The notes below the pieces were generated by a model. That model was not told the DNA's origin and ran no database searches. It was given only the letters and a program-made list of their open reading frames with translations. From an uncultured Rhodopila sp. (lineage in GTDB: Bacteria; Pseudomonadota; Alphaproteobacteria; Acetobacterales; Acetobacteraceae), in contig NZ_CAJATU010000123.1 in assembly GCF_903944925.1 (NCBI RefSeq), positions 186,001-250,000 on the forward strand: a stretch of DNA of 64,000 nucleotides, written 5' to 3'. The position numbers and the translations under genes were made by a program. This document shows, one piece after another, positions 1 through 64,000 of this stretch (the stretch's first letter is position 1; each line of letters begins with the position of its first letter).

Positions 1-192
1 GCGAAATTTGGGCGATTCGACGAAAACTGCCCGATTAGCTATGGGCGAATGCGCGATCACGCCGTATAGTGTACCAGCCTGTAGTGACGACACGAGGACG
101 GTGACCGCTCCCGGCAGGGTTTGGTTTTTGTCCTGGCTCGGTTACCCAAACGGGAGAAACCGGCACCGTGGCCCGCAAGGGCATCAGGTGCT

Positions 193-912
193 ATGAACAA
201 CGCGTATGATAATAGGGACGATTTTCTCTTGAACATGACCAACCGCGGCCGCGGACGCCCAAGCCGGCGGCGCGGCTTCGACGACGACTTCGCCTTTGAC
301 CGTGCTCCGCCAGGCGACCTGCCGCGGACCCCACCGTCATGGCCCTCCTCGGCGGGTTTTGGCCCGGAGCACGACGCGACCGTGAAGTGGTTCAATCCCG
401 AAAAGGGATTTGGCTTCGTGGCGCTGTCCGACGGGTCCGGGGATGCGTTCCTACATGCCAACACACTCAATCAGTCCGGTCACAGTGCCGTAAGTCCCGG
501 AGCAACACTCCGGGTTCGTATCGGCCAGGGCCAGAAGGGTCGGCAGGTGTCGGAGGTGCTATCGGTCGACGAAAGCACCGCCACGCCGTCCGCCGGCCGC
601 GGTGCCGGTGGTCCTCCGGGCGGTGCGCCGCGCGGTCCGGGCGGTTTCGGTGGCGGTGCCGCAGGCGGTGGTGCCCCCCGCCGCGGTGCGCCGACGGGTC
701 CTTCGGTGGAAATGCAGGGTACCGTTAAATGGTACAATGCGACCAAGGGCTTCGGCTTCGTGGCCCCGTCCGAGGGCGGCAAGGACGTGTTCGTGCACGC
801 CTCCGCGCTGCAGCGGGCCGGTGTCATGCAGCTCGCGGAAGGCCAGACCATCTGGATGGATGTCGTCCAGGGGGCCAAGGGTCCGGAAGCGACCTCCATA
901 CGCACCGACTGA
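193..912 (+). CDS. Dual cold-shock-domain protein
   Basis: Predicted single-stranded nucleic-acid-binding protein of 239 residues. Two cold-shock domains are visible, at about residues 61-126 (VKWFNPEKGFGFV, then DAFLH) and 173-238 (VKWYNATKGFGFV, then DVFVH). Each carries the two RNA-binding motifs of the family. They are joined by a Gly/Pro/Arg-rich linker at about 135-170. An acidic and arginine-rich N-terminal tail (RGRGRPSRRRGFDDDF) precedes the first domain. Two-domain cold-shock proteins are common in alphaproteobacteria and act as RNA chaperones or transcription antiterminators; the exact role here is inferred. I chose the ATG at 193, which has AGGTG close upstream; an ATG at 235 would also retain both domains. 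The gene ends 28 bases before a strong intrinsic terminator, so it is probably monocistronic. Confidence 0.9.
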   Translation: MNNAYDNRDDFLLNMTNRGRGRPSRRRGFDDDFAFDRAPPGDLPRTPPSWPSSAGFGPEHDATVKWFNPEKGFGFVALSDGSGDAFLHANTLNQSGHSAVSPGATLRVRIGQGQKGRQVSEVLSVDESTATPSAGRGAGGPPGGAPRGPGGFGGGAAGGGAPRRGAPTGPSVEMQGTVKWYNATKGFGFVAPSEGGKDVFVHASALQRAGVMQLAEGQTIWMDVVQGAKGPEATSIRTD

Positions 913-940
913 TCCGGCTGGCCTAGCCGTTTCCGATTGC

Positions 941-979
941 AAAGGCCCGGCTGAGGAATCTCCTCAGCCGGGCCTTTTT
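941..979 (+). terminator. Intrinsic terminator of the cold-shock gene
   Basis: A perfect 17-bp inverted repeat (941-957 with 961-977) has a 3-base loop. The stem is GC-rich, with A residues at its outer left end and a T run at its outer right end. This is the classic rho-independent form. It lies 28 bases after the stop of the cold-shock-domain gene. The A/T symmetry would let it work on the other strand too. Confidence 0.9.
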
Positions 980-1042
980 GCTGGCTCTTTCCCGGTCGGT
1001 CGTCCGGGGGCATGCTGATCCTGCAAATCATGGAGGACGCCG

Positions 1043-1894
1043 ATGCAGCCGGTTGTTGCGGTTATCGCCCCCGGGATGATGGGCAGTGCGGTCGCCGGAC
1101 GCCTCACCTCCAGCGGCCTCGAAGTCCGCACCCTGCTCGCCGGCCGATCGGCGGCGACCGTGGCGCGGGCGGCGGCGGCGGGGATGCGGGACGCGTCGAT
1201 GGAGCAGATCGCGGCGGCCGATTTCATTCTGTCGATCGTGCCTCCCGGGGAGGCTTTGGCGTTGGCGGAGCAGTTGGCCCCCGCACTGCGTGCTGCGCCG
1301 CGCCGGACGATCTTCGTGGATTGCAATGCGGTGAGTCCGGAGACGGTGCGGCGGATCGATGCGGTGGTGCGGGAAACCGGCGCGGCGTTCGTCGATGGCG
1401 GCATCATCGGTCCGCCGCCGGAGCCGGATTCGAGCAAGACCCGGATCTACCTGTCGGGGTCGGATGCCGGCAAGGTCGCGGGATTGTCGGCGTTCGGGCT
1501 GTCGATGCCGGTTCAGCCGGGACCCGTCGGCGCGGCCTCGGCGATGAAGATGTCCTATGCCGGGATCACCAAGGGCTTCACCGCGCTGGGCGCGGCCATG
1601 ATGCTGGCGGCGACGCGGGCCGGCACCGACGACGCGCTGATCGCCGAGATGAGCGTCAGCCAGCCGGCGCTGCTGAAGTGGCTGATATCACAGATGCCGA
1701 AGATGCACGGCAAGGCTTATCGCTGGGTCGCCGAAATGGAGGAAATCGCCGCCTTCATCGGCGCCGATCGGCCCGGGGCGGGGTTTTATGAGGCGGCGGC
1801 GCGGCTGTATGAGGCGATCGCGGCGGATTTCGAGGGGCCTTGCGTCGAGACGGCGGCGCTGGATGGGTTCTGCGAAAAGGCGAAATCGGTGTGA
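1043..1894 (+). CDS. NAD(P)-binding dehydrogenase, 6-phosphogluconate/3-hydroxyisobutyrate dehydrogenase superfamily
   Basis: A 283-residue oxidoreductase. The N-terminus has a Rossmann motif, AVIAPGMMGSAVAGRL, at about residues 5-20, followed by the beta-hydroxyacid dehydrogenase segments FILSIVPPGEA and FVDGGIIGPPP. The C-terminal half (about 170-270) is helical and resembles the DUF1932 domain that replaces the usual dimerisation domain in this subgroup. The expected catalytic lysine lies in the MKMSYAGITKG segment (about 167-177). The substrate is unknown; family members oxidise or reduce beta-hydroxy acids with NAD(P). The start at 1043 is supported by GGAGG about 9 bases upstream. The gene converges with tenA, with only 15 bases between the stops. 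Confidence 0.8.
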   Translation: MQPVVAVIAPGMMGSAVAGRLTSSGLEVRTLLAGRSAATVARAAAAGMRDASMEQIAAADFILSIVPPGEALALAEQLAPALRAAPRRTIFVDCNAVSPETVRRIDAVVRETGAAFVDGGIIGPPPEPDSSKTRIYLSGSDAGKVAGLSAFGLSMPVQPGPVGAASAMKMSYAGITKGFTALGAAMMLAATRAGTDDALIAEMSVSQPALLKWLISQMPKMHGKAYRWVAEMEEIAAFIGADRPGAGFYEAAARLYEAIAADFEGPCVETAALDGFCEKAKSV

Positions 1895-1909
1895 GCGAGC
1901 CGGCGGCCG

Positions 1910-2575
1910 CTACGCCGCATCCCCCGGCCACCGCCGAAGCTGATACGCCCCGTCCCAGAACAGCCACTCATACTGCGTTGACCGGATGAACGCCGTCAGC
2001 ATCCGCGCCCGCACCGCAGCCGAGGCCGCCGCGGCGGCGCGATCGCTCGCGCCCTTGACCGCCTGGACGACCGAGCCGAAGCCGTCATCGGCATAGGTGT
2101 CGATCCAGGCGCGATAGGGATTGTCCGTCGCCGCCTCGCGCGCGATGCCCTGGCCGACGACCCAGTAGATCCAGAAGCACGGCAGCAGCGCTGCCAGCAG
2201 CACTTCCCAGGGCTCATGGTAGGCGGTGGCGAGCAGGAAGCTGGTGTAGCCGAGGCAGTCCGGCGATGGCTCCGCCTCGCCCGCAGCGCCGCCGAATTCG
2301 GACAGGTATTGCGCATGCAGCGCCTGCTCCACCGCAATCCCCTCCAGCGCGGCATCGGCGAACAGCCGCAGCGTCGCGCCATCCGGACCGCGCGCCGCCG
2401 CCATCGCCAGGATGCGCGCATACTGGTCGAGGTACAGCGCATCCTGGACGATGTAGAAGTGGAACCGCGTCTTATCCAGCGTCCCCGCCGCCAGCTCCCG
2501 GTTGAACGGCAGGTTGTGGATTGCCGCCCGCAGTCCCGCCGTCTGCTGCCACGCAAGGTCGCAGAACCCTGTCAT
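1910..2575 (-). CDS. tenA: TenA family thiaminase II / aminopyrimidine aminohydrolase
   Basis: A 221-residue all-helical protein of the TenA family, which hydrolyses aminopyrimidine breakdown products of thiamin and so salvages the pyrimidine moiety. Visible family features are the FYIVQDALYL segment (Asp about 45, substrate ring binding), the ALLPCFWIYW segment with the active-site-type cysteine (about residue 133), and the aromatic YEWLFWDGAY C-terminus with an acidic residue. The cysteine places it in the TenA_C rather than the TenA_E group. It lies 10 bases downstream of pepN on the same strand, so it may be read through from pepN. No other thiamin genes are nearby. Confidence 0.9.
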   Translation of the reverse strand: MTGFCDLAWQQTAGLRAAIHNLPFNRELAAGTLDKTRFHFYIVQDALYLDQYARILAMAAARGPDGATLRLFADAALEGIAVEQALHAQYLSEFGGAAGEAEPSPDCLGYTSFLLATAYHEPWEVLLAALLPCFWIYWVVGQGIAREAATDNPYRAWIDTYADDGFGSVVQAVKGASDRAAAAASAAVRARMLTAFIRSTQYEWLFWDGAYQLRRWPGDAA

Positions 2576-2585
2576 GCCCCCGCCT

Positions 2586-5222
2586 TCATGCCAAACTCTT
2601 GGACGCCATCTCGAAGGTGTTGCGCGACAGGTTCGGCAGCTCGAGGATTCGCTCCAGTTCCTGCCGCATCAGCGCCTGGCGCTGCTCATCAAAGCGCCGC
2701 CATTGGCCCAGCGGCGACACCATCCGCGCCGCCACCTGCCCGTTTGTGGGGTCGAGCTGGATCAGCGTGTCGGCGTACAGCCGGTAGCCTGCGCCGGAGG
2801 CGTCATGGAACCGCACCTGATTGCCGGCAAAACTGCCGATGAGGGCGCGGATGCGGTTCGGATTGCGCAGATCGAAGTCAGCGTGGTGCGACAGCGCCAC
2901 CACCGCCTGTATGGTATCCGGCAACGGCGACAGCGCCTGGATCGTGAACCATTTGTCCAGCACCAGCGGATCGCTGCGCCACGCATCATAGAACGCGGCC
3001 AGGGCATCCAGCCGTTCCGGGCTATCGACACCGGACAGGATCGACAGCGCCGCCAACGTGTCGGTCATGTTCCGGCCGGCGTCGAACTGCGCCTTGGCCA
3101 AGCCGACAGCGGAGCGGTCGCCGCCGGCAACCAGGTAACCCAGGCAGGCATTCCGCAGCGACCGCTGGCCGATGGACGTGCCATCAATCTTGTAGCCGCC
3201 GTCATCGGCCAGGGACTCATAGATGGCGCGCAATTCCGTGGCCAACGCCTGCCCGATGGCGGCGCGGGCGAGATCGCGGGCGGCATGGATCGCTTCGACA
3301 TCCACCACCTGCATCCTGTCCGCCAGGGTCGCTTCCCCGGGCAGCGACAACGCCTCGGCGGCGAAGGCCGGTTCCTGTTTCAGCGTAGACGCCATCGCCT
3401 CGATCAGCGCCGGATCGACCTCCGGCTGATCGCCGTGCCGGATCGCCGCGATCATCCCCAGCAGCACGGTGGAGGCGTATTGCTGCCCCGACTCCCAGCG
3501 CACGAACGGGTCGCTGTCATGCGCCGCCAAAAAGCGCAGCCGTTGGGCCGACAGGCCGGAGAGCTTCACCGGCGCGGAGAAGTCGCGCAGCAGCGACGGC
3601 ACCGGCGGGCTGGCGACATCGACGAACTCGAACCGGTTGGTCGCCTTGGTGGCCAGCAGCACGCGCGTGCCGTGCCTCGTCTCCGCCTCGCCATCCAGGC
3701 GGGTGGCGAGTTCCTGCCCGTTGCCATCGAGCAGCCCCATCGCCACCGGAATAACCAGCGGCTGCTTGTCCGGCTGGCCGGGGGTGGGTTTCGTCTGCTG
3801 GCTGATGGTCAGCGCGTAGCGTTTCGTCGCCGGGTCGTAGGCATCCTCGACGGTGATTTCCGGCGTGCCGGCCTGATGGTACCACAGCCTGAATTCGCCC
3901 AGGTCGACGCCGGACGCGTCCTGCATTGCCTGCACGAAATCGCCGATGGTGACGGCGTGGTTGTCGTGCCGGGCGAAATACAGATCCATGCCGCGGCGGA
4001 AGGCGGCACGGCCGATGATGGTGGCCATCATGCGGATGACTTCCGCGCCCTTGTTGTAGACCGTCGCGGTGTAGAAATTATCGATCGCCAGGTAAGCCTG
4101 CGGCTGCACCGGATGCGCCAGCGGTCCGGCATCCTCGCGGAACTGCGCCGCCCGCAGCGCCCGCACATCGGCGATCCGCTTCACCGCGCGGCTGTTCTGG
4201 TCGCCGGAAAACTCCTGGTCGCGGTAGACCGTCAGCCCTTCCTTCAAGGAAAGCTGGAACCAGTCGCGGCAGGTCACCCGGTTGCCGGTCCAGTTGTGGA
4301 AATACTCGTGCGCGATGACCGTCTCGATGCCCTGGTAGTCGGAGTCGGTCGCGGTCTCCGGGCGCGCGAGCACGTATTTCGTATTGAAGACGTTCAGCCC
4401 CTTGTTCTCCATCGCGCCCATGTTGAAGTCGGACACCGCGGCGATATTGAAGACGTCGAGATCGTATTCCAGCCCGAACACCTCCTCGTCCCAGGCCATC
4501 GAGGTCTTCAGCGACTGCATCGCATGCGAACAGCGGTCCTCATCGCCGCGGCGGACGTAGATGCCGAGATCGACGCGGCGGCCGGACCGCGTGGTGAAAC
4601 TGTCCTTGACCGAAACCAGGTCGCCCGCCACCAGCGCGAACAAATAACATGGTTTCGGGTGCGGGTCGGACCAGGTCACGCTGTGCCGCCCGTCGCCGAG
4701 GTCCATCACCGGCCCCGGGTTGCCGTTCGACAGCATCACCGGGCAGGCCCGCTTGTCGGCGATGATCGTCGTGCGGTAGCGCGACATCACATCCGGGCGG
4801 TCGGGGAAAAAGGTGATGCGGCGGAAGCCCTGCGCCTCGCACTGCGTGAAATAGTTGCCGCCGGAGACATACAGCCCGCTGAGTTCGGTATTGTCCTTCG
4901 GCGAGATGCGTGTGGTGATTTCCAGCGCGCAGGCCTCCGGCATGGCCTCGATCGTCAGCCCGTCCCGCGTCTCCTGCGGCGTCACCGGCGCGCCGTCGCG
5001 GGTGATGGCGACAAGCGTCAGTGCCTCGCCATCCAGGTGCAGTGCCGCCGCCGGGTCCGCTTCGGGGTTGCGGCGCAGCGCCAGCCGCGACACCACGGTG
5101 GTTGCCGCCTCGCCGAGTTCGAATGTCAGGTCGACCGTGTCGATCAGGAAGGCAGGCGGGGTGTAATCCGCGAGGCGGATCTCGGCAGACGCAGCATCGG
5201 TGCGGATGGAATCGGCGGGCAT
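2586..5222 (-). CDS. pepN: Aminopeptidase N (M1 zinc metallopeptidase)
   Basis: Cytoplasmic broad-specificity aminopeptidase of 878 residues, the normal length of bacterial PepN. The exopeptidase motif GAMENKG is at about residues 270-276. The zinc motif HEYFHNW is at about 304-310, with the downstream Glu ligand in LKEGLTVYRDQEFS. After the catalytic domain come the beta-sandwich and the long helical C-terminal domain ending in TFEMASKSLA. I chose the ATG at 5222 (MPADSIRTD) because the open frame upstream of it only overlaps the CitE-like gene in another frame. The gene is 40 bases downstream of the CitE-like lyase and 10 bases upstream of tenA, all on the minus strand, so the three may share a transcript. 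Confidence 0.95.
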   Translation of the reverse strand: MPADSIRTDAASAEIRLADYTPPAFLIDTVDLTFELGEAATTVVSRLALRRNPEADPAAALHLDGEALTLVAITRDGAPVTPQETRDGLTIEAMPEACALEITTRISPKDNTELSGLYVSGGNYFTQCEAQGFRRITFFPDRPDVMSRYRTTIIADKRACPVMLSNGNPGPVMDLGDGRHSVTWSDPHPKPCYLFALVAGDLVSVKDSFTTRSGRRVDLGIYVRRGDEDRCSHAMQSLKTSMAWDEEVFGLEYDLDVFNIAAVSDFNMGAMENKGLNVFNTKYVLARPETATDSDYQGIETVIAHEYFHNWTGNRVTCRDWFQLSLKEGLTVYRDQEFSGDQNSRAVKRIADVRALRAAQFREDAGPLAHPVQPQAYLAIDNFYTATVYNKGAEVIRMMATIIGRAAFRRGMDLYFARHDNHAVTIGDFVQAMQDASGVDLGEFRLWYHQAGTPEITVEDAYDPATKRYALTISQQTKPTPGQPDKQPLVIPVAMGLLDGNGQELATRLDGEAETRHGTRVLLATKATNRFEFVDVASPPVPSLLRDFSAPVKLSGLSAQRLRFLAAHDSDPFVRWESGQQYASTVLLGMIAAIRHGDQPEVDPALIEAMASTLKQEPAFAAEALSLPGEATLADRMQVVDVEAIHAARDLARAAIGQALATELRAIYESLADDGGYKIDGTSIGQRSLRNACLGYLVAGGDRSAVGLAKAQFDAGRNMTDTLAALSILSGVDSPERLDALAAFYDAWRSDPLVLDKWFTIQALSPLPDTIQAVVALSHHADFDLRNPNRIRALIGSFAGNQVRFHDASGAGYRLYADTLIQLDPTNGQVAARMVSPLGQWRRFDEQRQALMRQELERILELPNLSRNTFEMASKSLA

Positions 5223-5262
5223 GGTGTCTCCGGCATAGGTTCGGCTGGCATATATAGGGAGG

Positions 5263-6147
5263 CTATCGGCCGCGCGCCGCCTCGGCGAGGATCTCCCGCG
5301 CCAGCGGCAGCATCGCGTAGTCGACCATCGCCCCCTGGTAGCTGACCGCGCCCAGCCCGGCTTTTTCCGCGGCTTCGAAAGCGGCGAGCAGGCCGGTGAA
5401 GTAGGCCACCTCCTCCGGTGTCGGCCGGAACACCGCATTGGCGATGGCGACATGCGACGGGTGCATCACCGCGACGCCGGAGTAGCCGATATCCCTGGCC
5501 TTGCGGATCAGCCGCTCCACCGCCGCCAGATCGTCCTGCGGCGTGCCGAAAATCCCGGCGATCGGATACGCGGCGCCGCCTGCCCGGCTGTCGAGCACCA
5601 GCTTGGAGGCGAGGTACAATTGCTCCTCCCCGCCGGATGTGGCGCGGAAGCCGAAGGCGCGGGCGAAGTCGCCGGACACCGGGCCGCTGATCGCCCCGTG
5701 GATGCCGCGCACCCGCGGGCTGGCCTTGGCCAGGTTATAGGCGTCGTGCATCCCCTGCGCGGTCTCCGGCAGCGGCAGGATGCCGACGGTGCCGAGCGGC
5801 AGTCCGGCGCGACCCTCGGCATAGCTCAGCAGGTCATGCACGCGGCGGATTTCATCCGGTGCCGCCACTTTGGGCATGACGACCGCGGTCAGGCCATCCG
5901 TCACCGCGGCGGCGATTTCCGCCTCGGTGCCGTCGTGCAGCGGCTGGATGCGGACGAAGGCGCCGGTGCCGGCCTCGCGCAGTTCATGGATTTCGCTCTT
6001 CAGATGCTCCATCGCCTGCGGCTTGAACTGCGGCGGCACGGAATCCTCGATATCCAGCACGGCGGCGCCGGGGGAGACGCGGATTGCCTTCGCCACCCAG
6101 TCGCGGCGGTGGGCGGGCACGAACAATGCGGATCGGATGGGCCACAT
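5263..6147 (-). CDS. CitE/HpcH-HpaI family acyl-CoA lyase-like protein
   Basis: A 294-residue TIM-barrel lyase of the CitE/malyl-CoA-lyase superfamily. It begins with the family signature SALFVPAHRRDWVAKA and has the acidic metal-site region VLDIEDSVPP (about residues 28-37). It also has an FVRIQP segment, VVMPKVAAPDEI, and ILPLPETAQGMHDA with the conserved Glu. Family members cleave or form C-C bonds in beta-hydroxyacyl-CoA or citryl-CoA esters using Mg2+. Substrate cannot be fixed from sequence; malyl-, citramalyl- and citryl-CoA are all possible. The start at 6147 is preceded by AAAGGAG 9-15 bases upstream, which fixes it over a longer upstream frame. It is probably the first gene of a citE-like, pepN, tenA unit and is divergent from sspB. 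Confidence 0.8.
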   Translation of the reverse strand: MWPIRSALFVPAHRRDWVAKAIRVSPGAAVLDIEDSVPPQFKPQAMEHLKSEIHELREAGTGAFVRIQPLHDGTEAEIAAAVTDGLTAVVMPKVAAPDEIRRVHDLLSYAEGRAGLPLGTVGILPLPETAQGMHDAYNLAKASPRVRGIHGAISGPVSGDFARAFGFRATSGGEEQLYLASKLVLDSRAGGAAYPIAGIFGTPQDDLAAVERLIRKARDIGYSGVAVMHPSHVAIANAVFRPTPEEVAYFTGLLAAFEAAEKAGLGAVSYQGAMVDYAMLPLAREILAEAARGR

Positions 6148-6321
6148 GGCGACGGTTCTCCTTTGCCCGGGAGTTTGCGGGCGCAGGCGCCGGTCTGCAA
6201 CCTGACACCCGGAATTGTTCGGGCGGCGCCGGACCCGCCCTGTGATCAACCCTCTTTGCCATGAGGCGGCTACGCGCTATGGGTGGCGCCGAATGGCGCA
6301 CTTCAAGGCGCGGGGACAGCG

Positions 6322-6834
6322 ATGGACGATGATCAGAAGGAGCGGCCGGAGAGCCTGCTGCCGTATGAGAGGTGGATCGAGCAGGCCTTGCGCCAGGTCG
6401 TGGCGCAGGCGGTCGAGCACGCCGCGACCGAGGGCCTGCCCGGCGGCCACCATTTCTACATAACGTTCCGCACCGACTTTCCGGGGGTGGCGATCCCGCA
6501 GCGGGTCCGCGCGCAATACCCGCGCGAGATGACGATCGTCCTGCAGCACCAGTTCTGGGACCTCGCCTATGACCGGGAGACCCGGGCGATTACCGTCGGT
6601 TTGTCGTTCGGCGGCGTGCCCTCCAGCCTGACCATCCCGCTCGATGCGGTGGTGGAGTTCGCGGATCCGCATATCCGCTACGGGCTGCGGTTCCAGCCGC
6701 TCGACCAGGAGGCTGACGCCGAGGAAGCCGAACCCGAAACCGCGGAACCGGAAGCGCAGGAACCGGCGGCCCCGGCCGAACCGGGCCAGGTGGTCAGCCT
6801 GGACGCCTTCCGCCGCCGTACGCCCCAAGGCTAG
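6322..6834 (+). CDS. sspB: SspB-type ClpXP adaptor
   Basis: A 170-residue protein of the alphaproteobacterial SspB family, which tethers ssrA-tagged and other substrates to the ClpXP protease. The folded substrate-binding domain spans about residues 10-120 (LLPYERWIEQALRQVV, then FYITFRTDFPGV and FWDLAYD). It is followed by an acidic, Ala/Pro/Glu-rich flexible linker (about 130-155). The C-terminal segment VVSLDAFRRR fits the ClpX-docking tail of the family. The ATG at 6322 starts at the conserved MDDDQ; an in-frame ATG at 6283 adds only a non-conserved leader. It stands 30 bases before the fumarase gene on the same strand. Confidence 0.9.
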   Translation: MDDDQKERPESLLPYERWIEQALRQVVAQAVEHAATEGLPGGHHFYITFRTDFPGVAIPQRVRAQYPREMTIVLQHQFWDLAYDRETRAITVGLSFGGVPSSLTIPLDAVVEFADPHIRYGLRFQPLDQEADAEEAEPETAEPEAQEPAAPAEPGQVVSLDAFRRRTPQG

Positions 6835-6864
6835 GCCGCCTGCCGCATTTGAAAGGACAGCTTC

Positions 6865-8511
6865 GTGGACACCCCAGCCCACCGGCCTGCCAATTTTCTC
6901 TATTCCCCGATGTTCCCGCCGGGGCCCGACACCACGCCGTGGCGCAAGCTGCCGATAGAGGGCGTGCGGACGATCAGCTTCGAAGGCAAGACGGTGCTGC
7001 GCATCGCCCCCGAGGCGCTGACGCAGCTCGCCTTGCACGCCTTCGATGACGTGGCGCACCTGCTGCGCCCGGCGCATTTGGCGCAATTACGGAAAATCCT
7101 GGACGATAACGAAGCCAGTTCAAACGACCGCTTCGTGGCGTTTGACCTGCTGAAGAACGCCTGCATCGCAGCCGGCGGCGTGCTGCCGATGTGCCAGGAC
7201 ACCGGCACGGCGCTGGTGTTCGGCAAAAAGGGCCAGCGCGTCTGGGTCGACGGCAACGAGGAGGAGGCGCTGTCCTACGGCGTCCACCGCACCTACACCG
7301 AGACGAATCTGCGCTACTCGCAGATGGCGCCGCTGTCCATGTTCGATGAGGTCAACACCGGCAACAACCTGCCGGTACAGTTCGACATCATGGCGGCCCC
7401 CGGCGAGCACCATGCCGACGAACTGCACCTGATGTTCGTTGCCAAGGGCGGGGGCAGCGCCAACAAGACTTACCTGTTCCAGGAGACGCGGGCGATCCTG
7501 TCGCCGGAGCGGCTGGCAAAGTTCCTGGAAACCAAGATCAGGACGCTGGGGACCTCGGCCTGTCCGCCCTATCATTTGTCGATCGCCATCGGCGGCACCT
7601 CGGCGGAACTCACCCTGAAGACGGTGAAGCTGGCCTCGACCAAATGGCTGGATGGGTTGCCGACGACCGGCGATAAGTCGGGGCATGCCTTCCGTGACCT
7701 GGAGCTGGAACAGCAGATCCTGGAGATTTCTCGCAACCTCGGCATCGGCGCGCAGTTCGGCGGCAAGTATTTCTGCCATGACGTGCGGGTGGTGCGTTTG
7801 CCGCGCCACGGCGCCTCGCTGCCCGTCGGCATCGGCGTGTCCTGCTCAGCCGATCGGCAGGTGTTTGCGAAGATTACGCCGGAAGGGGTGTTCCTGGAGC
7901 AACTGGAAACCGATCCGGCGAAGTATCTGCCGGAGACGACGGACGAGCATCTCGGCGGGGATGCGGTGGCGATCGACCTGAACCGGCCGATGGCGGAGAT
8001 CCAGGCGGAACTGACGCGCTATCCGGTGAAGACACGGCTGGCGCTGACCGGCACGATGGTGGTGGCGCGGGACATCGCGCACGCCAAGCTGAAGGAGCGG
8101 CTGGACAACGGCCTGCCGCTGCCGGACTACCTCAAAAATCATCCGGTCTACTACGCCGGGCCGGCGAAGACTCCGGCCGGCATGGCGACGGGCAGCTTCG
8201 GGCCGACGACCGCGGGGCGCATGGACAGCTACGTGGCGGAATTCCAGGCGGCCGGCGGTTCGCTGGTGATGCTGGCTAAGGGCAACCGGTCCAAGGCGGT
8301 GAAGGATGCCTGCAAGGCGCATGGCGGCTTCTACCTCGGCAGCGTCGGCGGCGCGGCGGCGCGGCTGGCGCAGGACTGCATCCGCAAGGTCGAGGTGCTG
8401 GAATTCCCCGAACTCGGGATGGAGGCGGTCTGGCGCATCGAGGTCGAGAACTTCCCGGCCTTTATCGTAATGGACGATAAAGGAAACGATTTTTACGATG
8501 GGCTGGAATAA
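6865..8511 (+). CDS. fumA: Class I fumarate hydratase (iron-sulfur)
   Basis: A 548-residue oxygen-sensitive [4Fe-4S] fumarase, interconverting fumarate and malate in the TCA cycle. Three candidate cluster ligands have the spacing seen in E. coli FumA: Cys110 in [10 protein letters not shown], Cys233 in SACPPYHLS and Cys327 in GVSCSADRQ. The C-terminal beta subdomain contains the swivel region [20 protein letters not shown]. The start is GTG at 6865, preceded by AAAGGACAG. The stop codon is followed immediately, with no gap, by the ATG of the VOC-family gene, so these two are co-transcribed. SspB lies 30 bases upstream. Substrate preference toward mesaconate, known for some class I enzymes, cannot be judged here. 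Confidence 0.93.
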
Positions 8512-8913
8512 ATGCGATTTACTGTAGACCGCATCGACCACATCGTGATCAACTGCAAGAACGTGGAGATCACCGCAGCTTGGTACCAGCGCGTATTGGG
8601 GATGGAACGGGAGGATTTCGGCCCGCAGCATCGCACGGCGCTGAAATTCGGCGGCCAGAAGATCAATCTGCGGCCGATAGAGGAGGATGCCGGGACCTGG
8701 CCTACCGGCGTTTGCGCGGAGCCGGGCGCCGCGGATGTTTGTTTCATCACCGCCGTGCCGCCTGACGAAGTCATCGGCCATCTGCACGACAACGGGGTGC
8801 AGATCCTGCAAGGCCCGGTGGAGCGGACGGGTGCGCTGGGCGAGATCATGTCGGTGTATTGCCGCGATCCGGATGGGAATCTGGTGGAAATTTCTTCTTA
8901 CCAGTCGCGCTGA
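8512..8913 (+). CDS. VOC (glyoxalase/bleomycin resistance) family protein
   Basis: A 133-residue vicinal-oxygen-chelate-fold protein. The paired beta-alpha-beta-beta-beta modules are visible: RIDHIVINCKNVEITAAWYQ with a metal-ligand His near residue 10, then KINLRP, and in the second half VYCRDPDGNLVEISSY with the terminal Glu ligand. The domain resembles glyoxalase-like and dioxygenase-like small enzymes; substrate is unknown. The ATG abuts the fumarase stop codon without a gap, so translation is probably coupled. An unusual inverted repeat begins 23 bases after the stop and may end the transcript. Confidence 0.85.
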   Translation: MRFTVDRIDHIVINCKNVEITAAWYQRVLGMEREDFGPQHRTALKFGGQKINLRPIEEDAGTWPTGVCAEPGAADVCFITAVPPDEVIGHLHDNGVQILQGPVERTGALGEIMSVYCRDPDGNLVEISSYQSR

Positions 8914-8936
8914 TCGCGGATTGTTGGAAAGAAAAT

Positions 8937-9039
8937 GGAAACACAAATGAACACAAATGAACACAAATAGAATGTGGCCTAAGGTTCGGTGCCTCTCGGC
9001 AATGCCTATTTGTGTTCATTCGTGTTCATTTGTGTTTCC
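8937..9039. repeat. Long inverted repeat built from a 10-bp direct repeat
   Basis: Two 34-base arms (8937-8970 and 9006-9039) are reverse complements with one mismatch, separated by 35 bases. Each arm contains three head-to-tail copies of an ACACAAATGA-type decamer. The element is AT-rich against a very GC-rich background. It lies between the VOC gene and queA. A long queA reading frame can be opened from inside the right arm (9012) but is not the likely start. The element may be a transcription terminator or dispersed intergenic repeat; function is not established. Confidence 0.85.
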
Positions 9040-9062
9040 TATTCTTTTTTGCCGCGGCTGAC

Positions 9063-10136
9063 GTGGAGACCGATCCGTCCCCGCTGACCCTGGCCGATTT
9101 CGATTACCATCTGCCGCCCGATCGTATCGCCCAGGAACCCGCCCGGCCGCGCGATTCGGCGCGCATGCTGCACATTCGTCGCGACGGGCTGGCCGATCGG
9201 CTGGTGCGGAACTTGCCCTCGCTGCTGCGGCCGGGCGATGTGCTGGTGGCAAACGACACCCGGGTGTTTCCGGCGCAACTACAGGCGCTGCGCGGGGCTG
9301 CGCGGATTGGCATCACGCTGGATCGTCCGCGCGCGGACGGGGCGTGGAAGGCGCTGGCGCGCAACGGGCGGCGGCTGCGCGCCGGCGATACGCTGGCGAT
9401 CGAAGGGGCCGGGGTCCTGACCGCGCGGGTGGTGGACAAGGACGCGGACGGCAGCATCGGCCTGGCGTTCAACCTCGACGGCGATGATCTGATGGCAGCG
9501 TTCGGGCGCGCCGGGGCGCTGGCGCTGCCGCCCTATATCCACCGGCCGGACGGCCCCCTGGCGAGCGACGCCACCGACTACCAGACCGTTTTCGCCCATC
9601 GGCCGGGCGCGGTGGCGGCGCCGACGGCCGGGCTGCATTTCACCCCCGCCCTGCTGGCTGCACTGGAAACGGCCGGGGTGCGCCGCGTCACCGTCACCCT
9701 GCATGTCGGCATCGGCACCTTCCTGCCAGTGCGGGTGGAAAACCTGACCGAGCATCGCATGCACGCGGAGCGCGGCGAAATTACCGCCGAGGCGGCGGCG
9801 GCGATCAACGCGGCGCGACGTGGCGGCGGCCGGGTGGTGGCCGTCGGCACCACCAGCCTGCGCCTGTTGGAGAGCGGGGCGCTGCCGGACGGGGCGCTGC
9901 GGCCGTTCCTCGGCGAGACCTCCCTGTTCATCCTGCCGGGCTACCGTTTCAAGGCGGTGGACCGCCTGCTGACGAATTTCCACCTGCCGCGGTCAACCCT
10001 GCTGATGTTGGTGTCGGCGTTCTCCGGGCGTGAGCGGATGCTGGCGGCTTACGCGCACGCCATCGCGGCGGGGTACCGCTTCCATTCCTACGGCGACGCC
10101 TGCTTTCTCGAACCGGACTCCCGATCCGCCAGCTAG
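9063..10136 (+). CDS. queA: tRNA preQ1(34) S-adenosylmethionine ribosyltransferase-isomerase
   Basis: QueA transfers and isomerises the ribosyl group of S-adenosylmethionine onto preQ1-modified tRNA to give epoxyqueuosine. The 357-residue protein shows the family landmarks DFDYHLPPDRIAQEPARPRD at the N-terminus, VANDTRVFPAQL, APTAGLHFTP, VTLHVGIGTFLPV and LLTNFHLPRSTLLMLVSAF. I set the start at the GTG at 9063 because the family begins just before LTLADFDYHLP; an upstream ATG at 9012 would add a leader encoded by the inverted repeat. No clear ribosome-binding site precedes the GTG. The stop overlaps the stop of the convergent small gene by four bases. Confidence 0.93.
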   Translation: METDPSPLTLADFDYHLPPDRIAQEPARPRDSARMLHIRRDGLADRLVRNLPSLLRPGDVLVANDTRVFPAQLQALRGAARIGITLDRPRADGAWKALARNGRRLRAGDTLAIEGAGVLTARVVDKDADGSIGLAFNLDGDDLMAAFGRAGALALPPYIHRPDGPLASDATDYQTVFAHRPGAVAAPTAGLHFTPALLAALETAGVRRVTVTLHVGIGTFLPVRVENLTEHRMHAERGEITAEAAAAINAARRGGGRVVAVGTTSLRLLESGALPDGALRPFLGETSLFILPGYRFKAVDRLLTNFHLPRSTLLMLVSAFSGRERMLAAYAHAIAAGYRFHSYGDACFLEPDSRSAS

Positions 10137-10363
10137 CCGTCGCCGGCGTCGACCAGCGTGCCGATGAGCCGCAGCAGCTCGGCGTGCTGCGGGCCGTTCG
10201 CGTCCCGGGTCAGAAAGTCCCCGATGCTGCTGCGCGAGGCGCGGCCGCCGGATGACGGGTTGGGTTCGTGCAGGACCTGCGGGATGCCGGAGTCATCGCC
10301 GCGGACCAGGGACCAGTTGTCTCCGTTGGCGCTCCGATAAAGCACGCGTCCGATTTGAGGCAT
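10133..10363 (-). CDS. Small conserved hypothetical protein
   Basis: A 76-residue protein of unknown function. It begins MPQIGRVLYRSANGDNWSLV, has a central HEPNPSSGG segment, and ends in a short amphipathic helix (HAELLRLIGTLV). The sequence reads like a real protein and resembles small conserved proteins I associate with alphaproteobacteria, but I assign no function. The ATG at 10363 is chosen over an upstream start because AGGAG lies 8-12 bases before it. It converges with queA, the two stop codons sharing the palindrome CTAG. Confidence 0.65.
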   Translation of the reverse strand: MPQIGRVLYRSANGDNWSLVRGDDSGIPQVLHEPNPSSGGRASRSSIGDFLTRDANGPQHAELLRLIGTLVDAGDG

Positions 10364-10808
10364 GTCAAAGTCTCCTGGCCGGTTGGGCTGTATGCGTTCC
10401 CTAAAAGCGGGGTTTAAGGGAGCGATCACGTATGCGGCTGACAGTCAACCTGGGGAGGCTTGCCGTTTTCCAGCCGTCGCGCAAGACGGCCCGGCAGTTT
10501 TGGCCGTCTCGTCCGATTGGTTCGCCGGCCGCATATCCAAGCGATCGATCAACCACAAACCGGCCAAGACACGTCTCGCCGCGGCAGCGCGAACCTGCGA
10601 GAGACGACGCATGTAACTGTTTTACAGGAAGGCAATTGATTTACATAAAGAATTGACTCCTTTTGGTGAAGGTCAGCCATGCAAGTACCATCTATCAAAA
10701 GCCATGGGCAGAGGAAGCAATGGCGCGGATAGTGTGAACTTACTCTGCGTCCGGTGCGGGCGCGCTTTCGTGCGTAGAGATTAGAAACCAAGGTCCAGGA
10801 TGTAGCAG
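10364..10808. other. Intergenic region upstream of the 2-oxoacid oxidoreductase operon
   Basis: This 445-base region carries the divergent upstream regions of the small hypothetical gene and the large oxidoreductase gene. The section 10615-10700 is noticeably AT-rich for this genome and probably contains the promoter of the downstream operon, but no pair of promoter hexamers with proper spacing stands out. Short open frames here look like chance. I see no RNA gene. Confidence 0.4.
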
Positions 10809-13800
10809 ATGAGTTTTAAATACCCCGGTCTCCCGGTCGTTATTCACGGCAACGGGGCGGTTGCCCATGTCATGGAGCAGGTCTGCGGCGGCGTTATCGG
10901 CTACCCGATCACGCCCTCGACCGAAATTTCTGAGCTTTATGAAGCCTTTCGCGCCGGCGGTGGCCAGAACGTCTGGGGCCAGCACCCGTTCTTCTTCCAT
11001 CCCGAAGGCGAGCATTCCGCGCAGAGCGGCGCCCTCGGCGCGGCGCTGACCGGCGGTAAATATGTTTCAAACGCATCGTCCAGCCAGGGCATCCTTTACG
11101 GCCTTGAATCCCACTACGTAACCGTCGGCAAGAAAGTCGGCGGGTTCGTGCTACAGGTGGCGGCGCGCGTCGTTTCCAAGCATTCGCTGAATGTCATGGC
11201 TGGCCATGACGACGTTTATGCATTGTTGTCCTCCGGGTACACTATTCTTTTCGGCAGCAATCCGCAGGAAGCAGCCGATCTCGCGGCGATTTCATATAAG
11301 GTCAGCGCAACGTCGCTGGTGCCGGTTGCCAATGCGATGGATGGTTTCGCGACCAGCCACATGCTGTGCGAGGCGCTGATACCGGAACCGGAACTGTTGA
11401 AGGAATTCCTCGGCGACCCGGCCGGCCGCATCCCGTCCCCGACGGTGGCGCAGGAAATGCTGTTCGGCGCCAAGGGGCGCGTGTTTCAGCTCCGCCAATA
11501 CCTGGCTCGCCACGAAGCCGATTTCGCGCCGACGGATATCAATGAGCTGCGGACCTACCTCAGTTCGGTGGCCGCGCAGGTCGAGGCCGACAACGACGGC
11601 AAGCTGGTGGGCAACACGCTCGCCTGGGTGCCGGAGGAACTGCATGGCCAATGGCGCCGGCAGTGGCTCAACGCGGCCGAGAAGGGCACCCGTCCGCGCG
11701 TGCCGGCGCTGGTCGATGTGCACAACCCCGGCCTGACCGGCGGCGTGCAGAACCAGCCGGACTTCCAGGCCGGCGCGGCGGATCACCGCACCCATTTCGT
11801 CGCCGCGGTGCCGGACTTCGTGCGCCAGGCGATGGCGGAATACGGCGAGCTGACCGGCCGCGTTTACAAGCCGATCCATACCTTCCTGAACGACGATGCC
11901 GAACACGTGGTGATCGGCCTGGGTTCGGTGACCGACGATGCCGAGGCGGTGGCAACGTATCTGCGCAGCAAGGGCAAGAAAGTCGGCGTGATTTCGGTCA
12001 AGCTGCTGCAGCCCTTCCCCGAGGCGGAGCTGATCGAGGCGCTGCGCGGCAAGACTGCTGTGACGGTGCTGGAACGGTCCGACGTCACCGCGCTGACCGG
12101 CTTCGTGACCCAGGCACTGTTCCGGGCGCGCGAAAACGCTGACGGCATCCGCCATGTCGGCATTCCGGCGATCGACAAGCTGCCGCGCGTCACCACGGCG
12201 ATCTTCGGTCTCGGCGCGCATGATCTGCAGCCGCGCCACCTGATCGCGGCCTTCGCCAACATGGAAAAGAAGGACAGCGCGCCGTTCGTCTATCTCGGCT
12301 CGCAATTCTTCGACGAGGGCGCATCGCCGCGCGTCAAGGCGCTGCAGGACCGCCTGAAGGCGGCCTATCCCGAGACCGGGCTGATGGCGTTGCAGACTGA
12401 AGAAAATCCGCATCTGCTGCCGCCGGGCGCGTTTCGCGTGCGGTTCCATTCGGTTGGCGGCTACGGCACCGTGGCGACGGGCAAGCTGCTGACCGACATC
12501 CTGGCCGGGGCGCTTGACCTGCACTCCAAGTCGGCGCCGAAATATGGCTCAGAAAAGAGCGGCGCGCCGACGAATTATTACATCACGCTCAGCCCGGAGA
12601 CGGTGAAGATCACCAATGCCGAGCTGGAAGATGTCGAGATCGTCGTCTCGGCGGATCATAAGGTGTTCATCCACACCGACCCCCTGAAGGGGCTGACCGC
12701 GGGCGGAACGTTCATCCTGCAGAGCAGCGACGCGCCGCTGGATGTCTGGGCCAATCTGCCGGCGCACACGCGCCGCACCATCCGTGAGAAGAAGATCCGC
12801 TTCTACACCATTGACGCTTTCGCGGTCGCGCTGAAGCACGCGCCGACGCCGGAACTGCAAACCCGCATGATGGGCATCGCCTTCATCGGCGCGGTCTGCG
12901 GCCACGTTGACCGCATCGTCGCGGATGCGTCGGAATCCGCGATGCTGGAGAAGATCCGCCAGCAGATCAGCAAGAAATTCGGCGCCAAGGGCGGCAAGAT
13001 CGTCGAAGGCAACATGGCGGTGATGCGCGAGGGCCTGGAGGCCACCAAGCGTGTCGATTACGACAAGCCCGGCTTTGCCGAAGTGGAAAAGGCCGTCGCC
13101 GCGACGGTCGGGCGGGGCGTTGCCATATCCGCCTCCATGTGTCGCGCCGCGGCGCCGGCCTCGGCGGCTGGTTTCCTCGACCGCGAATACTATGACGATG
13201 TCGTCGCCAGCCATTTCCGCGACGGCTCCGTCGCAGAGGCGCCGGTCATTCCGGGCACCGGGTTGTTCATGCCGGCCGGCAGTGCCGCCTGGAAGGACAA
13301 GGGGCTGTTCCGCCTGAACGTGCCGGAGTTCGACGCCGACAAGTGTACAGGCTGCATGGAATGCTCACTGGTCTGTCCGGATGCGGCGATCCCCAACACC
13401 GTGCACGAAATCCACGACCTGCTGCTGACCGCGATCAAGCACATGGACCTCGCCGAGGCGCAGCGCGAAGCGATGCGCGGCACGGTGTTCGGCCTGGCCG
13501 AGACGGTGCGCGAGGCTTATCGCACGCAGAAGGACGCCAAGCCGTTCGCCGAACTCGTCTCGGAGGCGGTCAACGCGCTGCATGTCGATAATGCCGTGCT
13601 GAAGCGCAATCTCGGCCGCATGTCGGAGGTGCTGGCCGGTTTCCCGGTGGCGCGCACGCGGCCGTTCTTCGATGCCATGGAAAAGGCGCAGCCGGGCAGC
13701 GGCGGCCTGTTCTCCGTCGGTGTCGATCCGTGGAAGTGCAGTGGCTGCCTGGAATGCATCGAGGTCTGCGGACCCGGCGCATTGGTGGAGCGGCATCAGG

Positions 13801-15782
13801 ACGCCGCGGTGCTGGACACGTTGCAGAAGCGCTTCGAGTTCCTGAGCTGGACGCCGAGCAGCCCCAACCGCTTTGTCGACGGCGCGACCGACGCCAGCGG
13901 CGATGCGAAGCGGCTGCTGCTTGATCGCGACAACTACTACGCCATGACCGGCGGCCACGGCGCTTGCCGCGGTTGCGGCGAGGTCACGGCGATCCGTCTG
14001 GTGGTCGCAGCCAACCGCGCTTTGCATGAGCCGCGCCGGCGCGAGCATGTGCGCGAATTGGAAAACCTGATCGACAACCTGCAAGGCAAGCTGACCACCA
14101 TCGGCGACGACACGGTGCGGGCGGAGCGCATCCAGCGCACCATCGATACCCTGGAAAAGCGGCTCTATCTGTTCGAGAGCGGCCCGAGCGGCAACGGCCC
14201 GGCCAATGCGGTCATCGCCAATGCCACGGGTTGCAGCAGCGTGTTCGCCTCGACCTTCCCGTTCAACCCGTACAACGACCCTTGGGTGAACAGCCTGTTC
14301 CAGGATTCCGCGCCGGTGGCGAAGGGTATCTTCGAAGGGCTGAGCGCCTCCGCGGTCGCCGACTTCCGCGCGCTGCGGACGGCGCGGCTGGAACTCGACG
14401 ACGCGTATGACACCGTGGCGCACGATGCGTTCTTCAAGTTCTTCCGCTGGAGCCAGTTCACCAAGGAAGAACTGGGCCTGCTGCCGACGGTCATCAGCAT
14501 GGGCGGCGACGGCGCGACCTACGACATCGGCTTCGGCGCGCTGTCGCGGCTGCTGGTCACCGATACGCCGATCAAGGTGGTGGTGCTGAATTCGGGGGTT
14601 TATTCGAACACCGGTGGGCAGGCTTCCACGGCGAGCTATTCGTCGCAAGACTCCGACCTGACTCGGTTCGGCAAGGCGCAGTCGGGCAAGCAGGAGGACC
14701 GCAAGGAACTCGGGCTGATCGCGGCGTTCCATCCGAATGTCTTCGTGGTGCAGACCAGCACGGCGCTGCAAGGCCACTTCATGAAGAACATGCTGGCGTT
14801 CCTGAACTACTCGGACTCGCCGGCGGTGCTGGACGTCTACACGCCTTGCCAGGCCGAGCACGGCATCGCCGACGCGGCCGCCTCCGAGCACGGGCGTCTG
14901 GCGGTGGAAAGCCGCATGAGCCCGGTGTTCGTGCATGATCCGCGGCGCGGCGACTCGCTGAGCGAGTGGTTCTCGCTGGAAGGCAATCCGGAGCCGGACA
15001 AGGATTGGGCGAGCACGACGATCGAGTATGTCGATGCCGACGGCTCCCTGAAGCTGCTGAACATTCCGATGACTCCGGCCGACTTCGCGCGGAACGAGTC
15101 GCGGTTCAAGAAGCACTTCCGCAAGCTGGCGGACGGTGCGGAAGGCTCGCCAATCCATGAGTATGTGACGCTGTCGCCGGCCGCCCGCGAGGGCAAGACG
15201 CCGTTCGTCTGGTCGACCGATGACGACAAGCACCTGATCCGGCTGGAACTGGATGCGCCGATTGTGCATCTGGTCGAAGAGCGGCGGAAGTACTGGCGGA
15301 CGTTGCAGCATCTGGCCGGTCTGCCGGTGCAGCGGACCGACGCCGAACATCGCGCGGCGATGGCGGAACTGCAGCAGCGCTTCCAGCAGTCGGTGCAGGA
15401 ACGCGAAGGCTCGATCGACCGGATCGCGCGGGCGATGTCGGAACTCGCTGCGTCCTCCAACGCGCCGCCGACGGTGCAGCTTGGCGGGGCGGCGTTCGGT
15501 GCCCCGTCGGCGCCGGCCCAGGTTGCGGCTCCGGCGGCAGCGAAGAGCAACGGGGCGATCGTGTCCCTGGCCGAGGAAGACCAGGCGAAGTGCACGAACT
15601 GCAAGACCTGCTACCAGGATCTCGGCGAGCTGTTCGAGAAGACCCGGATCGTCGTGAACGGTGAATCCAGGGAGGTCGGGCGGCTGATCCCGGGCGCTCT
15701 GGAGCATGTCACGGTGACGCCGGAGCTGCTCAGCCGGATCGCCCGCGTGGCGGCCAACTGCGATGCGGAGATCATTCGATGA
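10809..15782 (+). CDS. Single-chain 2-oxoacid (pyruvate-type):acceptor oxidoreductase
   Basis: A 1657-residue fused enzyme of the pyruvate:ferredoxin/flavodoxin oxidoreductase superfamily, which interconverts 2-oxoacid plus CoA with acyl-CoA plus CO2. Order: alpha-type pyrimidine-binding domain from the N-terminus (GNGAVAHVMEQVCGGVIGYP, TPSTEISELYEAF); second domain to about 500; gamma-type domain about 540-700 (VRFHSVGGYGTVATGK); ferredoxin domain with two 4Fe-4S motifs, C846-x2-C-x2-C-x3-C and C977-x2-C-x2-C-x3-C; and a thiamin-diphosphate domain with MGGDGATYDIGFG near 1231-1243. A C-terminal extension carries only three cysteines (C1595, KCTNCKTCYQDLGE). Pyruvate is likeliest but substrate is not proven. 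The stop overlaps the next start (ATGA), so the two proteins probably form one complex. Confidence 0.88.
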   Translation: MSFKYPGLPVVIHGNGAVAHVMEQVCGGVIGYPITPSTEISELYEAFRAGGGQNVWGQHPFFFHPEGEHSAQSGALGAALTGGKYVSNASSSQGILYGLESHYVTVGKKVGGFVLQVAARVVSKHSLNVMAGHDDVYALLSSGYTILFGSNPQEAADLAAISYKVSATSLVPVANAMDGFATSHMLCEALIPEPELLKEFLGDPAGRIPSPTVAQEMLFGAKGRVFQLRQYLARHEADFAPTDINELRTYLSSVAAQVEADNDGKLVGNTLAWVPEELHGQWRRQWLNAAEKGTRPRVPALVDVHNPGLTGGVQNQPDFQAGAADHRTHFVAAVPDFVRQAMAEYGELTGRVYKPIHTFLNDDAEHVVIGLGSVTDDAEAVATYLRSKGKKVGVISVKLLQPFPEAELIEALRGKTAVTVLERSDVTALTGFVTQALFRARENADGIRHVGIPAIDKLPRVTTAIFGLGAHDLQPRHLIAAFANMEKKDSAPFVYLGSQFFDEGASPRVKALQDRLKAAYPETGLMALQTEENPHLLPPGAFRVRFHSVGGYGTVATGKLLTDILAGALDLHSKSAPKYGSEKSGAPTNYYITLSPETVKITNAELEDVEIVVSADHKVFIHTDPLKGLTAGGTFILQSSDAPLDVWANLPAHTRRTIREKKIRFYTIDAFAVALKHAPTPELQTRMMGIAFIGAVCGHVDRIVADASESAMLEKIRQQISKKFGAKGGKIVEGNMAVMREGLEATKRVDYDKPGFAEVEKAVAATVGRGVAISASMCRAAAPASAAGFLDREYYDDVVASHFRDGSVAEAPVIPGTGLFMPAGSAAWKDKGLFRLNVPEFDADKCTGCMECSLVCPDAAIPNTVHEIHDLLLTAIKHMDLAEAQREAMRGTVFGLAETVREAYRTQKDAKPFAELVSEAVNALHVDNAVLKRNLGRMSEVLAGFPVARTRPFFDAMEKAQPGSGGLFSVGVDPWKCSGCLECIEVCGPGALVERHQDAAVLDTLQKRFEFLSWTPSSPNRFVDGATDASGDAKRLLLDRDNYYAMTGGHGACRGCGEVTAIRLVVAANRALHEPRRREHVRELENLIDNLQGKLTTIGDDTVRAERIQRTIDTLEKRLYLFESGPSGNGPANAVIANATGCSSVFASTFPFNPYNDPWVNSLFQDSAPVAKGIFEGLSASAVADFRALRTARLELDDAYDTVAHDAFFKFFRWSQFTKEELGLLPTVISMGGDGATYDIGFGALSRLLVTDTPIKVVVLNSGVYSNTGGQASTASYSSQDSDLTRFGKAQSGKQEDRKELGLIAAFHPNVFVVQTSTALQGHFMKNMLAFLNYSDSPAVLDVYTPCQAEHGIADAAASEHGRLAVESRMSPVFVHDPRRGDSLSEWFSLEGNPEPDKDWASTTIEYVDADGSLKLLNIPMTPADFARNESRFKKHFRKLADGAEGSPIHEYVTLSPAAREGKTPFVWSTDDDKHLIRLELDAPIVHLVEERRKYWRTLQHLAGLPVQRTDAEHRAAMAELQQRFQQSVQEREGSIDRIARAMSELAASSNAPPTVQLGGAAFGAPSAPAQVAAPAAAKSNGAIVSLAEEDQAKCTNCKTCYQDLGELFEKTRIVVNGESREVGRLIPGALEHVTVTPELLSRIARVAANCDAEIIR

Positions 15783-18619
15783 GCACCCACATCGCACCGC
15801 CCGGCGGCGAGCTCGTGCGCTTCATGCACGCGAGCAGCGCGTATGAAACGAACCGCAGCGAACTGGAGGAACTCGCCACCAGCGCGGAGGTCGATCTGTT
15901 CCAGAAGCAGATCACCCTGCTGCGCCGGCGGCTGCTGGCGGAGCCGAATGCGTTCCGCCAGATGTTCATCGCCGACGGCATCCAGGCGGTGGCCTGGGAG
16001 TTCCAGCAGGAGGAGCTGGGCGCCCAGTTCACCAAGACGCTGTGGGACCTGCTGACCCGCAACGACGACATGAGCACGATTTTGCTCCGCTTCATCTGGG
16101 CGATCCCGCTGCGCTTCAAGCGGAAGTTCATCCGGGCGATCGACGTGCACCTGTCGGACCGCTACCCGATGTTCAAGGGCCTGTCGGAAGGCTGGCCCGG
16201 CGATAACGGCATTCCGCCGTACATGCGTCCCGCTGACGAGCGGGCGCAGGATTTCGGCTTGGTGAACCAGGGCTACCTTGGCTACATGACCCTGGGCTAC
16301 AGCGCGCGTGAAGTCGATCTGTTCGTCTGGCTGGAAGTCCTGCGCGACAAGCAGTGCCAGGATCGTCCGTGCGAAATCGGCATCCCGGTCTCGGGTCGCG
16401 AGGCGAAGGGCGGCTGCCCGGTCAAGATCCACATCCCCGAGATGCTGGACCTGCTGGGCAACGGCAAGTTCCGCGAGGCGCTGGAACTGATCGAGGGCTG
16501 CAACCCGCTGCCGAACGTCACCGGCCGCGTCTGTCCGCAAGAACTCCAATGCCAGGGCGTCTGCACCCATACTGGTCGGCCCATCGAAATCGGCCAGTTG
16601 GAGTGGTTCCTGCCGCAGCGCGCCAAGGCGTATGGCGAGGCTCCGGTTTTCTCCGATGCCCCGGTTGGTTACATCAGTCCGTGGGAACGCGCCGACAAGC
16701 CGCCGGTGGCGGTCGTCGGATCGGGGCCGGCCGGCATGATCAACGCGTATCTGTTGGCGGCCGAGGGATATCCGGTCACGATTTTCGAGGCGTTCCATGA
16801 ACTCGGCGGCGTGCTGCGCTACGGCATTCCGGAGTTCCGCCTGCCGAACGAACTGATCGATGACGTCGTCGGCAAGATCACCATGCTCGGCGGCCGGTTC
16901 GTGAAGAACTTCGTCGTCGGCAAGACGGCGACGTTGGAGCAGTTGAAGCAGGCCGGGTTCTGGCGGATTTTCGTCGGCACCGGCGCGGGGCTGCCGCGCT
17001 TCATGAACGTTCCGGGCGAGCATCTGCTGAACGTGATGTCGGCCAACGAGTTCCTGACGCGCGTCAACCTGATGCAGGCGATGCGTCCGGGGTTCGAGAC
17101 GCCGCTGCCGGAGACGGCGGGCAAGCAGGTGATCGTTATCGGCGGCGGCAATACCGCGATGGACGCGGCCCGCACCGCCCGGCGTTTGGGCGGGATCGTG
17201 ACGATCGTGTATCGCCGGACGCAGTCGGAAATGCCGGTGCGCGTCGAGGAGTTGCATCACGCGCTGGAAGAGGGCATCGCGCTGAAGCAGTTGCGCGCGC
17301 CGTCCGAGTTCATCGGCGATGCGGCGACGAACGTGGTGATCGCGGCGACCTTGGACGTGATCGAACTGGGCGCGCCGGATGCGTCGGGGCGGCGGTCGCC
17401 GGTGGCGACGGGCCGGACCGAGCGGATGCCGGTGGACCTGGTGATCATGGCGCTCGGCAATACGCCGAACCCGATCGTCAAGGACGCCGAACCGACGCTG
17501 AAGACCACCAAGTGGGGCACGATCGACGTGGCCGGCAAGGGGTCGCAGGCGACCTCGATCGAGGGCGTGTTTTCCGGCGGCGACGCGGCGCGGGGCGGCT
17601 CCACCGCAATCCGGGCGGCGGGGGACGGACAGGCGGCGGCGCGCGAGATCGTCGGCGGCAATACGTTCACCGCGGCGGAGGTGCGCGATCTGGTTGCGAA
17701 GGCGGACCGGTATTCCTCGCTGGGACAGGCGCCGCAGGAGATCGTCGAGAAGATCCATCTCGGCGAGGGGATCGAGGAGTTTGTCGTGCGGTCGCCGCTG
17801 ATCGCGCATGCCGCGCGCGCCGGGCAGTTCGTTCGCGTGCTGGCCTGGGACAAGGGGGAGCTGATCCCGTTGACCCTGGCGGATTGGGACGTCGAGGCCG
17901 GGACGATCGATCTGGTCGTGCAGGCGATGGGCACCAGTTCGCTGGCGATCAACGCGATGAAAGTCGGCGAGGTGTTCGCCGGGATCGCCGGGCCGCTGGG
18001 GCAGCCGAGCGAGCTGCACAAGTATCCGGCGGGTGAAACGGTGGTGTTTACCGCGGGCGGGCTGGGGCTGCCTCCGGTTTATCCGATCATGCGCGAGCAC
18101 TTGCGGCTTGGGAATCATGTGACGCTGATTGCGGGTTTCCGTTCGGCCGATCTGGTGTTCTGGGTGGGCAAGGATGAGCGGGTTGAGAAGTTGAAGGCTG
18201 AGTATGGGGATTTGCTCGATGTGATCTATACCAGCAATGACGGCTCGTTCGGGATCAAGGGGTTTGTTACTGTGCCGTTGCTGACGATGCTGGAGGCGGC
18301 GAAGGCCGGCACCGGGATCAAAGTTGCGGAAGTCGTAACGATCGGCCCGCCGCTGATGATGCGTGCAGTGAGCGAGATGACCCGGCCGTTCGGGGTGAAG
18401 ACCGTGGCGAGTTTGAACTCGATCATGGTGGATGCCACGGGGATGTGCGGGGCCTGCATGGTGCCGGTGGTGCTGGATGGCAAGTTGGTGCGTAAGCACG
18501 CCTGTATCGACGGGCCGGAGATCGATGCGCATATCATCGATTGGGATAAGTTTTTGCCGCGGTTCGGGCAGTTCAAGGTGCAGGAGGCTCGGAGTAGGGA
18601 GAGATACGCGGCGGGGTAG
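15779..18619 (+). CDS. GltD/NfnAB-like FAD- and NAD(P)-binding oxidoreductase, fused
   Basis: A 946-residue flavoprotein. Residues 1 to about 190 form a helical domain I do not recognise. Then comes a GltD-type cysteine-rich segment (CQDRPCEIG, GGCPVKIHIPEML, NVTGRVCPQELQCQGVC), an FAD site VAVVGSGPAGM near 310, and an NAD(P) site VIVIGGGNTAMDAARTAR near 450. From about 650 there is a ferredoxin-NADP reductase/PyrK-like half (HAARAGQFVRV, VVFTAGGLGLPPVYPIMREH), ending in the cysteine cluster GMCGACMVPV with KHACIDGPE. This is the layout of NfnB plus NfnA in one chain. Its start overlaps the stop of the 2-oxoacid oxidoreductase by four bases, so it most likely passes those electrons to NAD(P) or ferredoxin. 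Whether it bifurcates electrons cannot be read from sequence. Confidence 0.88.
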   Translation: MSTHIAPPGGELVRFMHASSAYETNRSELEELATSAEVDLFQKQITLLRRRLLAEPNAFRQMFIADGIQAVAWEFQQEELGAQFTKTLWDLLTRNDDMSTILLRFIWAIPLRFKRKFIRAIDVHLSDRYPMFKGLSEGWPGDNGIPPYMRPADERAQDFGLVNQGYLGYMTLGYSAREVDLFVWLEVLRDKQCQDRPCEIGIPVSGREAKGGCPVKIHIPEMLDLLGNGKFREALELIEGCNPLPNVTGRVCPQELQCQGVCTHTGRPIEIGQLEWFLPQRAKAYGEAPVFSDAPVGYISPWERADKPPVAVVGSGPAGMINAYLLAAEGYPVTIFEAFHELGGVLRYGIPEFRLPNELIDDVVGKITMLGGRFVKNFVVGKTATLEQLKQAGFWRIFVGTGAGLPRFMNVPGEHLLNVMSANEFLTRVNLMQAMRPGFETPLPETAGKQVIVIGGGNTAMDAARTARRLGGIVTIVYRRTQSEMPVRVEELHHALEEGIALKQLRAPSEFIGDAATNVVIAATLDVIELGAPDASGRRSPVATGRTERMPVDLVIMALGNTPNPIVKDAEPTLKTTKWGTIDVAGKGSQATSIEGVFSGGDAARGGSTAIRAAGDGQAAAREIVGGNTFTAAEVRDLVAKADRYSSLGQAPQEIVEKIHLGEGIEEFVVRSPLIAHAARAGQFVRVLAWDKGELIPLTLADWDVEAGTIDLVVQAMGTSSLAINAMKVGEVFAGIAGPLGQPSELHKYPAGETVVFTAGGLGLPPVYPIMREHLRLGNHVTLIAGFRSADLVFWVGKDERVEKLKAEYGDLLDVIYTSNDGSFGIKGFVTVPLLTMLEAAKAGTGIKVAEVVTIGPPLMMRAVSEMTRPFGVKTVASLNSIMVDATGMCGACMVPVVLDGKLVRKHACIDGPEIDAHIIDWDKFLPRFGQFKVQEARSRERYAAG

Positions 18620-18628
18620 GCGGTTGGG

Positions 18629-18660
18629 TTGGCAGGTGGCGCGTGGGCGCCACCTGCCAA
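18629..18660. terminator. Hairpin after the oxidoreductase operon
   Basis: A 14-bp perfect inverted repeat (18629-18642 with 18647-18660) with a 4-base loop starts 9 bases after the operon's last stop. Only a short A/T flank follows, with no long T run. It could end transcription or protect the mRNA end; it is weaker evidence than the hairpin at 941-979. Confidence 0.55.
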
Positions 18661-18884
18661 ATCCGTTTGGCCGTAGTAGGATCGAACTTTAGATCTGATC
18701 AGGTTTGGTGGAAAAAACTCCATGTCGAGGATAGTGGCGCCATCTGCTCGGCGGCCGGCCCGGGATCACGCTCGCCGAGATGGGGGGCGATCTCGTGCGG
18801 CTTGGACACCGGCCGCCGCGCGGCGGCGCAAGCTGGGCGCCCGCCTCGCTGACCGCGCTGCTCGGCGGGTGCGCGTGGCCGGGC

Positions 18885-19925
18885 TCACCCCGCGCGCCTG
18901 ACCGGCACAACAACGTCCTCCGCAAGCACGTAATCAACCGTGCTTGCCACGGTCACGTCCAGCAGCCAGGCTCCGCCAAATGCCCGAGGCAACGGCAGCC
19001 GCGCGTTGCCGCCGGTCCAGCGGCGCAGTGTCGCCGCACCATGCCACTCGGGCGCCCACCAGCCATCGCCCGGGGCCAAATTGTCCAGCGCCACCGGACA
19101 AACCTCTCCCTGCCGCCGCCAAACCACGCTGGAGAGCTGGACCCCCAGGCGGCGCGAATCGCTCACCCAAGGCGTCAGCGCATTCGCCGCCGCCGAACGG
19201 GAAACCAGGCGCATGTCGGCCGCACCGGCGGGAACGATAAAGCTGTGGCAGCCCCGCTGCACGGCCACCGGCGCGATCCGGCGGCCGTCGGCAACAAGGC
19301 ACAGCGCCGGATCGCGGGTGGTGGCGGGCTGTGGCGGCAGCGCCCAGCCGAGCTGAACCGAACGCTTCGCCAACCGGTGCCAGACCGGTTCCAACCGCGC
19401 CGGATCGTCCGCGAACGACGCACAGGAACCGCCCACGCGCCGGCTGTGGTCGTTGCTCATGTCCGGATGCAGCCAGATCGGCACGCCGCCATTGGCGAAC
19501 ATCCCGCGATTGCCGGTGTCGAGATAGCTCTCCGTCGGCAGGTTCTCGCTCAGCAGGATGTCGTGCGTGTCCAGTTCGACATGGTAGTAGGTAACCGCCC
19601 GCCAGCGGACCTCGCGCACGATGCTGCCGCCGTTGATCAGCAGTTCCGCCGGGATCAGCACCCCGTCGTGCAACACCGCATGGGCCGGCGAGACAAACAG
19701 GTCCCGCCGCGGCCATCCCTCCCCAAACGCATTCATCCGTATGCGGATCGGCTGTGCTCTGGCAGGCTCCGGATGGCGTGTCAGATCGACATGGCGGAAA
19801 CCCAGCCAGCGCACCGGACGCGCTTCGCCCGACGCGGTCAGCACCGCATCGCCGGGCTTCAGTGTCTCGACCGGAACCTCGCCATCCGGCGTGGCGATCA
19901 GCGTGCCGGCCGCGAAGCAGGGCTG
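18885..19925 (-). other. Region encoding the Hint (hedgehog/intein-like) domain
   Basis: The C-terminal part of the giant protein begins at a cysteine (codon 19917-19919) in the context GEQPCFAAGTLIATP. Hint domains use such an N-terminal cysteine for N-S acyl shift. The conserved PAHAVL block and the VELDTHDILL block follow. No intein C-terminal His-Asn plus downstream extein is evident, so any activity would be hedgehog-like cleavage rather than splicing. After the core there are about 200 further residues of beta-rich sequence ending in VLAEDVVVPVRRAG. Confidence 0.75.
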
Positions 19926-22900
19926 CTCGCCGGTGACCAACGTGCCGCCGCTGCCGTCGGCGGTCACGCTGAGATTCACGCCTGGTCCGTCCAGGAGGAC
20001 GAAAGAGTTGCTGCCTGCGGCGCTGGCCACGGTCAGGAATGGCCCTGTAGAGTTTGGCCAGAACGCGGCTCCGGCGCCCGTGCTATAGGCAAGGCCGCGC
20101 AGGTCAATCCTGTCGCCGGCGGAGAAGTTCAGGATCGTGTTGGTGAACGATGCCGGATCGTCGATCTGCAGCGTCGCCGCGGCACCCCCGAAACTGATGT
20201 CGCCCGATCCGGCGGACGCGCCCGCGGCGATTTCCAGCGTGCCGGCCTCGATCGTGGTTGTGCCGGTGTAGGTGTTGGCGGTGGTCAGGACCAGTGTGCC
20301 GGGGCCGATGTCGGTGAGCCCGACGGTGCCGGCGTTATAGACGACTTGATTGCTCAACCCTGAGGTGAGACCCGCACCGAGGCCGTCGGCGATGACGCCG
20401 CTCACCGTCACGGTCCCGCTCGGTGCGAAGGTCAACGTGTTGCCGTAGCCCTGCAGGTAGATGGCATCGCCCCAGGCGGAGGGAACACTTGCGTCAGGGT
20501 CGCCGGTAACCGTGCCTTGGCCGATGGTCCCGCTGCCGGCGATGACCAGCGAAGCGCCGGCCTGGACGAAGATGTCGCCCCCGGCGCCAAGCCCGTTGCC
20601 GCCGCCGGAAAACGCGGCGCCGCCGCCGTAACCGGCGCTGCCGTTGGGAAACCAGAAGCCGACTCCCACACCGCCGCCGAAACCGCCGCCGCCGGCGGTG
20701 AAAACCGAGGTTCCACCGCCGCCGCCGAAACCGCCGATGCCGAACGGAGAGCCGCCGTTGTAACCGCTGCCGACGCCGGGCGCCGAGCTGTCGCTCATGC
20801 CGCCGCCGCCGGCACTGCTGACCCAGTCGGTGGCGCTGCCCGCGCCGCCCGCGGCGGCATTGCCGGCGAAGCTGACGTTGTCCAGGGTGACGTAGCCGGC
20901 GTTGCCGGCGACGTTCGAGCCAACGAACAACCCGCCGCCCAGACCGGCGCCGCCGCCCCCGCCGGGTCCGCCCGATTCGCCCTGAGCCAGCATGTTGTCG
21001 ATCGCCAGGTTGCTGACCGCGACGGTGCCCGCGTAGACAAACAGCCCCTGGCGTGTGCCGCCGCCATCCAGTGTATGGCCGTTGCCAATCAGATCGACCG
21101 TCACGCCGGACGCCAGGTTGAAGGCATCCAGCACGCCGCCGTTCAGCGCGATGTCCGCCCCCAGTTCGATCGTCAGCGTCCCGGAGGTCGCAAGATTGGC
21201 GGCGATGATCGCAGCGTTCAGCGTGTTCAGGTCCGTCGCGGTGAAGTCCGCGCTGACCGGCACCGCCTCGACCAGGCTGCCGCCCGCCCCGTCGCTCACC
21301 ACGAGCGCACCGCCAACCAACGGATTGACCAGCGCAAAGGATTCGGAGTTGGCTCCGCTGACGGCGGTCAGGGTGCCGCCGGCGATGCTGGCGCGCGCGC
21401 CCGGGACGAAACTCAGGCCGCGCAGGTCGATCGTGTCGCCGAGCGCGAAGTTCGCCACAGCGTTGGCGAAGCTGCCGCCGCTGGCCGGGGCGTCCAGCAA
21501 CAGGGTGCCCTGCGAACCGGCGAAGCTGATGGCGCCCGATCCGGCGGAGCCGGCTGCCGCGATCTCCAGCGTGCCGGCGTCGATCGTCGTACCGCCGGAG
21601 TAGGTGTTCGCCGCCGACACAACCAGCGTGCCGGAACCGTCGAGGACCAGGCCGCCGGGACCGGCGATGACACCGGAAACCGTCTCGATTCCGCCTGGCG
21701 CGAAGACCGGCGGGCTGCCGCCGCCCTCCAGGTAGATGTCATTGCCCGAGGTGGCCCCGCCGGCGACCGTGCCGGCGTCGGCGATGTGCAGCGATGCTCC
21801 CGCCTGCGCGTAGATGCCGCCCCCGGAATTGCCGGTGAAACTGATATCCGTGAGCGTGACGTTACCGGCCGCCCCGGCGAAAACCCCGCCTCCGCCCGCC
21901 ATGCCATCGATGGCGACGTTGCTGACCGCGACGGTTCCCACAGAGACGACCAGCCCCTGCTGCGTGCCGCCGCCGTCCAGCATGTAGCCGTTGCCAATCA
22001 GATCGACCGTCACGCCGGGCTTCAGGTTCAGCGCATCCAGCGCCACCCCGTTCAGGGCGATGTTGGCCCCCAGATCGACCGTCAGAGTGCCGGACGTCGC
22101 TAAATCGGCGGCAACGATCGCCGCGTTCAGCGTGTTGATGTCGGTCGCGGTGAACGGAAAGCCGACGGGCACCGCCTCTACCAAGCTGCCGCCGGAACCG
22201 TCGCTGGCCACCAGCGCGCCGCCGATAAGCGGGTTCGCCAGCGTGAACGACTCGCTGTTGGCGCCGCTGATCACCGTCAGGGTGGTGCCGTTGATCACCG
22301 CGCGGGCACCGGAGACGAAGCCGAGGCCATGCACGTCGATCGCGTCCCCGGCGGCGAAGTTGGCCACGGTCTCGCCGAACTGCGCCGCGCCGCTGACCGC
22401 GGCGTCCAGCCGCAGGGTCGCCGCGGTACCGGCGAAGCCGATGGTGCCGGTTCCGGCGGAGCCCCCCGCGGTGATCTCCAGCGTGCCGGCGTCGATCGCC
22501 GTGCCACCGGAATAGGTGTTCGCCCCCGCCAGCAGCAGCGTGCCGGGGCCGTTCAGGATCAGGCCACCGGGACCGGCGATGACGCTGGAGACCGCCTCTG
22601 TCCCGCTCGTGACGACGGACAGGGCATTGCCTGCGGACAGATAGACCCCGTTGCCGGCCGCGATCGTCCCTGACCCGGCCAGCGCCAGCGAGCCGCCGGT
22701 TTGCAGGAAGATCGAACCGGCCGCGGTGGCGCCCGCGCCCGCTGCGATGCTGTCACCGGCGAAGTTGACGTTGGTCAGCGTCGCGTTGCCGTTCGCCCCG
22801 ACGAACAGGCCGCCGCCCAAACCGGAAGCGCCACCGGGCGCCAGCATGTCGCTCAGGGCCAGACTGCTGATCGCGACGCTGCCGGCGGACACGATCAGCC

Positions 22901-25900
22901 CCTGCTGCGTGCCGCCGCCGTCCAGCGTGTAGCCGTTACCGATGAGATCGAGCGTTACGCCGGACGCCAGGCTGATCCCGTTCAGCGCCACCGTGCCGAG
23001 ATTGATGTTGCCGCCCAGGCTGATGGTCAACGCGCCGGACGTTGCATGGTCAGCCGTCGTGATCGCCGCGTTCAGCGCGTAGACATCGCTGACCGTGGCG
23101 GGGAAAGCAAACGGCTGCGCAGTGACCAGGACCCCGCCGGAGCCGTCATTGGCCACGCTCGCGCTGTCCACCGACGCACCGGCGAGGATGAAGGATTCAC
23201 TCTTGGAACCGCTGCTCACCGTCAGGGTGTTGCCGCTGACGACGGCCGTGGCGCCGGCAGCGAAGCCGAGACCGCGCAGGTCGATGGTGTCGCCGGCGGC
23301 CAGGTTCAGCAGGGTATTGCCGAACTGCGCCGCGCCGCTGACCGCGGCATCCAGCCGCAGGGTGGCGGGGGAGCCGTTGAAGCTGATGGCGCCCGGCCCC
23401 GGGGAGCCGCCCGCGGCAAGCTCCAGGATGCCGGCATCGATCGTCGTGCCGCCGCTGTAGGTGTTGGCGGCCGACAGCAGCAGGGTGCCGGAGCCGTTCA
23501 GGATAAGGCCGCCGGCGCCGGAAATCAGCGCGGATACCGTCTCGGCCCCGGCGGGTGCGAAGGCCGCCGCGCTGCCGCCCGGTATCGAGATGCCGGCGCC
23601 CGCGGCGGCTGCGGCAATCGTGCCGGAACCGGCGATCGTCAGCGCGCCGCCGGCCTGGACAAAGATGTTGCCGGCCGCGCTGCTTCCCGCCCCGCCCGCG
23701 ATCGAATTCCCGGCGAAGCTGACATTGGTCAATGTCGCATGGCCCGGGTTGCCGGAGACGGACGTCCCGATGTCGAGTCCGCCGCCTGAACCGGCCGTGC
23801 CGCCCGGCGCCAGCATGTCGTCGATCGTCAGGTTGTTGATGGCGACGGACCCGGCGTTGATGAGCAGCCCCTGCTGCGTGCCGCCGCCATCCAGCGTGTA
23901 GCCGTTGCCGATAATGTCCAGCGTGGCGCCGGACGCCATGGTGATCGCAGCCAGCGCCGTGCCGTTCAGTGCGATATTGCCGCCGAACGCGATCGTGACC
24001 GTCCCGGAAACGGCCTGATCCGCAGCCAGGATCGCCGTGTTCAGGTCAGCCACCGAGGCGACCTGCGCCGCCACCGCGTGCAGCGCAGTGCCGCCGGTGC
24101 CGTCGTTGACCACATTGGCGCCGCCGGATGCCGTGCCGAGGGTCAGTGTCTCGCTTGCCGTGCCGCTGGTCACTTTGAGGGTCGTGCCGTTGACGACGGC
24201 ATGCGCACCGGCGGCGAAGCTCATTCCGCGCAGGTCGACGACGTTGCCGAGGCCGAACCCGCTGATCGTGTTGGCGAAATGCACCGTGCCGCTGACCGCG
24301 GCATCCGCTTGCAAGGTCGCGGACGCGCCGGCGAAGCTGATCGTCCCGGTTCCCGCCGTGCCGGTGGCGCCAAGCTCCAGGATCCCCGCGTCGATCATCG
24401 TGCCGCCGGTGTAGCTGTTGGCAGCCGACAGGACCAGCGTGCCCGGCCCGTTCAGGATCAGGCCGCCGGCACCTGCGACGACGCCGGAGACTGTTTCGAG
24501 CCCGCCCGGTGCGACAGTCAGCGCACCGCTGCCGCCCTGCAGGTAGATGGCTTTGCCGGAGCCTCCCGTTGCCACGCCGATGCTGTCCGTGCCGGCGACG
24601 GTCAGCGAGGCGCCGGTTTGAATATAGATATCCCCGCCCGCGGTGGTGCCCGCGCCGGCCGCGGACGTGTCGCTGGCGAAATTGACGTTCGTCAGCGTAA
24701 CAGCGGCGGCGTCGCCGGCGACCGCCGAACCGAGGAACAGCCCGCCCGCCAGACCGGTGGCGCCTCCCGGCGCCAGCATATCGTTCAACGCCAGGTTGCT
24801 GACTGCGACGCTGCCGGCCGATACGATCAGGCCCTGCCGCGTGCCACCGCCGTCGAGCGTATGGCCGTTGCCGATGAGGTTGACCGTCACGCCCGCCTTT
24901 AGGTTCAGCGCGGCGAGGCTTGAGGTCAGGGCGAAATTCGACCCGATGTCGAAGGTGAACGCACCCGCGGTTGCCGCGTCGGCCGCCAGGATCGCGGCGT
25001 TCAGCGCGGTGCTGTCGTTCAGCCAGAGCGTCGCCGCGGTGCCGCCGAACGTGATGGTGCCGCCGGCGGGGACGCCGCCCGCCGCGACCTGCAAGGTGGG
25101 GCCGGCATCGATCGTGACACCACCGGTGTAGCTGTTTGTGCCTGCGAGTGTCAGCGTTCCCGGGCCGTCCACGATCAGGCCGCCCGCACCCGCGATGACG
25201 CCGGAGATCGTCGAGGCTCCGGTGGGCGCGAGGTACGCCTTGGTGCCGGCGCCCTGAAGATAAATGGTATTGCCGCTGGCGCTGGCATTCGCGGCGAGCG
25301 TGCCGGAGACGGACAGCGACGCTCCGGTCTGAATGAACACGTCCCCCGCGGCGGTTGCGCCGGCACCCGCCGCGACGCTGTCGCCGGCGAAGCTGACATT
25401 GGTCAGGCTGACGCTGGCGGCGTTGCCGGTCACCGCCGAACCGAGGTACAGGCCGCCGGCCAGGCCGGTGCTGCCGCCAGGCGCCAGCATGTCGTTCAAC
25501 GCGAGGTTGCTGACCGCGACGGTGCCCGCGGCGACAACCAGCCCCTGTTGCGTGCCGCCGCCGTCCAGCGTGTAGCCGTTGCCAATCAGGTCGACCGTCA
25601 CGCCGGACTTCAGGTTCAGCGCATCCAGCGCCACCCCGTTCAGGGCGATGTTTGTTCCCAGGTTGACGACCAGCGTCCCGGAGGTGACTTGATCCGCCGC
25701 CACAATCGCCGCGTTCAGGGTGTTGATGTCGGTCGCCGTGAACGGAAAGCCGACGGGCACCGCCTGGATCAGGCTGCCGCCGGAACCGTCGTTGGTCACC
25801 AGTGCGCCGCCGATAAGCGGGTTGGCGAGCGTGAACGACTCTCGGTTCGCGCCGCTGATGACCGTCAGGGTGTTGCCGTTGATGACCGCGTGGGCGCCGG

Positions 25901-28900
25901 AGACGAAGCCGAGCCCATGCACGTCGATCATGTCGCCGGAGGCGAGGTTGGCCACCGTATCGCCGAACGGCACCGCGCCGCTGACCGCGGCATCCAGCCG
26001 CAAGGCCGCCGCGGTGCCGGCAAAGCCGATGGTGCCGGTTCCGGCGGACCCGCCCGCCGCGATCTCCAGCGTGCCGGCATCGAGCGTCGTGCCGCCGGAA
26101 TAGGTGTTCGCCCCGGCCAGCAGCAGCGTGCCGGGACCGTTCAGGATCAGGTTGCCGGGACCGGCGATGACGCCCGCGACCGTCTCGGTCCCGGTCGGGA
26201 CGACGGACAGGGCATTGCCCGCGGACGCGTAGATGCCATTGCCTGCGGCGATTGTCGCCGCACCGGCCAGCGCGAGCGAGCCGCCGGTTTGCAGGAAGAT
26301 GGCGCCGGCCGCGGTGGTGCCCGCGCCCGCTGCGATGCTGTCACCGGCGAAGTTGACGTTGGTCAGCGTCGCGTTGCCGCTCGCCCCGACGAACAGGCCG
26401 CCGCCCAAACCGGTTGCGCCGCCGGGCGCCAGCATGTCGTCGATCGCCAGGTTGCCGATGGCCACGCTGCCCGATGACACGATCAGCCCCTGCTGCGTGC
26501 CGCCGCCATCCAGCGTGTAGCCGTTGCCGGCAATCGCCAGCGTCACGCCGGACGCCAGGCTGATCCCGTTCAGCGCCACCGTACCGAGATTGATGTTGCC
26601 GCCCAGGCTGATCGTCGTCGTGCCGGAGATCGCCTCATCGGCGGCCGTGATCGCCGCGTTGAGGTCCGCCGCCGACTTTATCAGCGCCGGTACATCGCGG
26701 AGGGCGGTGCCGCCGCTGCCGTCATTCGCCACATAGACGAGGCCGGGTGCGCTGCTCAGCGTCAGCGTCTCGACATTGGCGCCGCTGGTCACCGTCACCG
26801 TGTTGCCGCTGACGGTCGCATGCGCACCCGCGGCGTAGCTCAGCCCGCCCAGATCGATAACGTCACCGGGAACGAAGCCGCCGATCGTATTGGCCAGATG
26901 AGCCGTGCCGCTGACCGCGGCATCCAGACGCAGGGTCGCCGCGGTACCGGCGAAGCCGATGGCGCCCGTACCGGCGGAGCCGCCCGCCGCGATCTCCAGC
27001 GTGCCGGCGTCGATCGTCGTGCCGCCGCTGAACGTATTTGCCGCCGACAGTATCAGCGTGCCGGGACCGTTCATTATCAGGCCGCCCGCGCCGGCGATGA
27101 CGCCCGTTACCGTCTCGATCCCGGCGGGCGCGAATACCGGCGCGCCGCCCTGCATGGTGATCGCATTGCCGGATCCGCTCGGGTTCGCGCTGAAGGAGCC
27201 GGAAACCGCCAGCGAGGCGCCGCTCTGGAGGAAAATGTCGCCAGCCGCAGCGGTGCCCGCGCCGGCTGCGATGGTGTCGCCGGAGAAGCTGGCATTGGCC
27301 AGCGTGACCTGGCCGGGGTCGCCGGCAACACCCGAACCGATGTAAAGTCCGCCGCCCAGGCCGGTGGCGCCGCCGGGCGCCAGCATATCGTTCAGCGCCA
27401 GGTTGCTGATCGCCACGCTGCCCGCGGACACGATCAACCCCTGTTGCGTGCCGCCGCCGTCCAGCGTGTAGCCGCCGCCAATCAGGTTCAGTGTCACGCC
27501 GGATGCGAGGTTGATGGCGCTGAGCGTTGCGGTGCCGAGATTGATGTTGCCACCGAGGGTGATGGCGACCGTGCCGGATGCGGCGTTGTCGGCCGCCAAA
27601 ATGGCGAGGTTCAACTCCGCCGCGGTGGTGATCGCGGACGGCAAGCCTTCGAGCGCGCTGCCGCCGGTTGCGTCGCGGGTCACCACGAAGCTGCCGATGG
27701 CGGCTGACACGCCGGCGACGGTCAGTGTCTCGGTGTTGGCGCCGCTGGTCACCGTCAGCTTGGACCCGCTGAGGCTGGCATGCGCCCCGGCAGCCAGCAC
27801 CAAACCCTTCAGGTCGATCGTATCGCCGATAGCAAAGCCGGAAACTGTATTCGCGAAGCTTGCCGAACCGGTCACCGCCGTATCGAGGCGCAGCACCGTC
27901 CCGGTTCCGGCCAGCGTAATGGTGCCCGATCCGGCGGACGCGCCTGAGGCGATTTCCAGCGTCCCGGACTGAATCGAGGTTCCGCCGGTGTAGGTGTTGG
28001 CGGCCGTCAGCAGCAATGTGCCGTCGCCGTTCACCACCACGCCGGTATGGCCGTAGGCTCCGACGCCGGTCGAGCCGGCATCGTCGCCGACGACGCCCGC
28101 GATGGTCTCGGTGCTTGCCGGGGCGAAGGTCAGCGCGTGGCCGCCGCCTTGCAGGTAGATGCCGTTTGCCCAGGCATTCGCCAGCGCACCGTTATATGGA
28201 TCGGCCCCGGCCGTGACGGTGCCGGCGGCGATCGTGCCGGCACCGGCGATGACCAGCGAGGCGCCGGTCTGCACAAAGATATCGCCGCCCGCGGCGAGGC
28301 CGCCGCCGCCGCCCTTGGAGGTGGGCTCGCCGCCGCCGAAGCCCCCGACCCCGGACTTCGATGTCCCCGCGGCGCCGCCACCGCCCCAGCCGCCATTGCC
28401 GGCGGTCACGCCCGCGGCGCCACCGCCGCCGAAGCCGCCGTTCGCGCCTTTGATGCTGCCGCCGCCGCCGCCGCCCCAGCCGCCGGCGCCGCCGACCCAG
28501 CCATAGGAATCCGAGCCGGCCTGGCCGCCCACACCGCCGCCGCCGCCGGCCGAATTGGCGCCGCCGCCGCCGCCGCTCGCGCCGCCCGCATGACCAAAGA
28601 CGGACATGCCACCACCCGCCGCGCCCGGGACGATACCGGGTCCACCCGCGGTGGCCGTCGGCCCGACGCCGCCGCCGCCCGCACCGCCGGTGCCGGCGCC
28701 GCCCAATCCACCGCCACCGCCGAACGCTGCGTTTCCGGCACTCAGGCCGCCCGCGCCGCCTTTGGCCGCGTCATTGGCGAAGCTGACATTGGTCAGCGTT
28801 ACGTTGCCGGCATCGCCCGCCACGTTGGCGCCGATGAGCAGGCCGCCACCGAGGCCCGCGCCGCCGCCGCCGCCCGCGCTGCCGGCACCACCCGCCGCCA

Positions 28901-30914
28901 GCATGTCGTTGATCGACAGGTTGCTAACGTCCACGGTTCCGGCATAGACGATCAGCCCGCGCTGTGTGGTGCCGCCATCCAGGGTGTAGCCATTGCCGAT
29001 GATATCCAGGGTCACCCCGGACTTCAGGTTGATGGCTTCAAGCGCGGTGCTGCCGAGGTTGATGTTGGCGCCGAGTGCGATCGTCGCGGTGCCGGAGATC
29101 GCACTATCCGCCGCCTGGATAGCGGCATTCAGTTCGGACATCGTGGTGATGACGGCGGGCAGTGCCTCCAACGCGCTGCCACCCGAGCCGTCGCCGACGA
29201 CCACATAGTTGGCGACGGTGGCCAGCGGGTTGGCCAGGATCAGGCTTTCGCTGTCGGCCCCGCTGGTCACCGTCAGGGTGGAGCCGTTGAGGCTGGCATG
29301 CGCCCCGGCGGCGAGTTTCATCCCCGGCAGATCGATCGTTTCGTTTGGCCCGAAGGCGGCCACGGTATTGGCGAATGCGGTCGAACCGTTGATCGGCCCG
29401 TCGATGCGCAACGCTCCTGCGCCGGCGAAGGTGATGGCACCCGATCCGGCGGAGGCTCCGGCGGCGATCTCAAGCGTTCCCGCCTTGATCGTGGTTCCCC
29501 CGGTGTAGGTGTTGACAGCCTGAAGCAGCAGCACGCCCGTGCCGTTCACCACCACGCCGACGCTGGAGAAGGGCGTGTAGTAGGATGCCCACGTCAGCGC
29601 GGCGTAGTTGATGCTGCTGGGAACCGAGCCGGCATCGTCGGCGATCACGCCTGCTACGGTCTCCGTGCCCTGCGGCGCGAAGGTCAGCGCGTTGCCGGCG
29701 CCCTGCATATAAATGCCGTTGCCCCAGGCCTGCGCGAGGACATCGGAACCCGGGTCAAGCGTGCCGCCATAGGCGCCGGCCGTGACGGTGCCGGCCGCGA
29801 CCGACCCCGAACCGGCCAGCACAAGGGACGCGCCGGCCTGGACGAAGATGTCGCCGCCCGCGCCAAGGCCGCCGCCGCCGCCGGACTGCAGGCCGGCGCC
29901 GCCGCCCACGCCGGCAAAGGCAAACCAACCCGCGGCGCTGCCGGCACCTCCGCCACCGCCCCAACCACCGAGACCCGAGTGGGCCGGAAGGACGCCTTCC
30001 CAAATGTTGCCGCCCGCGGTGTAGAGGTATTGGCCGCTGGAATACGCGAAGGAGCCGTCGGTGAATCCGTAGCCGCTGCCGCCGCCGCCGCCGAAACCGC
30101 CATTGCCACCCGCGTCGTTCGTCCCGTTGCCGCCGCCGCCGCCGCCGCCCCAGCCGCCGGCACCGCCGCTCGCGTTAGTGCCATTGTACTTCGGTTGAGC
30201 AAAAATTACCGGCGCATGCCCGCCGACACCGCCGCCGCCGCCGCCAGTGGAACCGCCACCCCCGCGTCCTCCGCTGGCACCGCCGCTGGTTTTGTTCGAT
30301 CCGGAGCCGCCCCCGGCTGCCCCGGGGACGATGCCGGTGCCGCTGCCGGATGCTCCGGAACCTATGCCACCGCCACCGCTGCCACTGGCGTTGCCGCCCA
30401 TGCCGCCGCCACCGCCGCGTTGCAACCCTATAATATAATGTTTTAGCACGCCTTCGTAATAGTAGAAGCCACCATAGATAGGCACGGGTGCAGAACCGTT
30501 GCCGCCCTTTGCGGCATCACCGCTGAACGTGACGCTGGTCAGCGTGACGTTGCCGGCATCCCCTGCGACGTTGGAGCCGATGAACAACCCGCCGCCCAAC
30601 CCGGCCCCGCCGCCACCGCCGCTGGCGCCGTTGCCGCCCTGCGCCAGCATGTTGTTCAGGGCGAGATTGGCGACATCGACCGTGCCCGCGTAGACGAACA
30701 GCCCGCGTTCCGACTTGCCGCCATCCAGCGTATGGCCGTTGCCCTCGATGTCCAGCACGACGCCGGCATGCAGGTTGATCGCCTCCAACGCCGTCGTGCC
30801 CAGCGCGATGTTGCCGCTCAGGCTGATCGTGATGGTGCCTGCGGTCGTCACCGTGGATGCACTGACGATCGCCGCGTTGAGTTGCGCGACCGTGGAAACG
30901 GTTGTCGTAGTCAT
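18885..30914 (-). CDS. Giant modular beta-strand-repeat protein with C-terminal Hint domain
   Basis: A 4009-residue protein predicted to be surface-exposed or secreted. Ten related modules follow one another. Each opens with a LNAAI-type helix, continues through a beta-helix-like stretch (NGYTLDGGGTQQGLIV, AVSNLALNDMLAPGG, VTLTNVSFAGDS), and closes with an autotransporter-associated strand repeat (GTLLLSAANTYSGGTTID, GTLEIAAGGSAG). Modules 1, 2 and 10 carry long glycine-rich insertions. The last about 345 residues are a Hint domain (PCFAAGTLIATPDGE, LFVSPAHAVLHDG, TYYHVELDTHDILLSENL). I see no signal peptide, no outer-membrane barrel and no classical RTX nonapeptides, so the export route is unknown. 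The start has AGAGG upstream. The gene is 21 bases downstream of the TPR-sulfotransferase gene, suggesting one operon. Adhesion or biofilm roles are inferred from similar proteins only. Confidence 0.85.
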   Translation of the reverse strand: MTTTTVSTVAQLNAAIVSASTVTTAGTITISLSGNIALGTTALEAINLHAGVVLDIEGNGHTLDGGKSERGLFVYAGTVDVANLALNNMLAQGGNGASGGGGGAGLGGGLFIGSNVAGDAGNVTLTSVTFSGDAAKGGNGSAPVPIYGGFYYYEGVLKHYIIGLQRGGGGGMGGNASGSGGGGIGSGASGSGTGIVPGAAGGGSGSNKTSGGASGGRGGGGSTGGGGGGVGGHAPVIFAQPKYNGTNASGGAGGWGGGGGGGNGTNDAGGNGGFGGGGGSGYGFTDGSFAYSSGQYLYTAGGNIWEGVLPAHSGLGGWGGGGGAGSAAGWFAFAGVGGGAGLQSGGGGGLGAGGDIFVQAGASLVLAGSGSVAAGTVTAGAYGGTLDPGSDVLAQAWGNGIYMQGAGNALTFAPQGTETVAGVIADDAGSVPSSINYAALTWASYYTPFSSVGVVVNGTGVLLLQAVNTYTGGTTIKAGTLEIAAGASAGSGAITFAGAGALRIDGPINGSTAFANTVAAFGPNETIDLPGMKLAAGAHASLNGSTLTVTSGADSESLILANPLATVANYVVVGDGSGGSALEALPAVITTMSELNAAIQAADSAISGTATIALGANINLGSTALEAINLKSGVTLDIIGNGYTLDGGTTQRGLIVYAGTVDVSNLSINDMLAAGGAGSAGGGGGAGLGGGLLIGANVAGDAGNVTLTNVSFANDAAKGGAGGLSAGNAAFGGGGGLGGAGTGGAGGGGVGPTATAGGPGIVPGAAGGGMSVFGHAGGASGGGGGANSAGGGGGVGGQAGSDSYGWVGGAGGWGGGGGGSIKGANGGFGGGGAAGVTAGNGGWGGGGAAGTSKSGVGGFGGGEPTSKGGGGGLAAGGDIFVQTGASLVIAGAGTIAAGTVTAGADPYNGALANAWANGIYLQGGGHALTFAPASTETIAGVVGDDAGSTGVGAYGHTGVVVNGDGTLLLTAANTYTGGTSIQSGTLEIASGASAGSGTITLAGTGTVLRLDTAVTGSASFANTVSGFAIGDTIDLKGLVLAAGAHASLSGSKLTVTSGANTETLTVAGVSAAIGSFVVTRDATGGSALEGLPSAITTAAELNLAILAADNAASGTVAITLGGNINLGTATLSAINLASGVTLNLIGGGYTLDGGGTQQGLIVSAGSVAISNLALNDMLAPGGATGLGGGLYIGSGVAGDPGQVTLANASFSGDTIAAGAGTAAAGDIFLQSGASLAVSGSFSANPSGSGNAITMQGGAPVFAPAGIETVTGVIAGAGGLIMNGPGTLILSAANTFSGGTTIDAGTLEIAAGGSAGTGAIGFAGTAATLRLDAAVSGTAHLANTIGGFVPGDVIDLGGLSYAAGAHATVSGNTVTVTSGANVETLTLSSAPGLVYVANDGSGGTALRDVPALIKSAADLNAAITAADEAISGTTTISLGGNINLGTVALNGISLASGVTLAIAGNGYTLDGGGTQQGLIVSSGSVAIGNLAIDDMLAPGGATGLGGGLFVGASGNATLTNVNFAGDSIAAGAGTTAAGAIFLQTGGSLALAGAATIAAGNGIYASAGNALSVVPTGTETVAGVIAGPGNLILNGPGTLLLAGANTYSGGTTLDAGTLEIAAGGSAGTGTIGFAGTAAALRLDAAVSGAVPFGDTVANLASGDMIDVHGLGFVSGAHAVINGNTLTVISGANRESFTLANPLIGGALVTNDGSGGSLIQAVPVGFPFTATDINTLNAAIVAADQVTSGTLVVNLGTNIALNGVALDALNLKSGVTVDLIGNGYTLDGGGTQQGLVVAAGTVAVSNLALNDMLAPGGSTGLAGGLYLGSAVTGNAASVSLTNVSFAGDSVAAGAGATAAGDVFIQTGASLSVSGTLAANASASGNTIYLQGAGTKAYLAPTGASTISGVIAGAGGLIVDGPGTLTLAGTNSYTGGVTIDAGPTLQVAAGGVPAGGTITFGGTAATLWLNDSTALNAAILAADAATAGAFTFDIGSNFALTSSLAALNLKAGVTVNLIGNGHTLDGGGTRQGLIVSAGSVAVSNLALNDMLAPGGATGLAGGLFLGSAVAGDAAAVTLTNVNFASDTSAAGAGTTAGGDIYIQTGASLTVAGTDSIGVATGGSGKAIYLQGGSGALTVAPGGLETVSGVVAGAGGLILNGPGTLVLSAANSYTGGTMIDAGILELGATGTAGTGTISFAGASATLQADAAVSGTVHFANTISGFGLGNVVDLRGMSFAAGAHAVVNGTTLKVTSGTASETLTLGTASGGANVVNDGTGGTALHAVAAQVASVADLNTAILAADQAVSGTVTIAFGGNIALNGTALAAITMASGATLDIIGNGYTLDGGGTQQGLLINAGSVAINNLTIDDMLAPGGTAGSGGGLDIGTSVSGNPGHATLTNVSFAGNSIAGGAGSSAAGNIFVQAGGALTIAGSGTIAAAAAGAGISIPGGSAAAFAPAGAETVSALISGAGGLILNGSGTLLLSAANTYSGGTTIDAGILELAAGGSPGPGAISFNGSPATLRLDAAVSGAAQFGNTLLNLAAGDTIDLRGLGFAAGATAVVSGNTLTVSSGSKSESFILAGASVDSASVANDGSGGVLVTAQPFAFPATVSDVYALNAAITTADHATSGALTISLGGNINLGTVALNGISLASGVTLDLIGNGYTLDGGGTQQGLIVSAGSVAISSLALSDMLAPGGASGLGGGLFVGANGNATLTNVNFAGDSIAAGAGATAAGSIFLQTGGSLALAGSGTIAAGNGVYLSAGNALSVVTSGTEAVSSVIAGPGGLILNGPGTLLLAGANTYSGGTAIDAGTLEITAGGSAGTGTIGFAGTAATLRLDAAVSGAAQFGETVANFAAGDAIDVHGLGFVSGARAVINGTTLTVISGANSESFTLANPLIGGALVASDGSGGSLVEAVPVGFPFTATDINTLNAAIVAADLATSGTLTVDLGANIALNGVALDALNLKPGVTVDLIGNGYMLDGGGTQQGLVVSVGTVAVSNVAIDGMAGGGGVFAGAAGNVTLTDISFTGNSGGGIYAQAGASLHIADAGTVAGGATSGNDIYLEGGGSPPVFAPGGIETVSGVIAGPGGLVLDGSGTLVVSAANTYSGGTTIDAGTLEIAAAGSAGSGAISFAGSQGTLLLDAPASGGSFANAVANFALGDTIDLRGLSFVPGARASIAGGTLTAVSGANSESFALVNPLVGGALVVSDGAGGSLVEAVPVSADFTATDLNTLNAAIIAANLATSGTLTIELGADIALNGGVLDAFNLASGVTVDLIGNGHTLDGGGTRQGLFVYAGTVAVSNLAIDNMLAQGESGGPGGGGGAGLGGGLFVGSNVAGNAGYVTLDNVSFAGNAAAGGAGSATDWVSSAGGGGMSDSSAPGVGSGYNGGSPFGIGGFGGGGGTSVFTAGGGGFGGGVGVGFWFPNGSAGYGGGAAFSGGGNGLGAGGDIFVQAGASLVIAGSGTIGQGTVTGDPDASVPSAWGDAIYLQGYGNTLTFAPSGTVTVSGVIADGLGAGLTSGLSNQVVYNAGTVGLTDIGPGTLVLTTANTYTGTTTIEAGTLEIAAGASAGSGDISFGGAAATLQIDDPASFTNTILNFSAGDRIDLRGLAYSTGAGAAFWPNSTGPFLTVASAAGSNSFVLLDGPGVNLSVTADGSGGTLVTGEQPCFAAGTLIATPDGEVPVETLKPGDAVLTASGEARPVRWLGFRHVDLTRHPEPARAQPIRIRMNAFGEGWPRRDLFVSPAHAVLHDGVLIPAELLINGGSIVREVRWRAVTYYHVELDTHDILLSENLPTESYLDTGNRGMFANGGVPIWLHPDMSNDHSRRVGGSCASFADDPARLEPVWHRLAKRSVQLGWALPPQPATTRDPALCLVADGRRIAPVAVQRGCHSFIVPAGAADMRLVSRSAAANALTPWVSDSRRLGVQLSSVVWRRQGEVCPVALDNLAPGDGWWAPEWHGAATLRRWTGGNARLPLPRAFGGAWLLDVTVASTVDYVLAEDVVVPVRRAG
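19930..30914 (-). repeat. Ten tandem coding modules of about 0.7-1.8 kb
   Basis: Repeat units within the giant gene, recognised by the recurring helix LNAAI(V/T/L)AAD near each unit start. Approximate unit starts (minus strand) are 30914, 29156, 27643, 26690, 25742, 25022, 24062, 23100, 22155 and 21245. Units starting near 25742 and 22155 are especially alike, sharing FPFTATDINTLNAAIVAAD and GFVSGA blocks. Such similarity favours unequal recombination and copy-number change. The repeats are coding and so are not a CRISPR or satellite array. Confidence 0.8.
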
Positions 30915-30935
30915 CAGCCGGGCCTCTTTCTGCGG

Positions 30936-32705
30936 TTAGGTTGGTTCGAACGGCGCGCCGCGCCGGACCGGTTTCGACTGGTCGTCCCAGTCCGCCAGCA
31001 TTCCGGCCGCCTGGAGTTCAGCGATCAGCGGTTGCAGTTCGGCGGCGTAGGGCTTCCAGCGCCCCAGTCCGCGGGCGTTCACCGGCTGCCGCACCTGTGC
31101 GCGGCTGACCGTGCGGACGCGGCTGGTGCTTTCGTGGAACCGCTCGCAGGCCGGGTCCGCGGGCAGGTCCAGATGCGCCAGCACCCGCGCCAGGGTGCCG
31201 TCGAAATCGTCCACCCAGTCGCTGAGCGCCACGGTCAGCACCGGATTGGGCAGCACCGCCTTCCAGTGTGCCATCAGCCGATGCTGCTGCCCGATCGTCC
31301 AACCGAGTTCGGCCGGGTCGTGCGCGTAACCGTGGCTGCCATGGAAACGGAAGGTGAAGATCGACAGGCCGATATCGCGCGGATCCCGCACGCAGTGGAT
31401 GATCCGCGCGCCGGGCAGCAACAGACCCACCAGGCCCAGATACAGGTAGTTTCCCGGCATCTTGTCGACGATGCGGAGCTTGCCGGGCGCCAGTGCGTGC
31501 AGTTCGTCGAGGTAGTGGGCCGCCGCCGCATTCAGCGTCCGCGAGTCCAGTTCGGCGATCCGGTGGATCGCCGCCGCGTCGTCGCCTTCGCCCAACCGGG
31601 TGAACATTCGGGCCAGTGCCGCTCGTTCACCCGCGCCATGCGCATCGGCGTGCGCGGCGATGATCTGCTCGCACAGGGTCGTGCCTGACCGCGGCATTCC
31701 GACAATGAACACGGGCGCCGGGTCGTCTGGCGATGCACGCGGGCCGTCATGCAGCCGGGCGCGATCCAACCGGGCGATGGCGGCCTCAATGAACGCAAGA
31801 TGATCCGTGCGGGAGAACGGCTGCATCAGCCGCAGCAGCGCATGGCCCTTTTGCCAGTGGGTGAAGGCGGCGGCATGCTGCCGCCGGGCCGACCAGAACT
31901 TCGCCAGGTCGTAATGGCCCATGATGCGGTGTTCGGGCAGCCCCTCGGCGCCCATTGCCTCCAGCGCCTGCTGCATCGCGGCGGCTTGCGCAAGCGCCGC
32001 ATCGTCGTCGCCGGCGGCCTCGGCTAGCAGCAGACGGCGCCAGTGCAGCAGCGGCGCCAGGGCAGGGGGCACCGGACCAAGCGCCACGAAGGCGTCCAGT
32101 ACGCCGGGGACCTCCGCCGCGCGGCCAACTTGCAGCAGCGCCAGCGCGCGTTGCAGCAGCCAGTGGCGGTGGGCGGCCTCATCGGCCGGCGGCGGGCCCG
32201 CATCGAGCAACGCCAGCGCCTCTTCAGCGCGTCCGTCCAGCAGCATGTCGGCGGCCAGGTTGAGCCGCGCCGCGTCGTTGCCGGGGTCGCGGGCGAGGGC
32301 CGCCAGCAGCACGTCCTCGGCGGCGGGGTCGCCGGTGATGCGCATGAACGCGGCGAGGTTGGCCGCCGCGGCCGAATGACCGGGGTCGCGGGCCAAAGCC
32401 TGCCGCATGGCGATCTTGGCGTCCTCGATGCTGCCTTCGCGGTAACGGGCGATACCCAGGTTGACCCAGGCGTCGGCCCAATCGGGGGCGAGGCTGACGG
32501 CCGCGGCGAAGGCCTGCGCCGCCAGGGCGGGCTGCCCGAGCGCTGTCCTTGTTTCGCCGTAGGCATAATGCGGATGCGGATGATCGGGTGCGGCGTGGCA
32601 CGCATCACTGGCGGCGTGCAGCGCATCCTGGAGCTTGCCGGCGGCCATCAGCAGTGCGCACCTGCGCAGGTGCTGCGCGGCGGCTTCGTTCAAAGATGGC
32701 GGCAT
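30936..32705 (-). CDS. TPR-containing sulfotransferase
   Basis: A 589-residue protein. The N-terminal half (about residues 1-260) holds tetratricopeptide repeats (AYGETRTALGQPALAAQAF, AWVNLGIARYREGS, AAANLAAFMRITGD). The C-terminal half is a PAPS-dependent sulfotransferase domain with the 5'-phosphosulfate loop FIVGMPRSGTTLCEQII near 333 and the 3'-phosphate region IIHCVRDPRDIGLSIF. Such enzymes in bacteria resemble protein-tyrosine sulfotransferases, but small-molecule or polysaccharide acceptors are also known. It stands 21 bases upstream of the giant repeat protein gene on the same strand, which makes that protein, or glycans linked to it, a candidate acceptor; this is inference. No signal peptide is visible, so sulfation would occur in the cytoplasm. 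The start at 32705 has only a weak GGA upstream. Confidence 0.88.
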   Translation of the reverse strand: MPPSLNEAAAQHLRRCALLMAAGKLQDALHAASDACHAAPDHPHPHYAYGETRTALGQPALAAQAFAAAVSLAPDWADAWVNLGIARYREGSIEDAKIAMRQALARDPGHSAAAANLAAFMRITGDPAAEDVLLAALARDPGNDAARLNLAADMLLDGRAEEALALLDAGPPPADEAAHRHWLLQRALALLQVGRAAEVPGVLDAFVALGPVPPALAPLLHWRRLLLAEAAGDDDAALAQAAAMQQALEAMGAEGLPEHRIMGHYDLAKFWSARRQHAAAFTHWQKGHALLRLMQPFSRTDHLAFIEAAIARLDRARLHDGPRASPDDPAPVFIVGMPRSGTTLCEQIIAAHADAHGAGERAALARMFTRLGEGDDAAAIHRIAELDSRTLNAAAAHYLDELHALAPGKLRIVDKMPGNYLYLGLVGLLLPGARIIHCVRDPRDIGLSIFTFRFHGSHGYAHDPAELGWTIGQQHRLMAHWKAVLPNPVLTVALSDWVDDFDGTLARVLAHLDLPADPACERFHESTSRVRTVSRAQVRQPVNARGLGRWKPYAAELQPLIAELQAAGMLADWDDQSKPVRRGAPFEPT

Positions 32706-33523
32706 GGCCTATTCCGGACGGACCGGCGCGCGACGCCGGCTGGAGTCGCCCGGGTGGCGAGGTCCATGCGGTTGGCGTGACGCGGGCGTGGCCAAGCAGG
32801 CCGACGCCGGGAGGTTTTGGTGCACGGAAGGCTCTCCCGCCGGGTTGATGCATGCGTTCTGCCATAACAAACATCCTCTGTACAAAAAAATTTCGATTTC
32901 TTTGTATTTTTTCCACGCGCGGACCTTGCCGCCCGCCGGATCGGCACCGCTGTGCGCCCGCGGGACCTGAAGGGATTGGCGCCTCCGGTTCGTCGGGATC
33001 CTGCCAGCCATGAAAGGGACGGAGGTATCGCACTCGCATCGCCGATATTGGCGCTGGCCGGCGGAGAGGGCACGCCGCAGCGCTCCCTCCGGCAGATGAA
33101 GTGTTCCGCCTCCAACGGCATCGATGTGCCAACGTGCGGTTCGGTGGAACGGGCAAAACGGAGCCGCCCGTCATGAGGGCTGCCGGGTTTGGCCTGTAAA
33201 CAGCCAAGTCCATCTTCCAGATCCACTCGGTGGACTAGACCGGAAAGGTGGAGCCCAAGCGTTCGGTGTTGCTGCGCTGGCCCGGCTGGCGGAAGGCGGT
33301 GCAAATACCGTCGAGCGGGGGCGTGATCGCATAGTAACGGTATTGGTCCCGCAGGAGATTTCCATGGATGTTGCGTTGCGTTCTATCCCTAAGCCGATAC
33401 GTCGTGTTCATTCCCGTTCTTGCCAGATCACGTCCTGACCCGCTTCCAGACGGCAAGGTTTGGTTAAGGCGACAAAATCGCGGCGCAGGACGATGTCCTG
33501 GCCATTGATGCTGAAGCGGGCAC
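32706..33523. other. Gene-poor region with an AT-rich island
   Basis: No convincing gene is seen in 818 bases. At 32878-32920 there is an AT-rich tract with poly-A and poly-T runs, very unlike its surroundings. It lies about 175-215 bases upstream of the sulfotransferase start and may hold that operon's promoter or an upstream activating element. Open frames on both strands across 32.6-33.4 kb have no recognisable domain and mutually overlap. One minus-strand frame ending at 33408 reads plausibly for about 45 codons but has no start codon. Confidence 0.4.
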
Positions 33524-35293
33524 CTACTGCGACTTTACAAGACCGGAGAAGCCTGCAAACGCCAGCAAACCAAGAACAAGTCCTGCAATCCTCTGCAGAT
33601 ACTCGAATAGCTTGCTGGCGAACCCCAGATCGAACCGTGTATCAGGAGACCAATAGTCGCGCTGTCCCGTCTCAAGGCCCGGGATCACGGCCTCAAGTGA
33701 ATATATCCACGCGTTGAACTTTGGAAAGCTCTGCGCTTCGGGTTGCTTCAGGAAGCAGTCAATCTGCGCTTGGCCTGAGGCGGCCAACCCCGGACGGCGC
33801 TGGTTGAGGGACGGCAAGGATCTTTCCTCGGTTGTCGGCGCTCCGCACAGGACCCATTCCGGGGAACGCAGATAAACGGAGATGTTGGGCCGCAACTGTT
33901 CCTGTCCCTGGACCGCTGTTAACAACACGACCCCGGCTAACCAAAACAGCAAGAGCCAGACAAAGGATCGCAGGGGATGAAGCCCGTAGCCGACGGTTAT
34001 CCGGAGCAGAAAGTCCTTCAGAAAAAGGGAGGCTCGCTGCATCGGCCCCTTTGCTCTGGCGCGGCGGGCCAGGCGTTGCAGGCGCTCTTTCTCGAACAGG
34101 ATCGTGCGCGCAGCCTCCTGATGGCCCATTTCACCCAAAACGGCGCTTAGCTGCTCATACGGTTGTGGCCAGAAATCTTCTCCCCAACGTTCGGGATCTT
34201 GACGCGACAGCCAGTCGAGCCGAGTGGGAGCATCGACCGGGCTAGCAACGAAGCCGCCGTAGCGGAACCTGTTCAGCAGCAAATCCCCGTGTTTCGGCCA
34301 ACTGGTACGCTCGTCGACGATGGTGCCGGCATAGGCCCCGTTCAGGCCCAGCGCGCCGTCCACTTTGGCTTCGTGTCGCAAAAAGAACGCACCTTCAATT
34401 CTCATTCGGTTCAGTGTAAGCGCGCGAGCGCCCCGCGCTTCGAATGAACCGCTCTCTATTCGAAGATCTCTGCTCACCCTTGTGCCGATAAGGCTCGCTT
34501 CCCCTATGATCCGGGTTTCGTGCAATACAACATCGCCGCCAACGGTCACGCCATCCGCCGCAAGGGCAACGCTCCCGTCCCCGTCGATCAGTGCCCCCAC
34601 GAGACTCAGGTCGCCCGTCAGCCGCGCGCCGGACACCTTGACCAGGCCGCGAAAGCGGCAGCCACGCAAAGTCAGGTCGCCTCGGATGGTTGCATAGGAC
34701 ACGTCCAATGCCACGTCCGTATCTTTCGTGACGGACGAGCCGTCCAGGATGAGCTCTCCTTCGAGACGGGCGCCGCGCATGTCGATTGTGCCGCCGATCT
34801 CGACCGCCCGCAGGGTTATGCCTCCTCTTGATTCCAGACGCCGTCCGATCAGGCCGGGCAGGACGGATCCGTCGAGCAACACCGTGTCCACCGCCGCTGA
34901 TTGCAGGCTTATCGGCGCGGCGAACCGGCAGTCCGCGAGCGCGATGTCGCGCAGAATGCGACAGCCGTGCAGATCGAGCGTTCCGGTCACCCACGCTCCC
35001 CTCAACCGCAATCCCTTTTCGTGAAGGCGAGGCGCATCCGGGCCGCCAAGGAGGATAAGGCGAAGCAGGCTTGCCCGGATGGCACATGCCTCATCGCCTT
35101 CGGCGGGGAGACCGCCGTCGCCGCATTTATGATAGAAGTCGCTATCCAATGCGGCGAGCAATTGCTGTTCGGTGTGCGTGAGCGCTCCGAAGTCGGTCAG
35201 GTTCCTGGGTGTCATCGGTTGCGGAAGTCTGCTCCCGGCGCGTGCGTCTTGCCGGGAGGTTTCAGACGATGACGAGAGCGCTGACGGCACCAC
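33524..35293 (-). CDS. Beta-solenoid-like membrane protein, function unknown
   Basis: A 589-residue protein (563 if the ATG at 35215 is used). About residues 90-330 repeat short beta-strand units rich in G-x-L and L-x-G (TGTLDLHGCRI, GGTIDMRGARLEGEL, GDLTLRGCRFRGL), as in pentapeptide-like or bactofilin-like solenoids. A helical, Arg-rich segment follows. There are two hydrophobic helices: SFVWLLLFWLAGVVLL near 437-455 and LVLGLLAFAGFSGLV at the extreme C-terminus. Between them is an extra-cytoplasmic-type loop of about 115 residues with two cysteines. No enzyme motif is seen. The GTG at 35293 is three bases beyond the stop of the permease gene, implying translational coupling; the later ATG is an alternative start. 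Confidence 0.7.
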   Translation of the reverse strand: MVPSALSSSSETSRQDARAGSRLPQPMTPRNLTDFGALTHTEQQLLAALDSDFYHKCGDGGLPAEGDEACAIRASLLRLILLGGPDAPRLHEKGLRLRGAWVTGTLDLHGCRILRDIALADCRFAAPISLQSAAVDTVLLDGSVLPGLIGRRLESRGGITLRAVEIGGTIDMRGARLEGELILDGSSVTKDTDVALDVSYATIRGDLTLRGCRFRGLVKVSGARLTGDLSLVGALIDGDGSVALAADGVTVGGDVVLHETRIIGEASLIGTRVSRDLRIESGSFEARGARALTLNRMRIEGAFFLRHEAKVDGALGLNGAYAGTIVDERTSWPKHGDLLLNRFRYGGFVASPVDAPTRLDWLSRQDPERWGEDFWPQPYEQLSAVLGEMGHQEAARTILFEKERLQRLARRARAKGPMQRASLFLKDFLLRITVGYGLHPLRSFVWLLLFWLAGVVLLTAVQGQEQLRPNISVYLRSPEWVLCGAPTTEERSLPSLNQRRPGLAASGQAQIDCFLKQPEAQSFPKFNAWIYSLEAVIPGLETGQRDYWSPDTRFDLGFASKLFEYLQRIAGLVLGLLAFAGFSGLVKSQ

Positions 35294-35296
35294 GTC

Positions 35297-37132
35297 CTAC
35301 CGCAGCGGCAACAGCCAAGGCACCAGCAACACACTGACGATCATGACGATGATCGTGAATGGCACGCCAACCTTGACGAAATCGCCGAATACGTAATTGC
35401 CCGGTCCGACCACGAGCGTGTTCACCGGCGACGATATCGGCGTCATGAACGCCGCGGAGGCCGCCAGCGCCACGATCATCGCAAATGGATAGGGTGAGGC
35501 GCCCAGGTCCTTGGCGATTGCCAGCGCCACCGGCGCCATCAGCACGGCGGTCGCCGTGTTGGAAATGAAAAGGCCCAGCAGAGCGGTGATCACGAACAGT
35601 GTCGCGAGGACCATGCGAGGCGTCGCGTTGCCAACGACGGCGATCAGTCCGTCGGCCGCCAGATCGACCCCGCCGGTGCGCTGCAAGGCGATCGAGAACG
35701 GCAGCATGCCGACGATCAGCACAATGCTCTGCCAACTGATCGAGCGATAGCCGCTGTTCAAATCGACACAGCCCAGCAAGCCCATCAGCAGGCAACCGAT
35801 CAATGCGGCCTGCACGTTCGGCACCACACCGCTGACCATCAAGCCGACGACCACGGCCAGGACCGCCAACGCCTGCGGCGCCAGCCTCGCGGCGGGAAGC
35901 ACTTCATCGAACTCCGCCGGCCTGTTGATCACGACCATATTTTCCCGCGCGGAACCAAGCCGGTCGATGTCGGACCAGTAACCGATCAGCAGCAGCGTGT
36001 CGCCGACATCGAGTTTCCGGTCGAGCAGGTTCTGCCCCAGCACGACAGCGCCGCGGCGCAAACCGATCGCGGTCAGGCCAACGTCCCGCCGGACCCTGGC
36101 CTCCCGGATCGTGTGTCCGATCAGTTCGGAGTCGGCCGGCAGGATCACCTCGACCATGCCGAGTTCCTGCGAGTGGTCCGTGTAGTAGCCGGCGCCCTCC
36201 GCCAACGGCAGTTCCTTGAGGCTGTATTGCCCGCAGAGTGCGGGGATGTCGAGGCTGGCTGGCTCGATATCGAACAGCAGGATGTCACCCGCCTGGAATT
36301 CGGTGCGCGGCTGTGGCCGTATCAATTCTGTACCAAAACGTATTGGCCGTTCGACGGCAAGCAGGCTGATGCCGGACGCGCGAACCACGAAATCCTCGCG
36401 CCGCTTGCCGATGACCGGAGACCCCGGCAACACCCGCATGCGATGCTCGCGATCGGCGAGGTGGTACTGATCGATCCATTGCCGCAGGCTGGTCTGGCGT
36501 TGATCGCCGCCCGCGCCTTTCGCGGCGGCTGGCAGCCAGCGCCGCGCGAACAGCATATAGACGACGGCCAGGAGCAGAAGTGGCAGGCCGAAGGGCGTGA
36601 AGCTGAAGAAGCTGAAACCCTGCGCGCCCCGGCGCATCAGTTCGGCATTCACCACAAGGTTCGGCGTGGTGGCCACCAACGTCAGCATGCCGCTGGTCAG
36701 CGCGGCGACGCTCAAGGGCATCATCAACTGGCTCGGCGGAGTTCCGGTGTTTTTCGAGATTCGCAGCACCACGGGGATAAAGATCGCGACAACCGCGGTG
36801 GAGCTCATGAGCGAGCCGAGCGCGCCGACGGCCAGCATCAGCAGGACCAGCATGCGGCTGCTGCTGCTGCCGGCCTTCCGATCGAGCCAGTCGCCCAGGC
36901 GCCGTGCGACGCCGGTGCGTACCAGGCCCTCGCCGATGACGAACAGGGCGGCGATCAGCACGATATTCGGGTCGCTGAAACCAGCCAGCGCCTCGTTGGT
37001 CGTGATCACGCCGGTTAACGGCAGCAGCACGATCATCAGCAGCGCCACGGCGTCCATGCGCGGCTTGTTGAGCACGAACATTGCCACCGCGGCGGCAAGC
37101 AGAAGCAGAACCAGAGCGAGATCGGTATTCAT
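35297..37132 (-). CDS. SLC13-type (DASS/ArsB superfamily) permease with RCK_C domains
   Basis: An inner-membrane ion/anion transporter of 611 residues. Hydrophobic helices fill about residues 1-200 (LALVLLLLAAAVAMFVL, PNIVLIAALFVIGEGL, STAVVAIFIPVVLRI, and the signature TLVATTPNLVVNAEL) and about 400-611. Two TrkA-C/RCK_C-type regulatory domains sit between them, at about 210-300 and 300-380 (MVEVILPADSELIGHTIREA, VVLGQNLLDRKLDVGDTLLLIG). The second half repeats the hairpin signature MTPISSPVNTLVVGPG. This architecture is typical of proteins annotated as sodium/sulfate or dicarboxylate symporters. Actual substrate is unknown. It is divergent from glutaminase and probably co-transcribed with the downstream solenoid-like membrane protein. 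Confidence 0.88.
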   Translation of the reverse strand: MNTDLALVLLLLAAAVAMFVLNKPRMDAVALLMIVLLPLTGVITTNEALAGFSDPNIVLIAALFVIGEGLVRTGVARRLGDWLDRKAGSSSSRMLVLLMLAVGALGSLMSSTAVVAIFIPVVLRISKNTGTPPSQLMMPLSVAALTSGMLTLVATTPNLVVNAELMRRGAQGFSFFSFTPFGLPLLLLAVVYMLFARRWLPAAAKGAGGDQRQTSLRQWIDQYHLADREHRMRVLPGSPVIGKRREDFVVRASGISLLAVERPIRFGTELIRPQPRTEFQAGDILLFDIEPASLDIPALCGQYSLKELPLAEGAGYYTDHSQELGMVEVILPADSELIGHTIREARVRRDVGLTAIGLRRGAVVLGQNLLDRKLDVGDTLLLIGYWSDIDRLGSARENMVVINRPAEFDEVLPAARLAPQALAVLAVVVGLMVSGVVPNVQAALIGCLLMGLLGCVDLNSGYRSISWQSIVLIVGMLPFSIALQRTGGVDLAADGLIAVVGNATPRMVLATLFVITALLGLFISNTATAVLMAPVALAIAKDLGASPYPFAMIVALAASAAFMTPISSPVNTLVVGPGNYVFGDFVKVGVPFTIIVMIVSVLLVPWLLPLR

Positions 37133-37605
37133 TGCCCGGCGCCTTCAGAGCAAAGGTCCCAGTGCAAACTGAACCTTGCGAGGTCGAACACAGTCTTGCT
37201 CCTGACGATCGCGCCAATCACGTTGGTTTTCTCCCTGTACCGGGTTGGCCGCCCGGAGATGATCGTTGTAGGGGTGCCTGCCTGGCACAGTAAGTTTCGC
37301 AGGCGCTGCTGTCCATGCCGGGAACGTTAACCAATTGCAGTCCGGGAGCATGCATTCGGTCGATCCATGTGCCTTTGGGCGCATAAACCGTAACGTCTTT
37401 GCGGTCCCTTCAGTGGTCGTCAAGTCTCCATTATCGCGTATAACGAATGACTGCCGCGAATTCAAGACGTATCAGCGAGCGTTTCTACCCTCTTGTTCGA
37501 CAAGATTGGGACGGTATGAACAGTCGTGAGACGATGGGCCATCGCCGCACGGTCCGGTAAGTGGAACCGTCATGTACAAGAACGGTGCGCCTGGCGGGAG
37601 ACGGG
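37133..37605. other. Divergent intergenic region, permease and glutaminase
   Basis: About 470 bases separate the divergent starts of the SLC13 permease (minus) and glutaminase (plus). It must contain both promoters, but I find no clear hexamer pair, riboswitch-like structure or RNA gene. The stretch around 37420-37470 is the least GC-rich part. Confidence 0.35.
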
Positions 37606-38613
37606 ATGGTAACGGCTTACCAAGACGACCCGTGGTATGTTTCGACCGGCAACCTGCCGGTCGAGGAGGACGTGGTTGTTGCGCTTCGAGAGGTGCACGC
37701 CCGCTACGCCACCGAGACCATGGGCGACGTGTCGCAGGTCTATCCGGCCCTGGCCCGGGTCCCCGCCGGCTTGTTCGGCGTCTCGATCGTTGCCAATACG
37801 GGTAACGTTTATGAGGCCGGTGACGCCGCGTACCTGTTTTCCATCATGAGCGTGTCCAAGCCTTTCATACTCGCCCTTGTCTGCCAGGCGGTCGGGTGGG
37901 AGCGGGTGCGCGATGGCGTCGGCGCCAACGCTACCGGGCTGCCCTTCAATTCGGTCGCCGCGATCGAGGTCAGCGCCGACGGCCGCACCAATCCGATGGT
38001 CAATTCGGGCGCCATAGCCACCACGAGCCTCGTGCCGGGTGGCTCGGTCGCGGCCCGCTGGGAGTTCATTCACCAAGGGCTGTCCCGTTTCGCCGGCCGT
38101 GATCTGGCGTTGGATGAGGAGGTGTTGGCCTCCGCGACCGACACCAATTTCCGCAACCGCAGCATCGTACAGTTCCTGCACTCGCGCGGGCGGGTGTTCT
38201 GCGACCCGATGGAGGCGGTCGATCTCTACACGAGGCAGTGCTCGCTGTCGGTATCGGCGCATGATCTGGCCGTGATGGGCGCGACGCTGGCTGACGGGGG
38301 GGTCAATCCCCTGACACGCGAACGGGTCGTGGACGCCCATTCCTGCCGCTACGCCCTGGCGGTCATGGCGACGGCGGGCATGTACGAAAACTCGGGTGAA
38401 TGGCTGTGCGACATCGGCTTGCCCGGCAAGAGCGGTATCGGGGGCGGCATCGTGACAGTGTCACCGGGCAAGGGAGCGCTTGGCACCTTCGCCCCGCCGC
38501 TGGACCAGGCTGGTAACAGCGTGCGCGGCATCCTGGCCGCCAAGGCGCTGTCGCACCGGCTTGGCCTCGACCTGTTCATGTCGAAGCCCGCGGTCTCCCC
38601 GTCCGACTCTTAG
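37606..38613 (+). CDS. glsA: Glutaminase A (serine-dependent beta-lactamase fold)
   Basis: Hydrolyses L-glutamine to glutamate and ammonia. The protein has 335 residues, near the usual 300-330. The catalytic SxxK motif is in FSIMSVSKPF (about 80-89). Conserved family segments include NPMVNSGAIA, TNFRNRSI, the DLYTRQCSLSVSAHDLAVMGATLADGG region and the GKSGIGGGIV glycine-rich lid. The ATG at 37606 is chosen because GGGAGACGGG precedes it directly and the family starts near this point; an upstream GTG at 37561 would add 15 non-conserved residues. It stands alone, divergent from the permease. Glutaminases are often linked to acid resistance through ammonia release, but nothing here proves that role. 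Confidence 0.9.
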   Translation: MVTAYQDDPWYVSTGNLPVEEDVVVALREVHARYATETMGDVSQVYPALARVPAGLFGVSIVANTGNVYEAGDAAYLFSIMSVSKPFILALVCQAVGWERVRDGVGANATGLPFNSVAAIEVSADGRTNPMVNSGAIATTSLVPGGSVAARWEFIHQGLSRFAGRDLALDEEVLASATDTNFRNRSIVQFLHSRGRVFCDPMEAVDLYTRQCSLSVSAHDLAVMGATLADGGVNPLTRERVVDAHSCRYALAVMATAGMYENSGEWLCDIGLPGKSGIGGGIVTVSPGKGALGTFAPPLDQAGNSVRGILAAKALSHRLGLDLFMSKPAVSPSDS

Positions 38614-38799
38614 CCCGGCATTCTGGAAGAAACCCGTATGGGCGCCACAAACCCGACGAGCTGCCACCGCGCCCTCGCCCGACGAACCGCGCCGCGGCGC
38701 GGCCGAGCAATCATGTTCTGTCGGAAAAGACTGCCTGTCTTGTACGTTGCGAGCACTATCGTTACATGGCAGGTCAGGCCGGCAGACCAACGGCAGCAA

Positions 38800-39075
38800 A
38801 AACTCAAAGCCCTGGTCTTTGTCGCCGGTCTGGCACCCGACAGCGGTGAGGGCGCCCCCAGCCTTGGCGACCGGTTTCCGCATGGCACCGTTGCCTGCGC
38901 ACTGGCGCCCCCGATCCCACGGGCGGATGGCGCCGAGGATCTCTACATCCGACAGGAAAAGTACTGGGCACAGTTCGCCGCCGACGTGCCTGAAAGCGCA
39001 GCACGCGAAATGACAGCAACCCAGCGTCCGATCGCGAAGGCCGCACTCGGTGAGCCATCGAGCGCGCCGGCCGGC
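38800..39075 (+). pseudogene. Alpha/beta-hydrolase remnant
   Basis: Within a longer uninformative open frame, about 90 codons read like the middle of an alpha/beta hydrolase: KALVFVAGLAPDSGEGAPSL, then ADGAEDLYIRQEKYWAQFAA, then MTATQRPIAKAAL and GEPSSAPAG. The N-terminal catalytic part with the nucleophile elbow and the C-terminal Asp/His part are missing on both sides. The flanking sequence matches nothing. This is what a decayed gene left by deletion or transfer looks like. Identification is from remembered family sequences and not from a search. Confidence 0.6.
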
Positions 39076-39177
39076 AGGACGGCGCCAGGCCGCCGAACGC
39101 GCGCAACGCCATTGCGATGCCGAAACCGGGTTGGCCGCCGTCCTTATGCTGAACCCGTCCCGGGCGGCGAGCCGCGG

Positions 39178-41145
39178 CTAGGTCACCGGATGGTCCGGAG
39201 CGTCGCCGCCGCCTTTGCCCACAATGGTCAGGAAAGCCTGCGCTTCCTCCTTGCGCTCGAACACATGCGGGGCAATGTTGCGTTTTGAGAACGCTTCGCC
39301 CAGCTTCGCGCGCATGAACGCACTTGTCGCGTAGCGTGTGATCTTGGTAAAGTAATGCGCCAGGAAGTATCGATCCATTTCGGCATAGCCGTCGATCATA
39401 TGCTCGCTGATGCGGAACCGGTCGTAGTTGATCACCACGCCGACCCGTGTGCCGGCGGCGCGGCAGCGCTGCTCGCAGATATCCCAGATCGCCTTGACGT
39501 CCTCGGCGACCCGCACGTACATGCCTTCGAAATTCAGGAACAGAATATTCCGCTCGGCGTCGTAGGTTACCCGTTCCGGCAACGACAGATTGAGCAGTTC
39601 GGCGCCGAGGTCCATCGGCTCCGGATTGAAAATCCGCGCATCCATCATCCCGTACTCGCTGATGATCGGCTCGAAATCCATATACGGCAGGATGTCGCGG
39701 GCGACATCGATCCCGGGCGCAACCTCGATCAGCGCCAGGCCGCGCCGCACCCGGCGGAACACGCAGCGCTCGGTGACGTAATAGACCGGCTTGCCCCGGT
39801 CGTAGGCGTATTGGCCGTTGAAGGTGATCTGCTCGACCTGTTTGGGAAACTTCCGCTGCTTTCCCTCTTCCAGAATACGCAGCGTGCCGTCCTCGACCGA
39901 CAGTTTGAGACCGCTGCCGGTGAACGTGCCGACGAACACCACCAGCCGCGCGTTCTGGCTGATGTTGATGAATCCGCCCGCCCCGTTGACCCGTCCGCCG
40001 AACCGGCTGACGTTGACGTTCCCCGCCGCATCGCACTCCGCCATGCCGAGGCACGCCATATCCAGGCCGCCGCCGTCGTAGAAATCGAACTGCTGATTCT
40101 CGTCGAGCACGGCGTCCATGTTCACGCCGGTGCCGAAATCGCCGCCGCTGGACGGAATGCCGCCGACAAGCCCGGATTCGACCGACAGCGTCAGGAGATG
40201 CAGGATGCCTTCCTCGCTGGCCACCGCGGCGACGCCCTCGGGCATGCCGACACCCAGATTGATGATGCCGTTGGGCGGCACTTCGAACGCGGCACGCCGG
40301 GCGATGATCTTGCGTTCGTCGATGGCGCTCGACGCCTGGCTGGGACGCGGCGTGCGGTATTCGCCCGCATACGCCCCGCTGTATTGCGTGCGCAGCGTCT
40401 GCTTGTGCTCGTGCGGCTCGGCCACCACGATGCAGTCCACCAGGATGCCCGGAACCTTCACCTGCCGCGGCGGCAAGGAGCCGCGCTCGGCAATGCGCTC
40501 AACCTGAGCAATAACAATGCCGTTACTGTTCTTGGCCGCCATGGCCATGGCGAGGTTGTTCAAGGTCAGCGCTTCCCGCTCCATGGTCATGTTGCCGAAG
40601 GTGTCGGCGGTACTGCCGCGAATGAAGGCGACATTCACTTTGCCGACTTTGTAGAACAGCCAGTCTTCGCCCTCGATAGTCACGACATCGACAATGTCCT
40701 TGGTGGTGACCTCGTTGACCCGGCCGCCGCCATACCGCGGATCGACGAAGGTGTGCAGCCCGACCTTCGAGAAGGAGCCGGGTTTGCCGCCCGCAAGGTC
40801 GCGAAACAGTTGCGCGATGATGCCCTGCGGCAGGTTGTAGGCCTGGATCTTGTTCTCCAGCGCGAGATTCCTCACCTTGGGCATGCGGCCCCAGTTGCCG
40901 GCCACGACCCGGCGCAGCAAACCCTCATGGCCGAGGTGATTGAGCCCCAGCTCCTTGCCGTCGCCCTGGCCGGCGGCAGCGAACACGGCAAGGTTGCGGG
41001 GCGTGCCGGTGGCCAGGAAGCGGCGCTCGAGCGCCGACAGCAGCGCTTCGGCGAAACCGGTCTGGACAAAGCCGGTGCTGGCCAGCGTGTCGCCGTCATG
41101 GATCAGGGCGATTGCCTCGTCAGCCGTAACAATCTTACTGCGCAT
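39178..41145 (-). CDS. Fused acyl-CoA:acetate/3-ketoacid CoA-transferase
   Basis: A 655-residue CoA-transferase with alpha and beta parts in one chain. The alpha half starts KIVTADEAIALIHDGDTLAS and has the glycine-rich AFIRGSTADTFGN region. The beta half has NLGVGMPEGVAAVASEEG, and the likely catalytic Glu323 in LTLSVESGLVGG, which would form a glutamyl-CoA thioester. The family normally ends near 530; here about 125 extra residues follow (from about 528, LPERVTYDAERN, to the end), forming an alpha/beta region of unknown role that I believe occurs in other alphaproteobacterial homologues. The start has an excellent GGGAGG. It lies 203 bases downstream of the LysR-type gene on the same strand. 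Substrate is not determinable: acetoacetate, acetate, propionate or a dicarboxylate are possible. Confidence 0.87.
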   Translation of the reverse strand: MRSKIVTADEAIALIHDGDTLASTGFVQTGFAEALLSALERRFLATGTPRNLAVFAAAGQGDGKELGLNHLGHEGLLRRVVAGNWGRMPKVRNLALENKIQAYNLPQGIIAQLFRDLAGGKPGSFSKVGLHTFVDPRYGGGRVNEVTTKDIVDVVTIEGEDWLFYKVGKVNVAFIRGSTADTFGNMTMEREALTLNNLAMAMAAKNSNGIVIAQVERIAERGSLPPRQVKVPGILVDCIVVAEPHEHKQTLRTQYSGAYAGEYRTPRPSQASSAIDERKIIARRAAFEVPPNGIINLGVGMPEGVAAVASEEGILHLLTLSVESGLVGGIPSSGGDFGTGVNMDAVLDENQQFDFYDGGGLDMACLGMAECDAAGNVNVSRFGGRVNGAGGFINISQNARLVVFVGTFTGSGLKLSVEDGTLRILEEGKQRKFPKQVEQITFNGQYAYDRGKPVYYVTERCVFRRVRRGLALIEVAPGIDVARDILPYMDFEPIISEYGMMDARIFNPEPMDLGAELLNLSLPERVTYDAERNILFLNFEGMYVRVAEDVKAIWDICEQRCRAAGTRVGVVINYDRFRISEHMIDGYAEMDRYFLAHYFTKITRYATSAFMRAKLGEAFSKRNIAPHVFERKEEAQAFLTIVGKGGGDAPDHPVT

Positions 41146-41348
41146 GGATCCGCCTCCCTTTTTTTGTCTTCGGATGACCGCGGGACCGACACTGACCGGA
41201 TCTGCGGCCCGCGCATGTCGTTCCGATAGCGTCCCGTCTTCGATCTTCTACAAGAATCTTCCTATCGTGGTCATTCAAACGTACTCTGTCGGTTGGGCTT
41301 ATTCAAGTTGCGGCCCAGCCCGTCTTCACCACCCTGCCCCACCGGTCG

Positions 41349-42248
41349 TTACGATAGCCCTGGCTGACGGTCCGCCAGCAACAGCGATATGAAGGCCTGC
41401 GCGGCGCCGGAAGGGCGCTTGTCGCGCCGCTGGAGAAGGAACCATTTGCGGACAATCGGAAAACCCTCAACCGGCAGGATAATAAGGCGCCGGGTTTCAA
41501 GTTCCAGCTCTATCGTCTGCGCCGGTACAATGCCGATCCCAAGGCCGGCCTGCACCGCCTGTTTGATCGCTTCGTTGCTGCTGAGTTCGCAGCCGGGCCG
41601 GTAGGCCAGCTTATTGGCCGCGAAATGCCGCTCTATTGTCGCACGCGTGCCTGATCCAGGCTCGCGAAGCAGCAACGTCTCATCCTCCAGCCGGCCGAGC
41701 GCGATCGGACCGGTCCCGGCGAGGCGGTGGTCGGGCGCGGCGATGACGACGAGTGGATTGTCCATGAAGTGCTGCGCGTCGGTATCCGCGCCCTCCGGCG
41801 GCTGGCCGGTGATGGCCAGATCGGCCTGATTGTCCGAGAGCGCGCTGAGCACCGCATCGCGGTTGACCACCTGCAGGCTCATGCGCACACCCGGATATTG
41901 CCCGGTGAACGTGGCGATCAGTTTCGGCAGGAAATAAATCGCGGTGGAGACGACGGCGAGGCGGAGCACCCCGCGCTCCAGCCCGCGAAACTGGTCCATC
42001 GCAGACCTCAGGTCCATCACCTGGGCGTTGATCCTTGCCGCATGGTTGCGCAGTTCCTGCCCTGCTTCCGTCAGGCAGAGCCGCTTGCCGATCTGGTCGA
42101 TCAGCGGCAACCCGATCTGATCCTCAAGCTGCTTGACCTGCATGGAGACGGCCGGCTGGGTCAGCAGGAGATCTCCGGCCGCGCGCGATATGGAGGCGTG
42201 CCGCGCCACAGCCTCAAAAATCCGCAATTGGCGCAGCGTGATGTTCAT
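41349..42248 (-). CDS. LysR-family transcriptional regulator, CbbR-like
   Basis: A 299-residue regulator. The N-terminal winged helix-turn-helix spans about residues 1-60 (LRQLRIFEAVARHASISRAA, LLLTQPAVSMQVKQLE). A linker helix and a periplasmic-binding-protein-like effector domain follow (LRLAVVSTAIYFLPKLI). The sequence resembles CbbR/RbcR regulators of carbon fixation, which sense metabolites such as phosphoenolpyruvate or RuBP; here no RuBisCO is nearby. It is divergent from dabB-dabA, the usual LysR geometry for an autoregulated activator. The ATG at 42248 is chosen because the DNA-binding domain starts there and GGGGAAAGG lies upstream. Likely operator sites are at 42382-42405 and 46816-46839. 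Confidence 0.87.
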   Translation of the reverse strand: MNITLRQLRIFEAVARHASISRAAGDLLLTQPAVSMQVKQLEDQIGLPLIDQIGKRLCLTEAGQELRNHAARINAQVMDLRSAMDQFRGLERGVLRLAVVSTAIYFLPKLIATFTGQYPGVRMSLQVVNRDAVLSALSDNQADLAITGQPPEGADTDAQHFMDNPLVVIAAPDHRLAGTGPIALGRLEDETLLLREPGSGTRATIERHFAANKLAYRPGCELSSNEAIKQAVQAGLGIGIVPAQTIELELETRRLIILPVEGFPIVRKWFLLQRRDKRPSGAAQAFISLLLADRQPGLS

Positions 42249-42381
42249 GCCGACCTTTCCCCCGTTCCGATTTTTCGCGTTGCCTACCATAAACGGAGCA
42301 GTGGTGGGAAGGCGAAGATTTCGCTATTCTGGGGTCGGTTCCATTGATATTCATGACCTTGGAACGCAACATCAGACGCGT

Positions 42382-42405
42382 TGATGAAAGCATAAAAACT
42401 TCTGA
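42382..42405. promoter_or_regulatory. Putative CbbR-type operator upstream of dabB
   Basis: The sequence has TGA-N8-TAA-N7-TGA, i.e. two overlapping TNA-N7/8-TNA boxes as in the published CbbR consensus. It lies in the gap between the divergent LysR gene and dabB, 93 bases before dabB. The same order and spacing recurs at 46816-46839, and the 30 bases ending at 42410 match those ending at 46844 at 22 positions, the last 11 identical. Binding is inferred. Confidence 0.6.
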
Positions 42406-42498
42406 ATATCCGTCCCGGCCGTGATGGCTATGACGTTGCGCGTGTCCATCCCCCGAGGCCGGCTTGCGCTTGCATTCACTCCAGCGCTGGAGGCTTGA

Positions 42499-44106
42499 AT
42501 GGTTACGACGTCTCTCTGGCTTGCCGCGGCCGGTCCGGTTTCCCTCGCCGGCATCGGTTGCTATGCGGCGCGGACTTCAAGCGCACCGATACGCCGCATC
42601 ACCTGGCTGGCGGAGGCCGCTGCCCTGCTCGCGCTCGGCGCGGCGCTGGCAACCGCCGGGGCTGTTGCGGTGCACGGCAGTTTGCAATCTCCCACGCTGG
42701 GCCTGTCCGGTATCGGCTTCAGCCTCTACGCCGATCGGCTAAGCGCGGTGATGGTGTGTCTTGTCGCGTTCGTCGGCGCGATCGTTGTGGCCTATAGCCG
42801 CACCTACATGGATGGCGACCCCGGTCATGCGCGGTTCACCGGCCGGCTTTGCATCACGCTGTCCGCGGTATTGCTGGTGATCCTGGCCGGCAACCTTTTG
42901 CTGTTCGCAGTGGCCTGGTTCTGCACAAGCTTGGCTTTGAATCGGCTCTTGCTGTTCTATCCGGAGCGGCCGGCCGCATTGCTCGCGGCACGCAAGAAAT
43001 TCGTTGCAAGCCGGCTCGGGGATCTGTGCCTTATCGGCGCTTGCGTTCTACTGTACCGCGCGTTCGGCAGCCTCGACTACGCGGCCATCTTTGCCAGCGC
43101 CGACACGATGCGCGGTGTGGCGCAAACCCCGGCGGCGGCCCATGCCATCGCCATTCTGCTGGTTTGCACGGCAATGTTGAAATCCGCGCAGTTCCCCACC
43201 CATGGCTGGCTGATCGAGGTGATGGAGACGCCGACGCCGGTCTCGGCGCTGTTGCACGCCGGAATCATCAATGCCGGCGGCTTCCTTATTATCCGTTTCT
43301 CGGACGTCATCACATTGTCGTTGCCGTCCCTGCACATGCTCGCTTTGCTTGGCGGCTGCACTGCGCTGTTCGGCTCGGTCGTGATGCTGACGCAAACATC
43401 CATCAAAGTGTCGCTCGCCTGGTCCACCGTGGCGCAGATGGGATTCATGATGCTGGAATGCGGCCTCGGCGCTTTCTCAGCCGCAACGCTGCACATCGTG
43501 GCGCACTCGTTCTACAAGGCGCATGCGTTTCTTTCCTCGGGCAGCGTGATCGATATCTATCGCACATCGTTCACGCCGAACCCCGGCGGCAAGCCGCACC
43601 CGCTGCGCTGGATCTTCGCAATCGGCGGCGTGCTTGCCGTGACGTTTCTGTTCAGCGTGGCGACAGGCTACACCATCACCGCACAGCCCGGCGTATTCGC
43701 GCTCGGCGCCGTGCTGTTGCTCAGCCTGACGCACCTGGTCGCCAATGGCATCGACGAGCGGCCGAACGGCTATGTCGTCGGGCGCGTGCTGGCGATGGCC
43801 TGCTTTGTCGCAATCGCTTATTTCGGGTTGCAGTTCGGCGCCGATTACCTGCTGGACGGCTCGCTGCCGAAAGCGCAGCCGTTGCGCGGCCCATTCGGAG
43901 TGCTGCTGGTCGCGATGATCGTCGGTTCTTACTCAGTCGTTATATTCTTGCAGGGATCTGCGGCGAAGCATCAGGCGCAGCCGCGCTGGCAGGCGCTCTA
44001 TGCGCATGTGCATAGTGGCTTCTATGTAAACACTTTGGCCAACCGGCTGGTGCTGCAGTATTGGCCAAGACCCGCGCCGTCCCGAAGCACGGGAGCGCAC
44101 GCATGA
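42499..44106 (+). CDS. dabB: DabB, membrane subunit of the inorganic-carbon uptake complex
   Basis: A 535-residue integral membrane protein of the NuoL/MrpA proton-channel family with about 13 hydrophobic helices. The conserved channel segments FPTHGWLIEVMETPTPVSAL and AGIINAGGFLIIRF are present. Unlike true complex I subunits it stands beside dabA and a CbbR-like regulator, the arrangement of DAB (DABs accumulate bicarbonate) systems. DabB is thought to use the cation or proton gradient to drive DabA, which converts CO2 to bicarbonate in the cytoplasm. A strong GGAGG lies 6 bases before the start. The gene overlaps dabA by four bases (ATGA), so production is coupled. Confidence 0.9.
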   Translation: MVTTSLWLAAAGPVSLAGIGCYAARTSSAPIRRITWLAEAAALLALGAALATAGAVAVHGSLQSPTLGLSGIGFSLYADRLSAVMVCLVAFVGAIVVAYSRTYMDGDPGHARFTGRLCITLSAVLLVILAGNLLLFAVAWFCTSLALNRLLLFYPERPAALLAARKKFVASRLGDLCLIGACVLLYRAFGSLDYAAIFASADTMRGVAQTPAAAHAIAILLVCTAMLKSAQFPTHGWLIEVMETPTPVSALLHAGIINAGGFLIIRFSDVITLSLPSLHMLALLGGCTALFGSVVMLTQTSIKVSLAWSTVAQMGFMMLECGLGAFSAATLHIVAHSFYKAHAFLSSGSVIDIYRTSFTPNPGGKPHPLRWIFAIGGVLAVTFLFSVATGYTITAQPGVFALGAVLLLSLTHLVANGIDERPNGYVVGRVLAMACFVAIAYFGLQFGADYLLDGSLPKAQPLRGPFGVLLVAMIVGSYSVVIFLQGSAAKHQAQPRWQALYAHVHSGFYVNTLANRLVLQYWPRPAPSRSTGAHA

Positions 44107-46622
44107 GCCTGCTGGCCGAACGGGACGCAACCGCGACGATGCCCGGTCCGGGGGAGCTTACCGCCGCCATAAAGGTCGCCTGCTCCCGCATCGCGCCGGT
44201 CTGGCCGTTGAAGAACTTCGTCGCGGTCAATCCGTTCCTTGGGTTCATCGAGCAGAGCTTCCACGCGACGGTGGCGACCTTGCACCGGGTAGCCCGCACC
44301 CGCGCGCTGATGCCGCGCAGTTTCTATCGACAGGCACTCGCGGCGGGCACGGTCGAGGACCAGGATCTGGCGCAGGCGCTCGCGGGCGCGCAGCCGGACT
44401 GGCGCCTGCCGCCGACCGTGGATGCGCTGAAGTCCGTTCTTGACAGCAATGAAACGTCCGGTCTCAGGCATCCGGCGCATGTGGCCACCGTCGCCGAGGT
44501 CCTGAACGAGCTTGCGGATGGCGACAAGCAGGTGGCGCGCACGCAATTCATGATCGATGAAATCTCGAGATGGTGTGCCGCCTATTTCGACGACGGCCAG
44601 TCGGTGTGGCGCATGCCGTCCCGCGGCTTGACCCCGTTCGCCGCCTGGCGTTCCTCCGTCCGTTACGACCTGAACCCCGAGGCGATGGGAATTTCCGGCT
44701 TCCGCCGGCTTGTCGCCGAGCTGCCTTCCGACCCGGTCGCGGCCATCGGCGCGGTCGTGCAGCGCCAGGGCGTGCCGAACCGGGCCGTTGCGGATTACTT
44801 GCACCAGGCGCTGCTCGATATCGGCGGCTGGGCCGCCTATGCCCGTTACCTGAAATGGCAGGCCGAGCTGCATGGCGGCGCAGACGATACGCTGGAGCAA
44901 CTGCTCGCCATACGCGTGGTCTGGGGCTACACGCTGTTCATGCAGCGCACCGACGAGGCGTTCCGGCGCGCGTGGCGCGAGGCGATGGCGCATGCCGCGT
45001 TGCCGCCACAGGACGAAAAGCTGGGCGACGATCCGGAACTCTGCATCGATATGGTGCTGCACGAGGCGTATGAGGCGGCGTTCCAGCGCCGGCTGCTGGC
45101 GCAACTCGCGCAGGCCCCCGCCGCCCCGCATCCGGACCGTCCGTCGGTGCAAGCCGCGTTCTGCATCGACGTGCGATCGGAGATCTACCGCCGCGCCTTG
45201 GAAAGCCAATCGGCCGGCATCCAGACCATCGGCTTCGCCGGCTTCTTCGGTTTTCCGATCGAATACCTGCCGATCGGCCATGTGCGGGGCCGCGCGCACT
45301 GCCCGGTGCTGCTCAGCCCCGCCTTCACCGTCTGCGAGGCCGTGGGCGGCGTGTCCGCGGCGGAGGAGACCGAGATCATGGGCCTGCGCCTGATGCGCCG
45401 GCGCGTGTTCAAGGCATGGAAGGCTTTCAAGCTGATGGCCGTCTCCTCCTTCATTTTCGTCGAATCCGCCGGCCTGCTTTACGGCGCGAAACTGCTCAGC
45501 GACAGCCTGGGGCTGACACGCACGGTGCACGACCCGAACACCGACGGCCTCGACGAAAAGGTCATCGATCGGCTGGGCCCGAGCATAGAGCCGGGCCTGG
45601 TGAGCGGCCGGCGCACCGGGTTCGATCCGAAACAGCGCATCGACATGGCGGAGGCTGTGCTGCGCGCGATGTCGATGACCGGGCCATTCGCACGGCTGGT
45701 GATGCTGACCGGCCATGGCAGCACGACGGTGAACAACCCGCGTGCCGCCGGCCTGAATTGCGGCGCCTGCGGCGGCTATACTGGCGAGGCGAACGCGCGC
45801 ACCGCGGCGCTGATCCTGAACGACCCGGAGGTGCGCGCAGGCCTCAAGGCGCGCGGGATCGCGATCCCGGCCGATACATGGTTCCTTGGCTGCCTGCACG
45901 ATACCTGCACCGACGACGTCAGGATCTTCGACACGCAATCGGTGCCGCCCGGGCACGCCGAGGACTTGGCACGCCTGCGCGCCCTGGTCGCGCGCGCCAG
46001 TGCGCTCGCCCGGCTTGAGCGGTCGGCGCTGCTGGGAATCCACCCGGGCGGCGATGTCGACAAGCAGGTGAAATACCGCAGCCGCGACTGGGCCCAGGTT
46101 CGCCCCGAATGGGGGCTCGCCGGCAACGGCGCGTTCATCGCGGCACCCCGCGCCCGCACGCGCGGGATCGATCTCGGCGGCCGCGCCTTTCTGCACGACT
46201 ATGACTGGGAAAAGGATCAAGGCTTCAAGACCCTCGAGCTGATCATGACCGCGCCGATGGTCGTCGCGAGCTGGATCAACCTTCAGTACTACGGCTCCAC
46301 TGTGAATAACGAGACGTTCGGTTGCGGAAACAAGGTGCTCCACAACGTCTCCGGAACGATCGGCGTTCTTGAAGGCAATGCCGGCGACCTGCGCGTCGGC
46401 CTGCCGCGGCAGTCACTGCATGACGGGAATCGTTACATACATGAGCCGATCAGGCTGAATGTGATGATCGAGGCGCCGCGCGCCGCGATCGAAGATATCA
46501 TCCGCAAGCACTCAACAGTGCGTCAACTGCTGGACAATGGCTGGCTGCATCTCTGGACGATATCGGCGGAAGGCAGAGTATCGGCGCGCTACCGGGGGCG
46601 TTTGAGCTGGGCCGACATTTGA
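44103..46622 (+). CDS. dabA: DabA (DUF2309), zinc subunit of the inorganic-carbon uptake complex
   Basis: An 839-residue soluble protein with a beta-carbonic-anhydrase-like zinc site. Expected zinc and catalytic residues are all present: Cys354 and Asp356 in FCIDVRSE, His538 in LTGHGSTT, and Cys553 in LNCGACGG. These correspond to C351, D353, H524 and C539 of the Halothiobacillus protein. The family signature PLKNFVAVNPF is near the N-terminus, and a FGCGNKVLHNVSG segment near the C-terminus. With DabB it forms an energy-coupled CO2-to-bicarbonate pump at the inner membrane. The ATG at 44103 is chosen because it overlaps the dabB stop; an upstream in-frame start at 44061 is within dabB. It would supply bicarbonate to the carboxylase encoded next. 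Confidence 0.93.
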   Translation: MSLLAERDATATMPGPGELTAAIKVACSRIAPVWPLKNFVAVNPFLGFIEQSFHATVATLHRVARTRALMPRSFYRQALAAGTVEDQDLAQALAGAQPDWRLPPTVDALKSVLDSNETSGLRHPAHVATVAEVLNELADGDKQVARTQFMIDEISRWCAAYFDDGQSVWRMPSRGLTPFAAWRSSVRYDLNPEAMGISGFRRLVAELPSDPVAAIGAVVQRQGVPNRAVADYLHQALLDIGGWAAYARYLKWQAELHGGADDTLEQLLAIRVVWGYTLFMQRTDEAFRRAWREAMAHAALPPQDEKLGDDPELCIDMVLHEAYEAAFQRRLLAQLAQAPAAPHPDRPSVQAAFCIDVRSEIYRRALESQSAGIQTIGFAGFFGFPIEYLPIGHVRGRAHCPVLLSPAFTVCEAVGGVSAAEETEIMGLRLMRRRVFKAWKAFKLMAVSSFIFVESAGLLYGAKLLSDSLGLTRTVHDPNTDGLDEKVIDRLGPSIEPGLVSGRRTGFDPKQRIDMAEAVLRAMSMTGPFARLVMLTGHGSTTVNNPRAAGLNCGACGGYTGEANARTAALILNDPEVRAGLKARGIAIPADTWFLGCLHDTCTDDVRIFDTQSVPPGHAEDLARLRALVARASALARLERSALLGIHPGGDVDKQVKYRSRDWAQVRPEWGLAGNGAFIAAPRARTRGIDLGGRAFLHDYDWEKDQGFKTLELIMTAPMVVASWINLQYYGSTVNNETFGCGNKVLHNVSGTIGVLEGNAGDLRVGLPRQSLHDGNRYIHEPIRLNVMIEAPRAAIEDIIRKHSTVRQLLDNGWLHLWTISAEGRVSARYRGRLSWADI

Positions 46623-47065
46623 TCGCCGATCCAAGGCTGGATCTGATGGTGTGGTGCCGCAATGGCCGTCAGCCGGAGAACGCTCCAGCCGCCTGTTCCG
46701 CTTCTCGCAGACTTGAAAGCGGGATCCACCTTGTCCAAGGCGAGATGGACACCACCATCTTGAGCAGGTCGCCATTCCGGGCCGCGTCCGGCGTGCCGTC
46801 AGCCCAAAGCCGCAGTTATTGTAGTATAAGAATTTCTGAATATCGCGACCGCAGCAATCCGCCCTAGCGTCCTGTCAGCGCAAGGCCCCTCGCTGTCACC
46901 GAGGCGCCAGGGACAGGCGGGCGCAGCTGGGGATAAGAAACGGGGGGGTCACGCGATGCGCAGCTCAGGCCGTAGGAAGCCTGCCGGAGATCCATCTGCC
47001 GGGCGTCGGACGCCCCTGCGGGGTGACCGCTCCCCCTGCGCCGACCGCCGCGGCGGCGCGTCCGC
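46623..47065. other. Intergenic region before the 3-hydroxypropionate operon
   Basis: This 443-base gap holds a short hairpin just after dabA (GATCC/GGATC, near 46628-46643) that may be too weak to terminate. It also has an AT-rich patch at 46816-46850 with a LysR-type operator candidate. The remaining 200 bases are GC-rich up to the carboxylase start. Short open frames here show no recognisable domain. Confidence 0.45.
46816..46839. promoter_or_regulatory. Putative CbbR-type operator upstream of the carboxylase gene
   Basis: The sequence has TTA-N8-TAA-N7-TGA, the same order and spacing as the site before dabB, followed by the same ATATC. It lies 226 bases before the acetyl-CoA carboxylase start in the only AT-rich patch of this gap. 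It suggests the LysR-type regulator at 41349-42248 also controls the 3-hydroxypropionate operon. Confidence 0.55.
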
Positions 47066-50000
47066 ATGAGCGCACAAACAGCGCAACGTCGGAACCTGTC
47101 GCGCATCGTGGTCGCCAACCGCGGCGAAGCGGCGGTGCGCTTCATGCGCGCCGCGCGCACATGGTCCAGTCAGCACAACGCGCCGCTCGAGACGATCGCG
47201 CTCTACACCCGGGCCGACGAGGGCGCGCGGTTCGTGCGCATGGCGTCGCGCGCGATCTGCATCGGCGAGGCCTTCGTGCCCGACGCCGATGGGCGGTCCC
47301 GCAGCGCCTATCTCGACATCGACCGCATCGTCGGCCTGGCCCGCGAGGCGGGGGCGGACGGGATTTGGCCCGGCTGGGGCTTCGCCTCGGAAAAGCCCGA
47401 GTTGCCGGACGCCTGTGAGGCCGCGAACCTCACTTTCCTCGGACCGCCGGCCAGCGCCATGCGGGCGCTCGGCGACAAGATCGCCGCCAAGCGGCTGGCG
47501 GAATCCTGCGATGTCCCGGTCAGCGCCTGGTCCGGCGGGCCGGTGGACGCGACGGCAGCGCAGTCCTGGGCGGAGCGCATCGGCTACCCGGTGCTGCTCA
47601 AGGCGACCGCGGGCGGCGGCGGCCGCGGCATCCGCCGCGTCTACGGGCGCGAGGAGATCGCCGGCGCATTCCAGTCCGCCGCCGCCGAGGCCGCGGCGGC
47701 ATTCGGCGATCCCTCGATCTTCGTCGAAGCATTGATCTCCGAGGCGCGTCACATCGAAGTGCAGGTGCTGGCCGATGGGCATGGCGGCGTGTGGGCCATC
47801 GGCACGCGCGACTGTTCGATGCAGCGGCGCCAGCAGAAAGTGCTGGAGGAAGCACCGGCGCCGGGCCTGGCGCCCGAGGTCGAGCGTGCGCTGTGCGAGG
47901 CCGCGGTGCGGCTGGCCCGCGCCTGCGGCTATGTCAGCGCCGGCACCGCCGAGTTCCTGCTGCTCCCTGACGGGCGCACCTTCTACTTCCTCGAGATGAA
48001 CACACGCCTTCAGGTCGAGCACACCGTCACCGAGGAGGTCTACGGCCTCGACCTGGTGGGCTTGCAGATCGATATTGCCCGCGGCTTGCCGCTGCCCGCG
48101 GCCGAGCCACCCCCGCCGCGCGGCGTGGCGATCGAGGCGCGGCTGAACGCCGAGGATCCCGATCAGGGCTTCGCGCCAAGGGCCGGGCGGCTGCTGCGCT
48201 TCAAGCCGCCGCAGGGCCTGGGAATACGGATAGACTCCGGTTACTCTGCCAACAGCGCGGTGCCGACCGCCTTCGACTCCATGCTTGCCAAGGTGATCGC
48301 GCATGGCGCCACGCGCGAACGCGCGCTCGCGCTGATGGAAGCGGGGCTACAGGACAGCATCATCGTGCTCGATTCCGGCCTGACCAACCGCGCCCTTTTG
48401 CTGGAGCTGGTCGGGCAAAGCGCGTTCCGCGACGGCCCGGTGACGACGGTCTGGCTTGATCGCTACCTGACCGATCGTCCTTCCCCCGCGCAGCGGCCAC
48501 ATCTTGCGATGGCGCTCGCCGCCGCGGCAATCATGGACTATTTGCGCACTCGTTACGGGCAAGTTGCGAACTTCATCGAGGAGACGCAGCGCGGCCTGCC
48601 GCGCAACATCCCGGAACAGGGACCGGTGACGTTGCCCTACGAACTCGACGGCCGGCCGGTGCAGATGGAGGTCGCGACCATCGGCCCGCAGGAGAAGCTG
48701 CTGCGCAGCGGCGACTGGCAGGCGCTGATGCGGGTCGAGCAGGCGGACGACTGGACACTGTATCTGGAGATGGACGGCCGCCGCCACGCGGCGATCTGCT
48801 GCGCGACCCCGGCCGAGGTGCAGGTCGAGCTGGACGGGGTAGCGCACCGCTTTCGCCGAGTCTCCGACGGTCGCATGCGCGCCATGCTGCCGGCGGCGGT
48901 TGCGCAGGTGCACGTCCAGCCGGGCGATCAGGTCTCCGCCGGCGACCGTCTGATCACCCTCGAGGCGATGAAGATGGAAACCACCATCACCTCGTCGCTG
49001 TCCGGCACGGTCAGGTCGGTGCTTGTGCGGCCGGCTGCGCTGGTGGCGGCCGGGGACGTCATGGTGGAAATCGACGTGAACGAGCAGGCGGCGCCGGGCC
49101 AGGCCGGATCGCCGCTATTGCCGCCGCGGCAGGAGCCGCCACTCGATCCGCTGCGGGTGATCGAGGCGCGGCTGCTCGGCTTCGATGTGACCGCCGAGCA
49201 GGTCGATCAGGCGCTGGCCGCGTTGGAGACCGACAGTTCCGTCAGCCGCTCCCGCCTGATGGCGCTGCTGCGCGCCGCGGTGGTGCAGGAGCAGGTGTTC
49301 AAGAGCGGACAATACGACGACGCGATGAACGATGCGCGCGAAAGCAGCCTCGAGCAGCTCACGTGGTTCGTGCATCACCGCCGCCTCGATGAGCAACGCC
49401 TGTCGGCGCGCATGATTCGCCGGCTTGGCCGCTTTCTCGACCTGCACGACATCAAGGAAGCAAGCGATCCCCGCGTCGGCTACGCGCTGATGCGCCTGTT
49501 CCAGGCGCGGGCGGCGGAAGGCTCGCCGAGCCGTCTTCTGCTGGACCTGTTGCACGCGCTGGCCCGCACACGCGACGAGCAGGACGCAGGCGGCGCGGTC
49601 GAGCAGCGGGTGATCTTCGAGAAGCTGGCCAACGAGGCGCTGCAGCGCGGCGACCGCCGGGTGGCGACCGCGGCGTGGAACCTGATTCACCGCTGGCACG
49701 ACCTGCCAGCGCAGCAAGCCAGGACGGCGGCCGACCTGGCGCAGGCCGGGACGATGTGGCAGCGCCTGCCGGAGCAGCCGCCGGAACCGGCGCTGAGCGC
49801 AATGCCGCTGGCTATCCTGGTCAGAACGCTGCCGTTCTCGGCGGCTTCAGGCAATGGGCTGATCGCGTTCGTCATGGCACGCATCTACGGCGATGTGGCG
49901 TTCATCGATTCGGCTCCGCTGTTGGGCCGCATCCCGTGCAGGACCGTGCGTCTGGCCGGCGGCACGTTGGTCGCGGGGCTGCTGGTGTCCGAGCCGGACG

Positions 50001-52504
50001 ATCTGGCCCCTGCGCTGGCGGCGCTGCCGCGCGAGACGGAAGCCGACCTGCTGCTTGGCTTCTCGCCGTCGCCGCAGATGCTGTTGCAGGCGGCGCTGCA
50101 TCCACGGGCGCGCTGGACCGCGCTGTGGGCGGAAGACGGCGCGATGCGCGGCGCCACGTGGCTTCCCGAGGGGCTTCCCGAGGGCGGCGCGATGGCCGAA
50201 CAGGTGCTGCTCCGCGACCTGCATCCCGCGGGACCGATCGCGCGCGAGCTGTCGCGTTATCGGGCGTTCGTGCTGAGCCGCGAGCCGGCGCCGGCCGGCG
50301 TGGTGCTGCTGCGTGCCACCGCCGGTCGGGACGAGCGGCTGCTCGCCTTCGCTGAGGTGGAGGCATTCGATGCGGCCATCGACGGCCATTTCGTCCGCGT
50401 GCCGGTATTCGAGGCCGCCTTTCTGGAAGCCGCGCAGGCGATGCGCGACGTGCTGCGCGCGGCGGGCGGCCGTGTGCCCGCGATGAACCGCATCGCCCTG
50501 TTCATCCGGCCGCCGGTTCACCTGACCCGGGAGCAGTTGCAGGCGCTGGCGCAGCGGCTCGCGCCGGCCAGCCTCGACCTCGGGCTGGAGACCGCGTCGC
50601 TCATCGGCCGTTTCACCTTCGGCGGGAACGGCGCGGCCCGGGAGCAGGTGGTCGAATGGCGCGACGTCATGGCGCTCGGCCCCCGCCTGGAGATCGGGCC
50701 GCCAGCCGATCGGCCGGTGCCGACGCGCTCGACCTATGAGCAGAAGGTGCTCGCGGCACGCCGCTACGGCCTGTTCCACCCCTACGAGGTCGTTAGCTGG
50801 CTCATCGCGCCCCGCATCGAGGGCATCGAGCGCGGCCGTTTCGAGGAGCTCGATCTCGACGGCCCGGCCGGCAGCCGGTTGGCGCCGGTGCGCGACCGCG
50901 CCTGGGGCGAGAACCCGGCCGGCGTCGTGCTGGGCCTGATCACCAACTGGTCGGCGCGCTTCCCCGACGGCTTCACCCGTATGCTCATCATCGGCGACGC
51001 GACGATGGAGATGGGCTCGCTGGGCGAGGCGGAGTGCCGCCGGATCGTCGCCGCGATCGATCTCGCGGAAGAGCGCGGGCTGCCGGTCGAGTGGGTCGCG
51101 CTGTCGGCCGGCGCGCGCATCGCGCTGGATTCCGGCACCGAAAACCTCGACTGGACCGCTGCGGTCTTGCGGCGGATCGTCACCTTCACCGCCGCGGGCG
51201 GCGTGGTCAACGTCATCGTCGACGGGCCGTGCGTCGGGGCGCAGTCCTACTGGAACGCCGAGGCGACCATGCTGATGCATTGCCGCGGCGCGCTTGTCAT
51301 GACACCGCGCGGCTACATGGTGCTGACCGGCAAGCGCGCGCTGGAAGTGTCGGGCTCGGTCGCGGCAGCGACCAACGAGGCCATCGGCGGCCTTGAGATC
51401 ATGCTGGCCAACGGCGAAGCGCAGTATGCCGCCACCGATCTGCATGCGGCATACCAGGTGCTCATGCGCCACTACGACTACACCTACGTGCCGCCGGGCG
51501 AGCCGCGCGCCCGCGCGGTGCGCAGCAGCGATCCGCCCGGCCGCGACATCTCGGTGTATCCCTACAATGGGCCGGGCGGCTTCGCCACGATCGGCGCAGT
51601 GGTTTCGGAGGCAACCAATCCCGGCCGCAAGAAGCCGTTCGCGATCCGCGAGGTGATCCGCGCGATCAGCGACCAGGACGCACCGCTGCTGGAGCGGTGG
51701 GCGGACATGGCGGGCGGCGAGACGACGGTTGCGATGCACGGCCAGATGAACGGACAGCCGGTCTGCTTCGTCGGCATCGAGTCCCAGCCGATCCCCCGCC
51801 GCCGGCCGGGGCCGCCGGACGGACCGGCGGTGTGGATGAGCGGAACGCTGTTTCCGAACTCCTCCCGCAAGGCCGCGCGGGCAATCCGCGCCGCCAGCGG
51901 GATCTCCCCGGTCGTGCTGGTTGCGAACCTGTCGGGCTTCGACGGATCGCCGGAGTCGATCCGCGAGCGGCAACTGGAATACGGCGCCGAGATCGGCAAG
52001 GCGGTGGTCGAATTCGACGGGCCGATCCTGTTCTGCGTCATCGCCCGCTATCACGGCGGCGCCTATGTCGTGTTCTCCCGCCGGCTGTCCGGCAGCCTGG
52101 AGTCGCTCGCCCTGGAGGGCAGCTATGCCAGCGTCATCGGCGGCGGCGCCGCGGCGGCGGTGGTGTTCACCCGGCTGGTTGCCGAGCGGGTCAACGCCCA
52201 CCCGCGCGTTCGCGACGCCCGCGAGGCGCTCGGCCGGGTGGCCGCCGATCAGCACCGTGCCGCGCAGGAGGCATACGAAGCCGTGCTGGCCGACGTGGAG
52301 GCGGAAATCCAGACCGCTTTCGCGCGCGAGTTCGACTCGGTGCACAGCGTCTCGCGCGCGCTGCATGTCGGCTCTCTGCATGCCGTGCTGCCGGTCAGCG
52401 AGCTGCGCGCCGCGGTCTGCGGCCGGCTGCAGGACGCCGCCGGCGCGTCCGTCCCCCGGCCCCGCCAGCGCCGCATCGGCACCCACACCGGGACAGGAGC
52501 ATGA
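47066..52504 (+). CDS. Single-chain acetyl-CoA (acyl-CoA) carboxylase
   Basis: An 1812-residue biotin enzyme with all carboxylase parts in one chain, an order like eukaryotic ACC. Biotin carboxylase covers about residues 10-460 (VVANRGEAAVRFM, ATAGGGGRGIRRV, FLEMNTRLQVEHTVTEEVYG). The biotinyl domain has EAMKMETT with biotin on Lys636. A central region of about 500 residues with no recognised domain comes next, then both carboxyltransferase halves from about 1200 to 1750 (NPAGVVLGLITNW, GLPVEWVALSAGARIALD, GATIGAVVSE-like PGGFATIGAVVSEATNPGRK, VANLSGFDGSPES). It would make malonyl-CoA from acetyl-CoA, bicarbonate and ATP, feeding the malonyl-CoA reductase in the same operon. The stop overlaps the propionyl-CoA synthase start by four bases. 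Acetyl versus propionyl preference is not proven. Confidence 0.9.
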   Translation: MSAQTAQRRNLSRIVVANRGEAAVRFMRAARTWSSQHNAPLETIALYTRADEGARFVRMASRAICIGEAFVPDADGRSRSAYLDIDRIVGLAREAGADGIWPGWGFASEKPELPDACEAANLTFLGPPASAMRALGDKIAAKRLAESCDVPVSAWSGGPVDATAAQSWAERIGYPVLLKATAGGGGRGIRRVYGREEIAGAFQSAAAEAAAAFGDPSIFVEALISEARHIEVQVLADGHGGVWAIGTRDCSMQRRQQKVLEEAPAPGLAPEVERALCEAAVRLARACGYVSAGTAEFLLLPDGRTFYFLEMNTRLQVEHTVTEEVYGLDLVGLQIDIARGLPLPAAEPPPPRGVAIEARLNAEDPDQGFAPRAGRLLRFKPPQGLGIRIDSGYSANSAVPTAFDSMLAKVIAHGATRERALALMEAGLQDSIIVLDSGLTNRALLLELVGQSAFRDGPVTTVWLDRYLTDRPSPAQRPHLAMALAAAAIMDYLRTRYGQVANFIEETQRGLPRNIPEQGPVTLPYELDGRPVQMEVATIGPQEKLLRSGDWQALMRVEQADDWTLYLEMDGRRHAAICCATPAEVQVELDGVAHRFRRVSDGRMRAMLPAAVAQVHVQPGDQVSAGDRLITLEAMKMETTITSSLSGTVRSVLVRPAALVAAGDVMVEIDVNEQAAPGQAGSPLLPPRQEPPLDPLRVIEARLLGFDVTAEQVDQALAALETDSSVSRSRLMALLRAAVVQEQVFKSGQYDDAMNDARESSLEQLTWFVHHRRLDEQRLSARMIRRLGRFLDLHDIKEASDPRVGYALMRLFQARAAEGSPSRLLLDLLHALARTRDEQDAGGAVEQRVIFEKLANEALQRGDRRVATAAWNLIHRWHDLPAQQARTAADLAQAGTMWQRLPEQPPEPALSAMPLAILVRTLPFSAASGNGLIAFVMARIYGDVAFIDSAPLLGRIPCRTVRLAGGTLVAGLLVSEPDDLAPALAALPRETEADLLLGFSPSPQMLLQAALHPRARWTALWAEDGAMRGATWLPEGLPEGGAMAEQVLLRDLHPAGPIARELSRYRAFVLSREPAPAGVVLLRATAGRDERLLAFAEVEAFDAAIDGHFVRVPVFEAAFLEAAQAMRDVLRAAGGRVPAMNRIALFIRPPVHLTREQLQALAQRLAPASLDLGLETASLIGRFTFGGNGAAREQVVEWRDVMALGPRLEIGPPADRPVPTRSTYEQKVLAARRYGLFHPYEVVSWLIAPRIEGIERGRFEELDLDGPAGSRLAPVRDRAWGENPAGVVLGLITNWSARFPDGFTRMLIIGDATMEMGSLGEAECRRIVAAIDLAEERGLPVEWVALSAGARIALDSGTENLDWTAAVLRRIVTFTAAGGVVNVIVDGPCVGAQSYWNAEATMLMHCRGALVMTPRGYMVLTGKRALEVSGSVAAATNEAIGGLEIMLANGEAQYAATDLHAAYQVLMRHYDYTYVPPGEPRARAVRSSDPPGRDISVYPYNGPGGFATIGAVVSEATNPGRKKPFAIREVIRAISDQDAPLLERWADMAGGETTVAMHGQMNGQPVCFVGIESQPIPRRRPGPPDGPAVWMSGTLFPNSSRKAARAIRAASGISPVVLVANLSGFDGSPESIRERQLEYGAEIGKAVVEFDGPILFCVIARYHGGAYVVFSRRLSGSLESLALEGSYASVIGGGAAAAVVFTRLVAERVNAHPRVRDAREALGRVAADQHRAAQEAYEAVLADVEAEIQTAFAREFDSVHSVSRALHVGSLHAVLPVSELRAAVCGRLQDAAGASVPRPRQRRIGTHTGTGA

Positions 52505-55500
52505 CCCACGTGAACGACATCTCCTTCGAGCAGGAGCGGACGCCGAGCCCGGTCCCACCCGTCCAGCCGCGCGTCAATCGTCTGGTCGACCATGCCGCGT
52601 GGACAGCCGCGCGCGAGGCGTGCCGACGCGATCCCGGAGGCTTCCACGGCGTGATCGCGCGGCGGAACCTGCATTGGCTCGCACCCGGCGTCGGCCCGAA
52701 TGGCGCCTGGATCACGTTCGACGAGGATCGCCGAGACTGGACCGGCTACGACGCCGTCACCGGCGCGCCGGCCGCCCCCAACCTGCCGGCGGATCACGAA
52801 CCCTGGTCGCGCGCGTTCAACGGCGATGAGCCGCCGTTCTACCGCTGGTTCGAAGGCGGCCTGACGAACGCCTGCTTCAACGAGGTCGACCGGCACGTCC
52901 TGGCGGGTCACGGCGAGGAGCCGGCCTTCTTCTTCGAAGGTGACCGGTGGGACCAGTCGCTCAACGGCGGGCAGGGCGGCCCGGTGGTGCACTATGCGAT
53001 CAGCCGCCGCCGGCTGCTGTTCGAAGTGGCGCGCGCCGCCCTGGCGCTGCAGTCGCTCGGGCTGGGTCGCGGCGACCGCATCGCGCTGAATATGCCGAAC
53101 ATCCCCGAACAGGTTTATTACACCGAGGCGGCGAAGCGCCTGGGGATCATCTACACGCCGGTGTTCGGCGGTTTTTCCGACAAGACGCTGTCGGACCGCA
53201 TCCATGATTGCGGCGCCCGCGTGGTGGTCACCGCCGACGGTGGCTTTCGCAACGCGCAGATCGTGCCGTTCAAGGAAGTCTACACCGACGCCGCACTGGA
53301 CCGTTACCTGCCCGTCGAAACCGCGCTCGGCGCCATGCAAGGCCAGCTCGATGCGCTCGGCGTGCCGGCCGGTTCGGCCGAACTGATTGCCCGGCGCGCG
53401 GCCGAAGCAGTCGCCGGCGAGATCACCGTCGAGCGCAGCGACGTGATGCGCGGCGTCGGACGCGCGCTGGCCGAACTTATCGGCGGCGGCGCGCTCGACG
53501 CCGAAGCGGCGAGCGGCATCCGCACCTCGATCGCCCGCGCGCTCGTCGCCGCGCCGCGGCGTGTCGAGGCGGTCGTGGTGGTGCGCCATACCGGCCAGTC
53601 CGACCTGTCGTGGCGGCCCGGGCGCGATTGCTGGAGCCACGAGCTGCTGGCCCGGGCAACCGGGACGATGCTGGCAGCGGCGCGCGAGGCCGGCTTCGCG
53701 GTCAATGACGAGGCGGCGCTGCTGGCGCTGCCGGACCGCGACTTCGTGCGGGCGGTGTGGGCGAGCACGAAACCGGTCCCGCTCGACGCGGAATTCCCGC
53801 TTTTCATCATCTACACCTCGGGCTCGACGGGCAAGCCGAAGGGCGTCGTCCATGTGCACGGCGGCTATCTTTCCGGCCTGGTCGAGACGATGCGCGTGTC
53901 GTTCGACGCGCGTCCCGGCGACGTCATGTACGTCGTCGCCGATCCGGGCTGGATCACCGGGCAGAGCTACATGATCGCCGCCGCGCTCGCCAGCCGGGTG
54001 ACCAGCGTGCTGGGCGAGGGCGCGCCGTTGTTCCCCTCGGCCGGGCGTTTCGCCTCCATCATTTCCCGCTACGGCGTCAACATCTTCAAGGCGGGGGTGA
54101 CGTTCCTCAAGGCGGTGATGCAGGACCCGCAGAACGCCGCCGACGTCCGCGAGTACGATATGTCGTGCCTGCGCGTTGCCACGTTCTGCGCCGAACCGAC
54201 CTCGCCGACGGTGCAGCAGTTCGCCATGCAACTGATGACGCCCTGGTACATCAACTCCTACTGGGCGACCGAGCACGGCGGGATCGCCTGGACGCATTTC
54301 TTCGGCAACGGCGACTTCCCGCTGCGCGCCGATGCGCACACCTATCCGTTGCCCTGGATCGAGGGCGACGTGTGGGTGGCCACCGGGCAGGCCGCTGACG
54401 GCCGCGCCGCGTGGCGGCGGGCGGAGCCGGGCGAGAAGGGCGAGATCGTCATCGCCGCACCCTACCCGTATCTTGCCCGCACGATCTGGGGCGATGCGGA
54501 AACCTTCGCCGTCGATGGCCCCGGGGTCGTCCGGGCCTGGTACGGCGACCGGCAGCGCTACGCGGCGACCTATTGGGAACGCTGGTCCGGCGCCTGCGCC
54601 TACACCCAGGGCGATTTCGCGATCCGTCACGACGACGGCAGCTTCTCGCTGCACGGACGCAGCGACGACGTGATCAACGTCTCCGGCCATCGGCTCGGCA
54701 CCGAGGAGATCGAAGGCGCGATCCTGCGCGACCGTCAGGTCAACCCGGACTCGCCCGTCGGCAACGTGATCGTCGTCGGCGCGCCGCATCGCGAGTCGGG
54801 TCTCACACCGCTCGCCTTCGTCCGGCCGGCGGCCAACCGCCATCTTGGCGCGGACGACCGCAGGCGGCTGGCCGAGCTGGTGCGCCAGGAGAAGGGCGCC
54901 ACGGCAGTGCCTTCTGAGTTCATCGAGGTTTCGCAGTTTCCCGAAACCCGCAGCGGCAAGTACATGCGCCGCATGGTGCGCGCGCTGGTCGACGGATCGC
55001 CCGTCGGCGACACCTCCACGCTGCGCAATCCGGATGCGCTGGACGAGATCGCGAAGGCGGTGCACGCCTGGGAGCAGCGCCAGCGGCTGAGCGGAGCGCA
55101 GCGGCGGTTCGAGCATTTCCGCTATTTCCGCATCCAGTATCACCCCGTCCGGCCGGGCTGCCAGGTCGCCGCGGTCACGATCAGCAACCCGCCGGTCAAC
55201 GCGCTGAACGAGCGGGCGCTGGATGAACTGAATACGGTGGTCGATCACCTGGCGCGCCGCGACGACGTGGCCGCGGTGGTGTTCAGCGGCGAGGGCACCG
55301 GCTCCTTCGTCGCCGGCGCCGACATCCGGCAACTGCTGGAAGACGTGCATGACGTGGAGCAGGCGCTGCCGCTGCCCAACAACGCCCATCTCGCCTTCCG
55401 CAAGATCGAGCGCATGGGCAAGCCGTGCATCGCGGCGGTCAACGGCGTGGCGCTCGGCGGCGGCTGCGAGTTCGCCCTGGCGTGCCACTACCGCCTGGCC

Positions 55501-57984
55501 GAACCGACAGCGACCTTCGGCCAGCCGGAGATACGCCTCAACCTGCTGCCGGGCTACGGCGGCACCCAGCGCCTGCCGCGGCTGCTGGCCGATCGGCAAG
55601 GTGCGGAGGGTCTGACGCAGGCGCTGGAGCTGATTCTGGGCGGCCGCACGGTAACCGCCGAGGAGGCGGCGGCGATCGGGCTGATCGACCGTGTGACCGA
55701 CTCGCCGTCCGGCGTGCTCGGCGTGGCGGTCGAACTGGCCTGTGCGGCCGCGGTGTCCGGCCAAGGCGAGGTTGCGGAAGCGCACCGCAGGCGCACCGCC
55801 GCACTCGCGCGGTGGGAACAGCCGGGCGAGCTGTCACTCGACAGCGTGATCGCCGGCGGCGAAATCCAGCGTCTGCTGCGCCAGGCCGGCACCGCCGGAC
55901 GCGCCGCCGCGGCCGACCGGGCGTTATCGGCGGTCTCGTACGGCTGGCGGCACGGGCTGGAGGCCGGCCTGTCGCACGAGGCGCGGCTGTTCGCCGAGGC
56001 GGTAGCCGATCCGGACGGCGGCAAGCGCGGCATTCGCGACTTTCTCGATCGGCGCAGCGCGCCGCTGCCGACGCGCCGCTGGTTCGAGCCGTCCGCCGAG
56101 GAGCGCGCGCGGATGCTGACGGACGGCCGGCTTCTGCCCATCGGCGCGCCGTTCTACCCCGGCTTTACGCCGCTGCCGACGTACCAGTTCGGCTTTGCGG
56201 TGACCCGCGATCCGGTCACCGGCGCCCCGCGGCATGACGAACCGATCCGCGCCGAGCGCGAGGCGATCGTGCCCGTGGGTCAGCCCGGTCCCAACGAGGC
56301 GCTGGTCTACGTGCTCGCCTCCGAAGTCAATTTCAACGACATCTGGGGCATCACCGGCATCCCGGTGTCGCCGTTCGACAGCCACGATCTCGACTACCAG
56401 GTGACCGGCTCGGGCGGCATCGGCCTGGTCGCGGCGCTGGGCTCCGAGCTGCGGCGCGAAGGGCGGCTCGCCGTCGGCGAGCTGGTGACGATTTATTCGG
56501 GGCAAACCGATCTGCTCTCGCCGCTTGCCGGCGGCGACCCGATGTTCGCCGGCTTCGCCATCCAGGGCTATGAAACCGATACTGGCAGCCACCAGCAGTT
56601 CCTGCTGGTACAGGGGCCGCAACTGCAGCCGGCGCCGGCCGACATGAAGCTGGAAACCGCCGGCGCCTATACGCTGAACCTCGGCACGATCGTGCGGGCC
56701 TTGTTCACGACGCTCGGCATCGAGCCTGGGCGGACGCTGTTCGTCGAGGGCGCCGCCACCGGCACGGGCCTGGACGCGCTGAAGACCGCCGTGCGCAGCG
56801 GCATCGACGCCATCGGCCTCGTCTCCAGCGAGGAACGAGCAGCGTTCGTGCGCGCCCAAGGCGCGAAGGGCGCCGTCAATCGCCGCGATCCGCGGTTTGC
56901 CGGACTGTTCACGACGGTCCCGGACGGGGCCGATGCGGCGGCGGCCTGGCAGCAGGCAGGCGAGGCGCTGGTGCAGGAATGCCGCGAAGCGTTGGGCGGA
57001 CGGTTGCCGGACTATGTGGTCTCGCACGCCGGAGAGACCGCGTTCCCGCGTTCGTTCCAGTTGCTCGCCGAGGGCGGCACGCTGACGTTCTTCGGCGCAT
57101 CCAGCGGCTATTGGTTCAGCTTCGCCGGCAAGCCGGGCGCGGCGTCGCCCGCGGCGATGCTGCGCCGCGCCCGGCTGCGCGCCGGCGAGGCGGTGCTTGT
57201 CTATTATGGCGTCGCTGATGGTGCGGAGCTGATCGATCAGGCTGGGCTGGAAATGATCGAGGCGGCGCGCGCCGGCGGTGCCCGCGTGGTGGTGGCGACG
57301 CTGACCGACGGGCAGCGCGAGTTCATCCAGTCGCTCGGGTTCGGCGACAGCGTGCGCGGCGTCGTGACGATCGAGGAGCTGCATCGGCGCGAAGGCGAGG
57401 CGTTCGAGTGGCCGTCGTCCCTGCCGCGCCTGCCCGATCCCAAGCGCGAAACCGCGGCGTTCAAGGAGGCTGTGCGCGCCTTCCAGGAGCGAACGACCAA
57501 GCCGTTCGGCGCCGCCGTCGGCCGCGTGCTGCGCTCGGCCGACAACCCGCGTGGCGCGCCCGACCTTATTATCGAGCGGGCCGGCCACGACGCGCTGAGC
57601 GTGTCGACCTCGCTGGTCAAGCCGTTCACCGGCCGGGTTGTCTATGCCGAGGAAATGCGCGGCCGCCGCTTCACCTTCTATGCGCCGCAGGTCTGGACGC
57701 GGCAGCGGCGCATCCTGATGCCAACCGCGACGATCGCCGGGACGCATCTGTGCAACGCATTCGAGGTGGCACGGATGAACGAGATGCTCGCCGCCGGCCT
57801 GCTCGACGCGACCGAACCGACGGTGGTCGGGTGGCCCGAGCTGCCGGAAGCCCACCAGGCGATGTGGGAGAACCGGCACCAGGGCGCCACCTATGTCTGC
57901 AATCACGCATTGCCCGCGTTGGGCCTGCGGTCGCGTGACGAACTGTTCGAGGCGTGGGCCGCGTCCGGCCAATCCACAAATTAG
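52501..57984 (+). CDS. pcs: Trifunctional propionyl-CoA synthase
   Basis: A 1827-residue fusion, essentially the length of the Chloroflexus enzyme, turning 3-hydroxypropionate, CoA, ATP and NADPH into propionyl-CoA. Acyl-CoA synthetase domain: about 1-850, with IIYTSGSTGKPKGVVHVHGG near 435-455, YWATEHGGIAW, and catalytic Lys820 in ETRSGKYMRR. Enoyl-CoA hydratase (crotonase) domain: about 880-1210, with FVAGADIRQLLE near 934 and GVALGGGCEFALA near 983. Enoyl-CoA reductase (MDR-type) domain: about 1215-1827, with the NADPH loop VEGAATGTGLDALK near 1414. Fusion of the three steps keeps acrylyl-CoA inside the protein. AGGAG stands 3 bases before the ATG at 52501, which overlaps the carboxylase stop. 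This is a hallmark gene of the 3-hydroxypropionate bicycle. Confidence 0.95.
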   Translation: MTHVNDISFEQERTPSPVPPVQPRVNRLVDHAAWTAAREACRRDPGGFHGVIARRNLHWLAPGVGPNGAWITFDEDRRDWTGYDAVTGAPAAPNLPADHEPWSRAFNGDEPPFYRWFEGGLTNACFNEVDRHVLAGHGEEPAFFFEGDRWDQSLNGGQGGPVVHYAISRRRLLFEVARAALALQSLGLGRGDRIALNMPNIPEQVYYTEAAKRLGIIYTPVFGGFSDKTLSDRIHDCGARVVVTADGGFRNAQIVPFKEVYTDAALDRYLPVETALGAMQGQLDALGVPAGSAELIARRAAEAVAGEITVERSDVMRGVGRALAELIGGGALDAEAASGIRTSIARALVAAPRRVEAVVVVRHTGQSDLSWRPGRDCWSHELLARATGTMLAAAREAGFAVNDEAALLALPDRDFVRAVWASTKPVPLDAEFPLFIIYTSGSTGKPKGVVHVHGGYLSGLVETMRVSFDARPGDVMYVVADPGWITGQSYMIAAALASRVTSVLGEGAPLFPSAGRFASIISRYGVNIFKAGVTFLKAVMQDPQNAADVREYDMSCLRVATFCAEPTSPTVQQFAMQLMTPWYINSYWATEHGGIAWTHFFGNGDFPLRADAHTYPLPWIEGDVWVATGQAADGRAAWRRAEPGEKGEIVIAAPYPYLARTIWGDAETFAVDGPGVVRAWYGDRQRYAATYWERWSGACAYTQGDFAIRHDDGSFSLHGRSDDVINVSGHRLGTEEIEGAILRDRQVNPDSPVGNVIVVGAPHRESGLTPLAFVRPAANRHLGADDRRRLAELVRQEKGATAVPSEFIEVSQFPETRSGKYMRRMVRALVDGSPVGDTSTLRNPDALDEIAKAVHAWEQRQRLSGAQRRFEHFRYFRIQYHPVRPGCQVAAVTISNPPVNALNERALDELNTVVDHLARRDDVAAVVFSGEGTGSFVAGADIRQLLEDVHDVEQALPLPNNAHLAFRKIERMGKPCIAAVNGVALGGGCEFALACHYRLAEPTATFGQPEIRLNLLPGYGGTQRLPRLLADRQGAEGLTQALELILGGRTVTAEEAAAIGLIDRVTDSPSGVLGVAVELACAAAVSGQGEVAEAHRRRTAALARWEQPGELSLDSVIAGGEIQRLLRQAGTAGRAAAADRALSAVSYGWRHGLEAGLSHEARLFAEAVADPDGGKRGIRDFLDRRSAPLPTRRWFEPSAEERARMLTDGRLLPIGAPFYPGFTPLPTYQFGFAVTRDPVTGAPRHDEPIRAEREAIVPVGQPGPNEALVYVLASEVNFNDIWGITGIPVSPFDSHDLDYQVTGSGGIGLVAALGSELRREGRLAVGELVTIYSGQTDLLSPLAGGDPMFAGFAIQGYETDTGSHQQFLLVQGPQLQPAPADMKLETAGAYTLNLGTIVRALFTTLGIEPGRTLFVEGAATGTGLDALKTAVRSGIDAIGLVSSEERAAFVRAQGAKGAVNRRDPRFAGLFTTVPDGADAAAAWQQAGEALVQECREALGGRLPDYVVSHAGETAFPRSFQLLAEGGTLTFFGASSGYWFSFAGKPGAASPAAMLRRARLRAGEAVLVYYGVADGAELIDQAGLEMIEAARAGGARVVVATLTDGQREFIQSLGFGDSVRGVVTIEELHRREGEAFEWPSSLPRLPDPKRETAAFKEAVRAFQERTTKPFGAAVGRVLRSADNPRGAPDLIIERAGHDALSVSTSLVKPFTGRVVYAEEMRGRRFTFYAPQVWTRQRRILMPTATIAGTHLCNAFEVARMNEMLAAGLLDATEPTVVGWPELPEAHQAMWENRHQGATYVCNHALPALGLRSRDELFEAWAASGQSTN

Positions 57985-57995
57985 GGGGTCCAAGC

Positions 57996-60900
57996 ATGCA
58001 TAGCGAACCGAAATCGCGGGATCGGCTGACCGCCGTGAGCCGACTGGGCGACACGATGGCGGTGGTGACCGGCGCCGCCGGCCAACTCGGCGGACACATC
58101 GTGCAGCGCTTCCTGCGCGAGACCCCCAAGACCGACCGCCCTGCGACCAAGGGCCGGTTGAGCGGCAAGATCGCGCTGGTGACCGGCGCGGCCGGGAATT
58201 TCGGCGGGCACATCGTGGAGCGCTTCCTGCGCGAGGGCGCCACCGTCGTGATGACGGGCCGCGATCCAGACCGGCTGGAGGCGGCGCGCACCCGCGTGCT
58301 GCAAGCCTCCGGCGCGGCGGAGTCGCAGGCCGCCGCGCTGCGCATGGACGGCGCCGACCCTGAGCAGGTGCGATCGGCACTGGCCGCCGTGATCGAACGG
58401 TTCGGCCGGCTGGATGTGATCGTCAACAACGCCGGCTCGGCCGGCCCGCGGCGCAGGCTGGACGACATCCCGCTGAGCCGCGATGAACTCGGCGGCGACA
58501 CCGAGACGGTGGGGGACGCCGCGCGCAACCTGCTGGCGGTGCCCTGGAACGTCGTGCGCGCGGCTTCGCAGTTGCTGCGGCCGGGCGCATCGGTGATCAA
58601 CGTGTCCACCATCTTCTCGAAGACGGAATACTACGGACGCACTGCTTATGTCGTGCCGAAGGCGGCGCTGAACGCGCTGTCGCGGCGGCTCGCGGCGGAA
58701 TTCGGCGCGCACGGCATTCGCGTCAACACGATCTATCCCGGGCCGATCGAAAGCGAGCGGATCAGGACGGTCTTCTCGGCGATGGACCGGCTGCGCGAGG
58801 AGGCCGAGGGGACAACGGCGGGCACATTCTTCCGCCGCATGACGCTGGCGCGGTCGTTCGAGGGACGCGCGCCCGAGCACACCTTCCCCGTTGTCGCCGA
58901 CGTGGTCAACGCGGCGCTGTTCCTGGCCAGCGACGAATCGGCGGCGCTGAATGGCCACGATCTGGAAATCACCCACGGACTGTCGGCGCCGCAGGAGGCC
59001 GGCAACATGATCCTCGACCGGCCGGGATTACGGACCGTTGACGGCACCGGCGCCGCGGTCATCGTGTTTGCCGGCGACGAGCTGCACGACGCGCTGGCGG
59101 TCGCACGAACCCAGGCGTCGGTCGGAGCAGCGGTGCTGCTCGGCGTGGCCGATCAGGAGCAGTTGCATGCCGCGGCGCTCAGCCTGACCGGCGGCGCTGC
59201 CGATGCGGCGATCAAGCCGGTTGTGGCGGATCGCGCGCGCCCGGCCACGGTCGCGGCGGCGCTGCGCGAACACGGCGGCGACGGCCGCCTGACCGCGGCG
59301 ATCATCCTGCCGTCGTTGGCGCCCGGGGCGCTGACCGGCCCGCTGCGGGATGCGCTGGATACGGATGTCGATGCGTTCATCGACCGCGAGCTCGTCGGCG
59401 CCGTCGCGCTGGCGCGCGAGCTCAGCCGCTACTGGCAGAGCTGCCCGGCGCTGGAGCGCACGCCGCGCACGGTCTTCATGAGCAACGGCGACGACGGCAG
59501 CGGCAATGTCTACGCCGAGCTGCTGCGCGCCGCGGTCGGTCAGCTCGTGCGCGTCTGGCGCGACGAGAGCGCGGACGCCGCAAGACGCGGCCAGCGCGTC
59601 CGGGCGGAGTGGAGCAATCAGGTCATCCGCTACACCAACTCCGAGGCCGACGAGGTGTCCTTCGCCGGAGGCAAGGCGGCGCGGCTGCTGTTCAAGGAGC
59701 GGCGGCTGCAGCCGATAGACCTCTGCCTGCCGCCATCGCAGCATGAGGCGACGGGTGCGAGGCGCGCCGAACTCGGCTGGATGGAGAACCTGCTTGGCCT
59801 GCACAAGGGCCGGGTGGCGCTGATCACCGGCGGCTCCTCCGGCATTGGCGGCCAGATCGGCCGGCTGCTCGCCGTGGCGGGCGCCCGGGTGATGCTGGTG
59901 GCGCGCGGCGCCGAACAGTTGCAGGAGATGCGCGACCGCATCGTCGCCGAGCTGGAGGACAGCGGGTATTCCGGCGCCCGGCACCGGGTGCAGATCCTGG
60001 CCGGCGTGGACGTGGCGGACCTCGCCTCGGTCGAGCACACGGCCAACGTCACGCTCGCGACGTTCGGCAGGGTCGATTACCTGATCAACTGCGCGGGTGT
60101 CGCCGGCGCCGAGGAGATGGTGGTGGACATGCCGCTCGATGCCTGGCGGCGCACCCTCGACGCCAACCTGGTATCGAACTACGCGCTGATCCAGCGGCTG
60201 GTGCCGCAGATGAAGCGGCAGGGCACCGGCTACGTGGTCAACGTGTCGTCGTATTTCGGCGGCGAGCGCTACGTGACGATTCCGTATCCGAACCGCGCCG
60301 ACTACGCGACGTCGAAGGCGGGCCAGCGGGCGCTGGCGGAGAACCTCGCGCGCTTCCTGGGGCCCGAGATCCAGATCAACGCGATCTCGCCCGGGCCGGT
60401 GGAGGGCGAGCGGCTGCGCGGCGCCGGTGGCCGGGCCGGCCTCTATGAGCGGCGGGCGCGACTGATCCTCGAACGCCGGCGGTTGAACGCGGTGCATGCC
60501 GCCCTGGTGCGGGCGGCGCGTGACGGCGCGCCGGTCGCCGCGATGCTGGAGCGGCTCGCCGGCAACCGGATCGAGACGATCGCCCGGGACGAGGCGCTGC
60601 CCGCGCGGATGCGCGAGGAGATCGCGGGTTTCGCGAAGGAGGGCAAGGAGGGCGCGTCCTGCGGCGAGTTCCTGATGACCGCCGGGATTGCCGACAAGCT
60701 GCTGTCACGGCTGCGCCGCAGCGGGGCGTTCCAGCACGAACCCGGCGGCGGCGAGCGCTTCGGCGCGGCGTGGATCGGCGCCCTGCCGGTGCCGCCCGAG
60801 CCGTTCCTGCCGCCCGGCGAGGTGGCACGCGAGGCTGAGCGCATCCGTTCCGGGGTTCTCTCGCTGCTGCACCTTGGGCGGATGCCCACCGAGTTCGAGG

Positions 60901-61769
60901 TCGCGCAGGCGACCGTGTTCTACCTCGCCGATCGAGCGGTCTCCGGCGAGACCTTCCAGCCCTCGGGCGGGCTGAGCGTGGAGCGCTCCAGCACCGAGCG
61001 CGAGCTGTTCGGGCGCGCCAAGCGCGAGCGGCTGGAGGCGCTGCGGGGACGCACGATCTGGCTTATCGGCGAGCACCTGACGGCGCACCTCGCCCGCGCC
61101 GCCAACGCTTTCGTCGAGGAGGGGGGCGTGCAGCGGGTCATTCTGCTGACCCGCACCGAGCAGGGCGCAGCCGCGGTGCAGGCCTTGCTGAAGCCGGCCG
61201 CGCAGGACGCCACCCGGGCGATCGTCACGGGCGATGCGATCGAAGACGGCCTCGACCGCGCCCTTGTCGCCGCCGGGGCGCCGCCGGCGGCGGTCATCTC
61301 GATGCCGTTCAGCCCGCTGCCGGAGCAGTTGTTCGATCCCGCGACGGAGCGCCAGCCGCTCGATACCGCGGGCTTCCGCACGCTGATCGAGGAGAACCTG
61401 ACGCACCACTTCCGCGTCGCCGGCCGTGCCGCGCTGTTCGACGACGTGCAACTCGTGCTGGTGGCGCCGGACGTGCCCGCCAAAGGCAGCGCCGCTGCCT
61501 TCGCGCTGGCGAACTTCATCAAGACCACGCTGCACGCCCTGACCGGCACCTTGGCGGTGGAATGCGAGCGCATGGTGCATGGCGCGGTGGTCAACCAGGT
61601 CAATCTGACTCGCCGCGTGCGCAGCGAGGAGCCGGTCACGCCCGAGGAGACGACCGAGGAGATCGAACGGTTTGGACGTGCGGTGCTGCTGGCCGGGGCG
61701 CCGATGCCTAACCTTGAGGACAGCCGTTATCGCTCGCGCATCTACCGGGGTATGGCCATCACCGTCTGA
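57996..61769 (+). CDS. mcr: Bifunctional malonyl-CoA reductase
   Basis: A 1257-residue NADPH enzyme that reduces malonyl-CoA to malonate semialdehyde (C-terminal half) and then to 3-hydroxypropionate (N-terminal half). Both halves contain short-chain-dehydrogenase folds. N-half: LVTGAAGNFGGHIVERFL from Leu61, NNAGSAGPRRRLDDIPLS, and catalytic Tyr218 and Lys222 in YYGRTAYVVPKAALNAL. C-half: LITGGSSGIGGQIGRLLA near 617, and Tyr770/Lys774 in DYATSKAGQRA followed by INAISPGPVEGERLRG. The sequence follows the Chloroflexus enzyme (1219 residues) throughout, ending in YRGMAITV. AGGGGG precedes the start, which is 11 bases after pcs. Residues 23-42 duplicate the nucleotide-binding motif at 61-80, an N-terminal oddity not expected in the family. 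Confidence 0.95.
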   Translation: MHSEPKSRDRLTAVSRLGDTMAVVTGAAGQLGGHIVQRFLRETPKTDRPATKGRLSGKIALVTGAAGNFGGHIVERFLREGATVVMTGRDPDRLEAARTRVLQASGAAESQAAALRMDGADPEQVRSALAAVIERFGRLDVIVNNAGSAGPRRRLDDIPLSRDELGGDTETVGDAARNLLAVPWNVVRAASQLLRPGASVINVSTIFSKTEYYGRTAYVVPKAALNALSRRLAAEFGAHGIRVNTIYPGPIESERIRTVFSAMDRLREEAEGTTAGTFFRRMTLARSFEGRAPEHTFPVVADVVNAALFLASDESAALNGHDLEITHGLSAPQEAGNMILDRPGLRTVDGTGAAVIVFAGDELHDALAVARTQASVGAAVLLGVADQEQLHAAALSLTGGAADAAIKPVVADRARPATVAAALREHGGDGRLTAAIILPSLAPGALTGPLRDALDTDVDAFIDRELVGAVALARELSRYWQSCPALERTPRTVFMSNGDDGSGNVYAELLRAAVGQLVRVWRDESADAARRGQRVRAEWSNQVIRYTNSEADEVSFAGGKAARLLFKERRLQPIDLCLPPSQHEATGARRAELGWMENLLGLHKGRVALITGGSSGIGGQIGRLLAVAGARVMLVARGAEQLQEMRDRIVAELEDSGYSGARHRVQILAGVDVADLASVEHTANVTLATFGRVDYLINCAGVAGAEEMVVDMPLDAWRRTLDANLVSNYALIQRLVPQMKRQGTGYVVNVSSYFGGERYVTIPYPNRADYATSKAGQRALAENLARFLGPEIQINAISPGPVEGERLRGAGGRAGLYERRARLILERRRLNAVHAALVRAARDGAPVAAMLERLAGNRIETIARDEALPARMREEIAGFAKEGKEGASCGEFLMTAGIADKLLSRLRRSGAFQHEPGGGERFGAAWIGALPVPPEPFLPPGEVAREAERIRSGVLSLLHLGRMPTEFEVAQATVFYLADRAVSGETFQPSGGLSVERSSTERELFGRAKRERLEALRGRTIWLIGEHLTAHLARAANAFVEEGGVQRVILLTRTEQGAAAVQALLKPAAQDATRAIVTGDAIEDGLDRALVAAGAPPAAVISMPFSPLPEQLFDPATERQPLDTAGFRTLIEENLTHHFRVAGRAALFDDVQLVLVAPDVPAKGSAAAFALANFIKTTLHALTGTLAVECERMVHGAVVNQVNLTRRVRSEEPVTPEETTEEIERFGRAVLLAGAPMPNLEDSRYRSRIYRGMAITV
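58062..58235 (+). repeat. Partial tandem duplication in the 5' end of mcr
   Basis: Bases 58062-58121 and 58176-58235 are alike at 52 of 60 positions, 114 bases (38 codons) apart and in frame. Both encode the Rossmann loop (TGAAG then GGHIV and RFLRE). The first copy lacks the rest of a nucleotide-binding domain and is followed by a short linker. The second copy is the functional one by alignment with remembered Mcr sequences. Confidence 0.8.
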
Positions 61770-61816
61770 ACGCGATCGCCGGATGGACGCAACAAAATCT
61801 TCGTCGCTAATGCTAA

Positions 61817-62025
61817 TCAGGCAGCGATCCCAAGTTCGCAAAAGACGCCCTTCATAGCGAGGCGCAGGTACTGGTAGTGGCGATCGACGGCCCGCGGATT
61901 TCGCCCTACCCGGCGTCGGGGTGTTGCCCTGTGCGCCGGCGAGCAGCGGTTTGATGGCTTTGTCGCGCAGCACGAGCAATGCGGTGATCGCCCGCAGGCT
62001 GGACGGGATCGGGTCGGTTGGCGAT
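61817..62025 (-). pseudogene. Frame-broken C-terminal fragment of an unidentified gene
   Basis: On the minus strand, one frame reads SLRAITALLVLRDKAIKPLL then AGAQGNTPTPG. A different frame, beginning near 61900, continues NPRAVDRHYQYLRLAMKG then VFCELGIAA and stops at 61817. Together they look like the end of one protein split by a frameshift, with its upstream part missing. I associate this kind of ending with small conserved, often scattered genes near mobile elements, but cannot name the family. It fills most of the gap between mcr and the GNAT gene. Confidence 0.5.
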
Positions 62026-62151
62026 TAAATTCCGGGTCACCGCGGATGACGATGCCATGAAGTTTGGCGCCGCGGCTGCTATCGTGCTTTCAAGCGGCGC
62101 GGGTAACGTGGCATGCAGATCGCACGCGGCAGGCGTTCCGGAGGGCGATTC

Positions 62152-62697
62152 ATGGCTGACCCGAAGCATTACGCCGTTGAAGAAACCCTGAAAGACGGCA
62201 CCATCATCACCATTCGCGCGGCCCATCCGGGCGATGGCTGCAAGATTCGTGAGGCCTTCAGGAACCTCGAGGCCGACACCGTCTACACGCGGTTCTTCGC
62301 GTACAAGAACGAGGTCACCGATGCGGAACTCGCCCGGATTACCGGCGTGGATTTCGACCGGGACGTCGCGCTTCTTGTAACGATTGGCTCCGGCGATACC
62401 GAGGTCGTCATCGGCGGCGCCAGCTATTTCGCCACCGATGCCGCCGCCCCGGATCGCAGCGCGGAAGTCGCCTTCACGGTTGAAGAAGATTATCAGGGGC
62501 TTGGCATCGCCAGCAGCCTGATGCGGCACCTCATTCGCATCGCCAGGGAAAACGGACTTTCCCGGTTGGAGGCCGATGTCCTGGCGCGCAACCTGCCGAT
62601 GCTGGGCGTCTTCAGGCGAAGCGGGCTGCCGATGACGCTGCGGCACGACGACGATGCGGTGCATGTAACGATGTCCTTGCAGCCGGTTGTGCAATAA
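62152..62697 (+). CDS. GNAT-family N-acetyltransferase
   Basis: A 181-residue single-domain acetyltransferase. The N-terminal part IRAAHPGDGCKIREAFRNL contains the first strand and helices. The acetyl-CoA pyrophosphate loop is in VEEDYQGLGIASSLMRHLI (about residues 117-135; the Q/R-x-x-G-x-G/A pattern). The C-terminal half has DVLARNLPMLGVFRRSGL. The protein resembles the stand-alone GNAT domain of protein acetyltransferases (Pat type), but substrate is not known. I chose the ATG at 62152, which has GGAGG 8 bases upstream; the frame opens earlier at 62113 without a site. It is followed 33 bases later by the arginine decarboxylase gene. Confidence 0.87.
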   Translation: MADPKHYAVEETLKDGTIITIRAAHPGDGCKIREAFRNLEADTVYTRFFAYKNEVTDAELARITGVDFDRDVALLVTIGSGDTEVVIGGASYFATDAAAPDRSAEVAFTVEEDYQGLGIASSLMRHLIRIARENGLSRLEADVLARNLPMLGVFRRSGLPMTLRHDDDAVHVTMSLQPVVQ

Positions 62698-62730
62698 ATC
62701 CCGGGCGCAGCACGCTTAACGGAGACTGGA

Positions 62731-63282
62731 ATGTTCCCAAGTCCGACCCGCATGTTCCTGACGAAAGGTGTCGGCGTGCATCGCCACGCCCTGACCGCGT
62801 TCGAGTTCGCTTTGCGCGACGCGGATATCGAGCAGCAGAACCTGGTCTACGTCTCCTCCATCCTGCCGCCGCGCTGCGAGGTCATCAGCCGCGAGGCGGG
62901 GGCCGAGGCGCTCAAGCCCGGCGACATCACCTTCTGCGTCATGGCGCGGGCGGAGACGAACGAGTTCGGGCGGCATGTCTACGCCAGCCTCGGGCTGGCC
63001 AAGCCGGCCGACCCGGAAATGTACGGATATATTTCGGAGCAGCACGGGTACGGCATGACCGCCGAAGCGGCCGGCGAGCAGGCCGAGGACCTGGCCGCGA
63101 CCATGCTCGCCTCCACCCTCGGGCTGGATTTCGATCCCGACGCCGCATGGAACGAGCGCAAGCAGATCTATGAGCACAGCCATCTGATCATCGACAGCAC
63201 CTCCATCACGGCGACGGCCGAATGCGGCCCGGACGGTCACTGGACCTGTGTTATCGCTGCCGCGGTGTTCCTGTTTTCCTGA
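62731..63282 (+). CDS. pdaD: Pyruvoyl-dependent arginine decarboxylase
   Basis: A 183-residue proenzyme of the PvlArgDC family. It cleaves itself at a serine to give a beta and an alpha chain, the new alpha N-terminus being the pyruvoyl cofactor. The cleavage motif is [11 protein letters not shown], with Ser42-Ser43. The [18 protein letters not shown] start, [10 protein letters not shown] segment and the [18 protein letters not shown] region with a conserved Glu also fit. The product would be agmatine, for polyamine synthesis or acid resistance. A GGAGACTGG site precedes the ATG. The gene lies 33 bases downstream of the GNAT gene and 29 bases before the phosphatase-like gene, suggesting an operon. 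Confidence 0.9.
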
Positions 63283-63311
63283 CGCGTTTTCCTCCAGTCC
63301 CCGGGGCATCC

Positions 63312-63896
63312 ATGAAACTGCCATTTCGCATTACCGTCTGCGGGCTGGATGAGCTCGCCGTCCACAGCAAAGCCCGGGTCAGCCACGTGCTGTCCATCCT
63401 GGACCCGGAATGGCCTGTTCCCAAAGTATTCGGCCATTTCGGCGCACACCGGAAACTGGAGCGCCGCTTTCACGACGTGATCGACGAAAGCCCCGGTTCG
63501 GTTGCCCCGCGTGCCGGCGACGTTCAGCAGGTGCTGGCCTTCGGTGCCGCGCTGGGCCGCGAGCCCGCTACTGACGCGCATCTTCTCGTTCATTGCCATG
63601 CCGGCGTTTCCAGGTCATCGGCGTCGACGGCCCTGCTGATCGCACAGGCGATGCCGGACCGCCCGGGTGACGCGATCTTCGCCGATATCCTGCGCATCCG
63701 GCCGCAGATCTGGCCAAACCTGCGAATTGTCGAGATGGGTGATCGCGCGCTAGGCCGGAACGGCGACCTGATCGCTGCCGCCCACCGCATCTACAACCTT
63801 CAGCTCGGCAAGCGCCCGGAACTTGCCGGCGAGTTCAGGTCTGGTGGCCGCGGGCGGGAAGTGGAGGCGGCGCTGGCGCTGCCCGACGCAGCCTGA
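63312..63896 (+). CDS. Cys-based (dual-specificity/tyrosine-type) phosphatase-like protein
   Basis: A 194-residue protein with the phosphatase loop HCHAGVSRS (H94, nucleophile C95, R101), the CX5R signature. The conserved aspartate acid may be one of the Asp residues in HDVIDES. The fold resembles short tyrosine or dual-specificity phosphatases seen in alphaproteobacteria. Substrate is unknown. An ATG at 63312 is chosen; the frame runs upstream into the decarboxylase gene. A Ser/Gly/Arg-rich tail follows the domain. Confidence 0.78.
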   Translation: MKLPFRITVCGLDELAVHSKARVSHVLSILDPEWPVPKVFGHFGAHRKLERRFHDVIDESPGSVAPRAGDVQQVLAFGAALGREPATDAHLLVHCHAGVSRSSASTALLIAQAMPDRPGDAIFADILRIRPQIWPNLRIVEMGDRALGRNGDLIAAAHRIYNLQLGKRPELAGEFRSGGRGREVEAALALPDAA

Positions 63897-63934
63897 GTTC
63901 CCGCAGCTGACGTCGGTCGAAACCGGAGTGCAAT

Positions 63935-64000
63935 ATGCCTATGTCGACCGCAAGCGGCGTTGGCGCGACAAGGGGCAGCAGGGTTTCGCCGACGGAGCAG
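63935..64000 (+). CDS. Possible N-terminus of a gene cut by the window edge
   Basis: An open frame begins at ATG 63935 with GGAG 7-10 bases upstream and runs 22 codons to the window end (MPMSTASGVGATRGSRVSPT and two more). It is too short to identify. It could be a chance frame. Confidence 0.25.
   Translation, partial: MPMSTASGVGATRGSRVSPTEQ

Follow-up and report, generated by a model that had tools for sequence, protein, structure and literature searches.

A DAB complex encoded with 3-hydroxypropionate pathway enzymes in Rhodopila: a possible bicarbonate supply for biotin carboxylases

Rhodopila carries genes for a DAB complex (dabB and dabA) directly ahead of those for a single-chain acetyl-CoA carboxylase (ACC), propionyl-CoA synthase (Pcs) and malonyl-CoA reductase (Mcr), enzymes of the 3-hydroxypropionate (3HP) bicycle. 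The two sets lie in one gene cluster, which, judged from sequence, is probably under one switch. We favor, with a probability of about 0.58, a reading in which this module supplies bicarbonate to biotin carboxylases, is co-expressed under a LysR-type regulator and mainly helps the cell to gain carbon mixotrophically or photoheterotrophically, next to a distinct Calvin cycle.

The window (the whole stretch of DNA analyzed, 64 kb) comes from a purple bacterium, Rhodopila. Open frames for LysR, dabB, dabA, ACC, Pcs and Mcr occupy positions 41349–61769 (Table 1), and family matches bear out the gene set named in the first-pass annotation. That annotation started its interval at 42249, which takes in the dab and 3HP genes but leaves most of the LysR gene (41349–42290) outside. 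The dabA ORF (44061–46622) has a likely ATG at 44103, overlapping the dabB stop, and a gap of 443 bp separates dabA from acc. As had also been proposed, the last three genes overlap or nearly abut: the ACC and Pcs frames share 4 nt, and Pcs ends at 57984, close to the likely ATG (57996) of the Mcr ORF (57954–61769). Two near-identical Rhodopila metagenome-assembled genomes (MAGs) have the same gene order from dabB through mcr, and there too a LysR gene precedes dabB. A scan for promoters and terminators gave no excess (observed 1 and 8, expected 1.2 and 8.8).

Table 1. Features of the Rhodopila cluster, in window coordinates
Feature	Position	Strand	Basis
LysR-type regulator, CbbR clade, Burkholderiales-3HP-cluster type	41349..42290	-	Pfam LysR; tree
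Operator-like motif, copy 1	42389..42410	+	LysR-dabB gap; TNA-N7-TNA inside; 3/3 Rhodopila genomes
dabB, membrane subunit (Proton_antipo_M)	42499..44106	+	Pfam, 144.5 bits; adjoins dabA
dabA, CO2-hydrating subunit	44103..46622	+	Pfam DabA, 910 bits
Operator-like motif, copy 2	46823..46844	+	dabA-acc gap; 3/3 Rhodopila genomes
Single-chain acetyl-CoA carboxylase	47066..52504	+	Pfam: biotin carboxylase, biotin carrier, unassigned middle, carboxyltransferase
Propionyl-CoA synthase	52501..57984	+	AMP-binding, enoyl-CoA hydratase and zinc-ADH-type domains in a single chain (Pfam)
Malonyl-CoA reductase	57996..61769	+	Two SDR halves (Pfam); 8hi4 match

The ACC (1812 aa) combines its three catalytic and carrier domains in one chain, as in homomeric ACC. 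The first matches of its carboxyltransferase half are single-chain ACCs of the eukaryote type (best 67 bits), and a 68% identical protein occurs in Phenylobacterium. The middle region had no Pfam match, including to the ACC central domain, and its structure model (mean pLDDT 49) was too poor to use. A literature search for single-chain bacterial ACC gave nothing relevant among the 10 of 226 matches listed. Pcs scored 2544 bits over 1799 residues against 6eqo, which we take to be Pcs (database entry title acetyl-coenzyme A synthetase), and has relatives at 80 loci. Mcr scored 1210 bits over nearly its full length against 8hi4, presumably malonyl-CoA reductase (entry title SDR protein).

The 3HP bicycle is known from Chloroflexus and also from Burkholderiales and Gemmatimonadota (PMC9802188, section 7). 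The first-pass annotation had called for a genome-wide search for its remaining enzymes. In the Rhodopila genome a methylmalonyl-CoA epimerase and two methylmalonyl-CoA mutases exceeded the NCBIfam cut-offs. As a candidate for propionyl-CoA carboxylase, one carboxyltransferase-type subunit adjoins the epimerase gene; its best family, mmdA, gave 722 bits, below the cut-off of 999. Contig C62 encodes a lyase sharing 74% identity with its Piscinibacter counterpart and a mesaconyl-CoA-hydratase-type protein sharing 64% with that of locus L073. Rhodopila resembles the bicycle in having ACC, Mcr and Pcs contiguous, with mutases, epimerase and the candidate carboxylase subunit elsewhere in the genome, as are the lyase and the hydratase-type protein; it differs in its single-chain ACC and in having, additionally, RuBisCO.

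Classic DAB systems adjoin RuBisCO or carboxysome genes or stand alone, whereas the Rhodopila dabBA pair lies with 3HP enzymes and a LysR of the 3HP type. By sequence it qualifies as DAB: a PF10070 DabA with Cys/His zinc ligands and an Asp-Arg dyad adjoins an antiporter-family DabB. DabA aligned over nearly its full length with the solved DabA2 (9rd0; 679 bits), and C368, D370, R372, H552 and C567 fall on C351, D353, R355, H524 and C539 of DabA2. These are the five active-site residues of the DAB/DAC complex DAB2 named in an excerpt of PMC13144422, and DabB likewise belongs to the membrane family expected from DAB2. The same excerpt describes DAB as membrane-potential-coupled CO2 hydration and not as a plain bicarbonate pump.

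The regulator is, by sequence, a member of the CbbR clade. Its best NCBIfam match was CbbR (272 bits, below the cut-off of 450), and in the tree it grouped with three LysRs of Burkholderiales 3HP clusters (support 97/96) and with CbbRs (99/99), apart from dab-side LysRs. One of the latter, L144, formed a long branch outside both groups. An ordinary dab-side regulator is rejected by this placement. In Phenylobacterium a LysR gene is divergent from the same ACC-Pcs-Mcr set, with no dab genes in between.

A 22-bp motif containing the CbbR consensus TNA-N7-TNA (PMC2942843, in excerpt) occurs at two sites in the 64 kb, before dabB and before acc. The predicted targets here are dabBA and acc-pcs-mcr instead of cbb genes. 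Elsewhere in 296,606 bases of the same genome (window included) there was no site within four mismatches, and the shared motif score was reached in 1 of 150 shuffles. Both gaps hold the motif in all three Rhodopila genomes, which are close kin. In the LysR-dabB gap the conserved block is wider than the motif, and a 33-nt invariant run extends into the motif; conservation in this gap is therefore not motif-specific. A matrix built from the Rhodopila sites only was applied to other genomes. In Piscinibacter it ranked first among 28,488 positions at the cbb locus, in the cbbR-cbbL gap, and first among 46,262 at the 3HP cluster, where the site lies ahead of the orthologous LysR gene and close to the divergent starts. 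Expected gaps elsewhere ranked lower (8 in L065, 13 in L073 and 7 in Phenylobacterium). For L054, L065 and L073 we chose the gap limits ourselves, and the gene starts in these loci are uncertain. A core, TNA-N4-TTCTGAA, was defined post hoc, after weak matches in L054 and L065 had appeared.

The first-pass annotation spoke of a RuBisCO-free pathway. An organism without RuBisCO is rejected: a cbb-type operon with a RuBisCO large subunit (family confirmed) lies on a separate contig (C72). A cbb locus regulated with dabBA had been named as grounds for refutation. A cbb locus exists, but a LysR gene of its own accompanies it, dab genes are absent from it, and the matrix found only a weak match there (4.4 bits, rank 3 of 39,760); cross-regulation with dabBA may nevertheless occur. 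The sole DabA match in the genome is the one at the 3HP genes, and no DabA or DabB match lies within about 9 kb of the RuBisCO gene. RuBisCO was also found in Piscinibacter and Phenylobacterium. Our search covered the Rhodopila genome and 50 of the 80 Pcs-locus genomes; of the 23 Pcs genomes that carry DabA and were screened for both proteins, 17 gave no RuBisCO match.

The comparison of dabA neighborhoods proposed earlier placed dab beside Pcs in two lineages outside Rhodopila, Piscinibacter and Sphingomonas psychrolutea, and the three lineages have unlike DabAs. The S. psychrolutea genome has dabBA facing a LysR-pcs-mcr unit and no RuBisCO match. The DabA tree (75 rows; matches that contained stops or aligned over fewer than 500 residues were left out) put Piscinibacter DabA on a long branch of unsure placement. 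Class-wide, DabA was matched in 48 of 385 genomes. Twenty other dabA neighborhoods mostly comprised a stand-alone LysR-dabBA unit, without a match to Pcs, RuBisCO, biotin carboxylase or carboxyltransferase; their sole Mcr match was weak and SDR-type (27% over 241 aa, L256).

DabA was found in 46 of the 80 Pcs genomes (two matches, in G071 and G076, are fragments) and gave no match in the other 34, many of the genomes being incomplete MAGs; the 3HP pathway therefore does not need DabA. In 4 of the 46 genomes with a DabA match, including two from Rhodopila, dabA lay in the 10 kb flanking Pcs; outside Rhodopila the figure was 2 of 44 (chance P = 0.046). Among 199 Sphingomonadaceae genomes DabA occurred in 9 of 16 with Pcs versus 11 of 183 without (odds ratio 20, kinship ignored), and in 7 of 13 versus 11 of 183 once three genomes already reached through Pcs were removed. 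Phototrophy was searched in 80 genomes (4 named ones, each of the 27 carrying DabA or Pcs, and 49 of the 172 that carry neither); a match in G581 fell below the cut-off and was not counted. A reaction centre was present in 15 of the 16 Pcs-positive genomes, and DabA was also commoner in phototrophs among those without Pcs. A second pufLM pair is found about 0.6 kb away from dabA in G470 and G624.

The proposed mechanism is as follows. One LysR of the CbbR clade would recognize both operator copies and co-express dabBA and acc-pcs-mcr. DabAB, from what is known of the family and given its active-site residues, would use the membrane potential to drive one-way CO2 hydration and raise cytoplasmic bicarbonate. 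The biotin-carboxylase domain of the single-chain ACC uses bicarbonate directly, and the enzyme would make malonyl-CoA. Mcr and Pcs, if identified correctly by homology, would convert this to 3-hydroxypropionate and then to propionyl-CoA. A second bicarbonate would enter through the tentatively assigned propionyl-CoA-carboxylase-type enzyme, and the epimerase and mutase encoded elsewhere would lead to succinyl-CoA. A cytoplasmic carbonic anhydrase would drain the bicarbonate pool.

The idea that DAB feeds bicarbonate to the 3HP biotin carboxylase, advanced in the first-pass annotation, is supported in part, but not in its RuBisCO-free setting. The link looks functional in view of the shared motif, the 3HP-type regulator, the recurrence in two other lineages with unlike DabAs and the co-occurrence of DabA with Pcs. 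Mixotrophic assimilation, offered there as the alternative, fits at least as well as autotrophy. More tentatively, and at slightly under even odds, we suggest a CO2-concentrating module dedicated to biotin carboxylases and not to RuBisCO, whose CbbR-family regulator was retargeted from Calvin-cycle genes to DAB, ACC, Mcr and Pcs. In this view the DAB-3HP pairing arose on three or more occasions, in genomes that have RuBisCO (Rhodopila and Piscinibacter) as well as in one with no match to it (S. psychrolutea).

Alternatively, DAB could meet general bicarbonate needs and those of the Calvin cycle, its position beside the 3HP genes being incidental. RuBisCO is present in two of the three lineages that have dab next to Pcs, and this lowers our confidence in supply to the 3HP pathway and raises it in this alternative. 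Heterotrophs generally need bicarbonate (PMC9894237, in excerpt), and DAB mostly forms a stand-alone unit. However, the shared motif and 3HP-type regulator, the lack of a strong motif in the genome's own cbb gap and the arrangement in S. psychrolutea speak against it, and we regard it as unlikely, though a serious contender. The single-chain ACC could instead be the cell's general lipid ACC, with DAB aiding lipid synthesis and Pcs and Mcr acting as an overflow or electron sink. Full-length AccA was indeed not found in this genome (99.38% complete), where three partial matches scored 27–35 bits (Pfam cut-off 23) over 65–120 of 310 positions in ORFs of 522–676 aa, and 12 of 14 control genomes match. 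The overlapping or abutting ACC, Pcs and Mcr genes and the recurrence of the trio in Phenylobacterium nonetheless make this improbable. That DAB and Pcs co-occur only via anoxygenic phototrophy, a light-driven proton gradient powering DAB, would suit the Sphingomonadaceae reaction centres and pufLM neighbors and partly explains the co-occurrence, but it is very improbable as a full account, because within the phototrophs Pcs-bearing genomes still have DabA more often than the others (9 of 15 versus about 5 of 26, p about 0.01, the 26 partly extrapolated) and the shared Rhodopila motif is left unexplained.

Most discussion of CO2-concentrating mechanisms treats them as aids to RuBisCO. Bicarbonate supply for the 3HP pathway was already proposed in a 2024 review from two Chloroflexota genomes, in which DAC and SbtA are present and carbonic anhydrase is absent (PMC10880623, section 12). 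There, too, bicarbonate supply was paired with a bicarbonate-fixing pathway, and the inference was the same; that case relied on presence in two genomes, whereas here the genes form a cluster, the two sets share an operator-like motif, and co-occurrence was tested in 199 genomes. The general idea is thus known, and we did not meet the operon, operator and co-occurrence evidence in the literature searched. The question left open by the two genomes now has a testable strain set, for example S. psychrolutea. In yeast engineered for 3HP production bicarbonate supply is reported as a bottleneck (PMC10881976, in excerpt), so a natural cluster of supply plus pathway would be a ready-made design. If our preferred reading of bicarbonate supply to biotin carboxylases is correct, a carboxysome-free concentrating mechanism exists in which the carbonic anhydrase step is not needed, and inorganic carbon fixation may be appreciable in many anoxygenic phototrophs that are classed as heterotrophs.

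The first-pass annotation had placed the genes of a DAB complex (dabB and dabA; CO2 to bicarbonate) beside those for the acetyl-CoA carboxylase (ACC), propionyl-CoA synthase (Pcs) and malonyl-CoA reductase (Mcr) of the 3-hydroxypropionate (3HP) pathway, and both protein families and solved relatives bear this out. DabA scored 910 bits in Pfam and 679 bits against DabA2 of 9rd0. Pcs scored 2544 bits against 6eqo and Mcr 1210 bits against 8hi4, entries that are titled acetyl-coenzyme A synthetase and SDR protein and that we take to be Pcs and malonyl-CoA reductase, respectively. The ACC (1812 residues) carries biotin carboxylase, biotin carrier and carboxyltransferase domains on a single chain. 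Pcs is 98–99% identical to its counterparts in two named Rhodopila MAGs, where the gene order is identical, and the source organism, judged by sequence, is close to Rhodopila. Growth is impaired on loss of DabA2 residues C351, D353, R355, H524 and C539, according to the available part of PMC13144422; all five are kept in the window DabA (C368, D370, R372, H552 and C567). A class I CoA-transferase gene adjoining the LysR gene has a 95% match in L270 and no counterpart found in stretch L269, so it is perhaps not a fixed member of the cluster.

Coordinates of the cluster, its repeated motif and other features of the window and of related genomes
Feature	Location	Strand	Remarks
Fumarase	window 6865-8511		near the pyruvate:ferredoxin/flavodoxin oxidoreductase-type gene
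Fused pyruvate:ferredoxin/flavodoxin oxidoreductase-type protein, then flavin/iron-sulfur oxidoreductase	window 10809-18619	+	1657 aa; 946 aa
Large ORF	window 18885-30914	-	4009 residues; passenger-associated transport repeats, pectate-lyase-like adhesive domain, Hint domain toward C-terminal end
Class I CoA-transferase	window 39178-41145	-	655 aa
LysR, dabB, dabA, acc, pcs, mcr (in this order)	window 41349-61769	LysR -, others +	dab-3HP cluster
Motif, LysR-dabB gap	window 42389..42410		22 bp
Motif, dabA-acc gap	window 46823..46844		22 bp
RuBisCO-like proteins (same genome)	C105:27287-28123; C28:19430-20113
mcr, Sphingomonas psychrolutea	L029:15559-19283		two overlapping frames called
dabA near second pufLM pair	G470:C1:233594-238160 (L258); G624:C1:2413691-2418257 (L259)		~0.6 kb apart

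The pump had been proposed to act for a RuBisCO-free pathway. The organism itself does have RuBisCO: the genome (7.0 Mb, 99.38% complete, 2.01% contaminated) encodes a large subunit (447 bits, over the NCBIfam cut-off) whose cbb-type operon faces a divergently oriented LysR gene. By order and sequence, the neighboring genes probably encode FBPase, PRK, aldolase, the small subunit, CbbX and an epimerase, names whose sole support comes from five other RuBisCO loci, where PRK and CbbX were matched. Two RuBisCO-superfamily proteins are also present (table). PufLM is present as well, and there is one DabA match; up to about 9 kb from the RuBisCO gene, neither DabA nor DabB gave a match. Methylmalonyl-CoA mutase, one of the enzymes suggested for a genome-wide search, was recovered (three mutase-family matches, two over the methylmalonyl-CoA mutase cut-off). 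A carboxyltransferase-type subunit, which may belong to a propionyl-CoA carboxylase, has its gene next to that of an epimerase over its family cut-off. A second half of the 3HP bicycle is possible, since contig C62 carries together a lyase (74% identity to the Piscinibacter 3HP-cluster lyase) and a hydratase (64% identity to that of L073, a Burkholderiales 3HP cluster). Full-length AccA was not found in this 99.38% complete genome, so the single-chain ACC may double as the lipid enzyme and may be the sole acetyl-CoA carboxylase.

A 22-bp operator-like segment is common to the LysR-dabB and dabA-acc gaps, with 19 of 22 bases identical. At up to three mismatches its 19-bp core occurs at just these two sites in the whole window, and when both gaps were shuffled, an equal or better shared segment appeared in 1 of 150 trials. 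Each of the three Rhodopila genomes has both copies; invariant columns make up 95% of the motif, versus 39% and 43% of the remaining columns (alignment gaps counted as change). The longest invariant run in the dabA-acc gap coincides with the core. Between LysR and dabB, an invariant run of 33 nt extends past the core, and conservation there is therefore less specific. TNA-N7-TNA, given as the CbbR consensus in PMC2942843, lies within each copy. We infer LysR binding at these sites, and co-transcription of the genes.

In the tree, the window LysR clusters with those of three Burkholderiales 3HP clusters (support 97/96), nested with them in the CbbR clade (99/99); LysRs of stand-alone dab loci form a separate group (98/97), with one outlying long branch. 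No DabA match was obtained in two of these three Burkholderiales genomes, which suggests that this regulator type belongs primarily to the 3HP genes. The Phenylobacterium locus (L014) has LysR, single-chain ACC, Pcs and Mcr with no dab in between, and dab lies on a different contig. A matrix built from the six Rhodopila sites ranked a site in the cbbR-cbbL gap of a Piscinibacter cbb locus first among 28,488 positions. Of 46,262 positions in the 3HP cluster of Piscinibacter, the one ranked first is close to the divergent starts that precede the orthologous LysR. Ranks within the expected gap were 8 and 13 in the Burkholderiales clusters L065 and L073 and 7 in Phenylobacterium. Co-regulation of dabBA with cbb genes elsewhere in the genome had been named as an outcome that would refute the proposal; a RuBisCO locus does exist, but at up to four mismatches the core had no further site in 296,606 own bases scanned, including the cbb region, and the matrix ranked the expected gap there third.

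Among 80 Pcs loci, DabA was present in 46 genomes (23/50 and 23/30). dabA lies inside the Pcs flank (up to 10 kb) in two near-identical Rhodopila MAG loci (L002 and L003), Sphingomonas psychrolutea (L029) and Piscinibacter (L054), and dabB does so at a contig end in L067. There, LysR is flanked by dabB on one side and pcs-mcr-accA on the other (AccA by Pfam); the layout of L029 is similar, and both LysRs are of the dab-side type in the tree. The split mcr of S. psychrolutea may reflect a frameshift or sequencing error. L054 and L073 have family III CoA-transferases and a lyase or (mesaconyl-CoA) hydratases upstream of Pcs and Mcr, in agreement with the Burkholderiales 3HP bicycle as far as the available part of PMC9802188 describes it; L065 resembles them in order and sequence start. 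All three are compact clusters with much of the bicycle at one locus. The DabAs adjoining Pcs are far apart in the tree (that of Piscinibacter is a long branch of unsure placement) and the Pcs of the three dab-bearing lineages are likewise separate, so the juxtaposition would most likely have arisen three times. Adjacency outside Rhodopila (2/44 vs 0.34 expected, P = 0.046) is just modestly improbable by chance. Twenty other dabA neighborhoods, some ending at contig ends, gave no Pcs, RuBisCO or carboxylase-domain match; one had an SDR-type match to Mcr (27%).

Among 199 drawn Sphingomonadaceae genomes, DabA occurred in 20, Pcs in 16 and both in 9 (odds ratio 20, p = 1.2e-6, kinship ignored). 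Without three genomes previously reached via Pcs, the comparison was 7/13 versus 11/183 (p = 2e-5, kinship again ignored). Phototrophy is a confounder of this association, and PufLM was found in 15 of the 16 Pcs genomes. Among phototrophs only, DabA was present in 9/15 with Pcs versus about 5/26 lacking it (p about 0.01); part of the 26 was obtained by extrapolation from 49 of 172 genomes. Of the Pcs genomes searched for both DabA and RuBisCO, 23 have DabA, and 17 of these gave no RuBisCO match. In two Sphingomonadaceae genomes, dabA lies near a second pufLM pair (table), a possible link between DAB and photosynthesis.

Most likely, DAB is controlled together with this pathway and supplies the pathway's biotin carboxylases with bicarbonate. 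The earlier proposal likewise had the pump feed a biotin carboxylase; the genome, with its cbb operon, is not RuBisCO-free. Bicarbonate limitation as a general principle is supported by the available portions of PMC9894237 and PMC10881976. According to PMC10880623, two Chloroflexota 3HP genomes have DAC and SbtA without carbonic anhydrase; its authors regard this as consistent with bicarbonate use and add that a sample of two is too small. A paper describing a dab-3HP operon was not found among the best matches of a literature search whose coverage mostly excludes subscription journals. As to flux and physiological role, we infer that mixotrophic acetyl-CoA assimilation alongside the Calvin cycle would be the simplest role here. 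RuBisCO is present in Rhodopila and Piscinibacter; a search of S. psychrolutea gave no match, and a concentrating mechanism devoted to a pathway that lacks RuBisCO would fit that organism better than this one. The parts are known; their proposed wiring here is new, specific and testable.
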